From positions 41,200-105,199 of IMG/VR virus record IMGVR_UViG_3300027969_003844: DNA of 64,000 nt; one strand, given 5' to 3'. Source of the stretch: a virus. The notes below the pieces were generated by a model, which searched no databases, was not told the origin of the DNA, and saw nothing but the letters and a program-made list of their open reading frames with translations. Shown here one piece after another: positions 1 through 64,000 of this stretch (position 1 is the stretch's first letter; each line of letters opens with the position of its first letter). A program made the translations under genes and the position numbers.

Positions 1-53
1 CCTTCAATAAAAAGTTCCTGGATGTCGTAATCCAATTCTGCCATTTTACTCAT
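1..53 (-). CDS. N-terminal fragment of a small phage protein
   Basis: Only the first 17 codons are inside the window; the gene continues past the left edge. It begins MSKMAELDYDIQELFIEG. Its ATG overlaps the TGA of the upstream gene in an ATGA arrangement, which fixes the start and shows translational coupling. The opening resembles short phage proteins with a helix-turn-helix-like N-terminus, but too little is present to assign a function. Confidence 0.5.
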   Translation of the reverse strand, partial: MSKMAELDYDIQELFIE

Positions 54-286
54 TTTGTTTCCGTTTCAAGTTGTTGAATTTGAGCTTCTAAAAGATTAGC
101 ATGAGCATTGCATAGCCCTGCTATCACTTTCATGATGCGTTGACGAGTTTGCAAATCAGTAGTCTGATATTGCGTTAGTCCATTGTTAATCATCTTAACC
201 AGTTCATTTATGTTAGCATGACAACCGGTAGTACAATCATTGAGTTTGTCATTGGCTGCCTGCTGTTTGCTACGGTATCCACTCAT
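50..286 (-). CDS. Small hypothetical protein, 78 aa
   Basis: Not recognised. The chosen ATG overlaps the TGA of the gene upstream (ATGA) and has an AAAGGAAA ribosome-binding site 5-6 nt away; a longer reading from an upstream codon would run deep into the neighbouring gene and is unlikely. The protein is polar and probably helical, ending in a Gln/Glu-rich helix. It contains one Cys-x3-Cys-like pair near its middle. It is the middle gene of a three-gene coupled run with both neighbours. Confidence 0.6.
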   Translation of the reverse strand: MSGYRSKQQAANDKLNDCTTGCHANINELVKMINNGLTQYQTTDLQTRQRIMKVIAGLCNAHANLLEAQIQQLETETK

Positions 287-747
287 ACTGTTTCCTTTAA
301 TGCGGCCAATGCTTCTTTCAATGAAACCAACTTGTTGCCTTTGTATGGCGAGCCAACAAACCATTCGCCGTCACGCATGATATAATAGTATTCGGCATCA
401 CACGCATCTACGCGATCAAGAAAGTCTGCAAAGGAATGATCTACCTTAAATTCTACATTTTTCTCACCGCGGTCACGACCGTAGAAGGTAGTCATCTTGC
501 CGTACTTTTCGGCATACTCGCTAGTAGAGATACTTGGAGTAATATCAAATTGGCTGAATGGATGCTCTTCGCCGATCTGTTCTTTGAGACTAGAGATATC
601 ACCAAGTGCAACCAAATGATTGGCCTTAGAAGAATCATAGTGCTCTTGCAGGATCTTGCCATTATGCTCGAGATAACCGTCCCAATGACAATAAACACTT
701 TTACAAACTGTACCATGCATAACTGCGATGCGACTACGAGTACCCAT
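283..747 (-). CDS. Conserved phage protein (MGTRSRIAV family)
   Basis: 154 residues. The opening MGTRSRIAVMHGTVCKSVY, followed by HWDGYLEHNGKIL, is a pattern I recognise from small conserved phage proteins of unknown function. The ribosome-binding site AGGAG sits 7 nt before the ATG. A consensus promoter lies just upstream, so this is the first gene of an operon of at least three small genes that runs off the left edge. No catalytic motif is evident. Confidence 0.7.
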   Translation of the reverse strand: MGTRSRIAVMHGTVCKSVYCHWDGYLEHNGKILQEHYDSSKANHLVALGDISSLKEQIGEEHPFSQFDITPSISTSEYAEKYGKMTTFYGRDRGEKNVEFKVDHSFADFLDRVDACDAEYYYIMRDGEWFVGSPYKGNKLVSLKEALAALKETV

Positions 748-779
748 TTTAAACTCCTGTTTTGTTTGCGTATGTATGT

Positions 780-808
780 ATTATAGCACCGAACCAATAA
801 CTCGTCAA
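780..808 (-). promoter_or_regulatory. Sigma70-type promoter (TTGACG-17-TATAAT)
   Basis: Read on the minus strand: -35 TTGACG, 17-bp spacer, -10 TATAAT followed by ACATACATACG. It belongs to the phage's repeated promoter set (GGTTGAC start of the -35, ACATA after the -10). It drives the leftward operon starting with the MGTRSRIAV protein. Confidence 0.75.
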
Positions 809-833
809 CCTGACGGGTTATTAAGTGTTGTTT

Positions 834-1115
834 TTATGCCACAACTTCTAGCATGTTGGCAGGGACATTAAACAACCCGAGACCAGTACGAACAAGAACA
901 AACTTGGTTTTAATCTTGTCAACTGTGCCGGTGTACGTGGTACCGTTGCGGTTGCTAGTAAACTTAACGGTACATCCATTTCGTAGTTGGCGTTTGGTTG
1001 ACTTTGCGAGTTGAGTGCGAGCAACTTGTACCGCTGAAAGTATGCTACTCAATTGCTCGTTTGTAAAAGTTTGCGTCATGATTGCGTAATTGATGTCTTG
1101 GATAGATAGACTCAT
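834..1115 (-). CDS. Conserved small phage protein with KOW-like C-terminus
   Basis: 93 residues. The second half, from NGCTVKFTSNRNGTTYTGTV through KFVLVRTGLGLFNVPANML, has the beta-rich form of a KOW/SH3-like domain, as in small phage proteins I have seen with the ending 'WrVPasmL'. The N-terminal half is helical. The AAGGAG ribosome-binding site is well placed. It follows the 90-aa gene within one operon (gap 11 nt). Function unknown; nucleic-acid binding is a guess from the fold impression only. Confidence 0.65.
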   Translation of the reverse strand: MSLSIQDINYAIMTQTFTNEQLSSILSAVQVARTQLAKSTKRQLRNGCTVKFTSNRNGTTYTGTVDKIKTKFVLVRTGLGLFNVPANMLEVVA

Positions 1116-1126
1116 TTTGGTTCTCC

Positions 1127-1399
1127 TTAAACTAAATCAACTTGAATTTGTTTGCCACGAATCGTAGTACCAAGTCCAGTGGGCATTGGCCTGCGAAGTG
1201 CTTTAGCAAGACCTCGATCAACTGCTAGCAGGTTCATAGCATCATAGCAAAGGCTACGAGCGTTGACTGTAGCAAACTGCTCGCTCATTTGCTTGATTGT
1301 AAGGTACATACCAATGTCATTTTCACTGCCATCGCCCTTGAAAATGACACGGAATTTTTGGCTGTTTTTGAAGCCGTCAACGATAGTTGGTGTACGCAT
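1127..1399 (-). CDS. Hypothetical protein, 90 aa
   Basis: Not recognised. The protein is basic at its C-terminus (RRPMPTGLGTTIRGKQ) and of mixed composition. The AAGGAC ribosome-binding site and a consensus promoter immediately upstream support it as a real first gene of an operon. The small size and strong promoter are typical of early phage genes. Confidence 0.6.
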   Translation of the reverse strand: MRTPTIVDGFKNSQKFRVIFKGDGSENDIGMYLTIKQMSEQFATVNARSLCYDAMNLLAVDRGLAKALRRPMPTGLGTTIRGKQIQVDLV

Positions 1400-1430
1400 T
1401 TCAAAGTCCTTTTTGTTTCGCTATGTATGT

Positions 1431-1459
1431 ATTATAAAGCAAAGCAGGTCCAGAGTCAA
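1431..1459 (-). promoter_or_regulatory. Sigma70-type promoter (TTGACT-17-TATAAT)
   Basis: Minus-strand -35 TTGACT, 17-bp spacer, -10 TATAAT followed by ACATACATAG. The -35 is preceded by AAAAAACGG, an upstream sequence shared with several other promoters in this window. It drives the 90-aa and 93-aa genes. Confidence 0.75.
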
Positions 1460-1526
1460 CCGTTTTTTGGCAAATTCTCAGATATTTTTGGTGATTTTTG
1501 TTGTTTTTTAACAACAATCTCCAAAT

Positions 1527-1805
1527 TTATGCAGTTTTACTGACTTTAATGTCTTGGATCTTGAGAATTTGATGTTTTACAGTAGTCTTGACTGTCTTTT
1601 TATTAAATTCGCCGTTAATGTAGTATTTTACCAGCTTGCTTTTAATATGGTATACTACATCAAAACTTCCATCATCAATGGCCCATTGATAGGGACAATT
1701 CTTCCAACTGTTGGTACGTTCAAACTCGTAAAAATATTTACGGTGATCACTGTTTGATGGATCAAACACTCGGACGGGTCTAAGTAAAGCATTAATAGTC
1801 ATCAT
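1527..1805 (-). CDS. Hypothetical protein, 92 aa
   Basis: Not recognised. It begins MMTINALLRPVRVFDP and is rich in Lys, Tyr and Trp. An AAGGAAA ribosome-binding site lies 7-10 nt before two consecutive ATG codons, so the start could be either. It follows the 66-aa gene by 15 nt and probably shares its promoter. The end is Lys-rich (VKTTVKHQILKIQDIKV). Confidence 0.55.
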   Translation of the reverse strand: MMTINALLRPVRVFDPSNSDHRKYFYEFERTNSWKNCPYQWAIDDGSFDVVYHIKSKLVKYYINGEFNKKTVKTTVKHQILKIQDIKVSKTA

Positions 1806-1820
1806 AAGAATTTTCCTTCT

Positions 1821-2021
1821 TTAATTGTAATTACTGTAATCGGGGTAATTAAAAAATTGCTCTATAAAATTGCTAATGTTTCCATACACTATGGCTTCCA
1901 GGTGTGCTTGTTGTTCTTCACTAAGTGATACATTATTATCAATTTCTTCGTGTAAAGTCAACAACCATGAATTAATTAAATCCATGTGTACCTGTTCAAA
2001 TGCAATTTTATTCTTGCTCAT
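1821..2021 (-). CDS. Small hypothetical protein with probable leaderless start, 66 aa
   Basis: Begins MSKNKIAFEQVHMDLIN and is acidic and helical. No Shine-Dalgarno sequence precedes the ATG. A perfect promoter ends 6 nt before it, so transcription should start at or next to the A of ATG. A longer in-frame reading upstream would extend through that promoter and into the opposing HNH gene, and was rejected. Function unknown. Confidence 0.6.
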   Translation of the reverse strand: MSKNKIAFEQVHMDLINSWLLTLHEEIDNNVSLSEEQQAHLEAIVYGNISNFIEQFFNYPDYSNYN

Positions 2022-2027
2022 AAGGCT

Positions 2028-2056
2028 ATTATAGCGTATACTAGTGAACTTGTCAA
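2028..2056 (-). promoter_or_regulatory. Perfect consensus promoter (TTGACA-17-TATAAT), leaderless geometry
   Basis: Minus-strand TTGACA, 17-bp spacer, TATAAT, then AGCCTT and ATG. Both hexamers are perfect. With the usual 6-7 nt from -10 to +1 the transcript begins at the start codon of the 66-aa gene. Confidence 0.85.
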
Positions 2057-2057
2057 C

Positions 2058-2065
2058 GATAAGTA
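2058..2065 (+). promoter_or_regulatory. GATAAGTA box upstream of the HNH gene
   Basis: One of four exact GATAAGTA copies, each found in a gap upstream of, and in the same orientation as, the next gene. It resembles T4-type late promoter boxes (TATAAATA). Assignment is by repetition only. Confidence 0.35.
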
Positions 2066-2088
2066 ATATACAATAATATTGTGATCCT

Positions 2089-2652
2089 ATGTTATCAAAT
2101 TCTGAATATCCTGCCCTTTTATTAAATGCCGATTGGCAGCCGGTCCATATGCATCCATTGAGCACAATTACATGGCAAGATGCAGTCAAAGCAGTTTATA
2201 TGGACCGAGTAACTGTAGTCGAAGAATATGATATTGAGGTACATAGTGCCACAAGAGCCTGGCGCTTGCCATCTGTTGTGGCTCTTAAAGAATATGTTCG
2301 ACGAGACCAAACTCCTACATTTAGTCGTTACAATGTTTACCTGCGTGATGAATTTAATTGCCAATACTGCGGCAAAAGATTTGAAACACGATTATTGACA
2401 TTTGACCACGTTATTCCACGTGCTCATGGTGGCCGTAGCTCATGGCAAAATGTGGTGGCGGCATGCAGTCCTTGTAATCACAAGAAAGGTTCATTGCTTC
2501 CCAAAGAAGCAAATATGTTTCCTATTAATACTCCTTGTGAGCCTACAATGTGGGACTTATACGGTAAGGGTAGAAAACTTCCCAGCAAGTTTACTAACCT
2601 GCACGACACTTGGAGAGACTACTTGTATTGGGATAGTGAACTAGAAGCTTAA
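2089..2652 (+). CDS. HNH endonuclease
   Basis: 187 residues, one of few plus-strand genes. A Cys4 zinc site frames an HNH core: CQYCGKRF, then TFDHVIPRAHGG, then N and CSPCNHKKGS, as in the HNH_5/McrA-like superfamily. The N-terminus (PALLLNADWQPV, WQDAVKAVYMDRV, WRLPSVVALKEYV) and the end (HDTWRDYLYWDSELE) match a full-length HNH family I associate with alphaproteobacterial genomes. It is likely a DNA nicking or cutting enzyme, possibly for packaging or homing. Its stop overlaps the opposing gene's stop by 4 nt. No clear ribosome-binding site is seen; a GATAAGTA box lies 24 nt upstream. Confidence 0.85.
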   Translation: MLSNSEYPALLLNADWQPVHMHPLSTITWQDAVKAVYMDRVTVVEEYDIEVHSATRAWRLPSVVALKEYVRRDQTPTFSRYNVYLRDEFNCQYCGKRFETRLLTFDHVIPRAHGGRSSWQNVVAACSPCNHKKGSLLPKEANMFPINTPCEPTMWDLYGKGRKLPSKFTNLHDTWRDYLYWDSELEA

Positions 2653-2891
2653 GAAGTAAGTTTCTTGATCATTAGTTCTTCGGCATTTTGTCGAGATGAC
2701 TCTGCCTTTGCTTCTATTAATAAAGGCAGAGTCGCTTTTATTACTGCCAAGACATATCTTTCGCCGTCTGATTTTAACTCAGAAAACATAGGACTGTTGA
2801 TGTTTATATAGGTCAGATTGGGGTCATTTAATAATTCATTCAACGACCCCATAATAATCTTAGTTACTATTGCAGTCTTATCTACGGACAT
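2649..2891 (-). CDS. Hypothetical protein, 80 aa
   Basis: Not recognised. Helical, with a hydrophobic central stretch (RYVLAVIKATLPLLIEA) and a charged C-terminus. An AGGTAAC ribosome-binding site precedes the ATG. It is the last gene of the minus-strand operon that carries the nucleosidase and APRT genes, and it runs convergently into the HNH gene. Confidence 0.55.
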   Translation of the reverse strand: MSVDKTAIVTKIIMGSLNELLNDPNLTYININSPMFSELKSDGERYVLAVIKATLPLLIEAKAESSRQNAEELMIKKLTS

Positions 2892-2892
2892 G

Positions 2893-3501
2893 TTACCTGA
2901 CTAACCATTCGCTTAATGATACACCATTAAGCATTTCTGATACTGCATTGAGTCGTATCCAACGTGGATTGGTTGCACAGTTATCTCGCATGACCACACG
3001 ACCCAATAGTACAACCATGCCCCATTCATTTCTTTCCCACCGCGGCAAATACGGATCAATATGTTTGCCAGGATTTTTATATTCCTCGCTTAGTATCTCT
3101 CTCATCAATGGATGACCATTGGTTGGATGAATATTATGATATACTGCGTCAGGTGCTGGAACAATACCTTCAGGAATACGGTCCGCTTCGTACCAGTGTC
3201 GGAAGCCCTTGTCAATCCATTCAACCATTACTTGCTTTTCCCAAAGTAATCTATTCATTGGATCGCGAAGATGTTTACCATGCCATTCTCCTGGAGAACC
3301 ATTGGTGATAATTGCTGTAGAAGTATTGTCTCCGGCAACTACACCAATTATATCTTCATCTTGGTTAACAAGATGTGGCGAGTTACCTTGTATATAAATT
3401 TTTCCTCGATAAAGGACTACTGGCAATCCTGCTCGGTCTTCATTACTGGGGTTTCCATCACCCCATTCAAACATTTCTGCATAACCTGATGGTGCGCTCA
3501 T
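2893..3501 (-). CDS. Peptidase_G2-like virion appendage domain protein
   Basis: 202 residues. The pattern MFEWGDGNPSNEDRAG, IGVVAGDNTSTAIITNGSPG, NPGKHIDPYL, RNEWGMVVLLGRVVMRD matches the Peptidase_G2 / intramolecular chaperone-type autocleaving domain. That domain is common at the C-terminus of phage tail fibres and other appendages. Here it stands alone, without a preceding fibre domain, so it may be a separate structural protein or trans-acting chaperone. Its ATG overlaps the stop of the nucleosidase gene (ATGA). The domain call rests on recalled motif form, not a search. Confidence 0.55.
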   Translation of the reverse strand: MSAPSGYAEMFEWGDGNPSNEDRAGLPVVLYRGKIYIQGNSPHLVNQDEDIIGVVAGDNTSTAIITNGSPGEWHGKHLRDPMNRLLWEKQVMVEWIDKGFRHWYEADRIPEGIVPAPDAVYHNIHPTNGHPLMREILSEEYKNPGKHIDPYLPRWERNEWGMVVLLGRVVMRDNCATNPRWIRLNAVSEMLNGVSLSEWLVR

Positions 3502-4055
3502 TTTTCTATTAGTTCCACATTTAATTCAGCCAAAACTTTTCTATAAAGTTGTTCACCGGCAGCAACTGAGCGTTGCCAATGATCTGGTGCATCCTTATCG
3601 GCTGCGTCACTGATGTATTTCCAGACTTCACATTCTACGTTGAGTATTTTACAAGCTTTGGCCACGCTATATGCTTCCATTTCAACAATGTCGCAGTTAA
3701 CTCTGAGTTTGCCAGGCTCTGTTACAAACAAGTCTCCACTGGCACAAGTTTTGCCTTCTCCTGCAAATGTAATTGTAGAAAGACTATCTTTAAGATGCTG
3801 ACCTGGTGCCAATCCCATTGCCATTAAATTCACATCATGTTGCACAATTTTGTTGATTCTGTGAATGCCAGCAGTGACACGAATGCCACCAGCAGTTCCT
3901 AGATTAATAACACGTCGTGGATTATAGTAACTGATTAGTCTTGCTGTGCCAATGGCAGCATTGACTTTACCCACACTAATTTCAAAAACATTTTTATAGT
4001 TTTCAAATAGACCAGGTGCTTCGTCGCGCAATGCAAATAAAATTAGATCATTCAT
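3498..4055 (-). CDS. mtnN: 5'-methylthioadenosine/S-adenosylhomocysteine nucleosidase-like protein
   Basis: 185 residues, somewhat shorter than the usual 230. The purine nucleoside phosphorylase/MTAN fold is shown by VINLGTAGGI (substrate loop), CDIVEMEAYSVAKAC (ribose-binding Met-Glu and following helix) and YISDAADKDA with the catalytic-type Asp. Family enzymes hydrolyse MTA, SAH and 5'-deoxyadenosine to free adenine. It overlaps APRT by 8 nt, so adenine release and salvage are coupled in one operon. 5'-Deoxyadenosine is the by-product of radical SAM enzymes, of which this phage encodes at least twelve. Confidence 0.85.
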   Translation of the reverse strand: MNDLILFALRDEAPGLFENYKNVFEISVGKVNAAIGTARLISYYNPRRVINLGTAGGIRVTAGIHRINKIVQHDVNLMAMGLAPGQHLKDSLSTITFAGEGKTCASGDLFVTEPGKLRVNCDIVEMEAYSVAKACKILNVECEVWKYISDAADKDAPDHWQRSVAAGEQLYRKVLAELNVELIEK

Positions 4056-4608
4056 TTATCATCCCTATGATATTAACGCCAAGGTCTCTTAGCTTTTGTT
4101 CACCGCCCAATGGTACAATGTTAACAAGAACAGCAACTGTCATTGATGCATACTCAATGCCAAGGTTGTTGTGTAATAATTTGCAAATCGCTTCAGCGGT
4201 GCCACCTGTTGCTAGAACATCATCTACAATCATTACTGGTCTGTTACCAGCAGGCACAGATGACATTAACTCCAACGTGTCAGTGCCGTACTCGAGTTCA
4301 TAAGTTTGCTTCCATGTATCGCCAGGCAACTTCCCAGGCTTACGTACAGTGTGCATGGGAATCATTAAACGATTTGCAAGAACCGAGCCCCATATGAATC
4401 CACGGGCATCAGCCGCGAATACATCATTGATTTTTTTAATACCAGCATGGAAAGAAAACCACCTGACGCTGTTATTAAAGCCCACAGGGTTAGCACATAA
4501 CTCTACAGTATTGAGATAGTTGATGCCTGGTTTTGGCCAGTCTGGGTAAACTGGAATGCTTGCACGAACAGCTTCGGCAAGTAACGGGTTGAAGAGTGTA
4601 TTGTCCAT
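4048..4608 (-). CDS. apt: Adenine phosphoribosyltransferase
   Basis: 186 residues. APRT signatures are present in order: YPDWPKPGI near the N-terminus, AADARGFIWGSVLANRL, VRKPGKLPG, YELEYGTDTLEL, and the PRPP-binding loop VMIVDDVLATGGTAEA. The reaction is adenine + PRPP to AMP + PPi. The chosen ATG (MDNTLFNPLL) excludes a non-homologous upstream extension. It sits directly upstream of the nucleosidase gene with an 8-nt overlap, giving an adenine-salvage pair. It could recycle adenine released from 5'-deoxyadenosine, MTA or SAH. Confidence 0.9.
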   Translation of the reverse strand: MDNTLFNPLLAEAVRASIPVYPDWPKPGINYLNTVELCANPVGFNNSVRWFSFHAGIKKINDVFAADARGFIWGSVLANRLMIPMHTVRKPGKLPGDTWKQTYELEYGTDTLELMSSVPAGNRPVMIVDDVLATGGTAEAICKLLHNNLGIEYASMTVAVLVNIVPLGGEQKLRDLGVNIIGMINE

Positions 4609-4664
4609 ACACTTAATTATCTTGACTAACAATGCAATGTTAATCAAAATATATAACTGAAAAA

Positions 4665-5360
4665 TTATAACTTGATTTTTACACGAGTCAACCGAGTTTC
4701 TTGATTTGTTTGAAAATCATGACCATGTGATTTAACTACTCCAACTATAGGAAACTCTTCAGGAGTATCTGGCCACATATCAACTGTCATTGAACTGGTC
4801 CAAAAATATAAATTTGTACCATCTGTTGCACGAACCACTGAACCAGGAAAGGCCTTGCCAGCAAATTTAGCAATTAGCCTTACTGTTAATTCTAGCTTTT
4901 CACCAATGGTCCCTTGATGTATGCTACTGTAAGACAATTTAGCAAGTTGTTCGGCTCGTTCCTCTTTGACTATTTCCCTGCGATAGCGTACAGCCATACA
5001 TGCCAAGTATGCCATGTCTGTGCGTGAATGAATTTCAGTTTTGGTAATTGTATTAATAATTTTCTGGTCGAACTCGCTCAATTTACCACTAATTGCATCC
5101 ATGGCAATGTACTGGAAATGATTACTCATTAGCTCGCCAAATTTGTAATCTTCAGCTGTTACATTGACCATGTCCAGTTTAAGTTGGTCAGCAATGACTT
5201 CTCTGTTTGGACGTAAAGTAACATTGCCAGTCTCTTGATCAAACTCTGCAAATTTTACATATTGACCTTTATTGATACGGTCTGCCATTGACACCAACGC
5301 CCATGCATCAGCAATAGGTATCAAATTAGATAGACGCTGTTTAATTTTTGCCTTTTCCAT
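4665..5360 (-). CDS. Conserved phage protein with OB-like C-terminal region
   Basis: 231 residues. The helical N-terminal two-thirds carry no recognised motif. The C-terminal stretch KAFPGSVVRATDGTNLYFW ... PIVGVVKSHGHDFQ ... ETRLTRVKIKL looks like the small beta-barrel domain that ends many phage and plasmid proteins with 'TxLTRVK'. Such domains often bind single-stranded nucleic acid, but that is inference. It follows two small genes with a 1-nt gap and lies 56 nt upstream of APRT. Confidence 0.55.
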   Translation of the reverse strand: MEKAKIKQRLSNLIPIADAWALVSMADRINKGQYVKFAEFDQETGNVTLRPNREVIADQLKLDMVNVTAEDYKFGELMSNHFQYIAMDAISGKLSEFDQKIINTITKTEIHSRTDMAYLACMAVRYRREIVKEERAEQLAKLSYSSIHQGTIGEKLELTVRLIAKFAGKAFPGSVVRATDGTNLYFWTSSMTVDMWPDTPEEFPIVGVVKSHGHDFQTNQETRLTRVKIKL

Positions 5361-5361
5361 A

Positions 5362-5550
5362 TTAGCGACTTAAAATATCAATGACACGTTGTTGTAAAAT
5401 GTCTATTTCTTCTTGGCCAACATAAAAATCAGTGGTAGGATCATAATATTGATTTTCCTTGGTATCGTAGTACAACACGCGATCAACAAACCAGAAAGGG
5501 CCTTGTAGTCCCTTTCTGGGTTTCCACTTGTCCAGTACATTGTACGACAT
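5362..5550 (-). CDS. Small phage protein, 62 aa
   Basis: Starts MSYNVLDKWKPRKGLQGPFW at an ATG that shares one base with the upstream stop (TAATG). The aromatic, polar protein is not recognised. Its 5' half contains a perfect 10-bp inverted repeat with a 9-nt loop, CCAGAAAGGG/CCCTTTCTGG, within codons for KPRKGLQGPFW. Whether the hairpin acts in the mRNA is unknown. Confidence 0.55.
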   Translation of the reverse strand: MSYNVLDKWKPRKGLQGPFWFVDRVLYYDTKENQYYDPTTDFYVGQEEIDILQQRVIDILSR

Positions 5551-5939
5551 TAGCAAGCCTTGTAAAATAGATCCACTGATTCCGAATAGTAGCCGTTGCT
5601 TTCACCTAACCAACGAACGTCCACGTAGCCCCGGCGGGTTGCAAACTTGTAGAAGGTGTAGCTGTAGCTGTCGGCGTACTCTGGCTCTGGACCAATGTAT
5701 CCGCTCACTTCCACAGCCATCAACATGGGCTCACCTACCAGGTCCTGTAGGTCACCTACTATATCTTCAATGTTTACTGATTCACAGCAGTCCTGGTAGT
5801 GGGCAAATACGAAACGTTCGCCCTCTGCGGTTACGAAAGTCATCTCGCTATCGCCAACTGAACCAGTTACTTGGACAAAGATCTTGCCCTTCATCAGCTC
5901 TAGTCCTTTTGCAGTATCGATCATGTTATCGTAGTTCAA
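5550..5939 (-). CDS. DUF7448-like conserved phage protein
   Basis: 129 residues if the TTG start is used (AAGGTG 6 nt upstream); an ATG five codons later is the alternative. A longer reading would cross the promoter. The pattern VTAEGERFVFAHYQDCCESV, then EDIVGDLQDLVG and VDVRWLGESNGYYSESVD, matches a family of phage/plasmid proteins I know as DUF7448. Its function is unknown. It is the first gene of an operon with its own consensus promoter. Confidence 0.65.
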   Translation of the reverse strand: MNYDNMIDTAKGLELMKGKIFVQVTGSVGDSEMTFVTAEGERFVFAHYQDCCESVNIEDIVGDLQDLVGEPMLMAVEVSGYIGPEPEYADSYSYTFYKFATRRGYVDVRWLGESNGYYSESVDLFYKAC

Positions 5940-5972
5940 CTGGTTCACCTTATTTTGTTCCGTTATGATGCT

Positions 5973-6001
5973 ATTATGCATTAAGTAGACCAAAATGTCA
6001 A
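5973..6001 (-). promoter_or_regulatory. Sigma70-type promoter (TTGACA-17-CATAAT)
   Basis: Minus-strand TTGACA, 17-bp spacer, CATAAT. A short GTTGTA/TACAAC inverted repeat lies just upstream. It drives the DUF7448-like operon. Confidence 0.75.
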
Positions 6002-6031
6002 CCAGATTTTAGTTGTATTTTTACAACAAAA

Positions 6032-6475
6032 TTACCCAGAAATCCCCAGTTTAACACCGTGTTGTTTCATTGTGTCTTTCCAGATGAAAAACGTAGTTTG
6101 ACCGTGAGTCATTACTTCGTGTGTTTCCCATTCCCATTGATGGACCATTTCATGAGCAACAACATTGATAAATTTTTGAAAATTGGGCCAGTGTTTTTGT
6201 AGCCGAATGTATTTGGTATACGGCTCACCCCATCTACTCTTTCGGGCAAATCCTTCACATTCTCCCCAAAAATTTTTAGTTTTGTAATCACGTACAATTA
6301 ATTTTGGTCTTGGAAGAGTGTTTCCAAAAATGCTTCTGTTTAGTGCGTCGTATACAATTTCAGCACTTTCCTGCGATGCTATATACGGAACATTTTTACC
6401 TAAGATATCAGCCTGACTCACCAGAGTCTGTAATCGTGGCTGACGTGTTTGTTTTAATTGAAGCCGAGTTGACAT
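6032..6475 (-). CDS. SprT-like zinc metallopeptidase domain protein
   Basis: 147 residues. AHEMVHQW (HExxH at residues 108-112) and a downstream HGQTTFF, supplying a third His near 124, form the zinc site of the SprT/Wss1-like family. IVRDYKTKNFWGECEG precedes it in the usual position. Phage members of this family are small and of uncertain role; cellular relatives cleave DNA-protein crosslinks. The ribosome-binding site AGGGGA precedes the ATG. An AATAAATA box lies 33 nt upstream. Confidence 0.8.
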   Translation of the reverse strand: MSTRLQLKQTRQPRLQTLVSQADILGKNVPYIASQESAEIVYDALNRSIFGNTLPRPKLIVRDYKTKNFWGECEGFARKSRWGEPYTKYIRLQKHWPNFQKFINVVAHEMVHQWEWETHEVMTHGQTTFFIWKDTMKQHGVKLGISG

Positions 6476-6560
6476 AAATCCCCTGCTAAAGCCATAGTAG
6501 CTAGAAGTATTTATTGTATGTCAATGTTTATAAAGTACTGCTGAAGTGTATGATAAACTG

Positions 6561-7169
6561 CTAACTTAATTGTTCTCTTAGCATGACTTCACCAATTTCA
6601 AACCAATTATTAAAACGACGGACTCTTAAATCAGAAAAATCATGATTCCATGGCTGGCTTATTAAGTAAGTTGCATGACCAGCATCTGCACTTGCTATTG
6701 CAGTGGCGGTTGTAGCAGTTACACATATAGAAGGATCATGTTCCTTCAGCATTGGATAAAGTGTTACTTCTCTGTTGACAACATAGACATCATTGAACAC
6801 GCCCGGAAATACTAATTCTAAATTTGCACGTCTAAGAATTGCACGATTCATATCGTTGCTGGCGCGACTATAACCTACAATATGCCATCCTTGCTTTTTT
6901 AAAGTTGGCAAGACTTTCTCAGCTGACATGCAAGGATATAATGCACCCCATTGCCAAGATTGTTCACAAAATTCTTTATTCCAAAGACTTGCATGTTCGT
7001 TACTTACGCCTAGCCAAGACCCGAAATTTTCTCTACTAGATATTTTTTCTTGTGAGACATTATTTAAACGTCCCAGTAGTCCAAGCCATTTTACAAAAGC
7101 TGTCAACGTGTCGAGGCACGTATCATCGACGTCGATGATTAGCTTTAAGGGGACCTCATCATCCTGCAA
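6561..7169 (-). CDS. HAD-superfamily phosphatase-like protein
   Basis: About 202 residues. Motif I, LIIDVDDTCLDTLTAF (DxDxT), lies near the N-terminus. HIVGYSRAS could be motif II. A later Asp-rich region, VTATTATAIASADAGHATYL, is consistent with motifs III/IV. The form recalls 5'(3')-deoxyribonucleotidase-like HAD proteins, but the substrate cannot be told. The start is uncertain: a TTG inside the end of clpS gives a natural HAD N-terminus, while an ATG 30 nt further upstream would add ten residues. Translation is probably coupled to clpS. Confidence 0.6.
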   Translation of the reverse strand: MQDDEVPLKLIIDVDDTCLDTLTAFVKWLGLLGRLNNVSQEKISSRENFGSWLGVSNEHASLWNKEFCEQSWQWGALYPCMSAEKVLPTLKKQGWHIVGYSRASNDMNRAILRRANLELVFPGVFNDVYVVNREVTLYPMLKEHDPSICVTATTATAIASADAGHATYLISQPWNHDFSDLRVRRFNNWFEIGEVMLREQLS

Positions 7170-7467
7170 GTTCAACGCTGACTCCCAAAGGATGGCCATT
7201 GGTGCGAGCAATTTGTGTAGATTCTAGTGCCTTTTGTTCTGCTACTTCAAACGTGTAGATACCTGCTGTACCTTTACCTTTTTCATGAACTTCTAACATA
7301 ACTGCAACTGCGGCTTCGTGACCATGATGAAAGATTACTTTTAATAATTCAATTACAAATTCCATTGGCGTTTGATTGTCATTTAAAATAACAACACGAA
7401 ATCGTTCTGGTTCTTTTACACCAGTAATATTTTCAGTTTTCTTAAGTGTGTCGGTTGCAGTACTCAT
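7159..7467 (-). CDS. clpS: ClpS adaptor protein
   Basis: 102 residues, normal length. ERFRVVILNDNQTPMEFVIELL is followed by the N-degron pocket region and FHHGHEAAVAVMLEVHEKGKGTAGIYTFEVAEQKA. The Asn-Asp of VILNDNQTPMEFV and the HxxG-type helix are the family signature. ClpS hands N-degron substrates to ClpAP, and the flexible N-terminus needed for ClpA docking is present. It lies near phage ClpX, with phage ClpP elsewhere, but no ClpA is seen here. A GATAAGTA box and a hairpin separate it from hsp20. Confidence 0.93.
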   Translation of the reverse strand: MSTATDTLKKTENITGVKEPERFRVVILNDNQTPMEFVIELLKVIFHHGHEAAVAVMLEVHEKGKGTAGIYTFEVAEQKALESTQIARTNGHPLGVSVELAG

Positions 7468-7495
7468 TTTATTCCTAATTTAACTTGACTAACAA

Positions 7496-7503
7496 TACTT
7501 ATC
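7496..7503 (-). promoter_or_regulatory. GATAAGTA box upstream of clpS
   Basis: Exact copy of the 8-mer also found before the HNH gene and two radical SAM operons, 29 nt before the clpS start. It may be a late-promoter-like -10 element. Confidence 0.35.
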
Positions 7504-7530
7504 AAGGGTAACCTGTTATAGCTACCCTTG
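7503..7530 (-). other. Hairpin between hsp20 and clpS
   Basis: CAAGGGTA and TACCCTTG form an 8-bp perfect stem with a 12-nt loop. No U-run follows on either strand, so it is not a standard intrinsic terminator. It may be an RNA-processing or stability element. Confidence 0.4.
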
Positions 7531-7541
7531 ACAATAATCAA

Positions 7542-7970
7542 TTATTCCTTGATTAATGGGATTTTTTTTGGTTTATGTTGTTCAGGAACTAGTTTTTCTA
7601 GATCAATTACCAACATTCCATCTTTTAGACTTGCTGACTTTACTTCAACGTGATCTGCTAACACAAATTCCTGACGGAAATTGCGCTTTGCTATACCACG
7701 ATAAACATAATTGCGTTCTACATCATCTTCTGACTTGCGTCCTTCAACCAGTAGCACATTTTGTTGTTGTGTAATATCAACTTCACTTTCGCTGAATCCT
7801 GCAACTGCCATAGTAATACAGGTGCCAAACTCTCCGACTTTTTCTACATTTACAGGCGGATATCCTGCTTTGCCACCTGGTTGATTTGTGGCCATCAGAC
7901 GTTCCAGGTCTTCGAACATACGATCGAAGCCGATACCAAAGTGATGTTGTGGGAATCTTAGATTTGTCAT
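7542..7970 (-). CDS. Small heat-shock protein (Hsp20/alpha-crystallin)
   Basis: 142 residues. The N-terminus MTNLRFPQHHFGIGFDRMFE is typical of IbpA-like proteins. The alpha-crystallin domain runs YPPVNVEKVGEFGTCITMAV through VLLVEGRKS, YVYRGIAKRNFRQEFVLADHVEV and ASLKDGMLVIDLEKLVPE. It ends in a charged tail with KKIPLIKE (an I-x-I-like anchor, IPLI). The role is ATP-independent holding of unfolding proteins. It has its own perfect promoter and an unusually long (about 90 nt) leader with a ROSE-like end. Confidence 0.93.
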   Translation of the reverse strand: MTNLRFPQHHFGIGFDRMFEDLERLMATNQPGGKAGYPPVNVEKVGEFGTCITMAVAGFSESEVDITQQQNVLLVEGRKSEDDVERNYVYRGIAKRNFRQEFVLADHVEVKSASLKDGMLVIDLEKLVPEQHKPKKIPLIKE

Positions 7971-7975
7971 AATAA

Positions 7976-7996
7976 TCTCCTAATAATTAAGCGAGT
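7976..7996 (-). promoter_or_regulatory. Possible ROSE-like RNA thermometer at the hsp20 ribosome-binding site
   Basis: In the mRNA, CUCGCU lies 8 nt before UAGGAG, the ribosome-binding site of hsp20. ROSE thermometers pair a UYGCU box with AGGA through an unusual G-G contact. UCGCU fits that box, and flanking C-G pairs extend the stem. The long leader of a heat-shock gene is the right setting. It is short and unproven. Confidence 0.35.
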
Positions 7997-8067
7997 TTAA
8001 ATTTAACAACCCCTTCATGGGCATTGTTTTTGCACTTTACTAACCCTCTTGGCATTAGTATCGTACA

Positions 8068-8096
8068 ATTATATTTATCATTGACCAAGGTGTCAA
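8068..8096 (-). promoter_or_regulatory. Perfect consensus promoter of hsp20 (TTGACA-17-TATAAT)
   Basis: Minus-strand TTGACA, 17-bp spacer, TATAAT. Transcription would start about 90 nt before the hsp20 ATG. The spacer contains GATAAATA overlapping the -10. Confidence 0.85.
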
Positions 8097-8099
8097 TAA

Positions 8100-8378
8100 T
8101 CAATAAAGCCGTTTTCTTCCACCTTCTTTTGGAGGTCTACGTCCTTCTAATTCATCACGTTCGACCTGCTTGAGCCATCTGCGTCTTGCTGAGTTTGCTT
8201 TTTTTGTGCGCTCAATGTTGGGTTTAACATATTCCATTCTTTCGCGTACTTCTTCTAGTAGACCGCTGTCTTGTATCTTGTTTTTAAATTTACGTAATGC
8301 TTTTTCTACATTGCCGTCTCTGACTTCTACCTTTGACCCTTTTATTAAAGGTTGACTGTCCCTTTGATCTCTACTCAT
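8100..8378 (-). CDS. rpsU: Ribosomal protein bS21 homologue
   Basis: 92 residues, against about 70 for the bacterial protein. KVEVRDGNVEKALRKFKNKI, then a helix, and RTKKANSARRRWLKQ are the bS21 signature. The C-terminus is extended by a basic GRRPPKEGGRKRLY tail. bS21 sits by the anti-Shine-Dalgarno region of the 30S subunit, and phage copies are known from large and pelagic phages. A phage version could exchange into host ribosomes and bias initiation. It follows clpX by 7 nt in the same operon. Confidence 0.92.
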   Translation of the reverse strand: MSRDQRDSQPLIKGSKVEVRDGNVEKALRKFKNKIQDSGLLEEVRERMEYVKPNIERTKKANSARRRWLKQVERDELEGRRPPKEGGRKRLY

Positions 8379-8385
8379 GATAATA

Positions 8386-9615
8386 TTATGCTGATGATTC
8401 TATATTTTTAAATATTTTAACTGGCAGGTGGTCTTCCACTGCCTTTTCGTTAATTATAACTTTACTTAATCCTTCTCGGGACAATTCTGGTAGATTAAAT
8501 TGTGTATCCAATAGAATTTGTTCAATAATATTACGCAATCCACGTGCTCCAGTTTTTTTAGTTATACTTAGATTTGCAATTGCCAGTCTGGCGTCGGGTG
8601 TAAATTCTAAATCAACCCCGTCCATTTTAAAAACTTCTTTGTATTCGTTTTCAATGCTGTCATCAGGATCTCTCATAACACGCACCAGGTCTTTGCTACT
8701 CAATGATTCTAATGCAGTAATAACAGGAATCCGTCCCATAAACTCTGGTATCATTCCAAACTTGACAAAGTCTTCGGGTTCTACTTCGTTTAACCAATAA
8801 TCAACATTTACTTTAGAGGCAGTAACATCCGCGGCAAACCCAATCTTGGTGCCACCTTTGATTCTCTTTTTTACTTCTTCATCCAGACCAACAAATGCAC
8901 CACCTAAAATGAATAGTATGTTCTTTGTGTTAATGACATTTGAATCTTGGCCTGGATGCTTACGGCCGCCGCCGACTGGAACCCTGCATTCAGTTCCTTC
9001 AATTAATTTTAGTAATGCTTGCTGAACACCTTCACCAGACACATCTCTGGTAATACTTGCACTTTCACTTTTGCGACCTTTTTTGTCAATTTCATCAATA
9101 TAAACAATACCTGTCTCGGCACGTTTAATGTCGCCGCCGGCGTTTTGTAATAGTCGATGAATAACACTTTCAACGTCTTCGCCTACATATCCGCTTTCGG
9201 TCAATGTAGTTGCATCAGCTACTGCAAATGGTACGTTGAGTTTTTCAGATAATTTTTGTGCCAATAATGTTTTACCGCTACCAGTTGGACCAATCAGTAA
9301 AACATTACTTTTCTTAATAAGATTAGTTGAAGCACTATTATGTAATCTTTTATAATGATTACGTACTGCAACACTTAACGCTCTTTTTGCAACATCTTGG
9401 CCAATCACAAATCGGTCAAGGTAAGATTTAATTTCGCTTGGAGTGGTTGTATTATCAAATGATGATTTTTGTTCTTTACTGTCAGACAATGCTTCTAAAC
9501 ATAAATTTATACATTCATTGCAAATATAAGCCTTGTCACCTGCAATTAGAGCCTGAACACTATCTCTATGTTTGTTACAAAAACTGCAATTTAAGTTAGA
9601 GGATTTATCAGCCAA
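8386..9615 (-). CDS. clpX: ClpX, ATP-dependent unfoldase subunit
   Basis: 409 residues. The N-terminal zinc-binding domain has C10-x2-C13 and C32-x2-C35. GPTGSGKT (109-116) is Walker A and VYIDEID (171-177) Walker B. The GYVG pore loop (142-145), RKH loop (218-220) and IGF ClpP-docking loop (258-260) are all intact, so it should recognise ssrA-like tags and dock on ClpP. The TTG start has GGAGG 7 nt upstream and overlaps the stop of the preceding gene; a longer reading would add non-ClpX residues. With phage ClpP and tmRNA it may form a phage degradation system. Confidence 0.95.
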
Positions 9616-10027
9616 ACAGAGCCTCCAGTAGTGTTGGTAAATCATCAACGTCTGAGAAGTGCAAAATTTCAGATGCTTTTAACAATGCAATAAACTCATC
9701 ATTGCCTGGCTTTACATAAAATATAATTGGATGCTCTAATTTTGCAATGGCTAATGCTACTCGTACTTCATGCTCTGTGCAACTTGCTACATCACACAGC
9801 ACCATGTTGCAATTATCAACAATATGCCAGTACCATACCCATGCTTTTGGATCTTTGACTCCTGAATCATTGGCATAGAATGTAATTTGATCTTGTATGC
9901 CACTTTCAATGATTTCAACAATCTTATCTTGCCAAGACTTATCATTGCTTATTAAGCAAATTGCAACACCACCAGTGGGCATATATAGTGTGGGTGGACT
10001 TACCACATAGACATTAGAATCGCTCAA
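9608..10027 (-). CDS. Hypothetical protein, possibly nucleoside 2-deoxyribosyltransferase-like
   Basis: 139 residues, TTG start with AAAGG upstream. A Rossmann-type pattern with [20 protein letters not shown] and [14 protein letters not shown] resembles the 2-deoxyribosyltransferase superfamily, in which a conserved Glu sits in the helix after the DVA/DLS strand; Glu in TEHEV could serve. Similar small proteins also occur as inactive relatives. It is translationally coupled to clpX by an 8-nt overlap. The assignment is tentative. Confidence 0.4.
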
Positions 10028-10043
10028 AGTAAACCTTTAATTT

Positions 10044-11354
10044 TTAGTTGTCATTCTTAGGAAATACAGCTTGAAACCAACCTCGATTACGATGTTGTTT
10101 TGCAAGTTCTTCAGCACTTGCTTTATATATTTTATCAATATTGCTAGGTGCTTGTTGCTCAGATTGATCTGGCGCAGTCCATGCTTCTCCGGGTGTTCCA
10201 GGAGGGGCAAATTCTACAGGTGTAGATGCAACAAGTGGCACATTATCTGCAGGATTGCTGTTGGTGACTACCAGTGGGATTGGTGTTGTAGTAGCTGTTT
10301 CAACAGTTGATTTTTGCTCAACTATTTCTTCCTGGCGTACCTCTGCTTTGGCAACTTTTATAGCATCTGCTAACTCATCAATGTCTTCGTCGTTGGCAGG
10401 ATATACTGGAACAACGGTGACCACATCAGGTATGCTTTCGCTATGTATTTCTTCTGGCAATGTATCAGGGGAGTCTACTAACTTATCTGCCGCGGCTTCT
10501 TCATCTAATTTACGTGCAACTTCTTTACCACGTTTAAAAAACTCTTCAATGTCGTCAGTGGTTGATTCTTCTTCTTCCTCTCTGAACCATTGAAAGCTGT
10601 ACTGACTGGCAAGTAATAGTACAACTGCCAGCGGATCAAATACAATAACAATAATAACAATGACCCATGTTACTGCTTTATCTAAAATATTAGCATTTGG
10701 ATTATCACCATAGATAAAGTTAGCAATATATTTGATGGGTCCTACTTCGGCTTCTACTTTACGTACTTCTGCGGCAATAGGGGCACGTTCTTCATTTAGT
10801 TTGCTAATTGCTTTCTGGTCGGCCACTATTTCAGACTGTAGTCTTGCTCGTTCTTTTGCCTGTGCCTTGCGAATAGCAACTGCTTTGTCAGCCCCTGTTT
10901 CCGACGTACTACGACCCATAACTTGGTCAACTGCTTCATCCATTTGTTTAAGAGCCTTGCGATTGGCATCTATATTTTCTTTTGCTGTTTTAATCTTTTC
11001 ATCATACACACTAATCTTTGCCTGTACATCGCCTGACACCAGGCTTTGATCACTGTGTGCTTTACTTAGGAATCCAAAGATACCCATACTTGTAATCAAC
11101 ATTAAAACTGCAATTGCAATCAGCAGATATGATTTAATTAAAAATGGTGCTCTTTTCCAATTTGTTTTAATCCAAACAGTGGCAACCAACTTGCTAATAC
11201 CAAGTGCAACACCCATAATAATAATAGGAATAACTGCCGCGGCAAAGATTGCCATCAACCCCATGATGGAGTAGTATTCAGCAACTGCTGAAATGCATAA
11301 CCCACTTAACAATGTTAGATAGGCAATGATCCTATCAGTCGCTGATGCTTTCAT
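10044..11354 (-). CDS. Membrane protein with periplasmic coiled coil
   Basis: 436 residues. Three hydrophobic segments near the N-terminus (about residues 10-35, 38-60 and 75-97) precede a long charged heptad-like region (about 110-215, KISVYDEKIKTAKENIDAN onward). A fourth strong membrane segment, AVTWVIVIIVIVFDPLAVVL, follows. The cytoplasmic tail is Glu- and Pro-rich and disordered in look, ending RGWFQAVFPK. This layout recurs in large T4-like environmental phages, but no function is assigned. The start overlaps the stop of the SNase-like gene (ATGA). Confidence 0.65.
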   Translation of the reverse strand: MKASATDRIIAYLTLLSGLCISAVAEYYSIMGLMAIFAAAVIPIIIMGVALGISKLVATVWIKTNWKRAPFLIKSYLLIAIAVLMLITSMGIFGFLSKAHSDQSLVSGDVQAKISVYDEKIKTAKENIDANRKALKQMDEAVDQVMGRSTSETGADKAVAIRKAQAKERARLQSEIVADQKAISKLNEERAPIAAEVRKVEAEVGPIKYIANFIYGDNPNANILDKAVTWVIVIIVIVFDPLAVVLLLASQYSFQWFREEEEESTTDDIEEFFKRGKEVARKLDEEAAADKLVDSPDTLPEEIHSESIPDVVTVVPVYPANDEDIDELADAIKVAKAEVRQEEIVEQKSTVETATTTPIPLVVTNSNPADNVPLVASTPVEFAPPGTPGEAWTAPDQSEQQAPSNIDKIYKASAEELAKQHRNRGWFQAVFPKNDN

Positions 11355-11695
11355 TCTTCATCCTCCTCCTCAGGGGCTTGGAAGTTAGTGGCCAAGCCTT
11401 GTTCAACTAATACTTCATTTATATTTAATGTTGGGTCGCCAGATTCGTTAGCAATATATGCCCAACCTAGAACTCTACCAAGTTTTGCTCTTTTAGTAAT
11501 GATAGGCTCAACAATAAGCCCGTCTTTACATAACTCTGTAAGTACAATACGTACTTCAGCATCTTTGCCAGAGCTTGCTACACCAAACAATCTAATTTTT
11601 TGTCTGCTGTAAACATTAAAACCAAGGTCTAGTTCTACGTCAAGTGTATCTGCACCGCGTACTTCTAACAACTTAGCTGGATATAATCTTCTCAT
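11351..11695 (-). CDS. Staphylococcal-nuclease-like domain protein
   Basis: 114 residues. The beta-barrel pattern KLLEVRGADTLDVELDLG ... RQKIRLFGV ... GLIVEPIITKRAKLGRVLGW ... LVEQGLATNF follows the SNase fold, in which GDT and R-x-R-L-x-G-x-D normally form the active site. Here GDT is replaced by ADT and no D-x-P-E follows RLFGV. Activity is therefore doubtful and a binding role is possible. It is part of a coupled operon with the membrane protein and the SleB hydrolase. Confidence 0.6.
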   Translation of the reverse strand: MRRLYPAKLLEVRGADTLDVELDLGFNVYSRQKIRLFGVASSGKDAEVRIVLTELCKDGLIVEPIITKRAKLGRVLGWAYIANESGDPTLNINEVLVEQGLATNFQAPEEEDEE

Positions 11696-12375
11696 TATTG
11701 TTCTCTCGGTTTGATTCTATAAAATACATGATTGCCAATTTGACTCACAGAATCTTTGACTCTTTTGAAACTTGACCTCCATGCAATATATGTAGCATGA
11801 AAGTGAGTGGCACCGTTAGTCGGATCCTCTAATGCATCTGGGTCGTCAACTACTAAAGAAGCAATACCCGCGGCTTGGTACCAAAGATATCCATGAGGAG
11901 GCACTTTTGTACGATCGCATACCCATGCAAATTGGCATCCTGCTGGATTTCTTTGCTTTACTACACCACATAGGGTACTGGCATACCCTTCATTGAAGCG
12001 ATTCATTGTTACCTTTGCAACTGCTAGTTGCCCGGTAATGCTTTCGCCTCTACTTTCATAATAGATGTTTTCTGCCACACATCTAATTTGATTATCTGCT
12101 ACAACCTTATTAAGGCCGCCAGCATCATCAATTTTGGATTGAATTAACCTGGCAATTTTTTTGTCCCAGGTTTCATGTTTATGTCCACGATAGCGATCTG
12201 CTACCCAGTCTGAATATGACGAATACGTTGGATCGCCACTTATGCCATATGCATAAGATTTTGTATTGATACCAAATACAGTTATCAATACCAATAAGGC
12301 TACAATAGCAACCTTTGTTAGCAAACGTGTTACCGGTTGCTTTGACATGCCCGAAGTAATGGGGGTCATGTGCAT
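11695..12375 (-). CDS. SleB/CwlJ-family cell wall hydrolase (endolysin candidate 1)
   Basis: 226 residues. A single N-terminal membrane/signal segment (TKVAIVALLVLITVFGI) precedes the Hydrolase_2 domain: IRCVAENIYYESRGESITG with the catalytic Glu, QLAVAKVTMNRF, CGVVKQ, CQFAWVCD, NGATHFHA. The ATG has a full AAAGGAGGTG Shine-Dalgarno sequence. SleB-type enzymes cleave peptidoglycan glycan strands, and phages use them as endolysins; a signal-anchor form would be exported by the host. A second SleB gene lies 35 kb away. Confidence 0.88.
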   Translation of the reverse strand: MHMTPITSGMSKQPVTRLLTKVAIVALLVLITVFGINTKSYAYGISGDPTYSSYSDWVADRYRGHKHETWDKKIARLIQSKIDDAGGLNKVVADNQIRCVAENIYYESRGESITGQLAVAKVTMNRFNEGYASTLCGVVKQRNPAGCQFAWVCDRTKVPPHGYLWYQAAGIASLVVDDPDALEDPTNGATHFHATYIAWRSSFKRVKDSVSQIGNHVFYRIKPREQ

Positions 12376-12407
12376 GTTACACCTCCTTTCTCAAGGATTG
12401 CCTCCAG

Positions 12408-12926
12408 TCAGGCCTTTGATGCTAATATAGCATCTAAAACTTCACCTGGGCTCTGGTATCCATAATCAACCTGGGTGTAGGTTATATCATGCTTGGCCAA
12501 GAGCACCGCAATCCGCCGATCGATCTCCAAGCTAGCTTGAAGATTATGCACACGGCCGCGATCATCGAACCACGGGCCGCGCTCTAGAAGCCCAACATAG
12601 TTGTTGTAACGCTTCCAAAGTTCTACTACCACAGTCTCCCAATGTTGAGGATAATCCTCGGGAGCATAGATAGCACTTAATAACACAGGACTGTCGGTAA
12701 TAACTATATCTACCGTTCCTTCTAGCCTATGTATCCTTTGCATTTGTCTACCAAATACATAAGCCTGATTTGAAAGAGCACAATGTCTACCTTCCCATAC
12801 TAGATCTTTAGCAACTTCCGTTACTAATTCTGCATTCCACCCTCTGCGTTTTGCCTCATGGTAAAGGCCTGACGCTAGGGTGCTTTTTCCAGCACCTGGT
12901 CCAGCAATAACATTGATAACTTTCAT
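12408..12926 (-). CDS. P-loop kinase/ATPase (AAA_28-like)
   Basis: 172 residues. Walker A is VIAGPGAGKST at the N-terminus. DIVITDSPVLLSA is the Walker B-like strand and GRQMQRIHRLEG lies between, as in phage AAA_28/NadR-like small kinases. The substrate is unknown, plausibly a nucleotide or nucleoside. There is no ribosome-binding site; a promoter ends 6 nt before the ATG, giving a leaderless start. Confidence 0.75.
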   Translation of the reverse strand: MKVINVIAGPGAGKSTLASGLYHEAKRRGWNAELVTEVAKDLVWEGRHCALSNQAYVFGRQMQRIHRLEGTVDIVITDSPVLLSAIYAPEDYPQHWETVVVELWKRYNNYVGLLERGPWFDDRGRVHNLQASLEIDRRIAVLLAKHDITYTQVDYGYQSPGEVLDAILASKA

Positions 12927-12932
12927 AGTGTT

Positions 12933-12961
12933 ATTGTAGCATAATATTTATCTTAAGTCAA
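12933..12961 (-). promoter_or_regulatory. Promoter TTGACT-17-TACAAT, leaderless geometry
   Basis: Minus-strand TTGACT, 17-bp spacer, TACAAT, then AACACT and the ATG of the kinase gene. The predicted +1 falls on the start codon. Confidence 0.8.
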
Positions 12962-13002
12962 TAAATTTAAATGCCCAACTGCTATGTTAAAGTTAGTTTT
13001 AA

Positions 13003-13365
13003 TTAGCCAATATCCCAATACATCTTGTTATGCAATTGATAAAACAAGTCTTTTTTCAATTCTATCATATCATCAGGTGATATTCTATACTGGTGCCCAA
13101 TGCCATTATGATATACAGAAATCCTTACATACGCACATGGTATTCGTGGTTCTGGTGATTGCATTTTAAGTTGAACTAGCCAATAACTTCCGTTTATTTC
13201 TTTATCAAATCCTTTGCCAAGGATGCTATAGTTATCTAGCATCTCTTGTAATACCAGCGTAGGCAAGTTAAAGGTCTGAGCATACTGTTCGCTTACTTTA
13301 ATGGTAAGATCGCTAGTGCCTTTGTCTTTGAAAACGTAAAGCTTAAATGTTTTAGAAAATTCCAT
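13003..13365 (-). CDS. Hypothetical protein, 120 aa
   Basis: Not recognised. Begins MEFSKTFKLYVFKDKGTSD; alternating hydrophobic and polar strands suggest a beta-rich domain followed by a helical end. It lies 4 nt from the stop of the lipoprotein gene and probably shares its transcript. No clear ribosome-binding site is visible. Confidence 0.55.
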   Translation of the reverse strand: MEFSKTFKLYVFKDKGTSDLTIKVSEQYAQTFNLPTLVLQEMLDNYSILGKGFDKEINGSYWLVQLKMQSPEPRIPCAYVRISVYHNGIGHQYRISPDDMIELKKDLFYQLHNKMYWDIG

Positions 13366-13369
13366 AATA

Positions 13370-14503
13370 TTATTGCTTTACAAAGGTCAGGCCACCAAAA
13401 TCAGACATGATTGCTCCATTCCTTTCAATGATCCAATCAATCCAAGTTGAATATCCATCTCTGGGGTCAACAAAGGTAGGATTGGAATATACAACCGTGC
13501 TAGTTTTGTCAGTAACTGAAAACTTTTGTATCCACACTCCTTTGTATAAATCATTTGCATCTGCGGCAGTCCCGCCTGTTCTTAACACATATACAGAGTT
13601 TGTATTTTTAGAATACACAAAGTCTAAAATAATCCTGGCACCGTCAACTGCTGGAATTATCATTGTTGGTGTTCCAGTGAATTTGTTACTGCCAGGGTTT
13701 ATTTCAATGGCAGTTGGTTCAGCATATCCCCATTCAATTGCACCATATACCAGATCAAATTTGCCGTCATTGTTTACATCAATGGCTTCAATTTGAAATA
13801 CAGTTTTCTGTGTTGATGGTAATGCATATTCAGTTGAGCGAACAAACTTTCCAGTTTTATCATTTAGATAAACAACCAGTCCATTGAAGGTAGTGACAAT
13901 TACATCAGGATATCCATCGCTGTTAAAATCATTTGCGCTACCACCATGATAAAATCCAGTGTCGGAGTTTGATGTTGTTAAGTAGTCTGTTTTATATCTG
14001 CCATTGGATTGACTTAATACAATACGATTACGCTCGCCAGGAAAGGGCGGAGCATCATATCCGTGACAAACAATTATAAAGTCTAAAACACCATCTTGAT
14101 TGTAATCTGCAGGCAATACTTTTCTTGGATGAATACACATTGGGACTGCTTCATCAATTAAAGAGTTAGAGGACCATGTTCCGTTTGCTTGTTTCCATAG
14201 TGTCAATGTTGCAGGTGGTGAATTGCTGGCAGTGTGTTGATTCACTACATAATTGAGACTTGTGGTTATTAGTCCTGCTGTACCATCTGTATATTTAAAA
14301 AATGTTCGAGCATTTATCTGGCGTTGCAGTTGAAGTGAATCTACATAAAATCCTGGATTCTTTGAATTCTCATAAGAACTCAAACTGTACGTGATATTTT
14401 GCACAGGTGGCTGTACAGGTGGCGTAACAATAGTTGATCCGCCTCCACCACATGCGGTTAATACTACTGCCAGAGATCCAATTAAAAAATTACAAAGTTT
14501 CAT
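13370..14503 (-). CDS. Lipoprotein with FG-GAP/VCBS-like calcium repeats
   Basis: 377 residues. A signal peptide ends in lipobox LTAC followed by GGGGS, so the protein should be lipidated. Three Asp-rich loops, DYNQDGVLDFIIV, DFNSDGYPDVIV and DVNNDGKFDLVYG, mark a beta-propeller of FG-GAP/VCBS type with EF-hand-like calcium sites. Such proteins act in adhesion or bind surface molecules. A phage-encoded lipoprotein could alter the host surface, for example as superinfection exclusion, but that is inference. It has its own promoter. Confidence 0.75.
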   Translation of the reverse strand: MKLCNFLIGSLAVVLTACGGGGSTIVTPPVQPPVQNITYSLSSYENSKNPGFYVDSLQLQRQINARTFFKYTDGTAGLITTSLNYVVNQHTASNSPPATLTLWKQANGTWSSNSLIDEAVPMCIHPRKVLPADYNQDGVLDFIIVCHGYDAPPFPGERNRIVLSQSNGRYKTDYLTTSNSDTGFYHGGSANDFNSDGYPDVIVTTFNGLVVYLNDKTGKFVRSTEYALPSTQKTVFQIEAIDVNNDGKFDLVYGAIEWGYAEPTAIEINPGSNKFTGTPTMIIPAVDGARIILDFVYSKNTNSVYVLRTGGTAADANDLYKGVWIQKFSVTDKTSTVVYSNPTFVDPRDGYSTWIDWIIERNGAIMSDFGGLTFVKQ

Positions 14504-14533
14504 AAAATTACCTATTAAGAAAAACTTGACCTA

Positions 14534-14562
14534 ATTGTAGCAATTTATATGAAACTTGTCAA
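14534..14562 (-). promoter_or_regulatory. Sigma70-type promoter (TTGACA-17-TACAAT)
   Basis: Minus-strand TTGACA, 17-bp spacer, TACAAT. It lies immediately after the endonuclease stop codon and drives the lipoprotein gene. Confidence 0.8.
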
Positions 14563-14565
14563 TCT

Positions 14566-15381
14566 TTATTTGCAAGCGGCTCGTTTTGCGTTGGTCAATG
14601 CACCAAAATCAACGATCCACTCTTTTCCAACTTGGACCTCTTTGGCGTTTTTAGGAAATTCAAACTGGACCTTTGCATTGGCCATGATTTCTTTGATTGG
14701 CTTACGGAACACGGTCAGATCATTTCCCAAGTTTGGATATGGTACTGTGTGTGGGAATGCCCAACCTGCTACTTCGCCGGTAGTTTTGTTGATCACAATC
14801 TTATAATACCCGTGCGGCACAATTACTCCATTTCCAATTTGTTTGTCATTGTTATCATAGTAGGCACCAACATAAATGATAAATGTTTGTTTATATTGTA
14901 CCGCCCAACCGCGAACACTGGTTTCTAGTAATTTCCAAATTCCTCGATTTAATGATCCTGCTTGAGGATACATATTGGTCATTAAAAAACTTTCGTATTC
15001 AACTTGAGTATCCCAGCTTTGGTCGCCATCAGGAGTAGCATGTCCCTTATCATAACCAGTGCCTACATAGTCATCAGGACGAGCACCGTTTTTGATACTT
15101 TGGTCAGCAACAAAAGCATCAGTCCGAGGAACACATCCAATGGCATTCTGTGGCAATAGCTCATAGGTCACATACTGTGGTATCTTGGCTTCTGCATCGT
15201 AACCTACCAGGTACCCCTGGCGACAAATTGGTACTAATGTTTTTGTTGAATCAGGAAACCCAAATGGTGAATGTGCTTTGCAGGCCTTGAGTGGTAAAGG
15301 AGGACGTTGTGTCCATGCAACAGCTGGTTGTGTAAGTAGTGCCATTAGCAGTACACCAAACACAATAATAAATTTTTTCAT
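14566..15381 (-). CDS. Exported DNA/RNA non-specific endonuclease (NUC1)
   Basis: 271 residues. A clear signal peptide (MKKFIIVFGVLLMALLTQPAVA) leads into the NUC1 fold. The active site reads YDKGHATPDGD (residues 110-120) where the family usually has DRGH. MTNMYPQAGSLNRGIWKLLE supplies the metal-binding Asn. Arg-to-Lys at the second position of DRGH is conservative, so activity is likely. Exported nucleases degrade extracellular or periplasmic DNA and could block incoming competitor phage DNA. The paired Cys residues suggest disulfides. Confidence 0.85.
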   Translation of the reverse strand: MKKFIIVFGVLLMALLTQPAVAWTQRPPLPLKACKAHSPFGFPDSTKTLVPICRQGYLVGYDAEAKIPQYVTYELLPQNAIGCVPRTDAFVADQSIKNGARPDDYVGTGYDKGHATPDGDQSWDTQVEYESFLMTNMYPQAGSLNRGIWKLLETSVRGWAVQYKQTFIIYVGAYYDNNDKQIGNGVIVPHGYYKIVINKTTGEVAGWAFPHTVPYPNLGNDLTVFRKPIKEIMANAKVQFEFPKNAKEVQVGKEWIVDFGALTNAKRAACK

Positions 15382-15407
15382 AAAGGTTCCTTAAAAACAG
15401 TAGTTAT

Positions 15408-16868
15408 CTAAAATATTGAAATCTGATGCAGGTCTTGAAATTTTCTAGCATTTGCCCAGGTGTTGACCAAGGGCTCGCCCTTGATATTTAAACTGGTATT
15501 CATTAATACTGGACACCCACTTGCATCATACCATCTCTCTAGCAATTGTCTGAATACAGGGTTATCAAGACCATTGACTGTCTGAACACGGCTACTGTTA
15601 TCAACATGGCACACTCCCGGTAATATATCTGGTACCTTGCATTGAGCAACAAACTGCATGTAAGGACTAGATACAATTGGCATATCAAAATAATCAGCGG
15701 CATGTTCTTCTAAGATAGCAGGCGCAAACGGTCTAAATTGTTCGCGCTTTTTAATAGTATTCATTCTTGGCTTGGCTTCTTTGCCTCTAGGATCACATAA
15801 TAAACTACGATTGCCTAGTGCCCGTGGCCCAAACTCTGCACGACCATTTGCCACTGCCACCACTTCGCCTGCTAGAAGCTTTTTAACAATACCATCAATG
15901 TCTAATTCTCTATCAATGTTTGTACCCAGATATGGATGTTCCCATTTTAAATGTTGACCAGTATAAGCAGCCACGGCGCCAATTGCACTGCCAGCATCTC
16001 CGGGATTTGGCATTATCCATACATTATTGAATACCTTAGATTTTGCAATCCTACTGTTGGCAACACAATTAAGTGCAACACCGCCCATGAATACTAAATT
16101 TTCACTTGTGGTGTTCATACGCATGTTAATAACAGTTTCCATCAGGTAGTCTTCAACAATGCTTTGTACACATGCGGCAATGGTGAACTTATCAGCAGTC
16201 ACAGGAGGCTTCCACCACAAACAGCCCCTGTGCAAATTGTGTCTTAACTTAAACTTGGGTGCTGAAAATTCAATGAAGAATTCTTTTAATATTTCAGATT
16301 TTAGCAATTGATCAACATGTCCGTATGCTGCCATGCCCATAAGAATATATTCTTCCTCATTGGGTTTGAGTCCCAGGTACTGAGTAAATGCAGAATAAAA
16401 TAGGCCAATGCTGTCAGGATAACGCTTGCGCCATTTAGATTTTATCTTGTGGCCATGTCCTTCCCAAATGCTAACACTATCCCATTCTCCAATTGCATCA
16501 ACAACTAAGATCGCGGCGTTATCAAAGCCACTGGTATAATATCCTGCGGCTGCATGACTTTTATGGTGTTTACCATAATGCAAAGGTATGTTGTTAAGGC
16601 CAACACGTTTTAATTCTTCTTTGGCACTTTCGTAATACGGACGCTGACCAGCATAAAGATTACGTGTACTTTTTAGTAATGGGCTTTCGAACCAGACAAT
16701 GTCAGTGGGAGTACCATAATCAAACATTTCCTGTACCATGTCATAATTTAAAACACGGTCATTTTTATTTCTGCTGTACCGCTCTGCATGTCCAGCCCAT
16801 ACTATACGATTTCCGTTGATAAGAGCTAAACTGGCATCGTGATTTAATCCTGTTGCTCCTAGAATCAT
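15408..16868 (-). CDS. NodU/CmcH-family carbamoyltransferase
   Basis: 486 residues. The N-terminal ASKHA/Kae1-like half starts MILGATGLNHDASLALINGN, with HHKSHAAAGYYTSGF as the metal-binding His motif and VFMGGVALNCVANSRI. The C-terminal YrdC-like half has EFGPRALGNRSLLCDPR and FRPFAPAI. These enzymes transfer carbamoyl from carbamoyl phosphate to a hydroxyl group via carbamoyl-AMP, in Nod factors, antibiotics and modified nucleosides. It is the gene nearest the radical SAM cluster (1-nt gap) and is probably part of that pathway. Confidence 0.9.
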   Translation of the reverse strand: MILGATGLNHDASLALINGNRIVWAGHAERYSRNKNDRVLNYDMVQEMFDYGTPTDIVWFESPLLKSTRNLYAGQRPYYESAKEELKRVGLNNIPLHYGKHHKSHAAAGYYTSGFDNAAILVVDAIGEWDSVSIWEGHGHKIKSKWRKRYPDSIGLFYSAFTQYLGLKPNEEEYILMGMAAYGHVDQLLKSEILKEFFIEFSAPKFKLRHNLHRGCLWWKPPVTADKFTIAACVQSIVEDYLMETVINMRMNTTSENLVFMGGVALNCVANSRIAKSKVFNNVWIMPNPGDAGSAIGAVAAYTGQHLKWEHPYLGTNIDRELDIDGIVKKLLAGEVVAVANGRAEFGPRALGNRSLLCDPRGKEAKPRMNTIKKREQFRPFAPAILEEHAADYFDMPIVSSPYMQFVAQCKVPDILPGVCHVDNSSRVQTVNGLDNPVFRQLLERWYDASGCPVLMNTSLNIKGEPLVNTWANARKFQDLHQISIF

Positions 16869-16869
16869 G

Positions 16870-18942
16870 TTAAACTCTTTTCCATTTGCTTATTGAAATG
16901 TCTGCTCCGCAATGGCATCGTAGGCTATTGCAAATAACAGGATTAGATAATGTATTCCAATTAAGCTGGTCAAAATCCTTGACTGTTCCAATTACACCAC
17001 CCACATCACAATTGCCTCGTTTGATATGACCATTTTGATGAATGAACAGACTCTCTACACCAATGTTACAATTAAAATCGTAAAAGTTTGTTTGTCCTCT
17101 GTTAATTAATTCTTGTTCATTGTCAATGATTGCACGACTGCCATCACTGAATGTAGCAGTTGGGCTCCATGGTGGGAATGGACGATATATTGGATTAGTA
17201 ACAGAAATATTGTCAGGCGATGACCGTGTTTCGACTTGCTTAAAATTCTTGAAGAATTGATTTTGTTCTTCAGAATAATTAATTTTGGCCAACTTGGTTC
17301 TAGAACTACCGTATTGATCGTCGATATAAACTAGTTCAATTCTAGCAGTTGTAGTTTTCTTTGCTTGGTCGATAAACTCTAATGTTTCTTCCCAGTACAG
17401 TGGATCCATCATTATACGCAATGACACCATGGTTTGCATTGTGGCAATACGTATGCGATCTAAATAATCTTTGGCTGTGCCATTGGCAAATTCTTGTGCA
17501 GGATGAAAACTACATGCCGCATAGGTCAGATACTTAAAATTTTCTTTAATGAATCGAGGTGTTCTTGCCAGGTTAGTGGTAATGCCAACATTGCCACCCA
17601 AGCTATGTATCTTTTGAACCATTTGAGGGAAGAACGGGCTCATTGTTGGTTCCCCACCACTGAGTGAAAAATTAATGTACTTTCCATCCCAGTGCTCAAA
17701 CATCTTATCCAAGAAAGGTTCAATTTGTTCCCAATTAAACAAATGATTCTTTCCATTATGCAAAGACGATGGACAATATCTACAAGAATAATTACAGATA
17801 TCGTTAAGAATCCAAGTTACTATCACACGCTGTTCATTTTTAACTCCAACAATTTTTTTCCCTTGTACTGGGATTGGAAACTTCCATTGTGGGATTCTTG
17901 CTCTGGGATTTTCAATGCTTGAGTACATTTGAATATCGTCAACAATTTCAACATCCTGAATACTTCTAAATTTATTTAAATTAATGGTAATGCCAGTCAC
18001 TGGAGAATAGATTTTTTCAAGCTGAACATCAACCAATCGTCCAATGCCCATAAAACCATCTCTATTATCTGGGTTGCGCCACTGGTAATCTAAATGCTTG
18101 TCCTCATCAAGTTCTTTGAACTTTTTCCAGTCATTGGTCAATGTGTACGGATCATAGGAGTCGTGGATTAGATAGCATAGTATTTCATTAGACCAAGATT
18201 CTTGACGAGTAATAGAATTGTTATCAACTGCCACTCCATCCCCGTCGGCCACAACCCGGCTTAGATTTTTACCTTCTCCGTTGTAGCCCAGTACAAGATC
18301 ACCAAATCTTAAATGCGACATAAAACTGGCGGCATCTTCGTTGGTGATTTCAAAATCACGGCGTGGATTAAAACTAATTAATAAATTTGCTTCAGTTGAC
18401 GATGTTGTTTCAATTGTGGGCTTCTCATCCGACGCAGATGCTGCCAATGTTTCTGCAATGGTAATGGCATCATTTAGTTGATTAAATGTTGTGTGGAAGT
18501 CTTCGTTGAATGTAATACCTGGCCATTGTAATGCTTCTGGACTATCTGCAGGGATTCGTTGATACGCAGTATCCCACCATTTTTTAGATAACTTTTCTGC
18601 TACTCTTCCTTGATACTCATCAAATTGTTTATACAAATAATCAATAGCAGCCTGGTCGTATTTTTTAAAAATTGTCAATGGCTTGTCATAGAAAAGATTA
18701 ATCTTACGAATGATGTTGGTCAGACGCTCTTCAAATGCCATGTCTTTGGTTAAAAGAGTACGAGTAAATTTAATACGTTTATCCCTGAAACTTTTTTCTC
18801 CAAATTTCATATCTTCCAGTAACTGGCACCATTTAGCAGACAGCTTGGTATTATACAATCTGTAATACAGATCATAACATTCCCAGTTTTCTGGATTTAC
18901 CAATGTAATCCTAACATTTTTATTGTCAATAAACTTTCCCAT
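16870..18942 (-). CDS. Radical SAM protein with fused partner domain and C-terminal cysteine cluster
   Basis: 690 residues from an ATG with GAGG upstream. Residues 1-305 match two stand-alone proteins in this cluster (KLSAKWCQLL; FGDLVLGYNGEGKNLSRVV; WSNEILCYLIHDS). The radical SAM domain begins C383-x3-C387-x2-C390 (CNYSCRYC), with FSLSGGEPTM as the GGE motif. A C-terminal cysteine set (NCNIGVES, KRGNCDVGG, CNSLRCHCG) resembles auxiliary-cluster regions. The fusion implies that the partner family acts directly with radical SAM proteins. Substrate unknown. Confidence 0.85.
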   Translation of the reverse strand: MGKFIDNKNVRITLVNPENWECYDLYYRLYNTKLSAKWCQLLEDMKFGEKSFRDKRIKFTRTLLTKDMAFEERLTNIIRKINLFYDKPLTIFKKYDQAAIDYLYKQFDEYQGRVAEKLSKKWWDTAYQRIPADSPEALQWPGITFNEDFHTTFNQLNDAITIAETLAASASDEKPTIETTSSTEANLLISFNPRRDFEITNEDAASFMSHLRFGDLVLGYNGEGKNLSRVVADGDGVAVDNNSITRQESWSNEILCYLIHDSYDPYTLTNDWKKFKELDEDKHLDYQWRNPDNRDGFMGIGRLVDVQLEKIYSPVTGITINLNKFRSIQDVEIVDDIQMYSSIENPRARIPQWKFPIPVQGKKIVGVKNEQRVIVTWILNDICNYSCRYCPSSLHNGKNHLFNWEQIEPFLDKMFEHWDGKYINFSLSGGEPTMSPFFPQMVQKIHSLGGNVGITTNLARTPRFIKENFKYLTYAACSFHPAQEFANGTAKDYLDRIRIATMQTMVSLRIMMDPLYWEETLEFIDQAKKTTTARIELVYIDDQYGSSRTKLAKINYSEEQNQFFKNFKQVETRSSPDNISVTNPIYRPFPPWSPTATFSDGSRAIIDNEQELINRGQTNFYDFNCNIGVESLFIHQNGHIKRGNCDVGGVIGTVKDFDQLNWNTLSNPVICNSLRCHCGADISISKWKRV

Positions 18943-18958
18943 TTTAGCCTCTAAAATT

Positions 18959-20191
18959 TTATATATCAAGTAATTTTGTGTAGTCTGTGCCATGCAGGCG
19001 ATCAAGACCCTGTAGGTAATCCAGTGTTTGTGGGTACAAGTGACTCCAGTCTTCCGAATTCATAAATGTAATTAATCCAGCAAGTCTTTGCATTTGTACG
19101 TTCTTGGGATAACTTGCAAAATATGTTTCTAGTTTTTCCGTTACACGTTTTTTCATTTCTATTGGCAATACCTTGACACAAAGATATTGTGGCCAATGCA
19201 ATGTACCTGGATAGAATATGCCACCAATATTACTTTTACGAACCTTGTCAAGATTTAGGTTTAATAACCATTCGGACATTTCTGGCAACCAATTTATATT
19301 CAATGCTTGAACAGTGCATAACACTTTGACAATGATATTGTCTGGAGTGTCATTGTATAATTTTAAATTACGTTCAACCACTTCCCACTTGGCCGGACGA
19401 CGAATGTAATCATTGACCCAATCGTAACCATCAATACTGAGCATTAGTTCTACTTGCTTAAAGCTTTTCCAAAGCTCAACAATTTCTGGATTGTGTATAG
19501 TACAATTGGTATGGTAACGAAGTGTGATATTTTTAGCTAAATCACGTGCAACCAACTGTTCGATGATTGACTTGTGTTCTTTGATGTACAGTGGTTCGCC
19601 ACCACCAAAAATAATGTGTTGTATAGAGCTTGCATTTTCAAAGAAATCATCCCAAAATACTGGATCTTTATACCACTCAAACTGTTCGGCGGCATAGTTT
19701 TCAATTTTATATTTCCACTCATGTCTTGCGTCAGTTTCTAATGTTTCACTGAGTGTTTTTGCGTCCTTGACCCATTTGCTCGAGTCCTGTGGCCGACACA
19801 TTACACATTGTAGATTACATGTATTACCAAGTCGTAAATCTAGTGTAATCAAATCATGATCAACACGACCATTGCGGCGTGTACTATCAACTAGACCATC
19901 TAGGTACTCTGCATCCAAGTGCTTGTACCAGTATTGATTTTCGTTTTGCCTGTGACTTTTGATACCAGCAGATTCTTCTTTGTAACAAGTGGTACATGCA
20001 GGGAACTCACGTCCATTTAGCATTGCCAGTCTGGCTTCTGCAAAATGACTACTGTTCCAAATCTGTGACCAATTTGATTTATTTAGATTTAAGTTTGAGG
20101 CCTTGGCCACACAACATAACAATGCTGTACCATCATTATAAGTTGCCGCATGTATCCAAGGTAGAATACAAAAAGTTTTAGATTTATCCAT
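18959..20191 (-). CDS. Radical SAM protein with N-terminal twitch-type cysteines (CC class)
   Basis: 410 residues. The N-terminal auxiliary-cluster cysteines are C8 (FCILPW), C26-C27 (LLCCVAK) and C66-x2-C69. The SAM cluster motif is C125-x3-C129-x2-C132 (CNLQCVMC), followed by IIFGGGEPLY. This matches the twitch domain-containing radical SAM family known from phages and marine bacteria, whose reactions are undescribed. It overlaps the next upstream radical SAM gene by 8 nt. Confidence 0.9.
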   Translation of the reverse strand: MDKSKTFCILPWIHAATYNDGTALLCCVAKASNLNLNKSNWSQIWNSSHFAEARLAMLNGREFPACTTCYKEESAGIKSHRQNENQYWYKHLDAEYLDGLVDSTRRNGRVDHDLITLDLRLGNTCNLQCVMCRPQDSSKWVKDAKTLSETLETDARHEWKYKIENYAAEQFEWYKDPVFWDDFFENASSIQHIIFGGGEPLYIKEHKSIIEQLVARDLAKNITLRYHTNCTIHNPEIVELWKSFKQVELMLSIDGYDWVNDYIRRPAKWEVVERNLKLYNDTPDNIIVKVLCTVQALNINWLPEMSEWLLNLNLDKVRKSNIGGIFYPGTLHWPQYLCVKVLPIEMKKRVTEKLETYFASYPKNVQMQRLAGLITFMNSEDWSHLYPQTLDYLQGLDRLHGTDYTKLLDI

Positions 20192-21482
20192 TGATCAATT
20201 CTGCTATTCTGCTATCAAGTACTGTGACATCTTGTTCCCTGCTTTTGTCCAGGCTTTTTGTATATGTGCGTAAACGTTGCAATTGTTCTTCCCAGTCATC
20301 GGCTCTTGGTTGTTGTAATAGACCAATTATACCATTAACACTATTACGGGTTAATTCATGTACATTCTTAGGCATCTGATTGTCTCGATAATCCATTAGT
20401 AATTGACACGCTTTGGCTTTAAGATCGTCAGGTAATATGTTTACATTGAGATGATAAGGATGATAATTTATAAGCAGGTCAACAAAAATATCTTTATTGT
20501 GTTTTTTGTTGAGCTCGTCTACCCATAACAACGTTTCAACTAGATTAAAAACATTATAAACCTGCACCGTTGGAGTCACACCTAATTTGACATTTGATAG
20601 CTCTGCAATCTTCTCTACGTTTGCACTCAACTGACTCCACTTACTTGGCGCACGAATGTAATCATTTACAGCACCAATTCCGTCTAAGCTGGCATTAATA
20701 TTAATTTCATCAAATTGACTGATAATATCAAGAAACTTTTTATTAACGTTGGTACAGTTTGTATTAAAAAATAATAAAATATCTTTGCGACCTTGGTCAA
20801 TACAAGATTGCATAAATTTAAAATTGTTGCCAATAAGTGTTGGCTCGCCTCCGGTCATATAGACTTTCTTTAATTCTGGAATTAATGCGATAATCTGGTC
20901 CCATAACACATCGCTTTCAAACCATTCCTGTTGATCCATGACTGATATAGGAAACTTTCCAAATGCTTTACGCCAAACTTGTCCGTATGCTGGGTCTGTT
21001 TCTGTAAGCTCTAAGTGTTCCTTGGCAATCTGACTAGAATTCCATGGGTTGCACATTCTACATTTGAGATTGCACAAGTTGCCTAATCGCAAATCCAAAT
21101 ACACCAAATCAGAATTAACTACGCCACCGTGTATTTTTGCATAACGAACACGTTTGGCCAATTCTTCTTCGCCTAATCTCCAGGCCCATTCATTGTTTGC
21201 ATGTATTCTATTACTGTCTCGACCCGAATCTTCTTGAAGATAACAGACTTTACAACCTTCAATGTTATCACCATTGATCATTGCAGTACGAATATCACGC
21301 ATGTCTTGTCCGTTCCATGCATGTTCAATAAACTGATCCTGGATAGTAAAGAATTTACCATCCTCTTTTTTAAGTTTGTTGGCCGCGCCTTTCACCATGC
21401 AACAATACCGTACAGTTGCATCTGTATTGACCATTAGGCTAACAAAAGGAATAGCGCAAAACGTTTTTGAAATTGGTTTCAT
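20184..21482 (-). CDS. Radical SAM protein with N-terminal twitch-type cysteines (CC class)
   Basis: 432 residues. C9 (FCAIPF), C27-C28 (YCCMVK) and C77-x2-C80 form the N-terminal set. C137-x3-C141-x2-C144 (CNLKCRMC) is the SAM cluster motif, and VYMTGGEPTL follows. It is first in its transcript: a 72-nt gap upstream holds a GATAAGTA box 28 nt before the start. It shares layout, but not close identity, with the neighbouring paralogues, suggesting an old duplication rather than recent copying. Confidence 0.9.
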   Translation of the reverse strand: MKPISKTFCAIPFVSLMVNTDATVRYCCMVKGAANKLKKEDGKFFTIQDQFIEHAWNGQDMRDIRTAMINGDNIEGCKVCYLQEDSGRDSNRIHANNEWAWRLGEEELAKRVRYAKIHGGVVNSDLVYLDLRLGNLCNLKCRMCNPWNSSQIAKEHLELTETDPAYGQVWRKAFGKFPISVMDQQEWFESDVLWDQIIALIPELKKVYMTGGEPTLIGNNFKFMQSCIDQGRKDILLFFNTNCTNVNKKFLDIISQFDEININASLDGIGAVNDYIRAPSKWSQLSANVEKIAELSNVKLGVTPTVQVYNVFNLVETLLWVDELNKKHNKDIFVDLLINYHPYHLNVNILPDDLKAKACQLLMDYRDNQMPKNVHELTRNSVNGIIGLLQQPRADDWEEQLQRLRTYTKSLDKSREQDVTVLDSRIAELING

Positions 21483-21509
21483 TAAACTAAGCTTTAAAGA
21501 TTTGTCTTT

Positions 21510-21517
21510 TACTTATC
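21510..21517 (-). promoter_or_regulatory. GATAAGTA box before a radical SAM operon
   Basis: Exact GATAAGTA on the minus strand, in context TCGATAAGTA. The same 10-mer precedes the 530-aa radical SAM gene. It is a candidate late-promoter-like element. Confidence 0.4.
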
Positions 21518-21554
21518 GACAAACTTTATTACGAGTTAGCCAGTAAGATGACAA

Positions 21555-23048
21555 TTATGATGTGCGCGAATCTTCAACAGCAATTTGGTCTTGCCATGTA
21601 TAATCAAGATTCTTGGTTACAATTACATTATTATCAAAATCAACAAGTTCAAGCTTGCAAACATCGTCGTACTCAAACAATTCACGCATGAAATTTTCAG
21701 GATCCGGATCAGACCAATCATCGCGTACAATACGTGCCACTGGAATTTTTCCAATGCTGGTAAACTTACTGTCTGGATCAACGTTTCTTTCGCGTAACCA
21801 TGGGAACATTTTTCTGTTTAAATTGTCAATAAGTTGTGTTTGTAATGCATAACTGTGTTCATGCAAAAACGTAATATTGCATTCGCCACTTAGGTAGCGT
21901 AACCCACTGATGTTCTCATCATGAATTTCTCCGTCTTTGTCATAATACGCTTCCAATGGAGTTTTGCCAAGTTGGCAATAGTGCAAGAGTACATCGCCAA
22001 AGAATTCATATTGTGTAAAATTATCAAAATCGCTTTCAACAAATTTATAACGCTTGACTGGCATAGCAGGCAAAAATACATGGGCATTCCAATACCCTTG
22101 TCCCAATGAGTTTTGTCTATTGCCTTCTATTTCATGACACAAGTTATTGAGCTGTCGAATTGCAAACATAATAGGTAATGGCGAATTGGTAAAGTATCTT
22201 GAAGGATTCCATACCTGCCCAATTAGTAATTCAAAATGATGATGGATCTCATTGAGAATTTGTTGATCTAGAGTGATAGAATCAAACACCTGTGTAATAT
22301 TATAATATGGACGAGTATCTTCATTGCTGCCATCAAAATACTCATTGATTTTACCAATGTACTTGTTTAACTCGTTACACAGGCCTGGAATGTTTCTGGC
22401 AATTGAACTATCATCTCTATACGTCCAGTTCTGTAGCATAAAGTACTTTTCAAACTTGGCTTCGTCAACGCTTAGATAATCATTGTGACAACACCTGGCC
22501 CACTTTTGTGCAATAAAAGAAGTATTAATTTTAAATCGTACTTTCTTTGTTGCGCCGGTATCAACTGCTCTAAAGGTCAACTGAAATTCATTGTATTTTG
22601 TATTTTCGTATGCACTGCCAATGGCTTCGACAATTGCACCATCTGTGGTAATTTCCGTACTAAACAATCTAGTGCGTCGTACACGGTCAACATGTTCATA
22701 ATCTACCAACCAAAGAAAATTGTTGACATGACATTGAGATTCTAAATCATCAAAGAATTCTTGACTGTCGGCTATAAAGAAAGATTGATATATGCTGTTG
22801 CAGTATTTCCAAAATTCATCAAAGACCTGCCGTTCGTTGAAGTAATGAATTAAATTATCAACTTTGCCATCGGGATTTGCCAATGCTTCTTTAATAAAGT
22901 TAATTTCACTTTCAGCATCACATAGAAAAATTAAACGAGTGTTTGAATCTCGTTGTAGTGTTGCAAATGCTAATAGTCCAGGCAGAGACACACCATAAAC
23001 ATAATAGTTCTCAACATAGGTTTCGGGATTTGTAAATTGTGTTTGCAT
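21555..23048 (-). CDS. Uncharacterised radical-SAM-associated protein, two shared domains
   Basis: 497 residues. The N-terminal ~140 residues (RLIFLCDAESEINFIKEAL; NNFLWLVDYEHV) resemble the C-terminal half of the 461-aa protein in this cluster. The remainder (VRFKINTSFIAQKWARCC; LNEIHHHFELLIG; YEFFGDVLLHYCQLGKT) matches the 313-aa protein and the N-terminus of the 690-aa radical SAM fusion. There is no cysteine motif and no known catalytic signature. It is probably a partner or scaffold of the radical SAM enzymes. Confidence 0.75.
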   Translation of the reverse strand: MQTQFTNPETYVENYYVYGVSLPGLLAFATLQRDSNTRLIFLCDAESEINFIKEALANPDGKVDNLIHYFNERQVFDEFWKYCNSIYQSFFIADSQEFFDDLESQCHVNNFLWLVDYEHVDRVRRTRLFSTEITTDGAIVEAIGSAYENTKYNEFQLTFRAVDTGATKKVRFKINTSFIAQKWARCCHNDYLSVDEAKFEKYFMLQNWTYRDDSSIARNIPGLCNELNKYIGKINEYFDGSNEDTRPYYNITQVFDSITLDQQILNEIHHHFELLIGQVWNPSRYFTNSPLPIMFAIRQLNNLCHEIEGNRQNSLGQGYWNAHVFLPAMPVKRYKFVESDFDNFTQYEFFGDVLLHYCQLGKTPLEAYYDKDGEIHDENISGLRYLSGECNITFLHEHSYALQTQLIDNLNRKMFPWLRERNVDPDSKFTSIGKIPVARIVRDDWSDPDPENFMRELFEYDDVCKLELVDFDNNVIVTKNLDYTWQDQIAVEDSRTS

Positions 23049-23049
23049 G

Positions 23050-23151
23050 TTAGTAAATGAAAGGATCCTGTTTTTTCAACTCTTTCAGACGCCTTTTGTA
23101 TCTGCGCTCGGCCTTGATTCTTTCAATGATGTTTTTAATAAAATTCCACAT
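23050..23151 (-). CDS. Small basic protein ending DPFIY, 33 aa
   Basis: MWNFIKNIIERIKAERRYKR begins an amphipathic basic helix that ends with KKQDPFIY. AGGAAA lies 8 nt before the ATG. Short basic proteins with this exact ending recur in phages, from memory, so it is likely a real phage gene. It has no leader/core layout or Cys/Ser/Thr core, so a peptide substrate of the radical SAM enzymes is unlikely. The longer reading upstream is rejected. Confidence 0.6.
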   Translation of the reverse strand: MWNFIKNIIERIKAERRYKRRLKELKKQDPFIY

Positions 23152-23161
23152 TGTATATTTC

Positions 23162-24052
23162 CTATAATGAATATTTAGAAACAAAATAATTAAATGCATT
23201 GTCGGCTGCAATATCGTGTATATATTCCATGACATGGCCACCTGCACAGGCTACTGGTAATTTCTTATCTTGTTTTCCTGCAATATCTTCAAGGTCTATT
23301 AGATAATTAATATCCAATTCTTTAAAAAGCTGTTGAATTGACCAATTTATTGTTGATGGTGATTCCCTTGTTCCTGCTAGTTCAACTAGCCAGTCTGGTG
23401 CCGTTTCAGCAACCGATTTTGCAAAATACAAGTCAATTCCCTTGGCTTGGCAAAATGTTTTTAATAGTAGATTAGACATCAACCACTTGTGTAATCTTGC
23501 ATCTTCGTGTTCGTACATTATTGTGGTTTTGCGTATGGCATCAATTTGACTACTGTTGTATGATATTTCGTTGCTTAACAAAATAGAACTCCAATAATTG
23601 TGTGATTCTTCAAAGTATTGAATCCTATTAACACTGGTCGTTCCAACCAAGAAAATTATTTTTTTACCCTGTGTACGTCCATGTTTTGTTTCGTGCAGGT
23701 ATTGGTCAATGATTTCTCTAGTAATCCATTCTTGACTTGCACCACCACTTGCATGATTATGTACAGTACAGTTTACACCAGGACGGCTAGACAATCTCAT
23801 TCCAATTTTAGCAGGATATGCCCTACTATAATTTTCAATGATTTGTTGTTGCTGTTGATCTGCTGTAAGTTTGATAGTATTTTTACGATTAACCCATGCC
23901 TTGACCAATGCAGGTCTATTAATTTTATGAGTGGTGCCTCGCCACTCGCTGAAAGTTATGTCATCATGATCAATTTTGGGGTAAAATAAATCATCAGACA
24001 ATTCTTCACCAGCAGTAAAACTATCACCACATGCAAAAATTACCATTTCCAT
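23162..24052 (-). CDS. SGNH/GDSL-like hydrolase
   Basis: 296 residues. Block I is VIFACGDSFTAGEE, with Ser in GDSF. NHASGGASQEWITREI gives the block II Gly region, and KIIFLVGTTSVNRIQY stands where GxND is expected. GGHVMEYIHDIAADNAF near the end carries the candidate catalytic His. Block III lacks the usual Asn, so activity is not certain. SGNH enzymes commonly act as carbohydrate or lipid esterases or acyltransferases. It is embedded in the radical SAM cluster. Confidence 0.7.
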   Translation of the reverse strand: MEMVIFACGDSFTAGEELSDDLFYPKIDHDDITFSEWRGTTHKINRPALVKAWVNRKNTIKLTADQQQQQIIENYSRAYPAKIGMRLSSRPGVNCTVHNHASGGASQEWITREIIDQYLHETKHGRTQGKKIIFLVGTTSVNRIQYFEESHNYWSSILLSNEISYNSSQIDAIRKTTIMYEHEDARLHKWLMSNLLLKTFCQAKGIDLYFAKSVAETAPDWLVELAGTRESPSTINWSIQQLFKELDINYLIDLEDIAGKQDKKLPVACAGGHVMEYIHDIAADNAFNYFVSKYSL

Positions 24053-24054
24053 AA

Positions 24055-24792
24055 TTACATTATTGCCTTTAAACTATCTAACACAATTTGATTAAAAGGA
24101 TCACGGGCGCCACCATGGCTAATCATGTGAATTCTAGGAGTATTGCTATTGTTCCATACACTGTGCAAGTTTCCAATATCTACCAAGCAGGCATTGCCTT
24201 CATTCTTAAAAGGAACATAACCCTTGCCTTCCATTTTGAAATTACAGCCTTCTGGATTGTTCAATGCAACATTGATTGGTAGTAGAAAATGTTCGTTACG
24301 ATCCTTGTGCGGTTGAATATACCCTTGTGGGTCTAACCACATATAACGTAGTCTATGATATCTATGGTTAGGAAATATGTCACGAAAGTATCGTGTGGTT
24401 TCGGGACAACGTTCTGTTATCTCGCCACACCAATGGTAATTGATATCGTTGATTGTTTTACCCTTGTTGTCATCGTATGCTTCCCAGTGACCAGTTCTGT
24501 CCCAAGCTTCACCGTGTAAGCAAATACTTTTCCAACCGCGATTGGCATATTCGGGGTTTTCATCTGGATGTGTTCTGTGCATTTGAAATAGGTCTTGCAT
24601 GGCAAATGCTTCGCGAAGCATGTCTGCGAAGGGAGCACCAGGAAGAATTAGTGGCAAGTAAGGCCAGCCACTTTTCATTATGATCCAATCAACTAGTTCA
24701 TGTTCATGCTCAAACTTTGGCAATTGAACAGTTTTAAAATCCATGGTCCATGGACTATCATTGAAAAATTCTACAATTGCTTTTGGTATCAT
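24055..24792 (-). CDS. Aspartyl/asparaginyl beta-hydroxylase-like dioxygenase
   Basis: 245 residues from an ATG that overlaps the upstream stop (ATGA). The cupin core reads YMWLDPQGYIQPHKDRN (HxD iron ligands), then LPINVALNNPEGCNF, then DIGNLHSVWNNSNTPRIHMI with the distal His and the 2-oxoglutarate-binding Arg. This is the Asp_Arg_Hydrox form, a Fe(II)/2-oxoglutarate hydroxylase. Substrates of the family are Asp/Asn side chains or lipids. It is a second oxidative enzyme type within the radical SAM cluster. Confidence 0.82.
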   Translation of the reverse strand: MIPKAIVEFFNDSPWTMDFKTVQLPKFEHEHELVDWIIMKSGWPYLPLILPGAPFADMLREAFAMQDLFQMHRTHPDENPEYANRGWKSICLHGEAWDRTGHWEAYDDNKGKTINDINYHWCGEITERCPETTRYFRDIFPNHRYHRLRYMWLDPQGYIQPHKDRNEHFLLPINVALNNPEGCNFKMEGKGYVPFKNEGNACLVDIGNLHSVWNNSNTPRIHMISHGGARDPFNQIVLDSLKAIM

Positions 24793-26174
24793 TTTATTAC
24801 ATTCCCTATATGTGTCCAACCTGGCGTCCCAGTGCTGGTTGTTCCACAAATTTGCAGGCTGGTGTTGTTTAATTTAAGTTCATTTATAAATGTATCGTAC
24901 ACTGACTTTAACCATGCTGGTTTAAAGTGGCGAAGGCTTGCTTCTGTATAGAAACTGTTACTAAACCAAATTAAGTTATTACCTTGATGTTGATTCATGT
25001 CTGCAATTAATTCACTGCGCTCATAATACAGGTTAGTCTTCAGGAATCTATGCTCAAGGGCGCGGTATCGGTTCCATAAATCTAACCAAGCGGCTTCGCC
25101 ACCAAATACATCCATTGTTTTTTCCCATTGGTCAGTGTATTCTTTTTTCCCAAACCAAATTGGACTAAACGTTGGATCAACATGAGCAATATAATGTTGA
25201 ATAATATCCAAATAATTACGGCCGTCCCAATTCTTTAGTAACCATTCTTTAAATGCCAGTGCAGAATCACTGTAATCAAAATATATAACTCGTGTGGTTG
25301 AGTCCCACTTGCATTGATCTAAGAACTGAATTGGCTTGAAGCCTGCAGCCACACAATACAAATTGTCTAGCTTGGTCGATTTGTCATATGCAATATAATC
25401 GCGATTCATTGAATCAGTATTAAACACATAAACTGAGCCCTGAAAACCAGAAAAGTCTGTTATTCTTACGTAGTCGCGCTGATTAGGTTCAACTGGTTCT
25501 ATTGTAGAATTGCCATCTAAAATCTTTTCAAGATCAGTTCCTACTTCTGGATAGAAGTGCATTTTAAATTTTCTAAGCTCTTCGGAAAAATTACCAATGC
25601 TAAATCCATGTGATAGTAATGTACTAGCAAGATTCCAACCTTCTCTTACAGGGCCAGTGTATTGTCTTGTTTCAGTTGTAGGTAAAATATAAAATGGAGT
25701 ATATCCATCGTGAAAGTCTTCTGTACTACGATTTACCAATGGTAGTGTTACATTATCAACGTTTGTATGATTACCCCATGATGGGCTTCCAACATGCCTC
25801 CAATGGTTTAAATTGATCAATGCACATTGATTATGCAAGGAGTAAAATCCTTGCTCTTTATTCTCTGGATTATCTTCCAGTATGTGTGCTAGAACACTAT
25901 AATTATTATCTTCAGCATACTTAATCATGGCATCTACTAAAAATACATCATAGCTACGATAACCATATGCTACAATATAAAGATAGTCTCCATCTAGTGA
26001 TCTGGCCGCATCAATGATTGAATCTATTGTGTTGCCAACAATCAATTCATCGATTGGTATATTACGCATTGTCAATTGCATAGATACAGCAAAGTCGGTG
26101 ATAGCTCTGACATGGTCTTGATAACCCTGTGATCTATCATTGATCTGGTTTAAAAGTGCAAATTTAATTTTCAT
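24789..26174 (-). CDS. Uncharacterised radical-SAM-associated protein (WSN family)
   Basis: 461 residues. The N-terminal half (DYLYIVAYGYRSYD; HILEDN; GFYSLHNQCALINLNHW; FHDGYTPFYI) looks like a Rossmann-type glycosyltransferase-like fold, though no motif proves it. The C-terminal half (RVIYFDYSDSALAFKEWLL, NWDG, NLIWFSNSFY) resembles the N-terminus of the 497-aa neighbour and a family seen, by memory, in environmental phages. 'FDYS ... NLIWFSN' could suggest a methyltransferase-like fold. Function unknown. Confidence 0.65.
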   Translation of the reverse strand: MKIKFALLNQINDRSQGYQDHVRAITDFAVSMQLTMRNIPIDELIVGNTIDSIIDAARSLDGDYLYIVAYGYRSYDVFLVDAMIKYAEDNNYSVLAHILEDNPENKEQGFYSLHNQCALINLNHWRHVGSPSWGNHTNVDNVTLPLVNRSTEDFHDGYTPFYILPTTETRQYTGPVREGWNLASTLLSHGFSIGNFSEELRKFKMHFYPEVGTDLEKILDGNSTIEPVEPNQRDYVRITDFSGFQGSVYVFNTDSMNRDYIAYDKSTKLDNLYCVAAGFKPIQFLDQCKWDSTTRVIYFDYSDSALAFKEWLLKNWDGRNYLDIIQHYIAHVDPTFSPIWFGKKEYTDQWEKTMDVFGGEAAWLDLWNRYRALEHRFLKTNLYYERSELIADMNQHQGNNLIWFSNSFYTEASLRHFKPAWLKSVYDTFINELKLNNTSLQICGTTSTGTPGWTHIGNVIK

Positions 26175-26177
26175 TGT

Positions 26178-27119
26178 TTACTCTATTAGTCTAACGGCAG
26201 AAACTTTGCCTAGCTCGAGAATTTCGTTTACTTCGGTGTACGTTACTTTATCTCTATTTACTAGCTGTCCCAGTAATGGTCTTGCCACTGCTTGATTTTC
26301 TGGCAATGACATATTTACGTACTCGTCTAGTTCATTATCATGTACCCATTTCTTTACTTCTTCTAAGTGCATTTTTGAAGCACCTGGGTATGGTTCTCTA
26401 TTTCTTTCTGAGAAACTCAGTACTACTTCATTGCTAATAGTACGTTGTGGTCTAATCATATTTTTCTTGACTAATTCAACATCGTTATCAACAAAGCAAT
26501 GGTAAATGTTCTTTCCAACTGTATGATAGCCTAACAATAAGTCACCAAATGATACGTCATGTAAAAAGTATTCGTACAGCGACGGATCAGTGATTTCTTC
26601 TACATGAGTTCCAGTAACAATACCCGCGGATGGACTTGCATGTAAAAAGAAACCTGCACTTATGTCACCACCGTAGTTGTCAATCATTGCTTCAAGGATG
26701 TGAATGTCAACATTTAATCTAATTAAAGGATCATAACCTACAATTAGTCCATCAAGTTCTTCTTCAAACCGATGAAATTCATAGTGTAAATAATTCAATA
26801 TCTGTCGATTGTCTCTGGTCTCATCAAACTCTTCTGGCATGTCAATGAAATCAACTTGAATGTATTCTCCAGAATTTGCTTCGTCTACTAACTTTTTCAT
26901 GCCCTTCCAAATAGCTTTGATTTTTTCCTTGGTCGGCGCACTTGCTATCCACTGATTTTCAAAAATATGGCAATCAGGTTGAGCCATTACCCAACGTACA
27001 CGCTCTAGCCATTTTTCAGCAATGGGTGTGTCTGCAATTTGAAATCGTAATGTTTTTGTTACTTCACCGTCGGTAAAGTCGATTTCATAAAATTTATCTA
27101 AGAAGTTATATGTTGTCAT
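26178..27119 (-). CDS. Stand-alone radical SAM partner protein
   Basis: 313 residues. Shared blocks with the 690-aa fusion and the 497-aa protein are LRFQIADTPIAEKWLERV, LNYLHYEFHRFEEELDG, VSFGDLLLGYHTVGKNIYH and ISNEVVLSFSERN. There is no Cys cluster or catalytic signature. Because the same domain is fused to a radical SAM protein 7 kb away, it is best read as a substrate-binding or partner subunit. Its start overlaps the end of the 418-aa radical SAM gene by 14 nt. Confidence 0.75.
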   Translation of the reverse strand: MTTYNFLDKFYEIDFTDGEVTKTLRFQIADTPIAEKWLERVRWVMAQPDCHIFENQWIASAPTKEKIKAIWKGMKKLVDEANSGEYIQVDFIDMPEEFDETRDNRQILNYLHYEFHRFEEELDGLIVGYDPLIRLNVDIHILEAMIDNYGGDISAGFFLHASPSAGIVTGTHVEEITDPSLYEYFLHDVSFGDLLLGYHTVGKNIYHCFVDNDVELVKKNMIRPQRTISNEVVLSFSERNREPYPGASKMHLEEVKKWVHDNELDEYVNMSLPENQAVARPLLGQLVNRDKVTYTEVNEILELGKVSAVRLIE

Positions 27120-28362
27120 TTAAGTATCCAAAAATAGCAATCTTGCTCATGTCCTTGTTTCTACGTTTTGCAAACTGCTCAAAGAAAGACAGGTAATCTT
27201 TTGCCAGCGGGACTTGATTAGGTGCTTCGCGAACGTCAAGTAATGTCAACAGTCTTTTGTAACGATCTGTTTCGTGACTGTTTAATTGAGGTAATATATC
27301 TAAAAACACTGTTTCATATTTGTTGTGGTAATAGTCAAGCAATTTTTGATCTAAAATCTTGAAGCTTTGGAACTCAGGGTAAGTTAAAAAGTTAAAGTCA
27401 ACTGACACAGGTGTACGCATGGTTTGTCGCAAATTGATTATATCTTCTAAGAAGTTATCAAAGTTTTGTAAACACATTGCACTGATTGTGGTCATTACAA
27501 ATATATGGTCAAGCCCGGCGTCGTCTAAGAATTTAATATTGTCAAGCCACTCTCGATAGTTCATTCCATCTCGCAGTATTTCTGCAACATGGTCAGCACT
27601 TTCGTTACTGGTGTATATAGAAACCTGTTTAATACCTTTGATTTTTTCTTTGAATCTTTCTAATACCAATGGCTTCTGACAGAGATTAGAATTAATTGCA
27701 ATTTTAACATTGGGATTCTTAGTACGAACCTTGTCTAACAAATCAAATGTTTGTTCGTGTAATAACGGCTCTCCACCAGTGATACGAATAATATCAATGT
27801 CGTCAACTACAGTATCAAACCAGGCCCAGAACAAGTCAAAGTCAACTGGAGTATCTTGGTATTGCTCTATTGGTCGTTGGTAATGTTTACGAGCATCTGT
27901 TGTAATGTTTTGATATACTCCGTTGTTTTTGATATCATTTGCCCATTGTGAACTAAAGTCTGCATTACAGTAAGAACAACCTAAATTGCAAGTCTTCTGA
28001 AACGCTAGCTCTAGTACCTTAGGTTTAAAGTTAAAATTAGGATCTAAATACTCAGCTGGAGTTAGATGATCAGGATAGCTAACTGATTTGAATTCTCTGT
28101 CGCTAGTTAATCCTTGTGCTTCCAGCTTCCAGCAATAGCTACAAGGGTCTGGCTTTTCACCAGCAAGCATTGATTTTTGCTGAGTACGCTTCTCGTATGT
28201 ATTATAAAAAGTCTCAACAGTTGATCCAGTGCTGTGAAAAGGATTATGATGGCAACTGGCAATTTTACCACTATACAACCAAATTGTTGCTTCGTGAAAC
28301 TTTGCCATGCAAAAGGTATTGCTGGTATTGGCCCATAAGTTTTCTAGTTGTATTTTTTGCAT
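27106..28362 (-). CDS. Radical SAM protein with SCHH-type N-terminal cysteines (CHH class)
   Basis: 418 residues. C18 (FCMAKFHEATIWL), C37 followed by His-His (ASCHHNPFH) and C74-x2-C77 (CSYCWKLE) replace the Cys-Cys form of the other paralogues. The SAM cluster motif is C125-x3-C129-x2-C132 (CNLGCSYC) with IRITGGEPLL. INSNL and a TSNES strand follow. Its stop/start overlaps the next radical SAM gene by one base (TAATG), so the genes are co-translated. Confidence 0.9.
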   Translation of the reverse strand: MQKIQLENLWANTSNTFCMAKFHEATIWLYSGKIASCHHNPFHSTGSTVETFYNTYEKRTQQKSMLAGEKPDPCSYCWKLEAQGLTSDREFKSVSYPDHLTPAEYLDPNFNFKPKVLELAFQKTCNLGCSYCNADFSSQWANDIKNNGVYQNITTDARKHYQRPIEQYQDTPVDFDLFWAWFDTVVDDIDIIRITGGEPLLHEQTFDLLDKVRTKNPNVKIAINSNLCQKPLVLERFKEKIKGIKQVSIYTSNESADHVAEILRDGMNYREWLDNIKFLDDAGLDHIFVMTTISAMCLQNFDNFLEDIINLRQTMRTPVSVDFNFLTYPEFQSFKILDQKLLDYYHNKYETVFLDILPQLNSHETDRYKRLLTLLDVREAPNQVPLAKDYLSFFEQFAKRRNKDMSKIAIFGYLNDNI

Positions 28363-29693
28363 TATTGGCCTGTAATGAATGGTTTCATGTCTATATATTC
28401 AGGAAAGACCTCAAAGAAATCTTCTTTTCTATTTTTGTCAAGCCACAACTCGCGATTCCATCCACCTCGTATCCAATCGTCTGTTCTAGCAGGGACTTTT
28501 AATAGATCTATTGCACTTCGATACCCACTTGCGGCACCGTCAAGAGATCTATTCCATTGTATATCAGACTCAGCATCTGACGTGACACGTTTAAAAGTTT
28601 CTAACCAGGCAATTTGCTCGTTGTACAGTGCAGTCAGATTGGCCTTGTGATTGTCGGGTAAGTTAGAAATACACCAGTGTTCTGGACCAAATAATAAGTT
28701 AATAATAATATCACCAGGTTGAATATAACTAAGATTGACCCATTCCTTATGGAACTCTGCAATGTTATATGCTGTCATCATGCTTAAAGTTGCACCAATG
28801 ACAAATTTAACATGTGGCACTTCGGCTATCATTCGTTTTCTATTTTCAATGACCTGTTGCCATGACAAATTTTTACGTGCATATTCGCCTCGACCATAGC
28901 TGCCATCTAGGCTAGCAGAAACTGTTACTCTGCTAAACTTTTTCCAGTATTCAATTACATCAAACTTGGCATGAGTTAACTTGCTGAAATTTGTATTATA
29001 AAAAATATCAATATCTGTGTTTCCTAGGTCCAAGAAGTAATCTAAGATCTCATAATGCTGTGGCATGATTAGAGGCTCGCCGCCTGCAAAATAAATTCGA
29101 TGACAACTTCTCAAATTCTGTTTTAAACTTTCAACAGGCACGCCGGCCTTTCTAAATCTAGTTAAATTGTCATTGACTATAATTCCAGCATCAAGCATTG
29201 CTTGTTCTTCAGGAAACCAAGTCGAGCTATATTCTGGACCACAAGATCTGCATCTTAAATTGCAGGTGTTATCAAATCTTACATCTAGATAATTTATCTC
29301 AGGTTCGGCAACTGTATAATCTTCATTGACAGAGTTGCGAATATTATCATCAACTTTCCAAGTATTCATCCATCCCATCATTGCTTGACGCATACTATGA
29401 GTATTAACTGCTTCGCCTTTCCAGCAGTAGTTACATTGCGAATTTTTTACACCGTTCAATAAGTCTTTGCGTAGTTCTTTAAAAGACTCGCTGTTGTATG
29501 CATTGACAATGCTTTCGTTTGTTGTACCTTCAATCCTGGACAATGATCTTCTAGTGGCTGATTTATGCACACAACATGCCGCTAAACTACCATCTGTGTG
29601 AATGTAGTAAGAGTTAAATGGTGCTGGACAAAATGCACCATTGTTCTTGATCTTGTCCCATTCTGCATCTGTAAATTTTAATTTTTTAGTCAT
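28362..29693 (-). CDS. Radical SAM protein with N-terminal twitch-type cysteines (CC class)
   Basis: 443 residues from MTKKLKF; this start overlaps the upstream stop by 8 nt. C22 (FCPAPF), C40-C41 (AACCVHK) and C87-x2-C90 (CNYCWK) form the auxiliary set. C144-x3-C148-x2-C151 (CNLRCRSC) is the SAM motif and IYFAGGEPLI follows. It contains the 'YNTNFSKL' strand seen also in the 421-aa and 429-aa paralogues, marking a closer subgroup. Confidence 0.9.
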   Translation of the reverse strand: MTKKLKFTDAEWDKIKNNGAFCPAPFNSYYIHTDGSLAACCVHKSATRRSLSRIEGTTNESIVNAYNSESFKELRKDLLNGVKNSQCNYCWKGEAVNTHSMRQAMMGWMNTWKVDDNIRNSVNEDYTVAEPEINYLDVRFDNTCNLRCRSCGPEYSSTWFPEEQAMLDAGIIVNDNLTRFRKAGVPVESLKQNLRSCHRIYFAGGEPLIMPQHYEILDYFLDLGNTDIDIFYNTNFSKLTHAKFDVIEYWKKFSRVTVSASLDGSYGRGEYARKNLSWQQVIENRKRMIAEVPHVKFVIGATLSMMTAYNIAEFHKEWVNLSYIQPGDIIINLLFGPEHWCISNLPDNHKANLTALYNEQIAWLETFKRVTSDAESDIQWNRSLDGAASGYRSAIDLLKVPARTDDWIRGGWNRELWLDKNRKEDFFEVFPEYIDMKPFITGQ

Positions 29694-30915
29694 TGTCGTT
29701 GGTCTCATAACGTGGCAACAGTCCTCTGATATAGTCTAATATCTCTGGTGCAACAAAGTGTCTAGTTTTTTGTTCTCGTGACAAGTCAACCAAATAAAAT
29801 TTATTATAAATTGTTATTAGTTCGTTGTTGCTTGGCAAACGGCTGTTCATATGATTAATCAGTCCCTTGATCACTTCCTTGTCAAGAGCACTTTTATTCC
29901 ACTTGTCTTCAATGAGGTCTTTGGCACCGTCGGGCAATGCCCATAGAGCCATGTGTGCCGGGCTATGAATCAAATTGTACCAAATTGCAAAGGTAGGAGT
30001 ATTGGTTTGTATCCATTCAACAAATTTAGGCAAGTCCCAGGCATTGATCCAACCAATGGTGTGACTAATAGAAATATTTGTGTTGTCTAACTCTCCATTG
30101 GCCTTCATTGCATTGTACTTGATTAGGTTTTCTTGTACTTCATCCCATTTACCAGGATAACGAAGATAATCATAGGTTCGACCAAGACCGTCAATGCTTA
30201 GGCCTAATCCAACTGATTTAAAATTGTCGTTTAGGAATTTAACACGCTCTCCAGAAAAGATTGTGGCATTTGAACTTAATGAAATATTAATTTCCTTACT
30301 ACGGCCACTGGCCACAAACTCATCCCATATATCATTCCATTGCTGAATATAAAATGGTTCGCCACCTACGATTTCTAAGTTTTGTACATGTTGCATCCAC
30401 TCATGTCTATTTTTCCAAAGTAATCCATTCTTGTCACCGCTTTGACTAAATTTCATTTCGTAACCAGTGTTGCCGTAAATTTTCTTGTGTTCGGCTTGCC
30501 ATAGATTACTGTGACTTGGTGAACAACTACGACACTTTAGATTACAAGCATTGTTGATAATCATTTGATATTCATATGGCAGGCCCGGCTCAGCATCAAA
30601 GTCAACTATTGACTCATAGGTGTTATCTACATTTCTGGTATAAATCTGACGCTTGCTTTTGTGGCCATTGTTTTCGTCAATGATGCATGTTTCGCATGCC
30701 AGTGGCTTTTTGCCATCACGGAAATCCTGGCGTAACTTCTTCATGTAGTTACTGGAAAATATTTCCGTTACTGTATTAGTTTGAACATGCATGAACTCGC
30801 CATTGTCATCCTTAATGTAGTCTTTGTAAAGACAGCAGGGACGAACTTTACCGTCAGGATCGTTACTAAATCCCGTCCAGGGCAGGCTACAAAGCCATTT
30901 TTTAGATTGAGTCAT
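29686..30915 (-). CDS. Radical SAM protein with N-terminal twitch-type cysteines (CC class)
   Basis: 409 residues. C9 (LCSLPW), C27-C28 (RPCCLYKD) and C74-x2-C77 precede the SAM motif C124-x3-C128-x2-C131 (CNLKCRSC). LEIVGGEPFY is the GGE motif, and LSSNATIF and LSIDGLGRTYDYLR follow. It overlaps the next upstream gene by 14 nt and the downstream one by 8 nt. Confidence 0.9.
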   Translation of the reverse strand: MTQSKKWLCSLPWTGFSNDPDGKVRPCCLYKDYIKDDNGEFMHVQTNTVTEIFSSNYMKKLRQDFRDGKKPLACETCIIDENNGHKSKRQIYTRNVDNTYESIVDFDAEPGLPYEYQMIINNACNLKCRSCSPSHSNLWQAEHKKIYGNTGYEMKFSQSGDKNGLLWKNRHEWMQHVQNLEIVGGEPFYIQQWNDIWDEFVASGRSKEINISLSSNATIFSGERVKFLNDNFKSVGLGLSIDGLGRTYDYLRYPGKWDEVQENLIKYNAMKANGELDNTNISISHTIGWINAWDLPKFVEWIQTNTPTFAIWYNLIHSPAHMALWALPDGAKDLIEDKWNKSALDKEVIKGLINHMNSRLPSNNELITIYNKFYLVDLSREQKTRHFVAPEILDYIRGLLPRYETNDND

Positions 30916-32245
30916 ACCAGTTTATAAACCTTTGATCCAGTGATTCACGGAAATTCTTATTTCGTCTTTTGTCATATTGTGCCACGTATGATTTTAAATC
31001 TTGCAGGGCATCTTCTTCTCTTACATGCTGTTCCCATTTAACATTTGTTTCTGACATGTTAATAATTAGCCGTTCAACGTGGGCAATTTCTGTGTCGTGA
31101 CATAAGCTTTTGTTTTCATTTAGCCATGCAGTAAATTCATTGACCAATTGCATTCTCAACTCAAGTGGAATAAGTTGAACACGCATAAATGCTGGTGAAT
31201 GAACAAAGTTACAATTAAGCTCAACTCTTAACTGACCGTATTTAATCTTAAGGTCTTTGATCATATTTAGATAATCAATCATTGACCATACGCCAAGATT
31301 ATTAATGCTTGTGGTAAAGTTTAATCTATTAATAACATAGCTTGGACTTTCAAGAACTGTGATTACATTCTTCATCCATACATCGCCGTCAAACCCATCT
31401 CGAATGTATTCAGTTTGTAGCAATGAACTTTCAATACTAGTATGCAACACTGTTCTAAAATTGCTACCTACTGCATCAAGCAAACGCTGTAGCACATCTT
31501 CTTTGCAAACAAGATTGGTGTTAATAGAAAGGTCCTTGTTGAATTCGCCTTCTTTTAATCTATCCAGGAATCGCCAAAAGTTTGGACTCATTGTCGGCTC
31601 TCCGCCAGTGACTCGCAGCCACTTTAAGTCTTTTTCTAGCGTTGGCAACCAGTTGAAAAATGCTTCTACGTATGGATTTTCTCCCTGATCAATCATGTCG
31701 TCATCATTTGATGTTATGTAACGTCGATCAGTGATTAGTCCTTCATATGGTCCGTGATTCTTGATATCATTGGCCCATTTGGTGCTAAAAGCTGGACCAC
31801 AGTATGCACATGCCAAATTGCAAATTCTATCAAACGCAATCTCTAGCATATAAGGATTGGTTGTCAATGGTTGGCCGCCAGTGGCCCATTGATGCAATTG
31901 CTTGCCTGGTACCGCCTGTGTTTTAATATAGCGATCACTAAGGCCGCCATCAGCTTCAATACTCCAGCAATAATTACAGCCACTGGGCTTTTCGCCGTCG
32001 AGCATGGCCTGACGTTCTCTCATTTTTTGCGGAGTGTTTTGTAGACTCGACGGATCGTTAGGATCTAATTCAATTTTATGAAATGGATTGTGATGGCAAC
32101 TGGCTGTTGCACCTTGATACAACCAAATTGTACCTTCAAACCATTTAGCCCCACAAAAACTAGGGCTAATCTTGTCCATATGCTCTTCTTTAAAGATTTT
32201 AAATCGAGCAGTTTCTCCTGTTTGATGATTTGATAAGTCTGCCAT
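30902..32245 (-). CDS. Radical SAM protein with SCHH-type N-terminal cysteines (CHH class)
   Basis: 447 residues from MADLSNHQ. C31 (FCGAKWFEGTIWL), C50 plus His-His (ASCHHNPFHK) and C90-x2-C93 (CNYCW) form the N-terminal set. C142-x3-C146-x2-C149 (CNLACAYC) is the SAM motif, with LRVTGGEPTM. The stretch FHKIEL...QKMRERQAMLDGEKPSGC is shared with the other CHH-class proteins. The gap to the upstream gene is one base. Confidence 0.9.
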   Translation of the reverse strand: MADLSNHQTGETARFKIFKEEHMDKISPSFCGAKWFEGTIWLYQGATASCHHNPFHKIELDPNDPSSLQNTPQKMRERQAMLDGEKPSGCNYCWSIEADGGLSDRYIKTQAVPGKQLHQWATGGQPLTTNPYMLEIAFDRICNLACAYCGPAFSTKWANDIKNHGPYEGLITDRRYITSNDDDMIDQGENPYVEAFFNWLPTLEKDLKWLRVTGGEPTMSPNFWRFLDRLKEGEFNKDLSINTNLVCKEDVLQRLLDAVGSNFRTVLHTSIESSLLQTEYIRDGFDGDVWMKNVITVLESPSYVINRLNFTTSINNLGVWSMIDYLNMIKDLKIKYGQLRVELNCNFVHSPAFMRVQLIPLELRMQLVNEFTAWLNENKSLCHDTEIAHVERLIINMSETNVKWEQHVREEDALQDLKSYVAQYDKRRNKNFRESLDQRFINWYDSI

Positions 32246-32246
32246 A

Positions 32247-33641
32247 TTAAAGTTCAATCCCGTTGTACCAATCTGCTAGTCCCGGAAATGCCTCAGTGAA
32301 ATTCTTACCACGACGTTGATCATATTGCTGATAGAAACTCTTGAAATCCTTTTCAAGTTTTTCTCTTTCATATGCACCAGTGTGTGGAGTTTTAACAACA
32401 TCGAGATAATCAATAACTCGTTGTGTTTGATTAATTTCCATTTGATGTAATTTTATATCATCTCTATCTTTGTTGTTGTCAAGCCATAGTTGTAACCTGT
32501 CCTTGCGTACCTGACGCATTTCATCTGGTAACACTGTTAAACTTTGAAAACTAGGGAATCGTAAAAAGTTTAAAGTAAACACGCCAAAGTCTCTTCCGTA
32601 TTGTTTTTTAAATTCTACAACCCAATCTAAAAATTCAGGAAGACTTTCTAAGCAAAGTAAATTAATTGTACACATGATATGCAATGCTCTGAAACGTCCA
32701 CTGCTGGCAAGCTTATGCATATTCATTTTCCACTGCTCGTAATCAAGTCCATCCCGGATGTACTCAGCTTGTAAGCCAATGGATTCATTGCTGGTATAGA
32801 TTTGCAAATCATCAATGTACTGAGCTCGGTCAATTAGTCTATCAATTAATTCGTCTTTGCCGCCAAGGTTGCTATTAACTGCCAACCGCATATTGGGATT
32901 ACGAGTATTTTTAGGATCTGCAAACCAGTCCAATAAACGCCAGGTATGCGGACTCATCAATGGCTCGCCACCAGTGATACGAAGTTCGTACAGTGTACGA
33001 TGTAAATCACTTTCCCACCATTTAAAGAATGCTTCAATGTAAGGATTGCTTGGGTCATGGTCATATACACCAGCTGACTCATGCAAGTGATCAAAGTGTC
33101 CTCGACCATCTGTGTATAATTTTGTGTAAGGACCAAACTTCTTTAAATCATTTACCCAAGTTGTACTAAATGCTGGATTGCAATAAGAACATGCAAATTG
33201 ACATGTACGATCAAAAGCAATTTCTAATGTACGCAAGTCAACATCATTGTTATAGTCACCCTCCCATGCTTCTTTTAAAAGTTCTTCAGTGTAGATTTCA
33301 CTTTTATAAACTCGATCACTGATGTTGTCACGACCAATGTCTTCAACTTTCCAGCAGTACTCACATCCTGACGGACGCTCGCCATCTTGCATTTGTTTTC
33401 TCTCATTTTTCTTATGAGCTGTATTATGAATAGCCTTAGGATTGAATTTGATCTCTTTAAGATCTGCTTGGTGAGGCAATGGGTGATGACAGCTAGTGGT
33501 TTGGCCGCTGCCTAGCCAGATAGTAGAATTATACCACTTGGCCAGACATAAACTTTTACTATGACTATCTAGTAATTTTTTAACTCCATGGTCTGACGCT
33601 TGAATTTCTCTAATTGATAATGGTTGATTTTGTGTTGTCAT
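32247..33641 (-). CDS. Radical SAM protein with SCHH-type N-terminal cysteines (CHH class)
   Basis: 464 residues. C32 (LCLAKWYNSTIWL), C51 plus His-His (TSCHHPLPHQ) and C93-x2-C96 (CEYCWKVED) precede C147-x3-C151-x2-C154 (CQFACSYC) and LRITGGEPLM. Asn after the first SAM cysteine is replaced by Gln, a tolerated change. The end, YDQRRGKNFTEAFPGLADWY, recurs in the neighbouring CHH-class proteins. The start shares a base with the upstream stop. Confidence 0.9.
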   Translation of the reverse strand: MTTQNQPLSIREIQASDHGVKKLLDSHSKSLCLAKWYNSTIWLGSGQTTSCHHPLPHQADLKEIKFNPKAIHNTAHKKNERKQMQDGERPSGCEYCWKVEDIGRDNISDRVYKSEIYTEELLKEAWEGDYNNDVDLRTLEIAFDRTCQFACSYCNPAFSTTWVNDLKKFGPYTKLYTDGRGHFDHLHESAGVYDHDPSNPYIEAFFKWWESDLHRTLYELRITGGEPLMSPHTWRLLDWFADPKNTRNPNMRLAVNSNLGGKDELIDRLIDRAQYIDDLQIYTSNESIGLQAEYIRDGLDYEQWKMNMHKLASSGRFRALHIMCTINLLCLESLPEFLDWVVEFKKQYGRDFGVFTLNFLRFPSFQSLTVLPDEMRQVRKDRLQLWLDNNKDRDDIKLHQMEINQTQRVIDYLDVVKTPHTGAYEREKLEKDFKSFYQQYDQRRGKNFTEAFPGLADWYNGIEL

Positions 33642-35233
33642 TATTGTTTTCCTGAAATATATTTAGAACTTTGTTCACTTAAAATGTATAACTCTTCTAA
33701 CTCTGGAAATGTTTTTCTAAAGTCTGTGCCGCGTCGCTGATCGTGTTGCGTTACAAATGCAAAGAAATCTGCTCGCGCTAATTGTAGTTTATCTGTTGAT
33801 AAAGGTTGTATTGCCCAATCGTACAAACGTTGTACTTTGTCAATTTCAAAGTCTTTAAATCCTTTGTATGGATTTTCTGAAGTTTCAATGTTTTCTTTCA
33901 TGAACTTGATTGACTCAAGTAACACATCAAAGTAATGTGACGGCAGTAATTTTAAACTTAGCCAAACAGGATCGTTTAGCATTGGAACATCAAACCATAC
34001 CAATTGGCGAGTAGTATTAAATTCTTGACGCAAACGCAAGATATTTTTTACATATTCCATCCAACCAGGAATACTGAGTGCATTAAAAGTAACAATTAAA
34101 TTCAAGCTATGCTTTTTGCCCACTTGCAAATACGTTGATATGTTTTTATGAAGCATTTCAAAGTCTAAGCCAAACCTGCCGTATTCAGCCTGAGGTCCCC
34201 AAGAGTCTAAACTGCAATATAGCATAAAGTGATCAATTGCATTTTTTGTTTCTAGCTCGTTTAACGAAGTTAAAAATTTATCCCACTGATTGCCAGGTGG
34301 GCAACAATTCGACGTTATGCTAAGATGTAAGTCATCTCCCTTGGGATTTGCCGCAACATAATCAAATACCTTAAAGGTATTTTTATCCATCAGTGGCTCG
34401 CCACCAGTCATACGGAATGTTTGTAATGTTGGATAAATTGTTGGGAACCATTCCCAGAATGCTAGCAGATAAGGATTGTCTGGTCCATTGTTTGGAATCA
34501 TGTTTTCATTTTTCATCCAAACTGTGTCGTTATGCTTGCGGCCATTGCTTAATAGATAAGGACCGTATTTGTCAATTTCTTTATGCCATTCAGTGCTTAG
34601 ATGCGGACTACAATAAGAACATTTGAGATTGCAGGCCTGATTGAAATTTACTTCAACATATTTTGGCGTTGGATCTCCGTTGTACCCATCTTTTACTACT
34701 TCATTGAGTATACCAGGGCGCCAAACATCTTTACTACGATATGCACGATCACTGAGCATTTCACCGCTGTCTTCAATTTCCCAACAAAAATTACACTCGT
34801 CTGGTCTTACACCATTGAGCATTTTCTTGCGCTGTTCTTTTTTAAATTTGGTGTTATGAATAGCACCAGAGTCTGCTTGAATTTCTTCTAATGGAATCTT
34901 GTGTGCTGGAGGATGATAACAACTATGAGTCTTTCCAGTGGGAATGTGAATGCTTACATTGTACCATTTGGCAAGGCACATGCTGGGGCTAATCTCATTG
35001 AGAATCTTGAATACTTTCTTTGTATCTTCAAGGTAAACACTCTTGGCAACACCATTTGTAGTAATAGTGCCATCACCTTTTACTTGTTGCAGGTCACCGC
35101 GAAATTCTGCTTTTTCGTCGTCAGACATATAAGCATACAACTTAGGTTCAACCAACTTTGCAATTCGTTGCTTGGCTAGGTCTTCGTTGCTGTTGCCTAG
35201 TTGTTTTGTTTTTAATTTGTCAAAAATATTCAT
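33641..35233 (-). CDS. Radical SAM protein with SCxHP N-terminal cysteines (CHH class), 530 aa
   Basis: Longest stand-alone paralogue. About 75 extra charged residues precede the auxiliary set C86 (MCLAKWYNVSIHI), C105 (HSCYHPPAHK) and C147-x2-C150 (CNFCWEIED). C201-x3-C205-x2-C208 (CNLKCSYC) and FRMTGGEPLM follow. Tyr replaces the first His of SCHH. It is first in its transcript: a 58-nt gap upstream holds TCGATAAGTA and a TATAAT-like box. Confidence 0.9.
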   Translation of the reverse strand: MNIFDKLKTKQLGNSNEDLAKQRIAKLVEPKLYAYMSDDEKAEFRGDLQQVKGDGTITTNGVAKSVYLEDTKKVFKILNEISPSMCLAKWYNVSIHIPTGKTHSCYHPPAHKIPLEEIQADSGAIHNTKFKKEQRKKMLNGVRPDECNFCWEIEDSGEMLSDRAYRSKDVWRPGILNEVVKDGYNGDPTPKYVEVNFNQACNLKCSYCSPHLSTEWHKEIDKYGPYLLSNGRKHNDTVWMKNENMIPNNGPDNPYLLAFWEWFPTIYPTLQTFRMTGGEPLMDKNTFKVFDYVAANPKGDDLHLSITSNCCPPGNQWDKFLTSLNELETKNAIDHFMLYCSLDSWGPQAEYGRFGLDFEMLHKNISTYLQVGKKHSLNLIVTFNALSIPGWMEYVKNILRLRQEFNTTRQLVWFDVPMLNDPVWLSLKLLPSHYFDVLLESIKFMKENIETSENPYKGFKDFEIDKVQRLYDWAIQPLSTDKLQLARADFFAFVTQHDQRRGTDFRKTFPELEELYILSEQSSKYISGKQ

Positions 35234-35265
35234 TCGCGTTGGTTACCGTGCTAAAATTATAAAGG

Positions 35266-35273
35266 TACTTATC
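35266..35273 (-). promoter_or_regulatory. GATAAGTA box before a radical SAM operon
   Basis: Exact GATAAGTA in context TCGATAAGTA, 33 nt before the start of the 530-aa gene. It is identical in 10 nt to the box before the 432-aa radical SAM gene. Confidence 0.4.
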
Positions 35274-35291
35274 GAGTTAAATTTGAAAAGT

Positions 35292-36557
35292 TTACTCAGA
35301 TAAGTTTCTATTATACTCGAGTATGGTTTCCATGTCGCGTACTAATTTTGGAAGATTTTCCCTCCACGAAGTTTTTCTAACAGTGTCTTTTTTATCAAGT
35401 TGCCTCATCTGCATTTCAAGTTGAGGAACTATCACCCATTTATTATGATTAGGATGATTTTTAAGTGGGGCTAAAAATTCCTTAAAGGCTCTTCTTCTCT
35501 CTGCAATAGTAAAATGGTCAAAGAAGGGATTGGTAAAATTTTCACTTAAATCTTCTACTTCACGTATTGCTTCCTCTCGCATTGCAGGGGTTAGCACATC
35601 AGTTGAAAGACCTATTGGATAAATCATTGGACCAAAATTAATACGACATCCATTGTTACTGGTCATTCCATCTATCCAGTTTGAAATCTTTCCTATCATT
35701 CTGTAGTTTCCTAGTCCAACTGTTACTGTAAATTGCAATTGAATATGAGGACCTTTACGTTTTAATAATGTTTGTACATTTGATGCAAATTCCTTTGCAT
35801 CAAGTCCGTAACGAAGTTGTTCTCCCCATTTGTCAAATCCATCAACACTGACTGACAGCACAATTGGACCGTTTATCTTATTCCACATATCTATTAGATC
35901 GTAGTGTTTATAAGTCAAATGACTGAAGTTGGTATTGTAAAATAATTCAATGCGTTGTTGGCTATCAATGAACATTTGTAAAAGTTCATAATGATGTTCT
36001 GCTATGGTTGGTTCACCACCTGCAAAGTAAATTTTTTCAATATCTCTATGAAACTCTTTTATTTCATTTAAAACTTTATCACCATCAACATTAATAATTG
36101 GGCTGTCAAGTTTTGTAACTTTAATGCGTTTATCTTCTACTGCATGAGCAGAGCTGTACTTTTCACCACAACCAATACAAGCAAAATTGCATTTGTTAGT
36201 AAATCTGTAGTCTAAATATAATTGTTTAAATTCTGCATGTCCAGATGGCTCAGGTTCTAGCAAAGATATAAATTTTTTCCAACGATTATTTTGATTTTGT
36301 CGCAGTGAGGTTCTGCCAGATGTTTCGAACCTGGTACATGCCGCGCACTCTTTTGGCAAGGAATCAGCAGTAAGCATCTGCTGTCTAATTTCATTGTATT
36401 TTGGACTATGAAAGATCTCCTTTAAGGTATTGTCTTTCAAATTACCCATTGGGGTAGGCGCAGTAAGGCAACAAAGATTTACACTGCTATCTGGATCAAT
36501 TTCTGTGTGCATCCATGGTAGAACGCAAAATGCTTTTGGTAGATTATTATAATCCAT
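35292..36557 (-). CDS. Radical SAM protein with N-terminal twitch-type cysteines (CC class)
   Basis: 421 residues from MDYNNLPKAF; AAGGA lies 7 nt upstream, directly after a 13-bp hairpin. C11 (FCVLPWMHTE), C29-C30 (LCCLTAP) and C71-x2-C74 form the auxiliary set. C123-x3-C127-x2-C130 (CNFACIGC) is the SAM motif, and IYFAGGEPTI and YNTNFSHL follow. It is separated from the main run by 58 nt and may be transcribed on its own. Confidence 0.9.
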   Translation of the reverse strand: MDYNNLPKAFCVLPWMHTEIDPDSSVNLCCLTAPTPMGNLKDNTLKEIFHSPKYNEIRQQMLTADSLPKECAACTRFETSGRTSLRQNQNNRWKKFISLLEPEPSGHAEFKQLYLDYRFTNKCNFACIGCGEKYSSAHAVEDKRIKVTKLDSPIINVDGDKVLNEIKEFHRDIEKIYFAGGEPTIAEHHYELLQMFIDSQQRIELFYNTNFSHLTYKHYDLIDMWNKINGPIVLSVSVDGFDKWGEQLRYGLDAKEFASNVQTLLKRKGPHIQLQFTVTVGLGNYRMIGKISNWIDGMTSNNGCRINFGPMIYPIGLSTDVLTPAMREEAIREVEDLSENFTNPFFDHFTIAERRRAFKEFLAPLKNHPNHNKWVIVPQLEMQMRQLDKKDTVRKTSWRENLPKLVRDMETILEYNRNLSE

Positions 36558-36565
36558 GTTTATTC

Positions 36566-36598
36566 CTTTAGTCGAGGTATTTAGCACCTCGACTAAAG
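36566..36598 (-). other. Perfect 13-bp hairpin before a radical SAM gene
   Basis: CTTTAGTCGAGGT and ACCTCGACTAAAG pair perfectly around a 7-nt loop. No U-run follows on the minus strand. The hairpin ends exactly where the ribosome-binding site of the 421-aa radical SAM gene begins. It may stabilise or process the mRNA, or act as a weak terminator after the upstream gene. Confidence 0.55.
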
Positions 36599-36604
36599 TA
36601 TTGA

Positions 36605-37123
36605 CTAAACAACCAAAGCGTTCTTGTGTTTTTCAATAGCTTCTGTTAATGCAAGTTCAACAAACTCATTGAACGTAATATCCATGTCATGTGCCAATTT
36701 CATGTAAGTCAGTAATTCTGAATCTTCAAAATCTACCTGAAGAACTACTCGATCATCATATTCAACACCACGGGCAATTGCAGTGGCTTTTTCTACAAAA
36801 TCTTCTGCAACATCAATGTCGATAAAATTTATATCATCAAATGCAGTTTCCCAAGTAACACTACGAGTAACATGCTCTTGTTTGTACGCATCTAAAAACT
36901 CGGGATTCACCCATCGGTATACCCGATCATTGACATTGTCCCAAGCTTCCATTTCAAACACTGTTTGATCTACGGGACTAAAAACACAAGTGATATTATT
37001 CTTAGTACCATCGCTGTCCCAAGAATCCAAGGAACGTGCTTCACCAAAGCACGACCATACATACTCTGACCCTTCAGTGATTTTGTAATCAATGATTTTC
37101 ATGTAGTCTTTAATTGTTAACAT
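36605..37123 (-). CDS. Hypothetical phage protein, 172 aa
   Basis: Starts MLTIKDYMKIIDYKITEGSE with AGGAG upstream. The first half is aromatic and beta-like (EYVWSCFGEARSLDSWD; QTVFEMEAWD). The end, DMDITFNEFVELALTEAIEK, looks like a ribbon-helix-helix or helical segment. Not recognised. It overlaps the DUF3307-like gene by 14 nt. Confidence 0.6.
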   Translation of the reverse strand: MLTIKDYMKIIDYKITEGSEYVWSCFGEARSLDSWDSDGTKNNITCVFSPVDQTVFEMEAWDNVNDRVYRWVNPEFLDAYKQEHVTRSVTWETAFDDINFIDIDVAEDFVEKATAIARGVEYDDRVVLQVDFEDSELLTYMKLAHDMDITFNEFVELALTEAIEKHKNALVV

Positions 37124-37493
37124 ATTGAATACTCCTAATAAAAATTGAAACCATAACAAGATAAGTTAAGCTATGTGCCAACTGATCTAACCCAAAATGC
37201 TTCCAGTACACTGGATTACTACTGTCTTTACATCCATATCGAACTTTGACCCAGTCAATATGATAATGCAATGCAAAATCTATTGTTGCCATTGCCAATG
37301 CAAACGTAAATCCTGATAAAAATGCAACACCAAAAATAATAAAAGTACACAATGAATGGAGACCACTGTGTTGTAGACCACCTATTGATCCATACACGCC
37401 CTTTTCGTTTAACATCCTTGGTGTCTGCCATACAAAATCGCATAACCAATGTTTGATAAACAGCAAAAGTAAGCTGGCTTCAAAAAGAAACAT
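37110..37493 (-). CDS. DUF3307-like membrane protein
   Basis: 127 residues with four hydrophobic segments. FLFEASLLLLFIKHWLCDFV, HSGLHSLCTFIIFGVAFLSG, IDFALHYHIDWVK and WKHFGLDQLAHSLTYLVM fit the DUF3307 family, whose conserved His and Asp residues face the membrane centre. Function is unknown. AAGGA lies 8 nt before the chosen ATG. It overlaps both neighbours. Confidence 0.65.
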   Translation of the reverse strand: MFLFEASLLLLFIKHWLCDFVWQTPRMLNEKGVYGSIGGLQHSGLHSLCTFIIFGVAFLSGFTFALAMATIDFALHYHIDWVKVRYGCKDSSNPVYWKHFGLDQLAHSLTYLVMVSIFIRSIQYVNN

Positions 37494-37680
37494 TTTTTGA
37501 ATCCTTATCCTTATCAATTATTTCAATATGATCATATCGATGTTTTTCATTGGCAATAAGACTGTCAACTTCTAGCCAGTTAAAACAAAGTTCAGTGCGT
37601 GTTATTTGTAACTCTGCTCCTTCGTGCAGTCGCCGAAAAAACCTTACTTCAATTATATTAATACCACTTGCTTTCATCAT
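37480..37680 (-). CDS. Hypothetical protein, 66 aa
   Basis: MMKASGINIIEVRFFRRLHE opens a compact, beta-looking protein that ends DHIEIIDKDKDSKNVSF. A longer reading into the upstream gene has no ribosome-binding site. TGGAAC is the only weak site here, and the start overlaps the 92-aa gene by 23 nt. Not recognised. Confidence 0.45.
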   Translation of the reverse strand: MMKASGINIIEVRFFRRLHEGAELQITRTELCFNWLEVDSLIANEKHRYDHIEIIDKDKDSKNVSF

Positions 37681-37936
37681 AGTTCCAGTGTCTAGTATCA
37701 TATATTGTAGCAGAAACTGTATATCCAAGTAAACCTATTTCTATTCCAAATCCAGCATGATCGCATTTGTAACTTGAATTTATTTGAAAACTTAAAAATT
37801 TGCGTGGATAGTACAGTAGTTCAACTTCAAACATTTTAAATTTTGTCCACAGTACTGCTTTTGCATAACAATAAAGATTTTTAAAGGTGTTATGTTTAGC
37901 AAATGGATTATAGATATCAAAACTTAGATTTAGCAT
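37658..37936 (-). CDS. Conserved phage protein, 92 aa
   Basis: MLNLSFDIYNPFAKHNTFKN, then LYCYAKAVLW, and near the end GFGIEIGLLGYTVSATIYDT followed by RHWNYDE, match a widespread small phage family recalled from memory, with no known role. It is aromatic and beta-rich. GAGGAG lies upstream of the ATG. Confidence 0.65.
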   Translation of the reverse strand: MLNLSFDIYNPFAKHNTFKNLYCYAKAVLWTKFKMFEVELLYYPRKFLSFQINSSYKCDHAGFGIEIGLLGYTVSATIYDTRHWNYDESKWY

Positions 37937-37938
37937 TG

Positions 37939-38184
37939 TTACTCCTCAATCTCAATTGCAAGCTGATGGATAAAAATTTGTTTACCAATTTCAAATAGTC
38001 CTACCCCACCATGAAAATCCACACAACTAACATGAATCTGAGTTTCATTGTCTTTGTCAATGGAGGCAGCAACCAATTCAACAATAGTGCCATCTTCGAT
38101 TTGAGAACGTATGTTGTCAACAACTTCTAACAAGTCTTTCTTACGTTGCTCTGCTTTGTTTTTGTTCAGACTAACTACCTTCAT
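37939..38184 (-). CDS. Hypothetical protein, 81 aa
   Basis: A Lys-rich N-terminal helix (NKNKAEQRKKDLLEVVDNI) leads to a beta-rich end (VELVAASIDKDNETQIHVSC). GGGGATTAC provides the ribosome-binding site. It is coupled to the 92-aa gene (2-nt gap). Not recognised. Confidence 0.55.
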   Translation of the reverse strand: MKVVSLNKNKAEQRKKDLLEVVDNIRSQIEDGTIVELVAASIDKDNETQIHVSCVDFHGGVGLFEIGKQIFIHQLAIEIEE

Positions 38185-38219
38185 GTAATCCCCTTATCTT
38201 GGTTAATGCGGTAACTTGA

Positions 38220-38633
38220 TTATCTTCTCATACTTGAGATTTCTTTTGCCTGCTCATCATTGATAACAGGAACTGCATTACTCTTATGCATGGTAGCAAT
38301 ACCTTTAATTAAGGTTCCTGTGTACACTTTATTTGGCACCTTTAAACATGCACCACCTGTAAACGGCAAACTGTTAATTTTAGGAGTCTCTCGCCGATGG
38401 TCAGGTTCCGGCTTAAGATATTCTTTTACCGGCTTTCTATTCTTTTTAACCTTGCCATGAATATAATCAACATATTCATCGTAGCTGATAGGGTCTAGAT
38501 TAATGCTCTTAAGAAATTTATTATGCGACCTGTGGTTTGTTTCCATTTCAGCTACCACCGCCTTGGTCATCTTAGTGGTACGCTTTTTATAACTGGTTGT
38601 GGTCAGGTATGGTCCTACTAAATGCATTGACAT
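38220..38633 (-). CDS. Conserved phage protein, 137 aa
   Basis: MSMHLVGPYLTTTSYKKRTT, then HGKVKKNRKPVKEYLKPEP and LPFTGGACLKVPNKVYTGTL, match a basic phage family seen in T4-like environmental phages, from memory. The role is unknown. It lies between two radical SAM genes. The basic and Pro-rich composition suggests nucleic-acid or protein binding, which is not proven. Confidence 0.6.
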   Translation of the reverse strand: MSMHLVGPYLTTTSYKKRTTKMTKAVVAEMETNHRSHNKFLKSINLDPISYDEYVDYIHGKVKKNRKPVKEYLKPEPDHRRETPKINSLPFTGGACLKVPNKVYTGTLIKGIATMHKSNAVPVINDEQAKEISSMRR

Positions 38634-38642
38634 TATATGTCC

Positions 38643-39932
38643 TTAATTGATTGAATTCCACCAGGTTAATATTTCAGGTCGACCCGCTAATATATTAGTC
38701 ATAGTATACACGTCTTTTCTAATTTGTTCAACCTGTATAATACGGCGTTTGCCCATAATCAAGCCCGATTGCCATTTATCAGGCCATTCTTCAGCAAAAG
38801 TGGGCCTTGCTTTAAGCTGAATTAATATATCTTGTAGTGGACCAGTTACTGTTGGAATTAGTTCATCTAACCAAGGATGCAGTAATTCTTTTGGCAATGC
38901 CAATGGTGACATTACAATATCAGGGGAAAAGCTAAAAATTACTTTTGCCAGTACATCTACATCAAGCTCATTGGATAGTTTCTGAATATTTTGAACTTCA
39001 AATAAACCTGGCAACGTAAGAGTAAAATCAAGACGGATCTGTTGATGATGTTGGCGAATTGCAACTCCTTGACGGAAATTTTCCAACCACTGGGGATAGT
39101 TAAGACCTGTCCTAATGTATTCGCCAATTTTGCCAGTACCGTCAATGCTTGCACATATTTGCCAGTCACGTAAATTAGGCAAGATATCAGTGTACAAGTT
39201 AATACCTTTGTAACTGATTCTACTGAGGTTGGTATTGTATCTAGCATACACTGTTGGACCGTCGCCCAGTTCAACGATGCGTTTCATGTAATGCCAATGT
39301 TGCTGGTACATTAATGGTTCGCCACCAACCCAATAGACTTCTTCAACACGATGTTGTTCTACGGCATCCGAAAACTCTTTTTCTACTTGTATACTTTGAA
39401 AGTTTTCAATTTGCTTTTTAACATCAGGGTTCATCCAGGCATTTTTTGGATTGTTCCAATTGATCATATTGTGCTGACGTTGTTCACTTTCTATTGAGCT
39501 AGAAAGCATACCTCCGCACATACGGCATTTGAAATTACATAGGTTACTAAATCGGTAATCCCAACTGATTGGTCTTACAGTGGTAAATCCATCTTTATCT
39601 GTATTGGCAATAACATCATCATACTTGTGACCAAATAGTTGATTAAAATAACTTCGATATACGTCAGTGTTAAGCAATTTATCATTGCATACTTCGCACT
39701 CGGGTAAAGTTTCTCCAGCCATCATTCGGCGACGAACTGAACGCATATGATCGCTGTTCCAGTGCTCTTCTAGTGTAAGAGGAATGTACTTTCCAGTACC
39801 AGGAGCAGTGTCAATGTATTGTTGAAAGTTTTGTGCTGGTTCTCGAGACGCACAACACATCCTGCGTTCGGTTTGCGGACTTAGATAGGTATGCACAAAT
39901 GGTGCCATACAAAATGTAGGTGGTTTGATCAT
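38643..39932 (-). CDS. Radical SAM protein with N-terminal twitch-type cysteines (CC class)
   Basis: 429 residues. C8 (FCMAPFVHTY), C26-C27 (MCCASRE) and C79-x2-C82 are the auxiliary set. C132-x3-C136-x2-C139 (CNFKCRMC) is the SAM motif, followed by VYWVGGEPLM and ARYNTNLSRI. It is the last member of the cluster, in an operon with a conserved phage gene and upstream of several small phage genes. Confidence 0.9.
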   Translation of the reverse strand: MIKPPTFCMAPFVHTYLSPQTERRMCCASREPAQNFQQYIDTAPGTGKYIPLTLEEHWNSDHMRSVRRRMMAGETLPECEVCNDKLLNTDVYRSYFNQLFGHKYDDVIANTDKDGFTTVRPISWDYRFSNLCNFKCRMCGGMLSSSIESEQRQHNMINWNNPKNAWMNPDVKKQIENFQSIQVEKEFSDAVEQHRVEEVYWVGGEPLMYQQHWHYMKRIVELGDGPTVYARYNTNLSRISYKGINLYTDILPNLRDWQICASIDGTGKIGEYIRTGLNYPQWLENFRQGVAIRQHHQQIRLDFTLTLPGLFEVQNIQKLSNELDVDVLAKVIFSFSPDIVMSPLALPKELLHPWLDELIPTVTGPLQDILIQLKARPTFAEEWPDKWQSGLIMGKRRIIQVEQIRKDVYTMTNILAGRPEILTWWNSIN

Positions 39933-39946
39933 TCAAATTTCCAACA

Positions 39947-40345
39947 TTAATATAGAACAGGTTCGTCTGTGTGCTCACCTTGCAACACCAACATCATTTC
40001 ATCTTCTAATGTAAAAATCAAATCATTGTGTTCTAGCACGGCCCGTCTCTGTTTATCATCTAACTTAGACCAATTATTAATAGCTTGGTAACTTCCATGT
40101 GCTTCTGTTGGTAAAAATTCGGTGATCCAACCTGATAGGGACTTGAATGAATTAACTGTATTGGCAGAATGACTGCTGCCAATAGCACGATGAAAATCAT
40201 TGGCCAGCACTGCTGTAAAACAACTACCAGGATTAAACCCGTAAACAACATAGTTGTACATGGTGTCGGCAAAATCCTTAGGCACATCCCAGCGTTTAAA
40301 AGTTTCTAAGATATTATTACGACTGCATTTTCCAAGACTTAGCAT
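39947..40345 (-). CDS. Conserved phage protein, 132 aa
   Basis: DTMYNYVVYGFNPGSCFTAV, LANDFHRAIGSSHSANT and SLSGWITEFLPTEAHG match a small phage family recalled from memory (NYLVHGFxPGSFFTAVLANDF). AAGGAG precedes the ATG. It opens the operon with the 429-aa radical SAM gene and has its own promoter. Function unknown. Confidence 0.7.
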   Translation of the reverse strand: MLSLGKCSRNNILETFKRWDVPKDFADTMYNYVVYGFNPGSCFTAVLANDFHRAIGSSHSANTVNSFKSLSGWITEFLPTEAHGSYQAINNWSKLDDKQRRAVLEHNDLIFTLEDEMMLVLQGEHTDEPVLY

Positions 40346-40377
40346 TCTAGCTCCTTAAAAGATTTTCCCAATATATT

Positions 40378-40406
40378 ATTGTACACGAATTGGTAAACTT
40401 TTGCAA
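40378..40406 (-). promoter_or_regulatory. Promoter TTGCAA-17-TACAAT
   Basis: Minus-strand TTGCAA, 17-bp spacer, TACAAT. It drives the 132-aa phage gene and the adjacent radical SAM gene. Confidence 0.65.
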
Positions 40407-40414
40407 GACCTTAC

Positions 40415-41506
40415 TTAAAATGCATCATAGTAGCTGAAGCTCTTTTCTTGAACTTTGCTCAGTACCAGTTGAATACCGTCTGCATTAGCAAAAACAAATT
40501 TACCACTTTGACTATCAATCTTCTTTAACTCTGATGTAGTAAATTTAATAGTACCCCAATTCCAATCAAACTCGCCGTCCTCATCCTTTTCAGTTTCGTA
40601 TTCTTTGATATGAATACTAACATGTCCTTGCAGTGGGTTACCACTCCATTCTTGACGTTCTAAATCTTCTGTTTTGACTTCTTCACCGTTGCGGATAACT
40701 TTCATAGTGAACTTGTTACCAGAATCAAATTCTGGCTTAACGTTCAGCATACGCAGAGCATCTTCAGGCGCTTCGTCATATCGATTCATCTCTTCAACTG
40801 TGGCTTTCAGCATGTCAAAGTTAAACTGAGCAAACAGGGCCGCAATTTGGCACAACTTTTCAGCGTGATGCAGAAGTGTTGCTTTCAAGTTGTCAGCACA
40901 GTATTCCATGATAAAGTTGGCATCTAGCCCTTTGTAATCCAGCATGTAGAACAAGCGACCGGGTCGATTACGCATGTGTTGGTCAATGCGCCACTTGTCG
41001 TTACAAGTGAGAACAAACAGTTTCTTGCTTGGGAATACGCCATCCAACAAGGTCAAGGCCTTTTCTTGGTCATCGCTGTCGTAGACCTTTTCAAACTCGT
41101 CAAACAAGACCATGCACGGTTGTTCAATCATTTGCATGAATGCATTGAACTTGTCGCCCACCCAAGGAGCGTTGATAACAATGCATGGAATTCCTAATTG
41201 CACAGCACCTTGAATGGCCAAGTTCTTGGCCAAGAGTGACTTACCAGAACCTTTTTCACCTGCTAGCATAACACCTGTACTTGCGGTACGATCCATAAAC
41301 GTATTCAAAATACGATCAGTATTTTTATCCAAGTCGCCGTAACGCCTACCTTTAATCTCAAAGCTTTCAATGTGTTCAAGGTAAAGAGGACCATCCATAG
41401 GCATTTCTTTGACCACGTAGTTGCCTACGGGCAACTTCTCATGAAGATCCATTGCCTCCTTGGTAGACACTCGAAATGTGTTTCCTGATTTTAAAAAATA
41501 AGACAT
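40415..41506 (-). CDS. AAA+ ATPase
   Basis: 363 residues. Walker A is MLAGEKGSGKS, Walker B is MVLFDEFEKVYD, sensor 1 is VLTCNDK, and the Arg-finger region is HMRNRPGRLFY. A C-terminal domain of about 110 residues is acidic (YETEKDEDGEFDWNW). This single-AAA form is common in large phages; the role may be remodelling of replication or packaging complexes. AAAGGA precedes the ATG. Confidence 0.85.
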   Translation of the reverse strand: MSYFLKSGNTFRVSTKEAMDLHEKLPVGNYVVKEMPMDGPLYLEHIESFEIKGRRYGDLDKNTDRILNTFMDRTASTGVMLAGEKGSGKSLLAKNLAIQGAVQLGIPCIVINAPWVGDKFNAFMQMIEQPCMVLFDEFEKVYDSDDQEKALTLLDGVFPSKKLFVLTCNDKWRIDQHMRNRPGRLFYMLDYKGLDANFIMEYCADNLKATLLHHAEKLCQIAALFAQFNFDMLKATVEEMNRYDEAPEDALRMLNVKPEFDSGNKFTMKVIRNGEEVKTEDLERQEWSGNPLQGHVSIHIKEYETEKDEDGEFDWNWGTIKFTTSELKKIDSQSGKFVFANADGIQLVLSKVQEKSFSYYDAF

Positions 41507-41533
41507 TCTCTATTATCCTTTCATTTGCAAATT

Positions 41534-41962
41534 TTAATTTGTAGCTTTTGCAACATCTTTAGTAATTCTTCCAATTTCTTTATAGCCCTGGCGAGTAGGG
41601 TGGACACCGTCTTTGCTTACTTCTGGAATGCGTATAATCCAGTCTTTGTTCTTGTTAGCTATCTCTTCAACAATGGCTTGTATTTCTGGCTTGATTGCAG
41701 GCAGAATCCAAAATACTCTTTTAGCATGAACTGCGGCTCGTATGCGTTCAAGTTCTTGACGTGTCTTGACACCCCGATGGTCATTGGATCCAAGACTAAT
41801 AATAATGCTTTCGGCGACCAAGTTATTGCCCTGATCGCCTTCGAGATTTTGCTTATTCCATTGCCAACTGTTGATACCACCTTTGGCATAGGTCACACAC
41901 TCTGGACGAGCCATATGTGTACCTACTGCTATGCTATCCCCTAAAATTAAACAATCAATCAT
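41534..41962 (-). CDS. SGNH/GDSL-type hydrolase, compact
   Basis: 142 residues. Block I ILGDSIAVGTHMA, block II YAKGGINSWQW, block III IIISLGSNDHRG and block V DGVHPTRQGY are all present, giving the Ser-Gly-Asn-His set and a complete active site in minimal form. It is likely an esterase, possibly removing acyl groups from host surface glycan. It lies in a run with the AAA ATPase and small phage genes. Confidence 0.88.
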   Translation of the reverse strand: MIDCLILGDSIAVGTHMARPECVTYAKGGINSWQWNKQNLEGDQGNNLVAESIIISLGSNDHRGVKTRQELERIRAAVHAKRVFWILPAIKPEIQAIVEEIANKNKDWIIRIPEVSKDGVHPTRQGYKEIGRITKDVAKATN

Positions 41963-41969
41963 TATGTTC

Positions 41970-42194
41970 CTAATTAGATAACTGCATGATTATGTATTCT
42001 TCATCAGTAACGTGTGCAATGGGTTTAATCCAACCTGCATTAATTGCAGTGGTTAAGATTTTTTTATATTCAGTTGGGCAGTTATTACTAATCTCAAATC
42101 CTGCTCTTGACGCAACCACTAATCCATTGACAATTCTAAAATGCTTCTCACCAGGTCTAATGGCCTTAATACTTGATTGTGCATGTACAAACAT
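41970..42194 (-). CDS. Conserved small phage protein, 74 aa
   Basis: MFVHAQSSIKAIRPGEKHFR, then IVNGLVVASRAGFEI and a short helical end, is a small phage family seen before, from memory. Function unknown. It is 7 nt from the SGNH hydrolase gene in one operon. Confidence 0.6.
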   Translation of the reverse strand: MFVHAQSSIKAIRPGEKHFRIVNGLVVASRAGFEISNNCPTEYKKILTTAINAGWIKPIAHVTDEEYIIMQLSN

Positions 42195-42203
42195 TTTGTA
42201 TTC

Positions 42204-42350
42204 TTAAGCCTTTGAAGCTTCCATCATGTCTTTAATAAATTTGAACAGTTTACGTTGTGTGTCAAACACATAGTCTTTTTCTCCTTCCTCTGACTCTACT
42301 GTTAGTAAAAAGCCATTGGCTACCTTGCGAATTTCCATACGTTCAAACAT
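42204..42350 (-). CDS. Conserved small phage protein, 48 aa
   Basis: Too short for many ORF callers. It starts MFERMEIRKVANGFLLTVES and ends KLFKFIKDMMEASKA. GGAG lies 6 nt upstream. The opening recurs in short phage proteins, from memory. It fills the gap between the 74-aa gene and DNA ligase. Confidence 0.65.
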   Translation of the reverse strand: MFERMEIRKVANGFLLTVESEEGEKDYVFDTQRKLFKFIKDMMEASKA

Positions 42351-42389
42351 ATTATTCTCCATTTAAAAATTAATTAACCAGTTTGTTGT

Positions 42390-43706
42390 TTACAACTTCT
42401 CACCAGGTGCAAATCCTCGAAACCCTTTAAAGCGAGGAAATCTTAGGCTGTATGTGCCATCTTGGTTCTGCGTTATAGCATCAGCACGTACTTCAACAAT
42501 TTGACCAATAACACTAGTGCTATCACTCCAAATGCTATCTCTAATGTCATCGCTAAAGCCACTACCAACATTGACGGTGATATCTTTCCCGTCGTCTTGT
42601 CCTGAGCAAACCAATGCTCCAAGTCGTCCCACATTTTTACCTGTCCCTTCTTCAAGATTGGTAACTTCTAACGAAACCTCAATAAAGGGTTTAAGCTTCA
42701 ACCATGCTACACTGCGCTTGCACTCGTAACCAGCCGAAGGATCTTTCAACATAATACCTTCGTATCCACCTGCAATGGCCTGAGCATTGATTTCTCGATA
42801 ACGAGTTTGACCTGCGGCTGTGTCAAGATCAACTAGTTCTTGTCCAACAACTTGAATGTTGGGTGTTTCTTTGGCCCACAAGTCTTTCCATGCCACAAGT
42901 TTTGCACTGCGCTCTGTTTGAGTACGGTTGCTTTTGCCTGCTTCAAAGTCTTTAAGACTTAGAATGTCAAATACATTTAGGACCGCATCCTGTGCTTGTG
43001 CATCACTTTTACGATGTATCTGCTTCATCAAGTCTTGAAAGCTACCGCTCATGATCTCACCGTCAAGTACCATTGGTTCGGAAAAGCAATGTGCAATCTT
43101 TGCAAGTTGCTCTTTGACATGCGGAAAGTTTACCAGCTCTTTACCGTTACGACTATACTGGTCAACGCGACCACCTGGACGCACCACTGTAATAACTCGG
43201 ACACCATCGAGTTTGACTTCAATGAGCTTTTTACCAATCACTTTAGACTCATGGTTCGCGCTATCGTGAGCAAGCTGACAGCTAAAAACAGGTATAGCAT
43301 ATTGCGGGAACTTCTTTTCAGTTACACGATTGACAGTACCTTCGGTAAAGCCAGCTCGCATGTCCTTGGTCAGGATACGCATGTACCAATCATTCCACTC
43401 TGCTTGTGTTGCAACTGCAAGGCAAAGTTCAATTGCTTTCTTTGCGGCGTCACCTGTGAGCCTGCGGGTTGCAAGATCATCTGCAAGTTTTGCAAAGGCT
43501 ACCCAAGGCAACCCTTGACCGTCGGGACCGCTGTGCTTGGGAACCTTCTTGACTCCGAATGTGATCATAGAGTCATAAGCAAGTCGCATGCCTGCAAAGA
43601 ATGTATCGTTACCAGCTTCAGCTTCTGCAAGAACAATAGCTTCTTTATTCAAGCGGCTTGGATGATCTTCTAAACTGCGGATAACTCGATAACATTGTTC
43701 AGACAT
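42390..43706 (-). CDS. ATP-dependent DNA ligase
   Basis: 438 residues, T4-gp30-like size. Motif I is EVKLDGVR with the adenylated Lys at 165. LDGEIMSG is motif III/IIIa, GYEGIMLKDP motif IV and SVAWLKLKP motif V, followed by an OB-fold end. It seals nicks in phage DNA. AAGGAAGT lies upstream of the ATG, and a GC-rich hairpin separates it from the preceding gene. Confidence 0.93.
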   Translation of the reverse strand: MSEQCYRVIRSLEDHPSRLNKEAIVLAEAEAGNDTFFAGMRLAYDSMITFGVKKVPKHSGPDGQGLPWVAFAKLADDLATRRLTGDAAKKAIELCLAVATQAEWNDWYMRILTKDMRAGFTEGTVNRVTEKKFPQYAIPVFSCQLAHDSANHESKVIGKKLIEVKLDGVRVITVVRPGGRVDQYSRNGKELVNFPHVKEQLAKIAHCFSEPMVLDGEIMSGSFQDLMKQIHRKSDAQAQDAVLNVFDILSLKDFEAGKSNRTQTERSAKLVAWKDLWAKETPNIQVVGQELVDLDTAAGQTRYREINAQAIAGGYEGIMLKDPSAGYECKRSVAWLKLKPFIEVSLEVTNLEEGTGKNVGRLGALVCSGQDDGKDITVNVGSGFSDDIRDSIWSDSTSVIGQIVEVRADAITQNQDGTYSLRFPRFKGFRGFAPGEKL

Positions 43707-43729
43707 TGCAACTTCCTTAAAAATTTGTT

Positions 43730-43749
43730 GGGGGCCTTAGCCTGCCCCC
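43730..43749 (-). terminator. GC-rich hairpin, possible terminator
   Basis: GGGGGC and GCCCCC pair around an 8-nt loop after the 96-aa gene. AACAAATTTTT follows on the minus strand, so the U-run is displaced by several bases. Probable weak intrinsic terminator before the ligase gene. Confidence 0.5.
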
Positions 43750-43763
43750 GGTAGGCGTCACGC

Positions 43764-44054
43764 TTAGGCGGCTTTAGTAACAGGGCCGGTCTTAATAAGA
43801 TCAGCCACTTTGCGCTTTGTACGCTTTGCCAATTCCTCGGCAATTGCCATACCAACGGTACCTGGGATATTCTTGGCATGCAAGAACTCAAGGCCTTCGA
43901 TCTTGGTAACTGGCTTGGGCAAGTCATACAACTGAATGTCAGTATGACCGGTTTTAACTAGGGTCTTGATACGTGTCATGTCTGTAGCAAAACGAGCCTT
44001 AGTTTTACCATCCTTAGTAGAATAGCCTGCAACTGTAAACAACTTATCACTCAT
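43764..44054 (-). CDS. Hypothetical phage protein, 96 aa
   Basis: Begins MSDKLFTVAGYSTKDGKTKA and has a basic helical end (EELAKRTKRKVADLIKTG). AGGAG precedes the ATG and a consensus promoter lies 75 nt upstream. Not recognised beyond a general likeness to small phage proteins. Confidence 0.6.
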   Translation of the reverse strand: MSDKLFTVAGYSTKDGKTKARFATDMTRIKTLVKTGHTDIQLYDLPKPVTKIEGLEFLHAKNIPGTVGMAIAEELAKRTKRKVADLIKTGPVTKAA

Positions 44055-44128
44055 AGTATATCTCCTGTGTGAGTGTGATAAACAAGAACCGCTTGTTTGA
44101 CGGATATGAACTTTGTGTCCATATTCTT

Positions 44129-44157
44129 ATTATGCATGAAACGGTTTTGAAAGTCAA
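44129..44157 (-). promoter_or_regulatory. Sigma70-type promoter (TTGACT-17-CATAAT)
   Basis: Minus-strand GGTTGACT, 17-bp spacer, CATAAT. It lies after the stop of the 92-aa gene and drives the 96-aa gene and possibly ligase. Confidence 0.75.
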
Positions 44158-44162
44158 CCATT

Positions 44163-44441
44163 TTATGCAAATTTAACCTGTCCTAATTTGGCCAAAAGAA
44201 ACTGGCCCTTGAAGTCGTCGGGCAATACTGTGGTATCATTTGCATCATTGCCAACAAACTTATAACCCTTATCTCTCTTAGAACGCTCAACCTTGGTAAC
44301 TTCATAAACAGAGCTGTACACCTTGAATGCAAGAGTACCTTTGGTCCGTCCCCAAAAACTCAGGGCACCATCATCAGTTTTAATCCAGCCCCAGATCTTG
44401 TCTGACGAATCTTTATTAAAGTGATACAGTGAGAAGTTCAT
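44163..44441 (-). CDS. Hypothetical protein, possibly WGR-like, 92 aa
   Basis: KIWGWIKTDDGALSFWGRTK, then GTLAFKVYSSVYEVTKVERS and a KGYK segment, resemble a WGR domain, though shorter than usual. WGR domains bind nucleic acid in PARP-type proteins. The ribosome-binding region is poor. It follows the 59-aa gene within one operon. Confidence 0.5.
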   Translation of the reverse strand: MNFSLYHFNKDSSDKIWGWIKTDDGALSFWGRTKGTLAFKVYSSVYEVTKVERSKRDKGYKFVGNDANDTTVLPDDFKGQFLLAKLGQVKFA

Positions 44442-44449
44442 TTACTACC

Positions 44450-44629
44450 TCAGTCTTGATCTTTTGCCGACGATAAAATTCGAATCAACATGTCCACACC
44501 ATCGTTGCTCAATGCAATCAATTGATTGCCAATGGCCAAGGTAACATGTCCATCCAAGGTCTTACCAACCTGGTACACTGGCACAAGATCTGACTCTGTT
44601 TCATTGTTATCGTTGACAGGCTGTAACAT
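44450..44629 (-). CDS. Hypothetical protein, 59 aa
   Basis: Start MLQPVNDNNETESDLVPVYQ has GGAG upstream and overlaps the end of the next gene by 8 nt mod frame; a longer reading was rejected for lack of a site. It is acidic with a helical end (MLIRILSSAKDQD). Not recognised. Confidence 0.5.
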   Translation of the reverse strand: MLQPVNDNNETESDLVPVYQVGKTLDGHVTLAIGNQLIALSNDGVDMLIRILSSAKDQD

Positions 44630-44636
44630 TTTACGG

Positions 44637-45011
44637 TTACTCCGCCAGCGCATACGGCTTATTCCACGAGCCAATGCTCAGGTGCGTATAAAATGCAGTA
44701 TGAAAATAATCAGTCATTGCGTCCGACTCATTAAAGAAAACCTTACCACCTGCACGTCCTGGAGCATTGTGCATGATCTCGTTGATTTCGCTCAACGCCT
44801 TGCAGTCGTTTTCATCTTTCCAATGGTCTTTGATATAGTACTGATTGACTTGAGCGTTGGTGTTGCCTTCAAATTTAGCATTACCCTGCAGGATGGTAAC
44901 GTCAACGCTGAGGCTACCAGCACCCTTACGCACGGAGAATTTCCAATTTGGAAAGCGAACTTTGAGCTCTTCACGGATTGCTTTGACGTCGTTTGCACTA
45001 ATGTAAGCCAT
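44637..45011 (-). CDS. LPD29-like conserved protein, 124 aa
   Basis: MAYISANDVKAIREELKVRF, then NWKFSVRKGAGSLSVDVTIL and NAQVNQYYIKDHW, match a family of phage and plasmid proteins I know as the LPD29 domain. It is beta-alpha in character with no known activity. A perfect -10 and near-perfect -35 lie upstream. Confidence 0.65.
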   Translation of the reverse strand: MAYISANDVKAIREELKVRFPNWKFSVRKGAGSLSVDVTILQGNAKFEGNTNAQVNQYYIKDHWKDENDCKALSEINEIMHNAPGRAGGKVFFNESDAMTDYFHTAFYTHLSIGSWNKPYALAE

Positions 45012-45044
45012 GATGTCGAACCTTTCTTAAGTTTCAATATACGT

Positions 45045-45073
45045 ATTATACCGGAATTTGGTTAAGAAGTCAA
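45045..45073 (-). promoter_or_regulatory. Sigma70-type promoter (TTGACT-17-TATAAT)
   Basis: Minus-strand AAAACGGTTGACT, 17-bp spacer, TATAATACGTATATTG. It overlaps the 3' end of the small membrane-protein gene and drives the LPD29-like gene. Confidence 0.8.
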
Positions 45074-45163
45074 CCGTTTTACAACTGCTTCTACAATTAA
45101 ATATGCAAGCATGATCCAAATTGGTGCAAGCATAACAGCAAAATTAATCAATGCTTGATTCAT
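45062..45163 (-). CDS. Small membrane peptide, 33 aa
   Basis: MNQALINFAVMLAPIWIMLA begins a single hydrophobic segment that continues into YLIVEAVVKR. AAGGCGGTG precedes the ATG by 5 nt, and the gene begins one base after the stop of the upstream gene, supporting translation. Its role is unknown. Its end overlaps the promoter of the next gene. Confidence 0.5.
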   Translation of the reverse strand: MNQALINFAVMLAPIWIMLAYLIVEAVVKRLTS

Positions 45164-45164
45164 A

Positions 45165-45539
45165 TTACACCGCCTTCTTGAAATAACCGTAGGGCAGACC
45201 TACACAATAGCACAGGTACTCGTCGTCACCATTGCTACCTTCTGCTTCGTGAATCCAACGCAGGGCCATAGCACGATCTGTGGCACCCATTTCCATGATG
45301 CTGGTAACACGAACTTCAAATTTTACAATGGCATTGGCCTCAGCTACCAAACGGTCAGCTTCTTCACGTTGGATCACTGCACCCAGGCTTGCAAACTCAT
45401 TTTCAAAGTCTGCCATGGTCCAGCTAGAGGTGTCAATTCCACGTGGACGAACACCGTAGGCATCCTTGTACATGTCCCAGTAGGTGCAAGCGGCTTGCTC
45501 AAGATCTGACATCTCTTCCCAGGTTTTAAATGCTTCCAT
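45165..45539 (-). CDS. Conserved phage protein, 124 aa
   Basis: MEAFKTWEEMSDLEQAACTY, then WDMYKDAYGVRPRGIDTSSW and TMADFENEFASLG, is a pattern I recognise from small phage and plasmid proteins of unknown role. AAGGAG precedes the ATG. It has a consensus promoter directly upstream. Confidence 0.7.
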   Translation of the reverse strand: MEAFKTWEEMSDLEQAACTYWDMYKDAYGVRPRGIDTSSWTMADFENEFASLGAVIQREEADRLVAEANAIVKFEVRVTSIMEMGATDRAMALRWIHEAEGSNGDDEYLCYCVGLPYGYFKKAV

Positions 45540-45570
45540 CGTGTGCTCCTTATTGCTTAACATACTATGT

Positions 45571-45599
45571 ATTATAGGCTCAAATGCCCGTTTGGTCAA
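45571..45599 (-). promoter_or_regulatory. Sigma70-type promoter (TTGACC-17-TATAAT)
   Basis: Minus-strand AAAAACGGTTGACC, 17-bp spacer, TATAATACATAG. Nearly identical in layout to the promoter 545 bp to the right. Confidence 0.8.
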
Positions 45600-45647
45600 C
45601 CGTTTTTTGGCCTAATTTTGAATTATTTTTGTTGTATTTTTGCAACA

Positions 45648-45815
45648 TTAAGCAAAAAACTTAGTACCTTCTGCTAATACAACCTTATACGCTTCCATGG
45701 TTTTTTGTGTTTGGGCCAGTGGGCTTTTTTGAATAAACTGCATCATTTCCAAAAAGCCCAAACCCAGGAAATCTGCGTCTTTTTGGATCTGCTTGATTGC
45801 TGTAGTAATTTTCAT
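45648..45815 (-). CDS. Hypothetical small protein, 55 aa
   Basis: Starts MKITTAIKQIQKDADFLGLG and ends VVLAEGTKFFA. It is helical and not recognised. The ribosome-binding site is weak (AGAG). It lies 12 nt after the 85-aa gene, so it is translated from the same mRNA. It ends just before a short GTTG/CAAC inverted repeat. Confidence 0.5.
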   Translation of the reverse strand: MKITTAIKQIQKDADFLGLGFLEMMQFIQKSPLAQTQKTMEAYKVVLAEGTKFFA

Positions 45816-45827
45816 ATCAACTCTTGA

Positions 45828-46085
45828 TTAAGCAAATTCATAAAATTTAACGGATGGGTCTAACTTTTGTAATTCACGTGCGGCTCGTGTCAATTCATTG
45901 TAACGTGATTGAACCAGGCTACGTGGCAGTTCACCGTCGCAAGTCAAATTCTCAGGACTCAGGTCTGAGTCAATTGAATTAGCAATGCGTTGACGGTCAG
46001 TGGCATTGTCCAAAGTAAGTTCTTTGGCACCAAAGATTGTACCATAAGCGTTTTTGCGAACCAAGTATGTTTTTAATGCTGACAT
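45828..46085 (-). CDS. Hypothetical protein, 85 aa
   Basis: MSALKTYLVRKNAYGTIFGA begins at an ATG with AGAGG upstream; an upstream start adds eight residues without a site. The protein is basic at the start and ends KLDPSVKFYEFA. Not recognised. It has its own promoter. Confidence 0.6.
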   Translation of the reverse strand: MSALKTYLVRKNAYGTIFGAKELTLDNATDRQRIANSIDSDLSPENLTCDGELPRSLVQSRYNELTRAARELQKLDPSVKFYEFA

Positions 46086-46115
46086 TTTGAACCTCTTTTT
46101 GCTGAACATGTGTAT

Positions 46116-46144
46116 ATTATAGGTTCAAAAGTCCGTTTGGTCAA
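46116..46144 (-). promoter_or_regulatory. Sigma70-type promoter (TTGACC-17-TATAAT)
   Basis: Minus-strand AAAAAAACGGTTGACC, 17-bp spacer, TATAATATACAC. It lies directly downstream of an intrinsic terminator. Confidence 0.8.
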
Positions 46145-46169
46145 CCGTTTTTTTGGTATTTTTGTCAAA

Positions 46170-46197
46170 AAAAGTGTTGTATTTGTACAACACTTTT
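46170..46197 (-). terminator. Intrinsic terminator
   Basis: A 12-bp perfect stem AAAAGTGTTGTA/TACAACACTTTT with a 4-nt loop, followed on the minus strand by more T residues. It ends the 92-aa gene's transcript and is followed within 26 nt by the -35 of the next promoter. Confidence 0.7.
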
Positions 46198-46210
46198 GAT
46201 TTTTATAATA

Positions 46211-46489
46211 TTATTTGCTTAAACGTTCTAACGTAAGAATTTGGGCCAAGGCGTCTGCCAAATCCTCATCAGGGGTAACAACATGCAAGGAATTTATATT
46301 GCGATCATTACGCGAATCGTACTTTTTAACTTGAATGATTTGCCCACCACTTGCATTGGTTACAGAAAAATGAATGGAGTTTTCAGAATTAATATCATTG
46401 GCATCGCGGTCAACATATACTGCCGTGGATGATTCTAAATCATCATCATTGAACAACCAATTTTTAATTTTGTGTTTAATCCATCTCAT
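46211..46489 (-). CDS. Hypothetical protein, 92 aa
   Basis: MRWIKHKIKNWLFNDDDLES starts with AAAGGATATAAC upstream. A basic, amphipathic N-terminal helix precedes an acidic segment and a beta-rich middle (SIHFSVTNASGGQIIQVKKY). Not recognised. It is 1 nt from the upstream gene and ends at an intrinsic terminator. Confidence 0.55.
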   Translation of the reverse strand: MRWIKHKIKNWLFNDDDLESSTAVYVDRDANDINSENSIHFSVTNASGGQIIQVKKYDSRNDRNINSLHVVTPDEDLADALAQILTLERLSK

Positions 46490-46490
46490 G

Positions 46491-46754
46491 TTATATCCTT
46501 TGTTGATGAGTTTCTTTTTGCGAGTCTTGTTCAATGACCCAGCAATTCCTGGTGTTGGATACGGCATCGGCCTCATTACCCTGGACAAGGTTGCTCCACT
46601 CATTGTACTCTGCTTGGTATTGTATCCACCTTGCATAATCTATCCTTACGTCAATATTATAATATTCTAAGTTTAATCCAACTTCTCGAAGCAACAGCAC
46701 ATCCATGTTATTGGTTATTTTACTCAAAGCAGGGAACTCTTGTGAATATGGCAT
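46491..46754 (-). CDS. Hypothetical protein, 87 aa
   Basis: MPYSQEFPALSKITNNMDVL has AGGAAATTG upstream of its ATG. It is helical and rich in Tyr, Trp and Asn (DYARWIQYQAEYNEWSNLVQ). Not recognised. Confidence 0.55.
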   Translation of the reverse strand: MPYSQEFPALSKITNNMDVLLLREVGLNLEYYNIDVRIDYARWIQYQAEYNEWSNLVQGNEADAVSNTRNCWVIEQDSQKETHQQRI

Positions 46755-46784
46755 CAATTTCCTATTTGTATATTATATGTGCTA

Positions 46785-47006
46785 TCAGTGATAAAGTAAA
46801 CCAATAATGTACACTGTTACACAAAATAAATTCAATGTCCATAGACTTGGTTGTTTCCAAAGTAAACCTACCGCAGTCCACATACAACTACCAAGTAGGA
46901 ACAGTATCTTGTTTAAAGGCACAACGTCAAATGCATTTGCCAATGTTGCTAAAACAATAATTGCTGTAGCAGTCCACTTTAAGTAAAAGTCTAAATTTCG
47001 AGCCAT
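46785..47006 (-). CDS. DUF6552-like membrane protein, 73 aa
   Basis: Three hydrophobic segments: WTATAIIVLATLANAF, ILFLLGSCMWTAVGLLW and LNLFCVTVYIIGLLY. The layout resembles the small phage membrane family I know as DUF6552. It overlaps the SleB gene by 16 nt, so it could have a holin-like or lysis-linked role, but that is inference. Confidence 0.5.
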   Translation of the reverse strand: MARNLDFYLKWTATAIIVLATLANAFDVVPLNKILFLLGSCMWTAVGLLWKQPSLWTLNLFCVTVYIIGLLYH

Positions 47007-47545
47007 GAGTTCCGTGCCTTAGAGTAAAATATGTGACGTCCAATTTGGGTAATCTTTGCATTGGCATCTGCCCAATGTGGATCTTTAATATAGTCAGCAT
47101 GATAAAACAAACTTTTATCTAAGCTTTCTACGCGATAGCCGTGTATAATATCCCAGGCAATACTTTCGCTTTCGGCATACAACGCAGAATTGGGCTTAGG
47201 AAGCTTCTTTTTTAATGTCCAGGAAAATTGTGCTTTAGAATATACCACATCACATATATTCTTACCCCAATATCCGGTCTTCAAACGATTTAAGGTAATG
47301 TGACCAACAGCATATTTGCCAACTCTGTCTTCAACACCTGCTTCGTAATAAATGTTTTTGGCCAAACATTCAAGCTCTTTGTGATCGTATTTTACAGTTT
47401 CAGTTGTCTTGACCACGCGATTCAAGTCTTCAACTTTGTTATTCAGTGACGAAACAGTTTCTTCAATATTTGAAAGCTTGGTTTCGAGCCGAACCATAAA
47501 AACTATAAATGTGGTACATGCTACTCCTATTAGGAACTTGTTCAT
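46991..47545 (-). CDS. SleB/CwlJ-family cell wall hydrolase (endolysin candidate 2)
   Basis: 184 residues. An N-terminal membrane segment (FLIGVACTTFIVFMV) and a heptad-rich stretch (KLSNIEETVSSLNNKVEDLN) precede the Hydrolase_2 domain: LECLAKNIYYEAGVEDRVG with the catalytic Glu, AVGHITLNRL, CDVVYSKAQFSW, SLFYHADYI. AGGAGGTAACC is a near-perfect ribosome-binding site. With the small membrane protein downstream it forms a plausible lysis pair. It is clearly diverged from the first SleB gene. Confidence 0.85.
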   Translation of the reverse strand: MNKFLIGVACTTFIVFMVRLETKLSNIEETVSSLNNKVEDLNRVVKTTETVKYDHKELECLAKNIYYEAGVEDRVGKYAVGHITLNRLKTGYWGKNICDVVYSKAQFSWTLKKKLPKPNSALYAESESIAWDIIHGYRVESLDKSLFYHADYIKDPHWADANAKITQIGRHIFYSKARNSWLEI

Positions 47546-47579
47546 TGGTTACCTCCTGGTAATGGTTAACAATGAACAT

Positions 47580-47608
47580 AGTATACCTTATAACAAGTAA
47601 AAGGTCAA
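47580..47608 (-). promoter_or_regulatory. Promoter TTGACC-17-TATACT
   Basis: Minus-strand GGTTGACC, 17-bp spacer, TATACT. It drives the second SleB gene and the small membrane gene. Confidence 0.75.
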
Positions 47609-47609
47609 C

Positions 47610-48614
47610 CTAAAAGATTTCTATAAGGTTCTCTTTAAAGATAGTCCAGCAATTGGTCCAGGTCCAATGCTGACTTTGTTTTTCTACAACTTGGCGATCC
47701 AGCTTTAATGCTTCTTGAACCGCAGTTTGAAGATTAGTGTGCATATAACCTGTTACATCTTGTTCTAATATATCAATTGGTCCTGGCACTGGATACGCGG
47801 CCACTGGTGTGCCAACTGCAAGTGATTCAATAATGACTACGCCAAATGTATCATTCACGCTGGGAAATACAAATACATCAGCATTGGCAAAATATGTAGC
47901 AAGTTCTTTACCTGTTTTTGACCCAAGGAATTGCACATCTGGATAACGCTTTTCTAGTTCAGGTCTATATGGACCGTCACCTATTATAATCTTTACAGCG
48001 CCTGGAATATTAATATTGCAAAAATCATCTAGTCCTTTTTCTTTGCTGACACGACCAACGTTAAGTAGATAAATTTTACCAACTTCCGAGTAGTCGTGAC
48101 GTAGACTGCTTTTAAAAATATTTCTGTCAACCCCGCGTGTCCATGGAATAATATCTGAACGGAATCCATGTTCCTGCAATTCATTGACCATGGTCTGGGT
48201 TGTTGTTAGTACTCGTCCGCTGTGTTTATGAAACCAACGCACATACCAATAAGTCCACGATTCCGGAATATGATAAATCTTTTTCATGAATTCCGGAAAT
48301 TTGGTATGATAGCTGGTGTTGTATTTCCAACCCCTACGATCTAACCAGCAACGTGCCGCAAAGCCAAGCGGCCCTTCTGTTGCAATATGAATATGATCTG
48401 CATCAGCTTCTTGAATCCGTTTACCAATGTTCCATGGAAGTGAAAGCTTGACCTCAGGATACCCAGGAGCATCAATATAATTAAAGAGCCCGGGATGAAT
48501 ATAAACAAAAGTACACCCATCATTGTTAGCAATGATTTCCAGGTTCTTAAAGGTTGTAACGACACCATTTATTTGATCCAATAAATTATCAGTGATAATA
48601 AGAATACGTTTCAT
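47610..48614 (-). CDS. GT4-family glycosyltransferase
   Basis: 334 residues. The GT-B fold starts KRILIITDNLLDQINGVVTT with the typical N-GV motif. The C-terminal half has LLNVGRVSKEKGLDDF, IIIGDGPYRPELEKRYP, FLGSKTGKELATYFANADVF, and FPSVNDTFGVVIIESLAVGT with the nucleotide-binding E-x7-E. It resembles mannosyl/glucosyltransferases acting on lipids. It lies 21 nt after an LpxH-like gene, a pairing also seen in bacterial lipid-glycosylation loci, by memory. Confidence 0.9.
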   Translation of the reverse strand: MKRILIITDNLLDQINGVVTTFKNLEIIANNDGCTFVYIHPGLFNYIDAPGYPEVKLSLPWNIGKRIQEADADHIHIATEGPLGFAARCWLDRRGWKYNTSYHTKFPEFMKKIYHIPESWTYWYVRWFHKHSGRVLTTTQTMVNELQEHGFRSDIIPWTRGVDRNIFKSSLRHDYSEVGKIYLLNVGRVSKEKGLDDFCNINIPGAVKIIIGDGPYRPELEKRYPDVQFLGSKTGKELATYFANADVFVFPSVNDTFGVVIIESLAVGTPVAAYPVPGPIDILEQDVTGYMHTNLQTAVQEALKLDRQVVEKQSQHWTWTNCWTIFKENLIEIF

Positions 48615-48635
48615 ATACACTACTTAATAGTAGTA

Positions 48636-49391
48636 CTATTTTATAGTAGTCCAATTGACAATTTCCCAGGTACCATCATGATGTTCAACTAATGCACTCA
48701 TTGATTCAACCCAATCACCATCGTTCATGTAAGTGATGCCATTGATTTCTTTTATTTCTGCGTGGTGAATATGCCCGCAGATGACTCCATCAAAGTTTCT
48801 TTTCTTTGCATAATCGGTGATTGTGAGTTCAAATTTAAAAACAAAATCAACTGCTTTCTTGACCTTGTGTTTAAGAAATTGACTTAAACTCCAGTAACCA
48901 AATCCCATACGATGACGTATCCAATTGAACCTGCTGTTGACAGATAAAATAAAGTCATAGGCCTTATCTCCTAAGAACGCTAACCAAGGAGCAATTCTAG
49001 TAACACCGTCGAATAAATCGCCATGCGTTACCAAATACTTCTTACCATCTAATCCAAAGTGAGTTGTTTGATTACAAAGCTCAACAAGTCCAAAACTAAC
49101 TCCGTATGGTATCATTGGGCGCAAGAATTCATCATGATTGCCTGCTATGTAAACTACTCTGGTTTTATTCTTCTTGGCAAGACCCAAAATACGTCTAATG
49201 GCAGTTGTATGAGACTGCCTCCATTTTAATTTATTTTGTTGTATTTTCCAAGCGTCGATGATATCGCCTACCAGATACAAGGTGTCTGCGGTGTTGTGTT
49301 TAAGAAAATTATCAAGCTCCTCGGCCTTGCAATCTTTGGTTCCAAAATGGATATCACTTATAAAAATTGAACGGTAGGTTTTAGCTTTCAT
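48636..49391 (-). CDS. LpxH-like calcineurin metallophosphoesterase
   Basis: 251 residues. All metallophosphoesterase motifs are intact: IFISDIHFGTK, LVGDIIDAW, YIAGNHDE, VTHGDLFD and CGHIHHAE. The arrangement is of the UDP-2,3-diacylglucosamine diphosphatase superfamily. With the adjacent glycosyltransferase it suggests modification of host lipid or lipid A. A box AATAAATA ends 4 nt before the start codon and no ribosome-binding site is seen, so a leaderless start is possible. Confidence 0.88.
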   Translation of the reverse strand: MKAKTYRSIFISDIHFGTKDCKAEELDNFLKHNTADTLYLVGDIIDAWKIQQNKLKWRQSHTTAIRRILGLAKKNKTRVVYIAGNHDEFLRPMIPYGVSFGLVELCNQTTHFGLDGKKYLVTHGDLFDGVTRIAPWLAFLGDKAYDFILSVNSRFNWIRHRMGFGYWSLSQFLKHKVKKAVDFVFKFELTITDYAKKRNFDGVICGHIHHAEIKEINGITYMNDGDWVESMSALVEHHDGTWEIVNWTTIK

Positions 49392-49416
49392 ACACTATTT
49401 ATTGTGCCTCTAAGAG

Positions 49417-49439
49417 AAGAGGAGCATAATGCTCCTCTT
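49417..49439 (-). other. Palindromic hairpin, possible terminator
   Basis: AAGAGGAGCAT and ATGCTCCTCTT are inverted around one base, giving an 11-bp arm. The minus strand shows CTCTT but no long U-run afterwards. It separates the 52-aa gene from the LpxH-like gene. Confidence 0.45.
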
Positions 49440-49456
49440 TCAGCCTGTGTATAATA

Positions 49457-49615
49457 TTAAATATTTACAACGGTCCAGCGGGGCGTAAATGGCTTACCTT
49501 CGGCCTTGCGTTTTGCAATTTTTGCAAATTCTTCCCTGCGAAGCTGTGCTTGTTTTTCAACATCGTGCTCCATACAGGCCTTGTATAACGCCATTACTAA
49601 CTTTTTCTGTTTCAT
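49457..49615 (-). CDS. Conserved small phage protein, 52 aa
   Basis: Starts [20 protein letters not shown] and ends [25 protein letters not shown] precedes the ATG. The ending 'F..RWTVV' recurs in short phage proteins, from memory. It is highly charged and helical. It occupies most of the 330-bp gap between two larger genes. Confidence 0.65.
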
Positions 49616-49720
49616 AATAGTTCCTCCGACTAATCTGGCATAATTATTATGCTAGTCAATTACTTATTAAAAATACAATAAAAAACAAGTACCTTAGTTG
49701 TACTCGACGAACCACTACAT

Positions 49721-50980
49721 TTACCAATTATTCTTAATGTCTTGTATTGCATCCAATACTGGCTTGTTCAAAATAAATTGGTCTTCAATAAAATATCTAT
49801 GTTGAAGCTGTGCAATGAAATGCCGTTGATTGTAATCACAAATCTCTGACATTTCATTTCTAATCTTAATTAATGCAGCCGGGCCCTTTTCTTTCAGAGA
49901 CTCTAAATTTTTACAAATTATTTCTACTTTTTCTTGAATGGTGTCGTAATCATCATACGACTCATCTATCCATTGATCAAATGTTTTATAACCAAGATCT
50001 TTTAATCTTTTCAACAGTCCCTTGTTTCCTAGAATTATAAAAGGGTGTCCATGCAGTATTGCCCTCATTGTTTTTTCTGTAATGAATATTGAGTTATTAA
50101 AAGTAGTTGTTTCGGTGATCAATGATATGAATGTTTTTTTGTATAAGGAACTATCAACATTAAAATGAGGAACGTTCAAATCACTATTGTCAACATCAAC
50201 AAAGAGTTTTCCTATACTTTTAATTTCTTCTGCATTTTTTAAAATATCTGCTGGCGGCGCCAATGCAGTTAACTCTTCAAAACAATGTTGACTATCTATA
50301 CACTCCATGTTAAAACTGTTTTGTCCATCATCAAATAAATTTTTTGATCTGAGACTTGCCAACAAGTAAAGACGATGAGTCCTTGGCGTTCTGTTTAGAT
50401 TAATGTATAAAAATTTGTCTGCTGGTTCAAATTCTAGTGTAGTATAGTCACTTATATCTTTTTCTATATTAAGTATTGTCCATCCCTCAAATGTGAATAA
50501 GGGGACTACGTGGTATTTGACTTTATCAGACTTGATATCGTTTGATATAAGATTTCCATTAAAGTAATATACATTTGTAGGAGGCAATCCTGCATCATTT
50601 ATCCAGGTTTGGATAATATCTAGATCGTCTTTGAATTTTTTGTCATTGCCACCTGAGAAACCTTCGCCTGCTACATTTATTATAATTTTTGCTTTGTTAT
50701 TTTTTACATCATCTAATACTTGTTGCGGCAATCGTTTAAAACCAACATTTTTATGATTTCTTATAAAATTACAATTGTAGCCATTTATAACAAAGAAGTA
50801 TTTTTCTTCTTTGCCTATTTGCTCTAACTTTTTATAATTTTCTTGAACCGCTAAATCTATAATTGGTTTACGAAGTACATAATTTGAAAAGTTCCATTCA
50901 TGTGTTCCAACAAGATAGTTGCTCTTCGTAAAACTGTCTTGATCCTCTAAAAGAAAAATTAATTCCTTATAAAACTTCAT
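49721..50980 (-). CDS. Glycosyltransferase-like phage protein
   Basis: 419 residues. The C-terminal part ([40 protein letters not shown] and [20 protein letters not shown]) matches a phage/bacterial family with exostosin/GT-B-like features, in which ITEK helps bind nucleotide sugar. The N-terminal part has no clear motif. It is Asn/Lys-rich and low in GC compared with neighbours, suggesting separate acquisition. It overlaps clpP by 4 nt. Confidence 0.6.
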
Positions 50981-51597
50981 ACTCGTTTTAACATAACACT
51001 ATCAGCTAAACCATATGCAACTGCTTCATCGGCTGACAGGAACGTGTCAAACTTCATGGTCTCAAATAATTCTTCGTATGTTTTTCCTGCTGTGTTATGA
51101 CGTACATATAACTCTGTCAGACGTTTGTTGATACGAACACTTTCTTCAAAACTGCGCTTTGCATCTTCAAATTGAAGATCTTGTACATGAACACTACCGC
51201 TGGTACCGCGTGTGCCGGAACTGACACGATGAATCATAGTACGGCTTTCTGGCAGTACAAATCGCTTGCCCTTTGCACCTGATTGTGCCAAGAATGAACC
51301 CATGCTGGCTGCTTGACCCATGACATAAGTTGCCACATCAGGTTTGATAAATTGCATGGTGTCATAAATTGCAAGACCAGCAGTAACGCTACCGCCTGGA
51401 CTGTTTACAAACAATGTAATATCACGATCAGGATTTTCTGCTTCAAGGTAAAGTAGTTGAGCCACAATCATATTGGCCATTTGATCATGCACTTCGCCTT
51501 CTAGCATAACAATGCGTTCTTTCAGCAATCGACTATAGATGTCATATGCACGTTCACCGGTTCCGGTCTTTTCAATAACCATTGGTACTAAACTCAT
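50977..51597 (-). CDS. clpP: ClpP protease subunit
   Basis: 206 residues. The catalytic triad is intact: Ser98 in MGQAASMGS, His123 in SRTMIHR and Asp184 in [30 protein letters not shown] is the oxyanion strand. The normal head/handle length is kept, with a short N-terminal propeptide-like region. With the phage ClpX, which retains the IGF loop, it could form a complete phage ClpXP. Its start overlaps the upstream stop (ATGA). Confidence 0.95.
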
Positions 51598-51854
51598 TTT
51601 TTTCCTTTTCGTTGTTTATTTGTTACTAGATGCCAAACAAAACATGCATGAGTATCATCCCATGACACATCTTCAGTATAAAGAGGTATTTCCCAATGGT
51701 TTAATATTGCATTTGCAACTAACATTAAACTTTCAGGATAGTCTTTGTAAGGAGTTAGGCCAGCATACCAAGCATCGCAGAAGATATCCCAGTACACTGG
51801 ATCTACGTGTTGCAGAAATTCTTCAATTTCTGTAGATTCGTTAACAGTTATCAT
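51594..51854 (-). CDS. Hypothetical protein with leaderless start, 86 aa
   Basis: [20 protein letters not shown] opens an acidic protein with many Trp and His residues. It is not recognised. No ribosome-binding site precedes the ATG; a promoter ends 6 nt upstream. It is translationally coupled to clpP. Confidence 0.6.
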
Positions 51855-51860
51855 TGTTTG

Positions 51861-51889
51861 ATTATATGATAACTGTCAATCAATTGCAA
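51861..51889 (-). promoter_or_regulatory. Promoter TTGCAA-17-TATAAT, leaderless geometry
   Basis: Minus-strand TTGCAA, 17-bp spacer, TATAAT, then CAAACA and ATG. It lies over the 3' end of the His/Gly-rich gene and would start the clpP transcript at the first codon of the 86-aa gene. Confidence 0.7.
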
Positions 51890-52227
51890 CGAACTTCTTC
51901 CCTAATTGTTTGTCCGTATGCGTCCTGATAAATGTAACGCATACAATTTGCTGGAAGTGGATCAGATGGTTGTACATAGATTGCTGGCGGCTGTGGAGGA
52001 GTGTACACTGTTACTGGAGGACGATTTAATTCATATCCAATCATACCGCCAATGACCAAGGGAGCAACCCAGCGACCGTTGTTCCAATAACCACGATGAC
52101 TATGATGGTGAGCCACTGGTCCACGATAAGCATAACCACCGTGTCCACCATAACGATGGTTACCTGCTTCTGCAGAGACAGAAGTTGCCGCTGTCACTAA
52201 AGCCACAATTGCTAAAATATTCTTCAT
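51880..52227 (-). CDS. Exported His/Gly-rich protein
   Basis: 115 residues. The signal peptide MKNILAIVALVTAATSVSAE is followed by HRYGGHGGYAYRGPVAHHHSHRGY and a Pro-rich segment, then a Cys-containing end (LPANCMRYIYQDAYG). The His cluster could bind metal. The membrane-like stretch APLVIGGMIGYEL recalls glycine-zipper proteins of the outer envelope. Likely periplasmic or outer-membrane; role unknown. It has its own promoter. Confidence 0.65.
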   Translation of the reverse strand: MKNILAIVALVTAATSVSAEAGNHRYGGHGGYAYRGPVAHHHSHRGYWNNGRWVAPLVIGGMIGYELNRPPVTVYTPPQPPAIYVQPSDPLPANCMRYIYQDAYGQTIREEVRCN

Positions 52228-52276
52228 TTTACTGGTCCTTTCTTACTGGATCAACATGATCCTTTAAAGTATTTAT

Positions 52277-52305
52277 AGTATACATATAACGCCTAAGATT
52301 GTCAA
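52277..52305 (-). promoter_or_regulatory. Promoter TTGACA-17-TATACT
   Basis: Minus-strand TTGACA, 17-bp spacer, TATACT, overlapped by TATAAATA, the exact T4-type late box. It drives the exported His/Gly-rich protein. Confidence 0.75.
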
Positions 52306-52322
52306 GTGGTTTACAGGACCAA

Positions 52323-52643
52323 TTATATCTTAAAACTTTCCCCACATCCACATCGATTACGCTCGTTTGGATTGATAAAGTCAAATCCCTCGTTGAGTCC
52401 TTTTCTTACATAATCTACAGTCATACCAGTCAAGTAAATGGAACTTTTAGGATCAATACAAACCGTAAATCCGTTAAATTCCGAAATCTTGTCGTCTACA
52501 TTTAAAGTATCTACATATTCTAGTACATAGGATAATCCCGAACATCCTGTGGTTTTAACACCAATACGAATTCCAATACCAGACCCACGTCTGGTTAGCA
52601 TGGACTGTATCTTCTGTGTGGCTTTTTCAGTTAACTGAATCAT
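52323..52643 (-). CDS. iscA: A-type Fe-S carrier (IscA-like)
   Basis: 106 residues. The three ligands are C34 (TTGCSGLSYV), C98 and C100 (NRCGCGESF), as in IscA/ErpA. A-type carriers receive and deliver Fe-S clusters to target enzymes, including radical SAM proteins. Its start overlaps the end of iscU by 17 nt, so the two are co-translated. No iscS, hscA/hscB or fdx is seen here, so host partners would be needed. Confidence 0.93.
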   Translation of the reverse strand: MIQLTEKATQKIQSMLTRRGSGIGIRIGVKTTGCSGLSYVLEYVDTLNVDDKISEFNGFTVCIDPKSSIYLTGMTVDYVRKGLNEGFDFINPNERNRCGCGESFKI

Positions 52644-53016
52644 GTTTCTTTTTGTAATCCTCTACTGCGGCTTTAATTGCATCTTCTGCTAGAATTGAAC
52701 AATGTATCTTAACTGGAGGTAAGGCTAGTTCTTCGGCAATCTGGCTGTTGCGTATATTAGAAGCATCATCAATATGCATCCCACGAACAAGTTCTGTAAC
52801 CAACGAACTACTAGCGATGGCTGAGCCACAGCCATATGTCTTGAAACGAGCGTCTCTAATAATACCATTTTCATCTACCTTTATTTGTAATTTCATTACG
52901 TCGCCACAGGCTGGTGCGCCGACCATACCAGTACCAACACCCTCTTCATCTTTTCCAAAACTACCCACGTTGCGGGGGTTTTCGTAGTGGTCTACCACTT
53001 TGTCGCTGTATGCCAT
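52627..53016 (-). CDS. iscU: Fe-S cluster scaffold IscU
   Basis: 129 residues, full length. The ligands C37 and D39 (GAPACGDV), C63 (YGCGSAIASSS) and H105-C106 are present. LPPVK (99-103) is the HscA recognition motif. MAYSDKVVDHYENPRNVGSF is the normal N-terminus. AGGAG precedes the ATG. The scaffold could work with host IscS and HscA to raise Fe-S supply during infection. Confidence 0.95.
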   Translation of the reverse strand: MAYSDKVVDHYENPRNVGSFGKDEEGVGTGMVGAPACGDVMKLQIKVDENGIIRDARFKTYGCGSAIASSSLVTELVRGMHIDDASNIRNSQIAEELALPPVKIHCSILAEDAIKAAVEDYKKKHDSVN

Positions 53017-53040
53017 AGTATTCTCCTGGTAAGCATATAT

Positions 53041-53934
53041 TTATGTATTAACGTATTCTAAATTGGTTTGCCATTGGATAGTAAAATTATTTTGGCTTTT
53101 ACTAGTGGAACAGGTCCTTGTACACATGGCATTTGGAGTAGTCGACTCCCAACTGGCCCTGATGTTTTCAAACTTTTCAATTCCAATACTACGACCAGTT
53201 CCTAGCCAACAACATGGATGAGTTCTTCCAGTAGCACTGATATAAATGCTTTTATCTCTAATTGCTTGGCATACAATTGTGCCATTTATAATTGGTTCAG
53301 GTGCTTTGTATCCCGATGGCGGCTTTATGTGTTCAAGTTCAATCAATGAAAATCGTTTACTAATTTTGGTACTGAATTTTGAAAATCCCATCAGCTCTGC
53401 TAGTTCTTTTGCTGTTTCAACTTGATGTTGGTTATGTTCAAATACAATCATGTCCCATTCGGCACGGCCTCCAGAAGAGATATATGCCATGGCGTTTTCA
53501 ATTATCTTGTTCCATTGTGTGTTTACTCGATAAAGGTGATTTGTATCTTCTAATCCGTCTATACTCCAAACCACATAGTCCCACGGTCTATAAAATAGTT
53601 TGGCAATAGACTTCCACCATTCTGGAGTCCTGACACTGCCATTGGTATGAAGTCCTAGCGTGACTTCTGGGTTAACTGAACGAATATATTCCATGAGTTC
53701 AACAGTTGTTGATCCAGCCGCTGGGTCTCCATAATTCCCACACATAAACACACGTTCAAGATTGCGAATGGTATCTTCACTGACTATGCGTTTAAATTGA
53801 TCAACTGACAGATGCCTAGGCCTATCATTAAATTCAGGATCAATATTACGGGCACATTGCGGACAAGATGCATTGCATACATTAGTTGGTTCAATATGTA
53901 ATACTTTTATTTCGTAATCTACTATTGGATTCAT
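53041..53934 (-). CDS. Radical SAM protein with SPASM-like C-terminus
   Basis: 297 residues from MNPIVDYEIKV. C20-x3-C24-x2-C27 (CNASCPQC) is the SAM motif; VFMCGNYGDPAAG replaces the GGEP strand. C-terminal cysteines (VCQAIRDK, HPCCWLG, CTRTCSTSK) suggest an auxiliary cluster of the SPASM/twitch type. It differs from the paralogue cluster and is the twelfth radical SAM protein here, lying next to iscU. An upstream intrinsic terminator shows it is transcribed separately or by read-through. Confidence 0.85.
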   Translation of the reverse strand: MNPIVDYEIKVLHIEPTNVCNASCPQCARNIDPEFNDRPRHLSVDQFKRIVSEDTIRNLERVFMCGNYGDPAAGSTTVELMEYIRSVNPEVTLGLHTNGSVRTPEWWKSIAKLFYRPWDYVVWSIDGLEDTNHLYRVNTQWNKIIENAMAYISSGGRAEWDMIVFEHNQHQVETAKELAELMGFSKFSTKISKRFSLIELEHIKPPSGYKAPEPIINGTIVCQAIRDKSIYISATGRTHPCCWLGTGRSIGIEKFENIRASWESTTPNAMCTRTCSTSKSQNNFTIQWQTNLEYVNT

Positions 53935-53951
53935 TACTGTACTTAATGAAA

Positions 53952-53977
53952 AAGTTTGGGGTATTAACCCCAAACTT
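53952..53977 (-). terminator. Intrinsic terminator
   Basis: AAGTTTGGGG and CCCCAAACTT form a 10-bp stem with a 6-nt loop, followed by TTT on the minus strand. It overlaps the end of the acidic ORF and lies just before the SPASM-type radical SAM gene. Confidence 0.75.
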
Positions 53978-54227
53978 CTTGGTATTTGGCTAGAGCAGTA
54001 GCCCTAGCCTGTTCTAAACGATTTAGAACATATCCTGACAAATTATCATTATCGTTATCTACATCAACTGTAACAAGTTTGGTTAGATCTCGTCGACGAT
54101 AGCCTGTAATTAAACCATCATCGTCAATTTCATCTTCATCGTTGTCGTCGATGTAGAGTAACGATAGCTTTGTAGGATTACTTCTTAGGAGCTTCTGTCT
54201 TAGTATCTGCTGGTTTAGCAGTTTCAC
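53964..54227 (-). CDS. Acidic protein without a clear start codon
   Basis: The open frame encodes YIDDNDEDEIDDDGLITGYR, then RRDLTKLVTVDVDNDND and a helical end (YVLNRLEQARATALAKYQEV), which looks like a real small phage protein. No ATG with a ribosome-binding site lies in frame. A GTG inside the upstream Ala/Lys-rich gene is the nearest option and is used here provisionally. The upstream basic repeats in this frame are out-of-frame reading of that gene. The sequence would join the upstream gene by a +1 shift at its stop codon. Confidence 0.35.
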   Translation of the reverse strand: MKLLNQQILRQKLLRSNPTKLSLLYIDDNDEDEIDDDGLITGYRRRDLTKLVTVDVDNDNDNLSGYVLNRLEQARATALAKYQEVWG

Positions 54228-54468
54228 TTTTGACAGGCTTGGCTTCAGCTTTCTTAGCGTCTTTTTCAGCTTTCTTTTCAGCTTTCTTTTCAGCTTTCTT
54301 TTCAGCTTTCTTCTCATCAACAACTGCTGGTTTAACTGCTGGAGTAGCTGTTGCAGGTGCTGTTACTGCTGGGGCAGGTGCGGCTGGTGCAGTAGGAGCC
54401 TTGGCTGGTTCAGCGGCAAAGGCAGAAGCGGCAAACAAAGTTGCGATTAGAGTTGCGATCGTTTTCAT
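54178..54468 (-). CDS. Exported Ala/Lys/Pro-rich low-complexity protein
   Basis: 96 residues. The signal peptide MKTIATLIATLFAASAFAAE is followed by an Ala/Pro-rich segment and (KKAE)-type repeats. It is probably periplasmic and disordered, possibly an envelope spacer. AAGGAAA lies upstream. It ends AAG AAG TAA T, directly before the frame of an acidic ORF that lacks its own ATG. Confidence 0.7.
   Translation of the reverse strand: MKTIATLIATLFAASAFAAEPAKAPTAPAAPAPAVTAPATATPAVKPAVVDEKKAEKKAEKKAEKKAEKDAKKAEAKPVKSETAKPADTKTEAPKK
54263..54310 (-). repeat. Four perfect 12-bp tandem repeats
   Basis: The unit TTTTCAGCTTTC (plus strand) occurs four times without change, encoding KAEK units in the low-complexity protein. 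A slippage-prone tract. Confidence 0.9.
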
Positions 54469-54539
54469 AGTATTTCCTTAAAGTTTAGAAATTGCACAAA
54501 CATTATTGTCTGTGTACTATTATAACGCCTAGGGTTGAC

Positions 54540-54794
54540 TTAAAGTTGACACAATCCGGACAATTTGAGTAACGCGGCAACTTCATCTTCTACGTCGGAC
54601 CAAATATCAACAGTAATACTGTGTGAATGCATTGGTCCATTGGTCCAGTACATTTGGTCTGTGGTAATTTTAAATTCTTCCACCACTCGTCGTCCTTGAG
54701 GTTTTTGTGTCCAATCCCATACCGCCGCTGCCGCGTAAATTTCTACATCAGCCGGATCACCAAGAGCCAGATTAACTAATTTTACTCGTCGCAT
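54540..54794 (-). CDS. Hypothetical protein, 84 aa
   Basis: MRRVKLVNLALGDPADVEIY starts with GGTGA upstream and overlaps the next gene by 13 nt. A beta-type protein with several Trp (AVWDWTQKPQGRR; MYWTNGPMHSHSITVDIWSD). Not recognised. Confidence 0.55.
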   Translation of the reverse strand: MRRVKLVNLALGDPADVEIYAAAAVWDWTQKPQGRRVVEEFKITTDQMYWTNGPMHSHSITVDIWSDVEDEVAALLKLSGLCQL

Positions 54795-55102
54795 TTTATC
54801 ACCAATTTGGCCATAACTAGATCTTCTCGGCAACTAAACCCAATGGCCAGCTTATAAACCCGTTCAAATGATCTGTGGTCATACATTTCGCCTGTCTGGG
54901 CGTTGACAACCTCAATGTTGTGTTCTTGTAGTTCAGCAACTGCCTGTTGTAAAACGGCTCGGATGTGTTGTTTCAGCTGAATAAAGTCGTTGCCCGAATC
55001 ATCATCGTACGAAACAAATGTTTTATAAACTAGCCAATGATCAGTCTTGACATCATTACGCCATGGACCTGCTGGCAAACCGTTAGGTGTTGCAATCGCC
55101 AT
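54782..55102 (-). CDS. Hypothetical protein, 106 aa
   Basis: MAIATPNGLPAGPWRNDVKT leads to a helical middle (LKQHIRAVLQQAVAELQEHN) and a mixed end. Not recognised. Its start shares one base with the upstream stop (TAATG). Confidence 0.55.
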   Translation of the reverse strand: MAIATPNGLPAGPWRNDVKTDHWLVYKTFVSYDDDSGNDFIQLKQHIRAVLQQAVAELQEHNIEVVNAQTGEMYDHRSFERVYKLAIGFSCREDLVMAKLVIKCDE

Positions 55103-55332
55103 TATTCTAAGGTTTGACGTTTGACGATTGAAGCAATGGTGCTAATAAAAATTCCCACTGATACACACCATGTACCTTGCAGTATCCAAAACATACTATC
55201 GTCTTTGCCCCAATATTCTAATACGTAGATTTCTGTACCAATTGCAAGTCCAATTAAACCAAACAAGAATACTAGGCCAGCAAATTGAAAGATTCTGTTT
55301 AATGCTCGTGCTTCTGCCGCCATATTACGCAT
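55102..55332 (-). CDS. Two-helix membrane protein, 76 aa
   Basis: MRNMAAEARALNRIFQFAGL begins the first of two membrane segments (FAGLVFLFGLIGLAIG and MFWILQGTWCVSVGIFIST). AGGAG is slightly far from the ATG; an adjacent TTG is an alternative. It overlaps the upstream gene by 8 nt. Function unknown. Confidence 0.5.
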   Translation of the reverse strand: MRNMAAEARALNRIFQFAGLVFLFGLIGLAIGTEIYVLEYWGKDDSMFWILQGTWCVSVGIFISTIASIVKRQTLE

Positions 55333-55546
55333 CAACAGTTTCTCCTGTTTCAGAAGCGCGATGCTGAACAATGTAATTTGCTTTAGGAAATGCAAGACGC
55401 ATGGCCTTATCCATTTTGCGCTCTAGCTCTTCTCTACGATTGGCCTGCATTATATGTTCTTCGGTATCAGAACGCTCAGTGTCTTGCCAATGACCAATCC
55501 ACTTTCCGTTTTCTTTCTCTACACTAACTTTGATATGTACAATCAT
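55325..55546 (-). CDS. Hypothetical protein, 73 aa
   Basis: MIVHIKVSVEKENGKWIGHW leads to a helical Glu/Arg-rich middle (EEHIMQANRREELERKMDKA). GAGAGGTAATTG precedes the ATG. Not recognised. It opens a four-gene coupled operon with its own promoter. Confidence 0.55.
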   Translation of the reverse strand: MIVHIKVSVEKENGKWIGHWQDTERSDTEEHIMQANRREELERKMDKAMRLAFPKANYIVQHRASETGETVDA

Positions 55547-55569
55547 ACAATTACCTCTCTTATTGATTA

Positions 55570-55598
55570 ATTATAAACAATTTACTTGATAAGGTCAA
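55570..55598 (-). promoter_or_regulatory. Promoter TTGACC-17-TATAAT
   Basis: Minus-strand CGTTGACC, 17-bp spacer, TATAAT. It overlaps the last codon of the DD-peptidase gene and drives the four small genes that follow. Confidence 0.8.
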
Positions 55599-56515
55599 CG
55601 TTTTTGTAAACCAAAAAATTCAATTTCTGGTTCATCATAAAACTCAATCTTCTTCAACACTGATTTACTAGTTATGTAATTCATATAATCTTTAAGATGC
55701 CCAGCAACAACTTTGGTTCGTATTTCCTTTGTCGGACTTCCTAATACAATGATATCAAATTGCTGATTCCCTTGCCGTATGCCCATGTTGATGCAAAATC
55801 CAGCTGGGTTAGTAAATCCGGTTTTACCTATGCGTATGTCATACTCGCCTGCAAAAATATTTGTATTTCGAATTGCTATTTGTTGCCACATACCTTTGTT
55901 ATTTTTTACATGAATATTTGCGGTCCTGCTCATTGCAGAATCTGAAAATACACTGTATTTAAAAAGTTCTTTATTTAAAAGATGCAAGTCCCATACTGTA
56001 CTGGTGTTGAGCAATAATCCAGTGGGCTCAATATAATGTGTATCAAGCATTCCAATGCGATGCGCTGTTGAATTCATTTTTGCAACAAACCCATCGTAAC
56101 CGGAGATATCGTTTAGTGCCAAAGTTTTTGCCGCAAGATTGTCGCTGGCAATTAAACTTAATTCTATTAATACCTGTCTTGATACTTTCATACCAGACCG
56201 TAATACTCTACTGGTTTCAATTTTCTGTGGCTGAATAGTGAGCATTTCGTTTAGGTTGGCCTGACTTTCTAAGACAACATACACTGTCATTAACTTAGTA
56301 ATACTAGCAATGGGCAATACTTTGTGTACGTTGATTGTTTCTTTATAAAGATTACTGGATCGATCGTACAACATGATTGCCTGAACTGCGTCTTGTTGCT
56401 GTGGTATTGCGGCTTTTTTGTTAGTTTTTGCTATTGCAATTGATGCAGTCAAAAGAAAAGGTATAACCAATAAAATGATTAATTTTTTACTGGTTATACC
56501 CTTTAATATATGCAT
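55595..56515 (-). CDS. D-alanyl-D-alanine peptidase (S11, PBP7-like)
   Basis: 306 residues. A membrane/signal segment (KKLIILLVIPFLLTASIAIA) precedes the S11 fold: SITK (S71-K74), SDN (124-126) and the KTG box in RIGKTGFTNPAG. The short C-terminus matches PbpG-type endopeptidases, which cut peptidoglycan cross-links, rather than anchored carboxypeptidases. It is a third phage wall-acting enzyme, unusual in phages. It could remodel the host wall or help lysis. Confidence 0.88.
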   Translation of the reverse strand: MHILKGITSKKLIILLVIPFLLTASIAIAKTNKKAAIPQQQDAVQAIMLYDRSSNLYKETINVHKVLPIASITKLMTVYVVLESQANLNEMLTIQPQKIETSRVLRSGMKVSRQVLIELSLIASDNLAAKTLALNDISGYDGFVAKMNSTAHRIGMLDTHYIEPTGLLLNTSTVWDLHLLNKELFKYSVFSDSAMSRTANIHVKNNKGMWQQIAIRNTNIFAGEYDIRIGKTGFTNPAGFCINMGIRQGNQQFDIIVLGSPTKEIRTKVVAGHLKDYMNYITSKSVLKKIEFYDEPEIEFFGLQKR

Positions 56516-56528
56516 TCTTTTTCTTATC

Positions 56529-56604
56529 TGGCGCGGCTAGCAGGAATCGAACCCACATCGTACGGTGTAGAAGACCGTTGCCTTATCCATTAGACCATAG
56601 CCGC
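56529..56604 (-). tRNA. tRNA-Arg (UCU)
   Basis: Cloverleaf on the minus strand: acceptor GCGGCTA/TAGCCGC, anticodon loop CTTCTAC (UCU), T arm with GTTCGATTC, encoded GCCA end. It reads AGA, a codon common in AT-rich phage genes. Confidence 0.93.
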
Positions 56605-56614
56605 AAATTTTGTT

Positions 56615-56698
56615 TGGTGCCCCAGAGGAGACTCGAACTCCTACACCTCTCGATAGTGGCTTCTAAGACCACCGCGTCTACCATTCCGCCACCGGGGC
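56615..56698 (-). tRNA. tRNA-Leu (UAG)
   Basis: Class II tRNA with long variable arm; acceptor GCCCCGG/CTGGGGC, anticodon loop CTTAGAA (UAG), T loop GTTCGAGTC, encoded CCA. It reads CUA. Confidence 0.92.
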
Positions 56699-56704
56699 TA
56701 TATC

Positions 56705-56872
56705 TTACTTACGTGCTTCTCTTGGTTCTTTCTTGACAATAACCTCCGAAGCCATTTGCGCTTGGATCATCATACGCTTGAATGCGTTGCGCTCTGTTGC
56801 ATCTACAATACTGCACATGAAACGCTTTGTTTGCTTTTTTAATCTAAATGCTTTTCCTGGTGTTAATGTCAT
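56705..56872 (-). CDS. Conserved small phage protein, 55 aa
   Basis: Starts MTLTPGKAFRLKKQTKRFMC and ends VIVKKEPREARK. Very basic. The opening 'PGKxFRLKKQTKR' is a pattern I know from large-phage small proteins. It sits between two tRNA genes; no strong ribosome-binding site is seen. Confidence 0.6.
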   Translation of the reverse strand: MTLTPGKAFRLKKQTKRFMCSIVDATERNAFKRMMIQAQMASEVIVKKEPREARK

Positions 56873-56899
56873 ATGTTCTTTCAGTTAATTTAAAGATCT

Positions 56900-56989
56900 T
56901 GGCGGAGAGCCAGGGAGTCGAACCCTGTCAACCTTTTAAGGGGTTGTACGGATTAGCAATCCGCTGCCTTACCGTTCGGCCAGCTCTCC
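56900..56989 (-). tRNA. tRNA-Ser (GCU)
   Basis: Class II tRNA; acceptor GGAGAGC/GCTCTCC, anticodon loop TTGCTAA (GCU), long variable arm, T loop GTTCGACTC, encoded GCCA. It reads AGC/AGU. Confidence 0.93.
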
Positions 56990-57006
56990 TATTTGCTAAT
57001 ATATCT

Positions 57007-57035
57007 ATTGTACAATAGTTATCATCTGTTGTCAA
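57007..57035 (-). promoter_or_regulatory. Promoter TTGACA-17-TACAAT for the tRNA cluster
   Basis: Minus-strand TTGACA, 17-bp spacer, TACAAT. It lies over the end of the DUF6492-like gene and drives tRNA-Ser(GCU) and the following Leu and Arg tRNA genes with the 55-aa gene. Confidence 0.8.
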
Positions 57036-57888
57036 CGACTTCTTGTGATTTAGGCAAAAAACTTGTAAAAGCTGAATATACAACTTCGTTGTCAAACTTA
57101 TGGTCCATTAACCATTGTATAGTACTGTGTATCCTTGTATCTTCTTCCACAAGGCTACGGTGATGAAATCCAAACAGAAATAATTTTACATCCGTTAAAT
57201 AATCATCTAAGTGTTCGGGCAGTGGCAACTGTTCAGTGTCCCAAAAAATTTGTACGTTTTTATGATTTTTGGAATCAGTGTAAACAACTGGCAATGTTTC
57301 TGAAAAATATCTGTACAGCATAAACTCAGATTGTGCACCAGATTTAAAATTTAAAAAGACGTTGTTGACATTGATTGCATTATGTAATTTTTGCATTGCT
57401 GCCATTCTAATTACAAACGGCGTTTCAGGATGCCAAAATATCATATCTTCGGTGGCTTGACCAGTTAGTTGTTTTACATAATCTAACCACGGATACCATT
57501 TGCCATCTTCAACATCTGGTACACAATGAGTATTGTTGCCTTCATATACTGGCCATTCTGCTAAATCAATTGGCTGTACAAAAAAGTTCTTGCTGTCAAG
57601 GCATAGATAACTGTCAATTTCTAAAATCTTGGATACATTTAATTTAATAATTTGTTGATGTACCCAACCTTCTACTGTTAAATCAGTATCTCGTGGGACA
57701 TTTATAATCCTTAAGGAGTGTTTTGTATAATACGGTGCTAGGTATTCATTCCATTGATCTGGAGACCATTCACTTGATTCAATCACTACCCAATGTGTGC
57801 AAGGTGAGGTCACAAACATATCAATGGAATGCGACTGCAACCTTTGCATTGCTTTATCACGATCGCAAGTAACTGTTAGAATGTCCAT
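57022..57888 (-). CDS. DUF6492-like, possible glycosyltransferase
   Basis: 288 residues. MDILTVTCDRDKAMQRLQSH, then QQIIKLNVSKILEIDSYLCL DSK-type strand with Asp residues, FFVQPIDL and MIFWHPETPFVIRMAAMQKL fit the DUF6492 pattern, a GT-A-like family with an 'LDSD'-type metal site. Here that site reads EIDSYLCLD, so activity is uncertain. An inverted repeat GTGGTA-TAC-TACCAC lies 13 nt upstream of the start, possibly an operator. Confidence 0.5.
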   Translation of the reverse strand: MDILTVTCDRDKAMQRLQSHSIDMFVTSPCTHWVVIESSEWSPDQWNEYLAPYYTKHSLRIINVPRDTDLTVEGWVHQQIIKLNVSKILEIDSYLCLDSKNFFVQPIDLAEWPVYEGNNTHCVPDVEDGKWYPWLDYVKQLTGQATEDMIFWHPETPFVIRMAAMQKLHNAINVNNVFLNFKSGAQSEFMLYRYFSETLPVVYTDSKNHKNVQIFWDTEQLPLPEHLDDYLTDVKLFLFGFHHRSLVEEDTRIHSTIQWLMDHKFDNEVVYSAFTSFLPKSQEVVDNR

Positions 57889-57956
57889 GTTAGAATATTT
57901 GGTGGTATACTACCACGCTACACCTGTTTTAAAATCAGAACAATTATCCCAATGGA

Positions 57957-58166
57957 TCAAGTATTGGTTTTACCCCAGCTAATTCTATTCCATACACGTT
58001 CATGCAACCAGAACAGGCAAATCTTTGTCATAATCTCAGTTAAGGCAATGCCACTGGCCAGTAATAGTTGGCCAGTGATAAGCCATGAAATTATAAAAGT
58101 ATCAATGGTTCCGGTAACTCTCCAGCTGACTGCTTTGGCAAGGCTACGAACTGAAGAGTCGCTCAT
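57957..58166 (-). CDS. DUF2061 membrane protein
   Basis: 69 residues. KAVSWRVTGTIDTFIISWLI, then LASGIALTEIMTKICLFWLH and ERVWNRISWG form the two-helix DUF2061 family. Family members are often linked to sulfate-activation genes, and here it follows an APS-kinase-like gene with a one-base overlap (TAATG). Confidence 0.85.
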   Translation of the reverse strand: MSDSSVRSLAKAVSWRVTGTIDTFIISWLITGQLLLASGIALTEIMTKICLFWLHERVWNRISWGKTNT

Positions 58167-59023
58167 TATGATAGCCCCAATGACTTTCTAATTTTTGTGG
58201 CCGAAATATCAGTGATGCTTTCGTCAAATGTTTCTTCACCACTTGTATATCCAACACCGCGACCCCATCCGATGTGTACAATGTTAGGTACTACCTGAAT
58301 TTCGTATTGTCCTTGGTATAATGGATCTAAGTCACGTTTGATAAACCCCTTGACCTGGTCAATGGCAAACGGATTACTTCCTTGCCATCCTTGCACGTCT
58401 CGAACCTGAATAACAACTTGTCCAGTCTTGGCAATTAGTCGTTCAAACAATGCGCGATGACCTGGATGCCATGGTTGCCAACGACCTAGCATTTGAACAG
58501 TTTCTTTCTTCCAATCAAACGCTGGTCTACGACGATTGTAAAGAATATGATCGCCAACAAACTCTACCCACTTTTCTGCATTTTGTTCCGTAATACGGAA
58601 ATCATATACTTCCGGTGGAATAAATGCCTTATTTGTATCATCAAAGCGGCCAGATTCAATTGTGTCAATCCAAATTGTCCAATCTGCTTTAAAATTATTA
58701 CGCATTTCTACAAGGGGTGCAACAAAGTCACAGATAACATAATCATCTGTACAAGCAAGTGCAAAGTCAAGCATTCGAATACTCTGACGAATACGACCTT
58801 CTTTGCTAAAGTCCCAGTCATTAAAACGCTTTCTAACTTCATCTGCATTGAACCAATCAACTTTGGAACTATAACTTGACGGCGCAGTTTCCATGGTGCT
58901 TGCTCGCCATAATGGCATTGTTGCCAATGATGAATTGACTTCTAAATACTTTTTCAGCCGTTCTGAGAAATAAGTTTTTCCAGACCCGGGCAATCCCATA
59001 ACTAAAATTCGTGTTGCTGACAT
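58166..59023 (-). CDS. Bifunctional APS-kinase-like / nucleotidylyltransferase-like protein
   Basis: 285 residues. The N-terminal P-loop kinase has VMGLPGSGKTYFS, WFNADEVRKRFNDW, FSKEGRIRQSIRM and VICDFVAP, the pattern of adenylylsulfate kinase (CysC). The C-terminal domain has RWQPWHPGHRALFERLI (HxGH) and ends ISATKIRKSLG, as in cytidylyl/nicotinamide nucleotidylyltransferases. One reading is that it makes PAPS or a related activated donor. It sits in tandem with a sulfotransferase gene and DUF2061. Confidence 0.8.
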   Translation of the reverse strand: MSATRILVMGLPGSGKTYFSERLKKYLEVNSSLATMPLWRASTMETAPSSYSSKVDWFNADEVRKRFNDWDFSKEGRIRQSIRMLDFALACTDDYVICDFVAPLVEMRNNFKADWTIWIDTIESGRFDDTNKAFIPPEVYDFRITEQNAEKWVEFVGDHILYNRRRPAFDWKKETVQMLGRWQPWHPGHRALFERLIAKTGQVVIQVRDVQGWQGSNPFAIDQVKGFIKRDLDPLYQGQYEIQVVPNIVHIGWGRGVGYTSGEETFDESITDISATKIRKSLGLS

Positions 59024-59052
59024 ATAATATATCCTTTAATTATAAAAATAGT

Positions 59053-59763
59053 TTACTCGGGTAAACTGGCAATGTTAGTCCCAAAGTAAATGCGAACCAT
59101 TTCTTCCATTTCTGCATAATTAGAAAATATTTCTTTATAATTGAAATGAGTTTCTAACATTTCTGTACGTGCATTTGGTAAATTATCAGCCACCCACTGC
59201 GGGGAATCTTCGTAATAAATTATCTTTACTGGAAGTCCTTTGTTCTTAATATAAGAATGTATAAATCTCAATTTAAGCATGTCCAGATCAGTTCCATTAA
59301 ATCGCTTGATATCTGTCACAGGATCAAATGCAAAGCTTCCAGGACCTGGATTGGTTGGAATTGTGTCATCTGTGTATTTGTATACAAAAGCATTCTTACG
59401 AAATGCAACAGATAAACTGCACAATTGGTCTACGATGTTTTTTCGCATTGTGATATAAATCTGATCATACATATCAAACCCAAAATGTTCTAGCTTTTTT
59501 AAATCAGTGACATCTAACTTGTGGCCAACAACATTTGAAGTTTGTATTTTACAAACAAAACCAATGGTAGTTTCTCGCAATGTTTCTGTTATCTTTTCTG
59601 CTGACGCGGCAAACTGTCCAAGACGTTTACCACCTTCGCCTGCAAGAGATCTATACGCTGGTGCATACGGTTCTCCTCGGTTTCTCATGCCATGATGTGT
59701 TGCCAGGCATGAAGCCAAATAATTTGATCGTGATCTAGGTTGACCGATAACTAATATTTTCAT
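59053..59763 (-). CDS. Sulfotransferase-like protein
   Basis: 236 residues. The N-terminal GQPRSRSNYLASCLATHHG is the 5'-phosphosulfate-binding loop, and YDQIYITMRKNIVDQLCSLS is the 3'-phosphate-binding strand with Arg and Ser. PAPS would be the donor. The neighbouring kinase could supply PAPS. A TATAAGTA box ends 5 nt before the ATG with no ribosome-binding site, suggesting a leaderless start. Acceptor unknown, perhaps glycan or lipid. Confidence 0.78.
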   Translation of the reverse strand: MKILVIGQPRSRSNYLASCLATHHGMRNRGEPYAPAYRSLAGEGGKRLGQFAASAEKITETLRETTIGFVCKIQTSNVVGHKLDVTDLKKLEHFGFDMYDQIYITMRKNIVDQLCSLSVAFRKNAFVYKYTDDTIPTNPGPGSFAFDPVTDIKRFNGTDLDMLKLRFIHSYIKNKGLPVKIIYYEDSPQWVADNLPNARTEMLETHFNYKEIFSNYAEMEEMVRIYFGTNIASLPE

Positions 59764-59878
59764 AGTGATACTTATACAGTTGAAGTTTGAGTGAAGTGAC
59801 CAAAATGCTGTGACTCTATAACATTCGTATTATGTAAATGTTCAATTTTGTTTTTAAATATTTCAAAGGAGTAAAGCA

Positions 59879-60136
59879 ATGACAGATGCTGAATTTTTTA
59901 GAGAATACATTAATATTGTTAACGAAGCATTAATGAAAGAAATGTGGAATACAGCCACTAATGTTGCTCCAGAAGAGCGGGGGAAATACAAAGGTAAAAC
60001 AAAGGACGAATTGCTTAAGATGTATAATGCACTTAAAAAGTCAGGTCCTCATAAAAAAGATTCTACAGAATATGGACGTATGCGAGAGCTAGCATTTGCA
60101 ATAAGAGCCAAAAGCGATTGGGGTAAAGTAGAATAA
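59879..60136 (+). CDS. Small phage protein, 85 aa
   Basis: MTDAEFFREYINIVNEALMK, then KTKDELLKMYNALKKSGPHK and MRELAFAIRAKSDW. Helical and basic. AAAGGAGTAAAGCA is an excellent ribosome-binding site. It is one of few plus-strand genes and ends one base before the opposing fpr stop. Not assigned; it resembles short phage proteins with a K-rich middle. Confidence 0.65.
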   Translation: MTDAEFFREYINIVNEALMKEMWNTATNVAPEERGKYKGKTKDELLKMYNALKKSGPHKKDSTEYGRMRELAFAIRAKSDWGKVE

Positions 60137-60137
60137 A

Positions 60138-60881
60138 TTACTTTTCTACAAATGCACGTTCAATTACAAATTGACCAGGCTCTCGTACACTACCTTCTAT
60201 CATGCCTGCTGCCTTGCACCAATCAGCAACCTGATGGTTAAATTCTATATTACCGCATACCATAACTTTATCACTGGCCGGATTAATTTTTAATTGTCCA
60301 GTCTCAAGTTGTGCAACAATCCTAGGATTTCCTTGTCCAGTTAGCACTGGATGATATTCCAGTACGGCAGCTACCATGTCATGCAATTCTCCATCAGTTG
60401 GATGGTCTTTAAATGCTGATGATAATTCTTCTTTGTATGCTAAGTCGTTGGTATTACGAACGCTATGCACAATATGAATCTTGTCCCATGTTTCTAATGT
60501 TTCTAAATCTCGAATCAAACTTAAAAATGGTGCAAGCCCGGTGCCCGTGGCCAACATCCACAAGTCACCACCTTTGTATAAGGCACTGTTGACCAGCGTA
60601 CCTGTTGTTTTTGGCATGATCACAACTTCATCACCTGCTTGGACATGCTGTAGTTTGCTGGTAAGTTCTCCGTCTGTGAGTTTAATACTTAAAAACTCTA
60701 GTTCTTCAGACCACGGAGGGCTTACTACACTGTAGGCTCTAATAACTCTTTTACCATTGATTACTAGTCCAATCATAGCAAACTCACCAGCAACAAATCT
60801 AAATGATGTATTGCGAGTGCATTTAAAACTAAATGTACGATCACTCCAGTGATGTACCCATGTAACTTTTTCCGTTAGCAC
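60138..60881 (-). CDS. fpr: Ferredoxin/flavodoxin-NADP+ reductase
   Basis: 247 residues, GTG start. FAD-binding RAYSVVSP, then the NADP-binding GTGLAPFLSLIRD and MVCGN, and the bacterial Fpr-type end GQFVIERAFVEK are all present. The reaction moves electrons between NADPH and ferredoxin or flavodoxin. In many bacteria this pair reduces radical SAM enzymes. That fits the twelve radical SAM proteins here, though use in DNA precursor or other redox pathways is possible. Confidence 0.92.
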   Translation of the reverse strand: MLTEKVTWVHHWSDRTFSFKCTRNTSFRFVAGEFAMIGLVINGKRVIRAYSVVSPPWSEELEFLSIKLTDGELTSKLQHVQAGDEVVIMPKTTGTLVNSALYKGGDLWMLATGTGLAPFLSLIRDLETLETWDKIHIVHSVRNTNDLAYKEELSSAFKDHPTDGELHDMVAAVLEYHPVLTGQGNPRIVAQLETGQLKINPASDKVMVCGNIEFNHQVADWCKAAGMIEGSVREPGQFVIERAFVEK

Positions 60882-60894
60882 TATTTTTCCAATT

Positions 60895-60986
60895 TGGCGG
60901 AAGCGGTGAGATTCGAACTCACGGGACCTTTTAAAGTCCGACAGTTTTCAAGACTGTTGCAATAAACCGGGCTCTGCCACGCTTCC
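60895..60986 (-). tRNA. tRNA-Ser (UGA)
   Basis: Class II tRNA; acceptor GGAAGCG/CGCTTCC, anticodon loop CTTGAAA (UGA), long variable arm, T loop GTTCGAATC, encoded GCCA. It reads UCA/UCN and lies directly upstream of fpr. Confidence 0.93.
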
Positions 60987-61073
60987 AATATACTATATAT
61001 CTTCCTTGACCACACAAAGTAATCCTATACCATTGTCGTAGTCAAAATATCAATAACCATTCTAAATAAAAGT

Positions 61074-61280
61074 ATGAACACTTTACAACTTTTTATCAAC
61101 CAAAGACTCTGGAAAGAAGTCAACACCACAGTAGATGCTAACGGTAACTACGACTTTGCACCTGCAATTGCAGAAATTACAAAGGCTCAACAAAGCTCAG
61201 ATTTTTTACAATTTGCAGTTCGTCGACCATTAGATTTAGTGTCAATTGAAATACGACCAGTCTTTACATCAACTTACTGA
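61074..61280 (+). CDS. Small hypothetical protein, 68 aa
   Basis: MNTLQLFINQRLWKEVNTTV, then DANGNYDFAPAIAEITKAQQ and an end with RRPLDLVSIEIRPVF. A beta-rich phage-like protein. No ribosome-binding site is seen (AATAAAAGT before ATG). Its pattern recurs in small phage proteins, from memory; function unknown. Confidence 0.5.
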   Translation: MNTLQLFINQRLWKEVNTTVDANGNYDFAPAIAEITKAQQSSDFLQFAVRRPLDLVSIEIRPVFTSTY

Positions 61281-61332
61281 TACAGGCAAATGACCGTGCC
61301 CAATAATTGGGTGCTTTGACCAATGGCTTGAA

Positions 61333-61557
61333 TTATAAGTTACGACCAATGCTACGCCAGAAAAACTCGCGTAGTTCCTCGTCAATATTCTGATTCAGAC
61401 CACATTTTTGATACATCTTTTCAATCAGTTGTCGTAGTTCTTCAGGATGGTTCATTTCAAGTTGAATTCCACGACGTTCTAATTCTTCAATCAGATCATC
61501 GTCAGCGAAATCATCAAGGTCAACATCCACTTCGACTTCTGTGTATATAGTTGGCAT
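61333..61557 (-). CDS. Acidic small phage protein, 74 aa
   Basis: MPTIYTEVEVDVDLDDFADD, then DLIEELERRGIQLEMNHPEE and a helical end. AAGGAG precedes the ATG and a consensus promoter lies 33 nt further. Proteins with this 'EVDVDLDDF' start occur in phages, with unknown role. Strongly acidic, so possibly a protein-interaction inhibitor. Confidence 0.65.
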   Translation of the reverse strand: MPTIYTEVEVDVDLDDFADDDLIEELERRGIQLEMNHPEELRQLIEKMYQKCGLNQNIDEELREFFWRSIGRNL

Positions 61558-61589
61558 TATATAACTCCTTAAATTTGCTTACAGCGCAC

Positions 61590-61618
61590 AGTATAACCTA
61601 TAATGATTGAGTTGTCAA
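61590..61618 (-). promoter_or_regulatory. Promoter TTGACA-17-TATACT
   Basis: Minus-strand CTTGACA, 17-bp spacer, TATACT. Its -35 overlaps the -35 of a plus-strand promoter, giving back-to-back transcription. Confidence 0.75.
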
Positions 61619-61641
61619 GAAGTTTTTTCTTTATATACAAT
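61612..61641 (+). promoter_or_regulatory. Plus-strand promoter TTGTCA-18-TACAAT
   Basis: TTGTCA, 18-bp spacer, TACAAT, then AATATAAG. The AATAAATA box overlaps its -10. It would drive the HExxE-type protein and DUF6270-like gene. Confidence 0.45.
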
Positions 61642-61686
61642 AAATATAAGATATACGCTAGTATACAAATTTAGGAAATTTGTTAA

Positions 61687-62403
61687 ATGTCTTCATTTAT
61701 TATTGGTATTCGTAATTCATCAACAGTTGTGTCGGATGCACAAGTCATGGCGGCTGTGGCAGCCATACAGATACAAATCGACGAGCATTGGGAACCAGCT
61801 TGGAAGTTGTCGGCCAAATTAAGAATTATGTCTACTGCACAAATGAGTAGAAAATTAGGAAGAAGTAATCCTAACTTTTGGATCATTGAGATTTTAGATA
61901 CATCTGACTCGCCGGGCGCACTTGGATACCACAGCGAAAAAAGAAATGGCGTTCCATATGGGCGTGTGTTTGCAAAAACATGTATTGACAGCGGATATAG
62001 CTGGACTGTTACATTAAGTCACGAAGTATTAGAAATGATTGCTGACCCGTATGTTAACTTACTGGCAACACCAACTGATGCAAACAATCATTATCTATAT
62101 GCATACGAAGTTGGAGATCCAGTTGAGTCTGATGCATCCGGCTATACCATTAGTGCTCTTGGACAAAATGTGCTGGTAAGTAACTTTGTTCTTCCCGGTT
62201 GGTTTGACAGTCTTAGCACAGGACCATATGATTATCGTAATCAATTGACAGGACCTTTCCAAGTTCAATCTTCAGGCTATGCCATGGTGTTGGATTTGGG
62301 TAACAAAAAAATCAAATGGGTTGCAATTCGAAGCGATGGCACAACAACTGAACATATCGACGAAGACCTTGCTACCATTGAACGTTTCCGCAGAATTAGA
62401 TAA
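61687..62403 (+). CDS. Zinc-protease-like protein (HExxE)
   Basis: 238 residues. VTLSHEVLEMIADPYV (HEVLE at 112-116) followed by YAYEVGDPVESDASGYTI and FVLPGWFD matches a family of bacterial/phage proteins with a metalloprotease-like 'SHExLE..xDP' centre. The usual third ligand is not the classical HExxH. An AGGAAA site lies upstream. Its end overlaps the next gene by one base. Confidence 0.6.
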   Translation: MSSFIIGIRNSSTVVSDAQVMAAVAAIQIQIDEHWEPAWKLSAKLRIMSTAQMSRKLGRSNPNFWIIEILDTSDSPGALGYHSEKRNGVPYGRVFAKTCIDSGYSWTVTLSHEVLEMIADPYVNLLATPTDANNHYLYAYEVGDPVESDASGYTISALGQNVLVSNFVLPGWFDSLSTGPYDYRNQLTGPFQVQSSGYAMVLDLGNKKIKWVAIRSDGTTTEHIDEDLATIERFRRIR

Positions 62404-63311
62404 TGAGCAAAATTAACATTGTATCTCTTGGCGGATGCTTGCCGCTGGACATATTAAAATGCGACACAATGTTTTATGAAAAATACAATATAGCAGGTAA
62501 CTATCTTGGTTCTATATCTAGGACCACAATTGGTCCCGGAAAAATAGCTAATAGACTAGAAGAGGACATGTACGGTAAAGATATACCTATTAGGGAACGT
62601 CGTCAGATTAATCTTGTTACTAAAAATTTTACTCCAGCAAGTATATTAGAAAGACAATTTTCCAGTGATACAGTGATACTGGTTGATGTCAGTTACGAAA
62701 TTGCTAATTTTTATTTTGACGGAGATGAAATTTTTGATTTAAAAAAATTTGATAGAAACGTTATGCCAGCATGGTTTGGAGAAACAGTTGATCGTGGTAT
62801 TCATTCGTACGACAATGGCAGTAAAGAGTTAGCAATGTTTCAATATCATGCATTAAATGAAGTTAGTAACAAACTGGTTGCTAAAAACATTCCGGTGATA
62901 TTTTTTGACAACTTCTTTAGTAAGCATCTATATAATATTGAAACAAACAGTGTTGCAACAATTATTTCGCTAGTTGCTGGGAAATCGCCTTTTAAACGTG
63001 GATTTAAAAAAGCAACAGGCCGAAATGTAGTAACTTACGCAGACGAGCTAGAATTGTTTGATTATTCAACTCGGGTCATTGATAAGTTTTACGCACATTT
63101 TAAACAATCTATACCCAAAGATTTCAAGATGTTTTCAGCAAACTCAAATTCTTTGTTTTCTGATCCAACTCATCATTATGGATATCATCCTGCACACCTG
63201 CATCGTACCTGCAGAGAAATGCTACTAGAGCCGTTGACAAACGTAATACATCAAGCAATTGCAGAACATAATGTTCGTCAACTACGATCTAATTTGGTAG
63301 CCTCACTGTGA
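62403..63311 (+). CDS. DUF6270-like, SGNH-related protein
   Basis: 302 residues. KINIVSLGGCLPLDILKCD stands where the family has GSC-SRD. DPTHHYGYHPAHLHR near the end could supply the catalytic Asp-x2-His. The DUF6270 domain is a putative SGNH-type hydrolase. Ser/Cys nucleophile position reads GGCL, so Cys would be the candidate. It is coupled to the upstream gene and ends inside the opposing tRNA-Ile. Confidence 0.5.
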   Translation: MSKINIVSLGGCLPLDILKCDTMFYEKYNIAGNYLGSISRTTIGPGKIANRLEEDMYGKDIPIRERRQINLVTKNFTPASILERQFSSDTVILVDVSYEIANFYFDGDEIFDLKKFDRNVMPAWFGETVDRGIHSYDNGSKELAMFQYHALNEVSNKLVAKNIPVIFFDNFFSKHLYNIETNSVATIISLVAGKSPFKRGFKKATGRNVVTYADELELFDYSTRVIDKFYAHFKQSIPKDFKMFSANSNSLFSDPTHHYGYHPAHLHRTCREMLLEPLTNVIHQAIAEHNVRQLRSNLVASL

Positions 63312-63370
63312 CTCGAACACAGGACCCTTGCCTTATCAAGACAATGCTCTAACCAACTGAGCTATGAGGC
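63295..63370 (-). tRNA. tRNA-Ile (GAU)
   Basis: Acceptor GCCTCAT/GTGAGGC, anticodon loop TTGATAA (GAU), T loop GTTCGAGTC, encoded ACCA. Its 3' end overlaps the last 17 bp of the plus-strand DUF6270-like gene. Confidence 0.93.
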
Positions 63371-63432
63371 TGTAATATAATTTATGCAAGGTTTACTCTG
63401 GCTGTAAACCATTGCTCATTTCTTTAATGATA

Positions 63433-63627
63433 TTATCCACTGATACTGTCAAAGTGTCCAAGTTGACGCAATAGACCAGCAGTAACAGAAAGATCTGGAT
63501 GAGGATCACGATCACTGTATCCTTCTGTACGCATACATGTAACAAGATACGTGTGTAATGCACGTTTAAGGACTGCAATGTCTTCTGTGCTAAATGATTC
63601 TTTGTTGATTTCAGTTGTCATGTACAT
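63433..63627 (-). CDS. Hypothetical protein, 64 aa
   Basis: MYMTTEINKESFSTEDIAVL has AAAGGAAAA upstream; the second ATG is an alternative start. It is helical, with a short Cys-containing middle (LVTCMRTEGYSDRDPHPDLS). Not recognised. Its own promoter lies 50 nt upstream. Confidence 0.55.
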   Translation of the reverse strand: MYMTTEINKESFSTEDIAVLKRALHTYLVTCMRTEGYSDRDPHPDLSVTAGLLRQLGHFDSISG

Positions 63628-63675
63628 AATTTTTCCTTTGTCAGTTAGAAGTCATCCTAACAGTTAATGTCTTAT

Positions 63676-63704
63676 ATAGTAAACTATAATATAGCAAAGG
63701 TCAA
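63676..63704 (-). promoter_or_regulatory. Promoter TTGACC-17-TACTAT
   Basis: Minus-strand GGTTGACC, 17-bp spacer, TACTAT. It drives the 64-aa gene and probably tRNA-Ile. Confidence 0.65.
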
Positions 63705-63737
63705 CCAAAAAGTTTCAAATTTTAAAATTATTTTTAA

Positions 63738-63815
63738 TGGAGTAGGGAGTCGGATTTGAACCGACGGTTTTACGGATTTGCAATCCGTTGCATTGGGCCA
63801 CTCTGCCATCCCTAC
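63738..63815 (-). tRNA. tRNA-Cys (GCA)
   Basis: Acceptor GTAGGGA/TCCCTAC, anticodon loop TTGCAAA (GCA), T loop GTTCAAATC, encoded TCCA. Cysteine codons are frequent in the radical SAM genes of this phage. Confidence 0.92.
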
Positions 63816-63841
63816 AGTGTTTTAAAATGAGTTACAAGATA

Positions 63842-63870
63842 TTGACAATCGTATATAGTTGTAGTATAAA
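63842..63870 (+). promoter_or_regulatory. Promoter TTGACA-17-TATAAA for the tmRNA gene
   Basis: TTGACA, 17-bp spacer, TATAAA on the plus strand; the -10 is also the start of TATAAATA. Predicted start about 63877, ahead of the acceptor half. Confidence 0.75.
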
Positions 63871-63876
63871 TATAAG

Positions 63877-64000
63877 TTATTGCTGTATGAAGCCGATAAA
63901 AATGGATTCAAGACGCGGGTTCGACTCCCGCCACCTCCACCTAAGTGTATAAGGTATATTTAGGTGGGGGTGACCAGGCTATCGATTGGGTCAGAAGTAT
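63877..64000 (+). ncRNA. ssrA: tmRNA gene in permuted order (acceptor half, then start of coding half; runs off window)
   Basis: The T arm GCGGG-TTCGACT-CCCGC is followed by CACCTCC ACC, the tmRNA 3' acceptor strand, discriminator and CC. After 24 nt the matching 5' strand GGGGGTG appears, followed by ACCAGGCTATCGATTGGG, a tmRNA-like D-loop region. The two strands and the flanking bases form one continuous 13-bp stem. This is the layout of circularly permuted, two-piece tmRNA as in alphaproteobacteria and some other groups. The tag-coding part lies beyond the right edge. The exact 5' end is inferred from the promoter. Confidence 0.78.

What the first reader, a model, noticed from the sequence alone, without database searches (positions are those of the whole stretch)
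15408..39932. A 24-kb phage cluster of eleven radical SAM proteins of unknown product
Eleven proteins with intact Cx3Cx2C motifs lie in one locus with a carbamoyltransferase, an SGNH protein, an Asp/Asn-hydroxylase-like dioxygenase and two uncharacterised families. Every paralogue keeps its SAM and auxiliary cysteines, so all look active, not decaying copies. Genes overlap by 1-14 nt. No known phage pathway uses so many radical SAM enzymes. Inference: a multi-step biosynthesis or repeated modification of a polymer (glycan, protein or nucleotide).
Basis: partly seen in the sequence, partly recalled or inferred. Interest (0 to 1): 0.92.

Follow-up and report, generated by a model that had tools for sequence, protein, structure and literature searches.

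The report
Phage radical-SAM sugar-modification gene cassette
A large aquatic bacteriophage carries a block of ten to eleven radical-enzyme genes tied to a conserved hydroxylase and glycosyltransferase-like pair, a recurrent but undescribed viral pathway that probably builds an unusual modified sugar structure.

Summary
In detail: eleven intact radical SAM (rSAM) proteins lie in 15408-39932 of a T4-like, incomplete 105-kb virus record. Ten belong to one known family of unknown function (NF033640, N-terminal twitch rSAM); the eleventh is a different rSAM fused to a domain found three times here. A syntenic relative shows strong purifying selection; it lacks the 38643-39932 gene, so the core is 15408-36587.

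It is not unique: at least 585 viral stretches encode relatives, one 242-kb record has 22, and a T4-like genome with 12 rSAM genes was published in 2017. New here is the conserved centre: an Asp/Asn-hydroxylase-type dioxygenase, a two-domain protein predicted as glycosyltransferase-A fold plus methyltransferase fold, and a 'LGY' domain without a PDB match. These recur together in phage loci, are fused pairwise in every combination, and recruit rSAM, carbamoyltransferase, SGNH and sugar genes. Bdellovibrionota genomes carry the same module, once inside a glycan locus. The phage also encodes IscU, an A-type carrier and a flavin reductase, fitting heavy Fe-S demand.

Best reading: a cytosolic pathway that attaches and radically remodels a sugar on an unknown acceptor. 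The chemistry is inferred, not shown.

The parts
15408..16868 (-). Carbamoyltransferase (NodU/TobZ/NovN family); nearest solved relatives carbamoylate sugar or macrolide hydroxyls
   Evidence: Pfam Carbam_trans_C/N 179.5 and 159.2 bits; PDB NovN, GdmN, TobZ; syntenic in L084
16870..19005 (-). N-terminal LGY domain fused to C-terminal rSAM of the 'rSAM2' type; start probably nearer 18942
   Evidence: stand-alone rSAM2 relatives in 53 of 80 loci
18959..20191 (-). N-twitch rSAM (NF033640), conserved tandem pair member B
   Evidence: 369.6 bits; own clade from 29 loci, support 0.99
20184..21482 (-). N-twitch rSAM (NF033640), conserved tandem pair member A
   Evidence: 359.7 bits; relatives in 18 loci, same pair order in L088
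21555..23048 (-). Stand-alone LGY-domain protein with N-terminal extension
   Evidence: LGY profile 7.5e-28 over 156-469; no Pfam or PHROG family above cut-off
23162..24052 (-). SGNH-family hydrolase-like protein; tandem duplicate in the relative
   Evidence: matches the SGNH neighbour profile built here; two copies in L084
24055..24849 (-). Fe(II)/2OG Asp/Asn-hydroxylase-type dioxygenase (AspH_a), start probably 24792
   Evidence: PF05118 3.8e-12; PHxD...H-x9-R invariant, profile matches human ASPH and L-proline cis-4-hydroxylase
24789..26174 (-). f24789: predicted GT-A-like N-domain plus class-I methyltransferase-like C-domain
   Evidence: AlphaFold pLDDT 91.4; Foldseek GT-A and methyltransferase hits
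26178..27119 (-). Stand-alone LGY-domain protein, confident model without PDB match
   Evidence: pLDDT 88.7; no PDB hit with E below 0.1
27106..28362 (-). N-twitch rSAM, 'SCHH' expansion group
   Evidence: 258.4 bits
28362..29708 (-). N-twitch rSAM
   Evidence: 320.4 bits
29686..30915 (-). N-twitch rSAM
   Evidence: 274.4 bits; dN/dS 0.025
30902..32257 (-). N-twitch rSAM, 'SCHH' group
   Evidence: 257.6 bits
32247..33641 (-). N-twitch rSAM, 'SCHH' group
   Evidence: in A1; ortholog in L084 316.8 bits
33641..35233 (-). N-twitch rSAM, 'SCHH' group
   Evidence: 318.1 bits
35292..36587 (-). N-twitch rSAM; first gene of the conserved block
   Evidence: 272.9 bits; 72% identical ortholog in L084
38643..39932 (-). 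N-twitch rSAM outside the conserved block, absent from the syntenic relative
   Evidence: 284.8 bits
52323..52643 (-). A-type Fe-S carrier, probable support function
   Evidence: PF01521 9.6e-19
52627..53016 (-). IscU scaffold, probable support function, uninterrupted here
   Evidence: PF01592 3.7e-52
60138..60881 (-). Flavin NAD(P)H reductase, possible electron source for rSAM (inference)
   Evidence: PF00175 and PF00970

Best explanation
A phage-encoded, cytosolic sugar-conjugate pathway. The AspH_a dioxygenase hydroxylates an acceptor (or a precursor); f24789 transfers a sugar through its GT-A-like domain and methylates through its methyltransferase-like domain; the LGY proteins act as a shared substrate- or partner-binding module that brings the hydroxylase, transferase and rSAM enzymes to the same substrate. 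The twitch rSAM paralogues then do successive C-H chemistry (epimerisation, deoxygenation, dehydrogenation or C-C bond formation), the carbamoyltransferase caps a sugar hydroxyl, and the SGNH protein adds or removes an acyl group. Phage IscU, A-type carrier and flavin reductase supply clusters and electrons. Shown: gene content, motifs, selection, synteny, co-occurrence and fusions, predicted folds. Inferred: every catalytic step, the glycan product and the acceptor. The acceptor is more likely a virion protein or a host surface glycan precursor than an exported polymer, because no gene of the core block encodes an evident membrane protein.
For: Core linkage: of 80 loci found with f24789 alone, 75 carry AspH_a, 44 LGY and 37 twitch rSAM; of 70 loci found with LGY alone, 54 carry AspH_a, 50 f24789, 41 twitch rSAM. 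Pairwise fusions: LGY+AspH_a (L009, L010), AspH_a+f24789 (L103, L153), f24789+LGY (L242), LGY+rSAM2 (window), f24789+B12-rSAM (L005, L006), f24789+twitch rSAM (L081). f24789 folds like a GT-A enzyme (COLGALT1, LH3, PBCV-1 capsid glycosyltransferase 2p73, FKRP) followed by a class-I methyltransferase (NNMT), with conserved G278 and invariant D300 where that fold binds SAM. AspH_a keeps its metal and 2OG residues in 65 of 68. Carbamoyltransferase nearest NovN, TobZ, GdmN. Neighbours elsewhere include UDP-glucose dehydrogenase and proteins read by eye as heptose and epimerase genes (L134). A bacterial copy sits beside proteins that read as GT2, GT-C and an epimerase (L244). Fe-S support.
Against: Foldseek matches of f24789 are domain-level (whole-chain TM about 0.2-0.3) and it lacks a canonical DXD motif, so the transferase domain may bind something else or be inactive. 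AspH-family enzymes also hydroxylate peptides, free amino acids and lipid A (general knowledge). Many SPASM/twitch rSAM enzymes modify peptides. No product, acceptor or expression data. The GTx family frequent in other loci is absent from this window's cassette, and some loci have the LGY/AspH_a/f24789 trio without any detected rSAM (L153-L156).
Confidence: 0.45

Rival explanations
1. A protein or peptide modification system: the hydroxylase and rSAM enzymes act directly on side chains of a phage structural protein or peptide, with glycosylation as one step (collagen hydroxylysine-galactose-like logic).
For: AspH_a is closest to peptide Asp/Asn and free-proline hydroxylases; Foldseek of f24789 includes collagen hydroxylysine galactosyltransferase and LH3, which join hydroxylation and glycosylation, and AspH_a+f24789 fusions mirror that; many SPASM/twitch rSAM relatives are peptide maturases; the record encodes a collagen-like fibre protein.
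Against: No precursor gene fits inside the block (largest gap 113 nt); the collagen-like gene is more than 30 kb away and unlinked; carbamoyltransferase and, elsewhere, UDP-glucose dehydrogenase point to sugars; no collagen-like protein found in other cassette loci.
Confidence: 0.27
2. A diffusible small molecule, such as a modified nucleoside or aminoglycoside-like compound made during infection.
For: Carbamoyltransferase, aminotransferase, amidinotransferase-like and rSAM enzymes occur in antibiotic pathways; NovN, TobZ and GdmN are the nearest carbamoyltransferases.
Against: No exporter, synthetase or resistance gene in the core block; LGY/AspH_a/f24789 fusions suggest a shared macromolecular or carrier-bound substrate.
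Confidence: 0.13
3. DNA, RNA or nucleotide hypermodification protecting the phage genome.
For: Phages do use rSAM and dioxygenases on nucleic acids (general knowledge); PP-loop QueC-like neighbours occur in 33 of 80 loci.
Against: No PP-loop gene was detected in the window cassette; bacterial copies of the module lie on chromosomes, one in a glycan locus. DNA-modification genes were not searched systematically.
Confidence: 0.08
4. Redundant paralogues kept without a single pathway, for example interchangeable copies acquired by recombination.
For: The 'SCHH' group looks like a lineage expansion; one gene is dispensable in the relative.
Against: dN/dS 0.025-0.19; conserved tandem pair across diverse phages; fused partners.
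Confidence: 0.07

Closest known systems
NF033640 'twitch domain-containing radical SAM protein'
   Same: Ten of the eleven belong to this family by score or orthology
   Different: The NCBI family is a subfamily-level name without function; its association with LGY/AspH_a/f24789 and its tandem phage arrays are not in any description I found
T4-like environmental virus TARA_ERS488813_N000010 with 12 rSAM genes (PMC5332604)
   Same: Marine T4-like phage with as many rSAM genes plus an A-type carrier; authors stress Fe-S metabolism
   Different: No clustering, core module or glycan link was described in the text read
Pelagimyophage host recognition cluster (PMC7029224)
   Same: Hypervariable phage island with glycosyltransferases and 'radical SAM' gene cassettes; UDP-glucose dehydrogenase among its genes; Asp/Asn hydroxylase core to these phages
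   Different: The paper treats rSAM only as variable cassettes and proposes O-chain change; it does not describe the trio or fusions
Collagen lysyl hydroxylase LH3 and COLGALT1
   Same: Works like: a 2OG hydroxylase coupled to a GT-A enzyme, sometimes in one chain
   Different: Not a member: AspH-type instead of lysyl hydroxylase, no DXD, different partners; similarity is fold-level and weak
PBCV-1 capsid glycosyltransferase (PDB 2p73)
   Same: Viral protein with a GT-A domain matched by the f24789 model; virus makes its own capsid glycan
   Different: Eukaryotic algal virus; no rSAM or LGY partners known to me

Membership tests
Radical SAM superfamily | CxxxCxxC for the SAM-binding 4Fe-4S cluster | tested here: met
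   all eleven; invariant in A1 and present in 16870-19005
NF033640 N_Twi_rSAM | score above the 170-bit cut-off over the full length | tested here: met
   nine of ten 257-370 bits; the tenth through its ortholog
NF033640 N_Twi_rSAM | 16870-19005 as a member | tested here: not met
   19.4 bits, rSAM core only; it is a different rSAM type
Asp/Asn beta-hydroxylase family PF05118 | His metal ligands and 2OG-binding Arg | tested here: met
   H181, H229, R239 invariant; profile aligns with ASPH
GT-A glycosyltransferases (f24789 N-domain) | GT-A fold | tested here: met
   predicted model only, Foldseek prob 0.99-1.0 to 2p73 and FKRP and viral GT-A models
GT-A glycosyltransferases (f24789 N-domain) | DXD metal-sugar motif | tested here: not met
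   not among conserved columns; so called GT-A-like, not a GT
Class-I SAM methyltransferases (f24789 C-domain) | Rossmann fold with motif I glycine and acidic residue at the end of strand 2 | tested here: inconclusive
   fold prob 1.0 to NNMT; G278 and D300 conserved, but motif I is degenerate (AxGFK)
Sugar O-carbamoyltransferases | Carbam_trans N and C domains, closest to TobZ/NovN | tested here: met
   substrate untested
RiPP maturation cluster | small precursor peptide gene in the operon | tested here: not met
   no intergenic space over 113 nt within 15408-36587; an unlinked precursor is not excluded
Exported polysaccharide (Wzx/Wzy or ABC) cluster | flippase, polymerase or transporter | tested here: not met
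   no hydrophobic segment of transmembrane strength in any gene of 15408-36587

The most novel reading that the evidence does not exclude
A previously undescribed class of viral biosynthetic system in which a novel-fold (LGY) adaptor couples a dioxygenase and a GT-A/methyltransferase-like enzyme to swappable batteries of twitch rSAM enzymes, so that phages assemble diversified, radically edited glycoconjugates on their own virions or on the host surface.
Probability: 0.35. Interest if true: 0.88.

Novelty: new variant of a known kind. Interest (0 to 1): 0.72.

Why it matters
Phages are known to glycosylate DNA, virions and host surfaces with a few transferases. A recurrent phage module spending over 20 kb on ten rSAM enzymes plus its own Fe-S supply implies chemistry not known from viruses, and offers a defined gene set (trio plus conserved rSAM pair) for finding the substrate of a widespread enzyme family with no function. 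The pairwise fusions make the core testable with few proteins.

Tried and rejected
Cultured phages: tblastn of 18959 found 3 weak records, of 24789, 24055 and 26178 none, so isolates do not help. PDB profile searches with f24789, LGY and GTx found nothing meaningful. Foldseek of LGY found nothing. The T4-type late promoter TATAAATA is absent from the cassette, so timing could not be inferred; consensus sigma-70 sites are at about shuffle level. The 74-aa s14 family, considered as a possible precursor peptide, is absent from the window. The first link of f24789 to B12-rSAM was single-linkage clustering through the L005/L006 fusions; f24789 itself has no rSAM motif. Export and embedded-precursor models were rejected on gene content.

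Full report
What is there. The window is bases 41200-105199 of a 105-kb virus record. It reads as a T4-like phage: clamp loader, PhoH, peptide deformylase, Clp proteins and six tRNAs (proteins identified by reading the translations). In 15408-39932, minus strand, eleven rSAM proteins are open and intact. Ten carry an N-terminal twitch-like region with four invariant cysteines besides CxxxCxxC and belong to NF033640. The eleventh, 16870-19005, is an rSAM core of another type behind a domain of about 330 residues; that domain recurs alone at 26178-27119 and within 21555-23048. I call it LGY after its LGYxTxGK motif.

Are they active genes? A relative (L084, 72-80% nucleotide identity) keeps the order from 35292 to 15408, with one extra SGNH copy. 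dN/dS is 0.025-0.19 wherever synonymous change is not saturated. The gene at 38643 has no counterpart among the relative's N_Twi matches, so I treat 15408-36587 as the core block.

How common? One pattern scan of viral contigs gave at least 585 relatives, with up to twelve twitch-profile hits in about 21 kb. Twenty-one further virus records checked whole all had NF033640 members, one with 22 matches. The tree of 140 non-redundant twitch rSAM proteins puts 18959 in a well-supported clade from 29 loci; 20184 has relatives in 18 loci but with weak support. Both stand in the same order in L088. The four 'SCHH' proteins (27106, 30902, 32247, 33641) fall close together and look like a lineage expansion; deeper support there is weak.

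What goes with them? I searched separately with the 24789 family and with LGY, neither query containing rSAM. Of 80 f24789 loci, 75 contain AspH_a, 44 LGY, 37 twitch rSAM; of 70 LGY loci, 54 AspH_a, 50 f24789, 41 twitch rSAM. These counts include near-identical contigs and loci cut by contig ends, and the LGY profile misses a short LGY-like variant next to f24789 in L091 and L134, so they are indicative rather than exact. All three pairs of the trio occur as fusions, and rSAM is fused to LGY or f24789. Some loci have the trio without a detected rSAM gene (L153-L156), so the trio is the centre and the rSAM enzymes are the variable part.

What do the parts look like? AspH_a keeps the ligands of the Asp/Asn hydroxylase family. 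The f24789 model (pLDDT 91) matches GT-A enzymes and class-I methyltransferases; from the order of strands and the conserved residues I place the first in the N-terminal and the second in the C-terminal half. Whole-length TM scores are low because these are single-domain matches, and a DXD motif is missing. LGY (pLDDT 89) has no PDB match with E below 0.1. The carbamoyltransferase is nearest NovN, GdmN and TobZ. No protein of the block has a segment of transmembrane hydrophobicity.

Bacterial copies. A genome-collection scan found one Halobacteriovoraceae MAG with AspH_a, f24789, LGY, B12-rSAM, GT2, YdjC and carbamoyltransferase in about 20 kb and four twitch rSAM genes on the same contig. Five of 114 genomes of its phylum carry f24789. 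In one, AspH_a-f24789 lies with SGNH genes and proteins that read as an epimerase and GT2-, GT-C- and GT4-like proteins (L244; by sequence reading); another has two twitch rSAM and two other rSAM genes around an AspH_a/f24789 fusion (L243). This is the main reason for preferring glycan.

Cofactor supply. The window has IscU, an A-type carrier and a flavin reductase. IscU occurs in 10 of 22 cassette records against 16 of 50,697 phage records; that comparison is biased because the phage collection holds few large environmental phages and the two searches differ in sensitivity. A-type carriers are in 13 of 22.

Prior literature. PMC5332604 reported a T4-like genome with 12 rSAM genes and Fe-S assembly genes; PMC7029224 reported rSAM cassettes and glycosyltransferases in the host recognition cluster of SAR11 phages. 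I found no description of the trio, the fusions or a product (open-access papers only).

Verdict. Real, conserved and recurrent. The rSAM family and rSAM-rich phages are known; the trio-centred module and its fusions appear new. A sugar-conjugate pathway is the best reading at about 0.45, with direct protein modification the main rival.

Noticed in passing
L245, L246, L248-L380 (viral contigs; e.g. L245 bases 49-424); not in the window's own IscU at 52627-53016: Of 107 phage iscU hits (81 distinct sequences) found by searching for GAPACG followed by a stop, all resume as GGN GAY G.. after a 3-7 nt gap (3:1, 4:55, 5:28, 6:19, 7:4) starting with TGA, TAA or TAG, right behind the catalytic Cys. 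Varying gap length and frame fit translational hopping from one Gly codon to the next (as in T4 gene 60) better than a fixed frameshift; the downstream frame stays open in 101 of 107. The stop was part of the query. No report found in one paper search.
   Followed up: partly
window 52323-53973: A-type carrier, IscU and a further rSAM protein lie together; a second A-type carrier lies near contig base 32740.
   Followed up: partly
L033, L035, L065, L068, L078, L198 and six more: A conserved 74-residue protein (s14) sits after GTx genes and mostly before an rSAM gene in 12 loci; function unknown, absent from the window.
   Followed up: partly
window 13370-15381: Next to the cassette: a DNA/RNA non-specific endonuclease with a hydrophobic N-terminus (14566-15381) and a lipoprotein-like protein (13370-14503), unusual for a phage.
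   Followed up: no
L001 17866-19998 and L002 1-2243: Collagen-like GXY repeats in a long fibre-like phage protein of the same record.
   Followed up: no
L134 whole locus: The LGY-like/f24789/AspH_a trio lies in a phage island of sugar genes (epimerases, heptose-like and transketolase-like proteins by sequence reading).
   Followed up: no
L153-L156, L129, L202: Trio without any detected rSAM gene; in L153 and L154 it is embedded in a T4-like replication module next to clamp-loader and recombination-type genes.
   Followed up: partly

Follow-up and report, generated by a model that had tools for sequence, protein, structure and literature searches.

A protein family, apparently confined to viruses, that occurs beside and fused to radical-SAM proteins in phage genomes

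The window analysed here is a 64,000-nucleotide stretch (positions 41,200 to 105,199) of IMGVR_UViG_3300027969_003844, the record of an uncultivated bacterial virus. Three genes on its minus strand, at the positions given by the first-pass annotation, encode P690 (16870-18942), P497 (21555-23048) and P313 (26178-27119), and the neighbouring genes described here share that strand. Downstream of P690 lies a NodU-like carbamoyltransferase gene (15408-16868; PF16861, E = 5e-53; PF02543, E = 2e-46). Three neighbours encode Twitch-type radical-SAM proteins, one directly upstream of P690 (18959-20191), one adjoining P497 (20184-21482) and one coupled to P313 (27106-28362); all belong to NF033640, scoring 369.6, 359.7 and 258.4 bits, respectively, against a cut-off of 170 bits. 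Between P497 and P313 are genes for a GDSFTAGE-motif protein (23162-24052), which is SGNH/GDSL-like by motif alone and has no family match over cut-off, for an aspartyl/asparaginyl beta-hydroxylase-like 2OG-Fe(II) enzyme in the same gene run (24055-24849; PF05118, E = 3.8e-12), and for P461 (24789-26174). P461 has no match to Pfam or any other family searched; it matches a 766-residue protein of locus L003 by blastp (E = 2e-6), and in its C-terminal half it is similar to the domain at the N terminus of P497 and of the fused P497 relatives. Six further radical-SAM genes follow P313 and its coupled neighbour (28362-29708, 29686-30915, 30902-32257, 32247-33641, 33641-35233 and 35292-36587), and the record as a whole holds 12 radical-SAM matches together with IscU- and IscA-type genes. 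A search of the window for substrate-like Cys/His-rich C termini gave no convincing candidate.

P690 combines a family domain at its N terminus with a radical-SAM domain and a Cys-rich C-terminal region. The family domain spans residues 1 to about 353 (17884-18942), as delimited by the hmmsearch envelope and by hhalign against the P313 family (Prob 98), and the radical-SAM core spans residues 370-541 (17320-17835), as delimited by Pfam and PHROG matches. Membership of the radical-SAM superfamily is clear from PF04055 (37.5 bits, cut-off 29.5, residues 379-503) and from a CxxxCxxC motif formed by C383, C387 and C390. The same protein falls far short of NF033640, with 23.2 bits against the cut-off of 170 and a match limited to residues 378-472. 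The fusion is kept in an ortholog from a second phage, at locus L002 (689 residues, 63% identical). The coordinates given are those for an ATG start; an alternative upstream TTG start would yield 711 residues. P313 is a stand-alone member whose gene shares a 14-base overlap with the next radical-SAM gene.

The first-pass annotation had assigned most of P497 to the shared family, which holds for residues ~150-488 (21585-22601), as defined by the hmmsearch envelope and conserved residues; residues 1-145 (22614-23048) form a separate, Rossmann-like domain according to VIA-align and the AlphaFold2 model. The best VIA-align hit of this domain was nicotinamide N-methyltransferase over 132 residues, with glucose-6-phosphate dehydrogenase (G6PD) among the ties, at a Z-score of 7.8, and values below 8 may reflect a merely common arrangement. 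Structure prediction succeeded for P497 (pLDDT 88.6, pTM 0.89) and not for P690 (pLDDT 58.8, from an alignment of family rows alone, as added radical-SAM rows were misaligned). In the P497 model the canonical module is predicted to consist of a beta-hairpin, four helices and a mixed sheet, with a conserved polar core. A search of the PDB with the whole P497 model gave no match at E ≤ 0.001, and because the Rossmann-like N terminus dominated the further hits, the lack of a match for the module is no evidence of a new fold.

P313, P497 and P690 are members of a single family, as had been suggested from shared sequence blocks, and their modules of ~300-340 residues align collinearly over the whole length. 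P497 matched P313 by BLASTP (E = 9e-9, 249 columns), and P690 matched P313 with a database E value of 1.4e-6. Profile-profile comparison confirmed all three pairings: P497 family with P313 family (Prob 98.1, E = 1.3e-13, 287 columns), P313 family with the P690 N terminus (hhalign Prob 98.0, E = 2e-13, 222 columns) and P497 family with the P690 N terminus (Prob 92, E = 6e-7). A profile trained without P690 recovered it at E = 1e-15, with every other protein of the phage above E = 0.04, so the homology is not a matter of chance.

The family is previously unnamed and apparently restricted to viruses. It is present on more than 50 IMG/VR contigs and has no match in Pfam, PHROGs or NCBIfam. When the canonical profile was run against 84,980 bacterial and archaeal genomes, no relative emerged, although that scan used short conserved patterns that distant members may escape. 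Among annotated phages, tblastn gave no match with P497 or with two other members (from L012 and L008) and with P690 gave nothing beyond weak radical-SAM matches; a P690 query likewise recovered no viral locus. The earlier statement that the family has no cysteines proved wrong, as P313 has 2, P497 has 10 and the P690 N terminus has 3, none of them conserved across the family.

Phylogenetic analysis divides the family into two groups with support of 100/100, a canonical branch containing P497 and a divergent branch containing P313 and the P690 N terminus. Canonical members carry the motifs NxxHHHFExLIGQxW, NNxxHExE, QLGK and SGEF, with conserved residues in P497 at N266, H269, H270, E273, N301, H305, E308, Y357, Q359, G361, K362, D372, N379 and E389; F272 and G277 are also near-invariant across very diverse phages. 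That the family has no known active site is thus accurate as far as database matches go, but it overlooks this strongly conserved polar, His- and Glu-containing set. In the P497 model, H269, H270 and E273 lie on a predicted helix (262-276) and H305 and E308 on the consecutive one (291-311). This placement of conserved His and Glu residues on successive predicted helices may recall DinB/hemerythrin-like metal-binding bundles; the module has no Pfam match. Divergent members lack part of the polar set. H269 and H305 are lost jointly wherever either is lost, in P690 and in L003 8505, L023 8023 and L004 8415, representing no more than two or three independent events.

The two branches differ in their association with radical-SAM genes. 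A radical-SAM gene is the immediate neighbour of 8 of the 9 non-redundant divergent members, compared with 17 of 194 other genes (9%; Fisher P = 1e-7, uncorrected for shared ancestry), and the junctions mostly overlap, by 1-17 bases. Radical-SAM genes are clustered, so that neighbours within one cluster share history. For the whole family across all records the excess is modest, with 7 of 13 members within 1.5 kb of a radical-SAM gene where 3.3 are expected from shuffled positions (P = 0.012). In the canonical branch a radical-SAM gene is often missing from the neighbourhood (G005, G006, G013, G014, G015, G017 and G018), and canonical members elsewhere neighbour genes for terminase, rIIA or UDP-glucose dehydrogenase; at loci L006-L011 the family gene sits among terminase and tail genes. 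A radical-SAM partnership of the whole family is therefore not supported.

A probable relative occurs in two cultured phages. The P497 model matched the hypothetical protein AUZ94948 of Agrobacterium phage Atu_ph07 as a distant fold (Foldseek E = 3.9e-9, prob 1.00). Its gene sits between radical-SAM genes in a 490-kb genome with four radical-SAM matches in total, all within 7 kb. The hypothetical protein XYS97442 of Sinorhizobium phage Phosso has the same arrangement in a radical-SAM operon. Sequence similarity to the family is very low: the two proteins as a pair aligned with the P313 family at E = 1e-5 and Prob 82, and because AUZ94948 by hhalign alone ranks second to fifth among 132 Atu_ph07 ORFs, the relation rests on the Foldseek match and the gene context. 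The match by fold was made independently of that context. Both operons also encode a separate protein with a constant CHxSCHASCHxSRSRR tail, which is not seen in the window's record; a family profile search of the operons that encode such a protein was negative.

The first-pass annotation took the fused form to imply physical partnership. The fusion is real and conserved, and together with the 8 of 9 adjacencies and the Atu_ph07 relative amid radical-SAM genes it suggests partnership with radical-SAM enzymes for the divergent branch, with contact inferred from fusion and coupling; the claim does not extend to the whole family. We propose, with about even confidence, that the module works in phage modification islands as an adaptor or as a substrate-presenting domain and that its duplicated, divergent copies are dedicated radical-SAM partners. 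The canonical form would be ancestral, and in phages gaining radical-SAM gene clusters the module may have been duplicated, its divergent copies becoming dedicated partners either as a translationally coupled neighbour (P313) or as a single-chain fusion (P690). The joint loss of H269 and H305 in divergent copies would fit this course, since it is what release from a catalytic or metal-binding role should bring about. The module would hold a shared acceptor, perhaps a virion protein, peptide or glycan intermediate, and deliver it to the modifying enzyme, although both presentation rather than catalysis as its job and the nature of the molecule presented are speculative. The module is joined to radical SAM in P690, to a Rossmann-like domain in P497 and at L003, L004 and L023, and to an unassigned 240-residue C-terminal domain in L025 (8334-9950), and such a range of unrelated domains is more in keeping with an adaptor or recognition domain than with a dedicated substrate. 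A substrate needs no fusion to an enzyme or to other domains, the module has no repeated or low-complexity modifiable tail, and the CHxSCHASCHxSRSRR-tail protein of Atu_ph07 and Phosso is a better candidate for that part. We thus consider it very unlikely that the module is itself modified, or is a virion component decorated by the neighbouring enzymes, even though those neighbours are modifying enzymes (radical-SAM, 2OG-Fe(II) oxygenases, carbamoyl- and sulfotransferase-like) and, at L006-L011, terminase and tail genes surround the family gene.

Adjacency could also be a by-product of gene-rich modification islands, with an unrelated family role and an incidental P690 fusion. The quite different canonical neighbourhoods and the small family-wide excess over shuffled positions are consistent with this, but 8 of the 9 divergent copies adjoin radical-SAM genes, mostly with gene overlap, the P690-type fusion is conserved and the distant relative in cultured phages shows the same pattern, so that we regard it as improbable. 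That polar residues are so deeply conserved among canonical members would suggest an enzyme more than a mere adaptor. The module may be an enzyme or a cofactor- or metal-binding protein in which H269, H270, E273, H305 and E308 form a site within the predicted helical bundle, divergent members being pseudo-enzymes or of changed specificity. Consistent with such a site, N266, H269, F272, E273, G277, N301, H305, E308, Y357, G361, K362, D372 and E389 are near-invariant in diverse phages, the two helices are consecutive in the model, the module occurs alone in many phages, and joint loss of H269 and H305 is expected for copies freed from a catalytic or metal-binding role. The small number of such losses weakens this point, however, and the module matches no enzyme family or solved fold (in a search with the whole P497 model), leaving this reading possible but rather doubtful. 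We would also tentatively entertain, at well below even confidence, that the family goes back to a His/Glu-dependent ancestor which, once duplicated, shed its site and turned into an obligate subunit steering radical-SAM enzymes towards targets specific to the phage, as a new partner class unrelated to known recognition elements.

Radical-SAM genes abound in some T4-like and jumbo phages, and a fused or coupled partner family offers a handle on their targets that can be pulled down. With a probable relative in a compact radical-SAM operon of Atu_ph07 (host Agrobacterium C58) and of Phosso (host Sinorhizobium), the question is testable at the bench.

RiPP recognition elements of the PqqD-like type are small partners that occur free or fused to radical-SAM maturases. 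The module resembles them by analogy of working only, being likewise both free and fused to radical-SAM proteins; it is ~340 residues long compared with ~90, and no leader-peptide substrate is seen in the window. PqqD-like winged-helix domains often escape sequence searches, and the absence of a Pfam match to PqqD in the module is to be read in that light. Phages rich in radical-SAM genes are already known: the part consulted of Nishimura et al. 2017 (PMC5332604) describes a T4-like marine phage genome of 183 kb in which 12 radical-SAM genes accompany an A-type carrier gene, resembling the present record in both its radical-SAM matches and its Fe-S assembly genes. That part of the paper mentions no partner protein family or fusion, and we found no description of the partner family in the literature. 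The radical-SAM neighbours in the window are clear members of NF033640 (N_Twi_rSAM; 258-370 bits), and P690 differs from them in carrying the new module in the N-terminal place of the twitch domain.

Three minus-strand proteins of the window, P313 (26178-27119), P497 (21555-23048) and P690 (16870-18942), had been assigned to one family in the first-pass annotation, and BLASTP and profile–profile comparison agree that they are homologous. The homologous parts comprise P313, residues ~150-488 of P497 and residues 1-~353 of P690. P497 matched P313 by BLASTP at E 9e-9, profile–profile probabilities among the three were 98, 98 and 92, and a profile built without P690 retrieved it at E 1e-15, with all other proteins of the record above E 0.04. 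The accompanying statement that the family has no cysteines was wrong (2 in P313, 10 in P497 and 3 in the P690 N terminus). The fusion to a radical-SAM enzyme in P690 is genuine rather than a sequencing artefact, because another viral locus, L002, encodes a full-length ortholog (689 residues, 63% identity).

The family has no model in Pfam, PHROGs or NCBIfam and no match in a PDB sequence search. Genome scanning of 84,980 cellular species yielded no member, and among IMG/VR contigs more than 50 were found to carry it in two profile scans. A maximum-likelihood tree of 38 non-redundant members split them, with full support, into 26 canonical and 12 divergent members, the latter being P313, P690 and comparable copies in viral loci L003, L004, L023, L026 and L028. 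Canonical members share the motifs NxxHHHFExLIGQxW, NNxxHExE, YxQLGKxxxEAxxDxD and NISGxRYxSGEF, and divergent members retain this frame with parts missing. H305 (P497 numbering) is missing wherever H269 is, in P690, L003 8505, L023 8023 and L004 8415 (locus and gene position); the L002 ortholog of P690 retains both. This joint loss suggests that the paired residues act together, although it corresponds to no more than two or three independent events.

The AlphaFold2 model of P497, built from 28 rows, is confident (pLDDT 88.6, pTM 0.89) and has a Rossmann-like domain (residues 1-145) followed by the family module, comprising a β-hairpin, four helices (178-192, 220-237, 262-276 and 291-311) and a mixed sheet. 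PDB fold searches produced matches to the first domain alone, and their level could be explained by no more than a common arrangement. In a viral fold library, all ten matches below E 0.001 were to phage proteins without a name, including one from the cultured Agrobacterium phage Atu_ph07. The P690 model was of too low quality for domain contacts to be read.

That Atu_ph07 protein, AUZ94948 (117995-118897), selected by fold alone, is flanked by radical-SAM genes; the phage has just four radical-SAM matches, all of them confined to 116.6-123.0 kb. The arrangement recurs in Sinorhizobium phage Phosso, and profile comparison of both phages' sequences with the P313 family gave E 1e-5 and Prob 82. 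Because the Atu_ph07 protein was not distinguished by sequence alone, we regard its kinship as probable. These cultured phages provide a separate line of support for a link between the family and radical-SAM enzymes. The annotated start of another Atu_ph07 gene, AUZ94946 (L109 16000-16911, minus strand), is too late; the longer ORF encodes 304 residues and includes the radical-SAM motif CNFRCSFC.

The window, part of a 105,199-base record, carries a compact minus-strand gene run from ~40 kb down to 15 kb with ten radical-SAM genes that stand alone; NCBIfam places the tested ones in the twitch type (NF033640). The run also holds P313, P497, P690, an Asp/Arg-hydroxylase-like 2OG-Fe(II) enzyme, a GDSFTAGE-motif protein, P461 (24789-26174) and a NodU-like carbamoyltransferase, all on the minus strand, and short overlaps between many of its genes, a few bases each, resemble those of a single transcript. 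Across eight non-redundant loci, a radical-SAM gene is the immediate neighbour of 8/9 divergent copies versus 17/194 other genes, although the P of 1e-7 is overstated because the loci are partly related to one another. Such a neighbour adjoins 3/9 canonical copies. Thirteen records contain at least one radical-SAM gene; in 7 of them a family member is no more than 1.5 kb from such a gene, against 3.3 expected from position shifting (P 0.012), an excess that weakens at greater distances. Three groups have canonical genes directly next to 2OG-Fe(II) oxygenases (L030, TauD-like; L033/L039/L043; L031/L089), and other canonical genes lie in sugar-modification gene runs or adjoin terminase or rIIA genes. 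The link to radical-SAM genes is thus mainly a feature of the divergent branch.

Two canonical-bearing genomes also encode ~495-residue proteins with a Cys/Trp/Tyr-rich C-terminal tail, CYCPWSYCGNYCYDNTC (L043 17222-18712 and L039 16452-17933, both minus strand), which gave no family match. Separately, phage proteins of 172-306 residues with differing bodies share the C-terminal end CHxSCHxSCHxSR[GSA]RR; pattern matches include L129 16119-17009 (minus strand), L130 4856-5776 (plus strand) and L131-L186 (for example, L140 3311-3886, L150 517-1110 and L158 2680-3450). A pattern scan of viral contigs found the tail as the very last residues of 33 ORFs; a radical-SAM gene was on the same stretch for 32 and directly adjoining on the same strand for 27, usually in operons that contain 3-5 radical-SAM genes and lie close to tail-fibre-like genes. 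The shared ending has the look of a peptide tail that radical-SAM enzymes modify, carried by a phage protein. A literature search for the tail string found no paper, and these proteins merit separate study.

Within one chain, the module is combined with radical SAM in P690 and with a Rossmann-like domain in P497 and its fused relatives. In L025 8334-9950 (plus strand), it precedes an unassigned C-terminal domain of 240 residues that carries a kinase-like motif, DYHLGN...VIDFDD, and had no Pfam or PDB sequence match. Since one module occurs on several different enzymes, the best explanation is that it would act as an adaptor recognizing an acceptor common to them. The free and fused forms and the overlapping genes argue for contact between module and radical-SAM enzyme. 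A non-catalytic role would fit the divergent copies, in which the canonical residues are incomplete; for the canonical copy, catalysis or metal binding is quite plausible. Judging from the carbamoyltransferase, 2OG enzyme and sulfotransferase-like genes nearby, the candidate target of modification would be a glycan, a small molecule or a virion protein.

Elsewhere in the window, on the minus strand, genes for an IscA-type carrier (52326-53016; PF01521, E 1e-18) and an IscU scaffold (53044-53973; PF01592, E 4e-52) adjoin a radical-SAM gene; the record has 12 radical-SAM matches. Sulfotransferase-like and kinase/nucleotidyltransferase-like genes occur at 58166-59763 (minus strand) and, with a carbamoyltransferase-like gene, at L028 12262-18088 (plus strand), recognized by first residues and motifs only. 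In both of these radical-SAM-rich phages, the gene content so recognized resembles that of a biosynthetic island. A search of open-access papers turned up no account of the partner family; one study (PMC5332604) already describes T4-like phages that are rich in radical-SAM genes and bear Fe-S-assembly genes. The partner family is new, and the arrangement, a radical-SAM enzyme with a partner domain, is of a known type.
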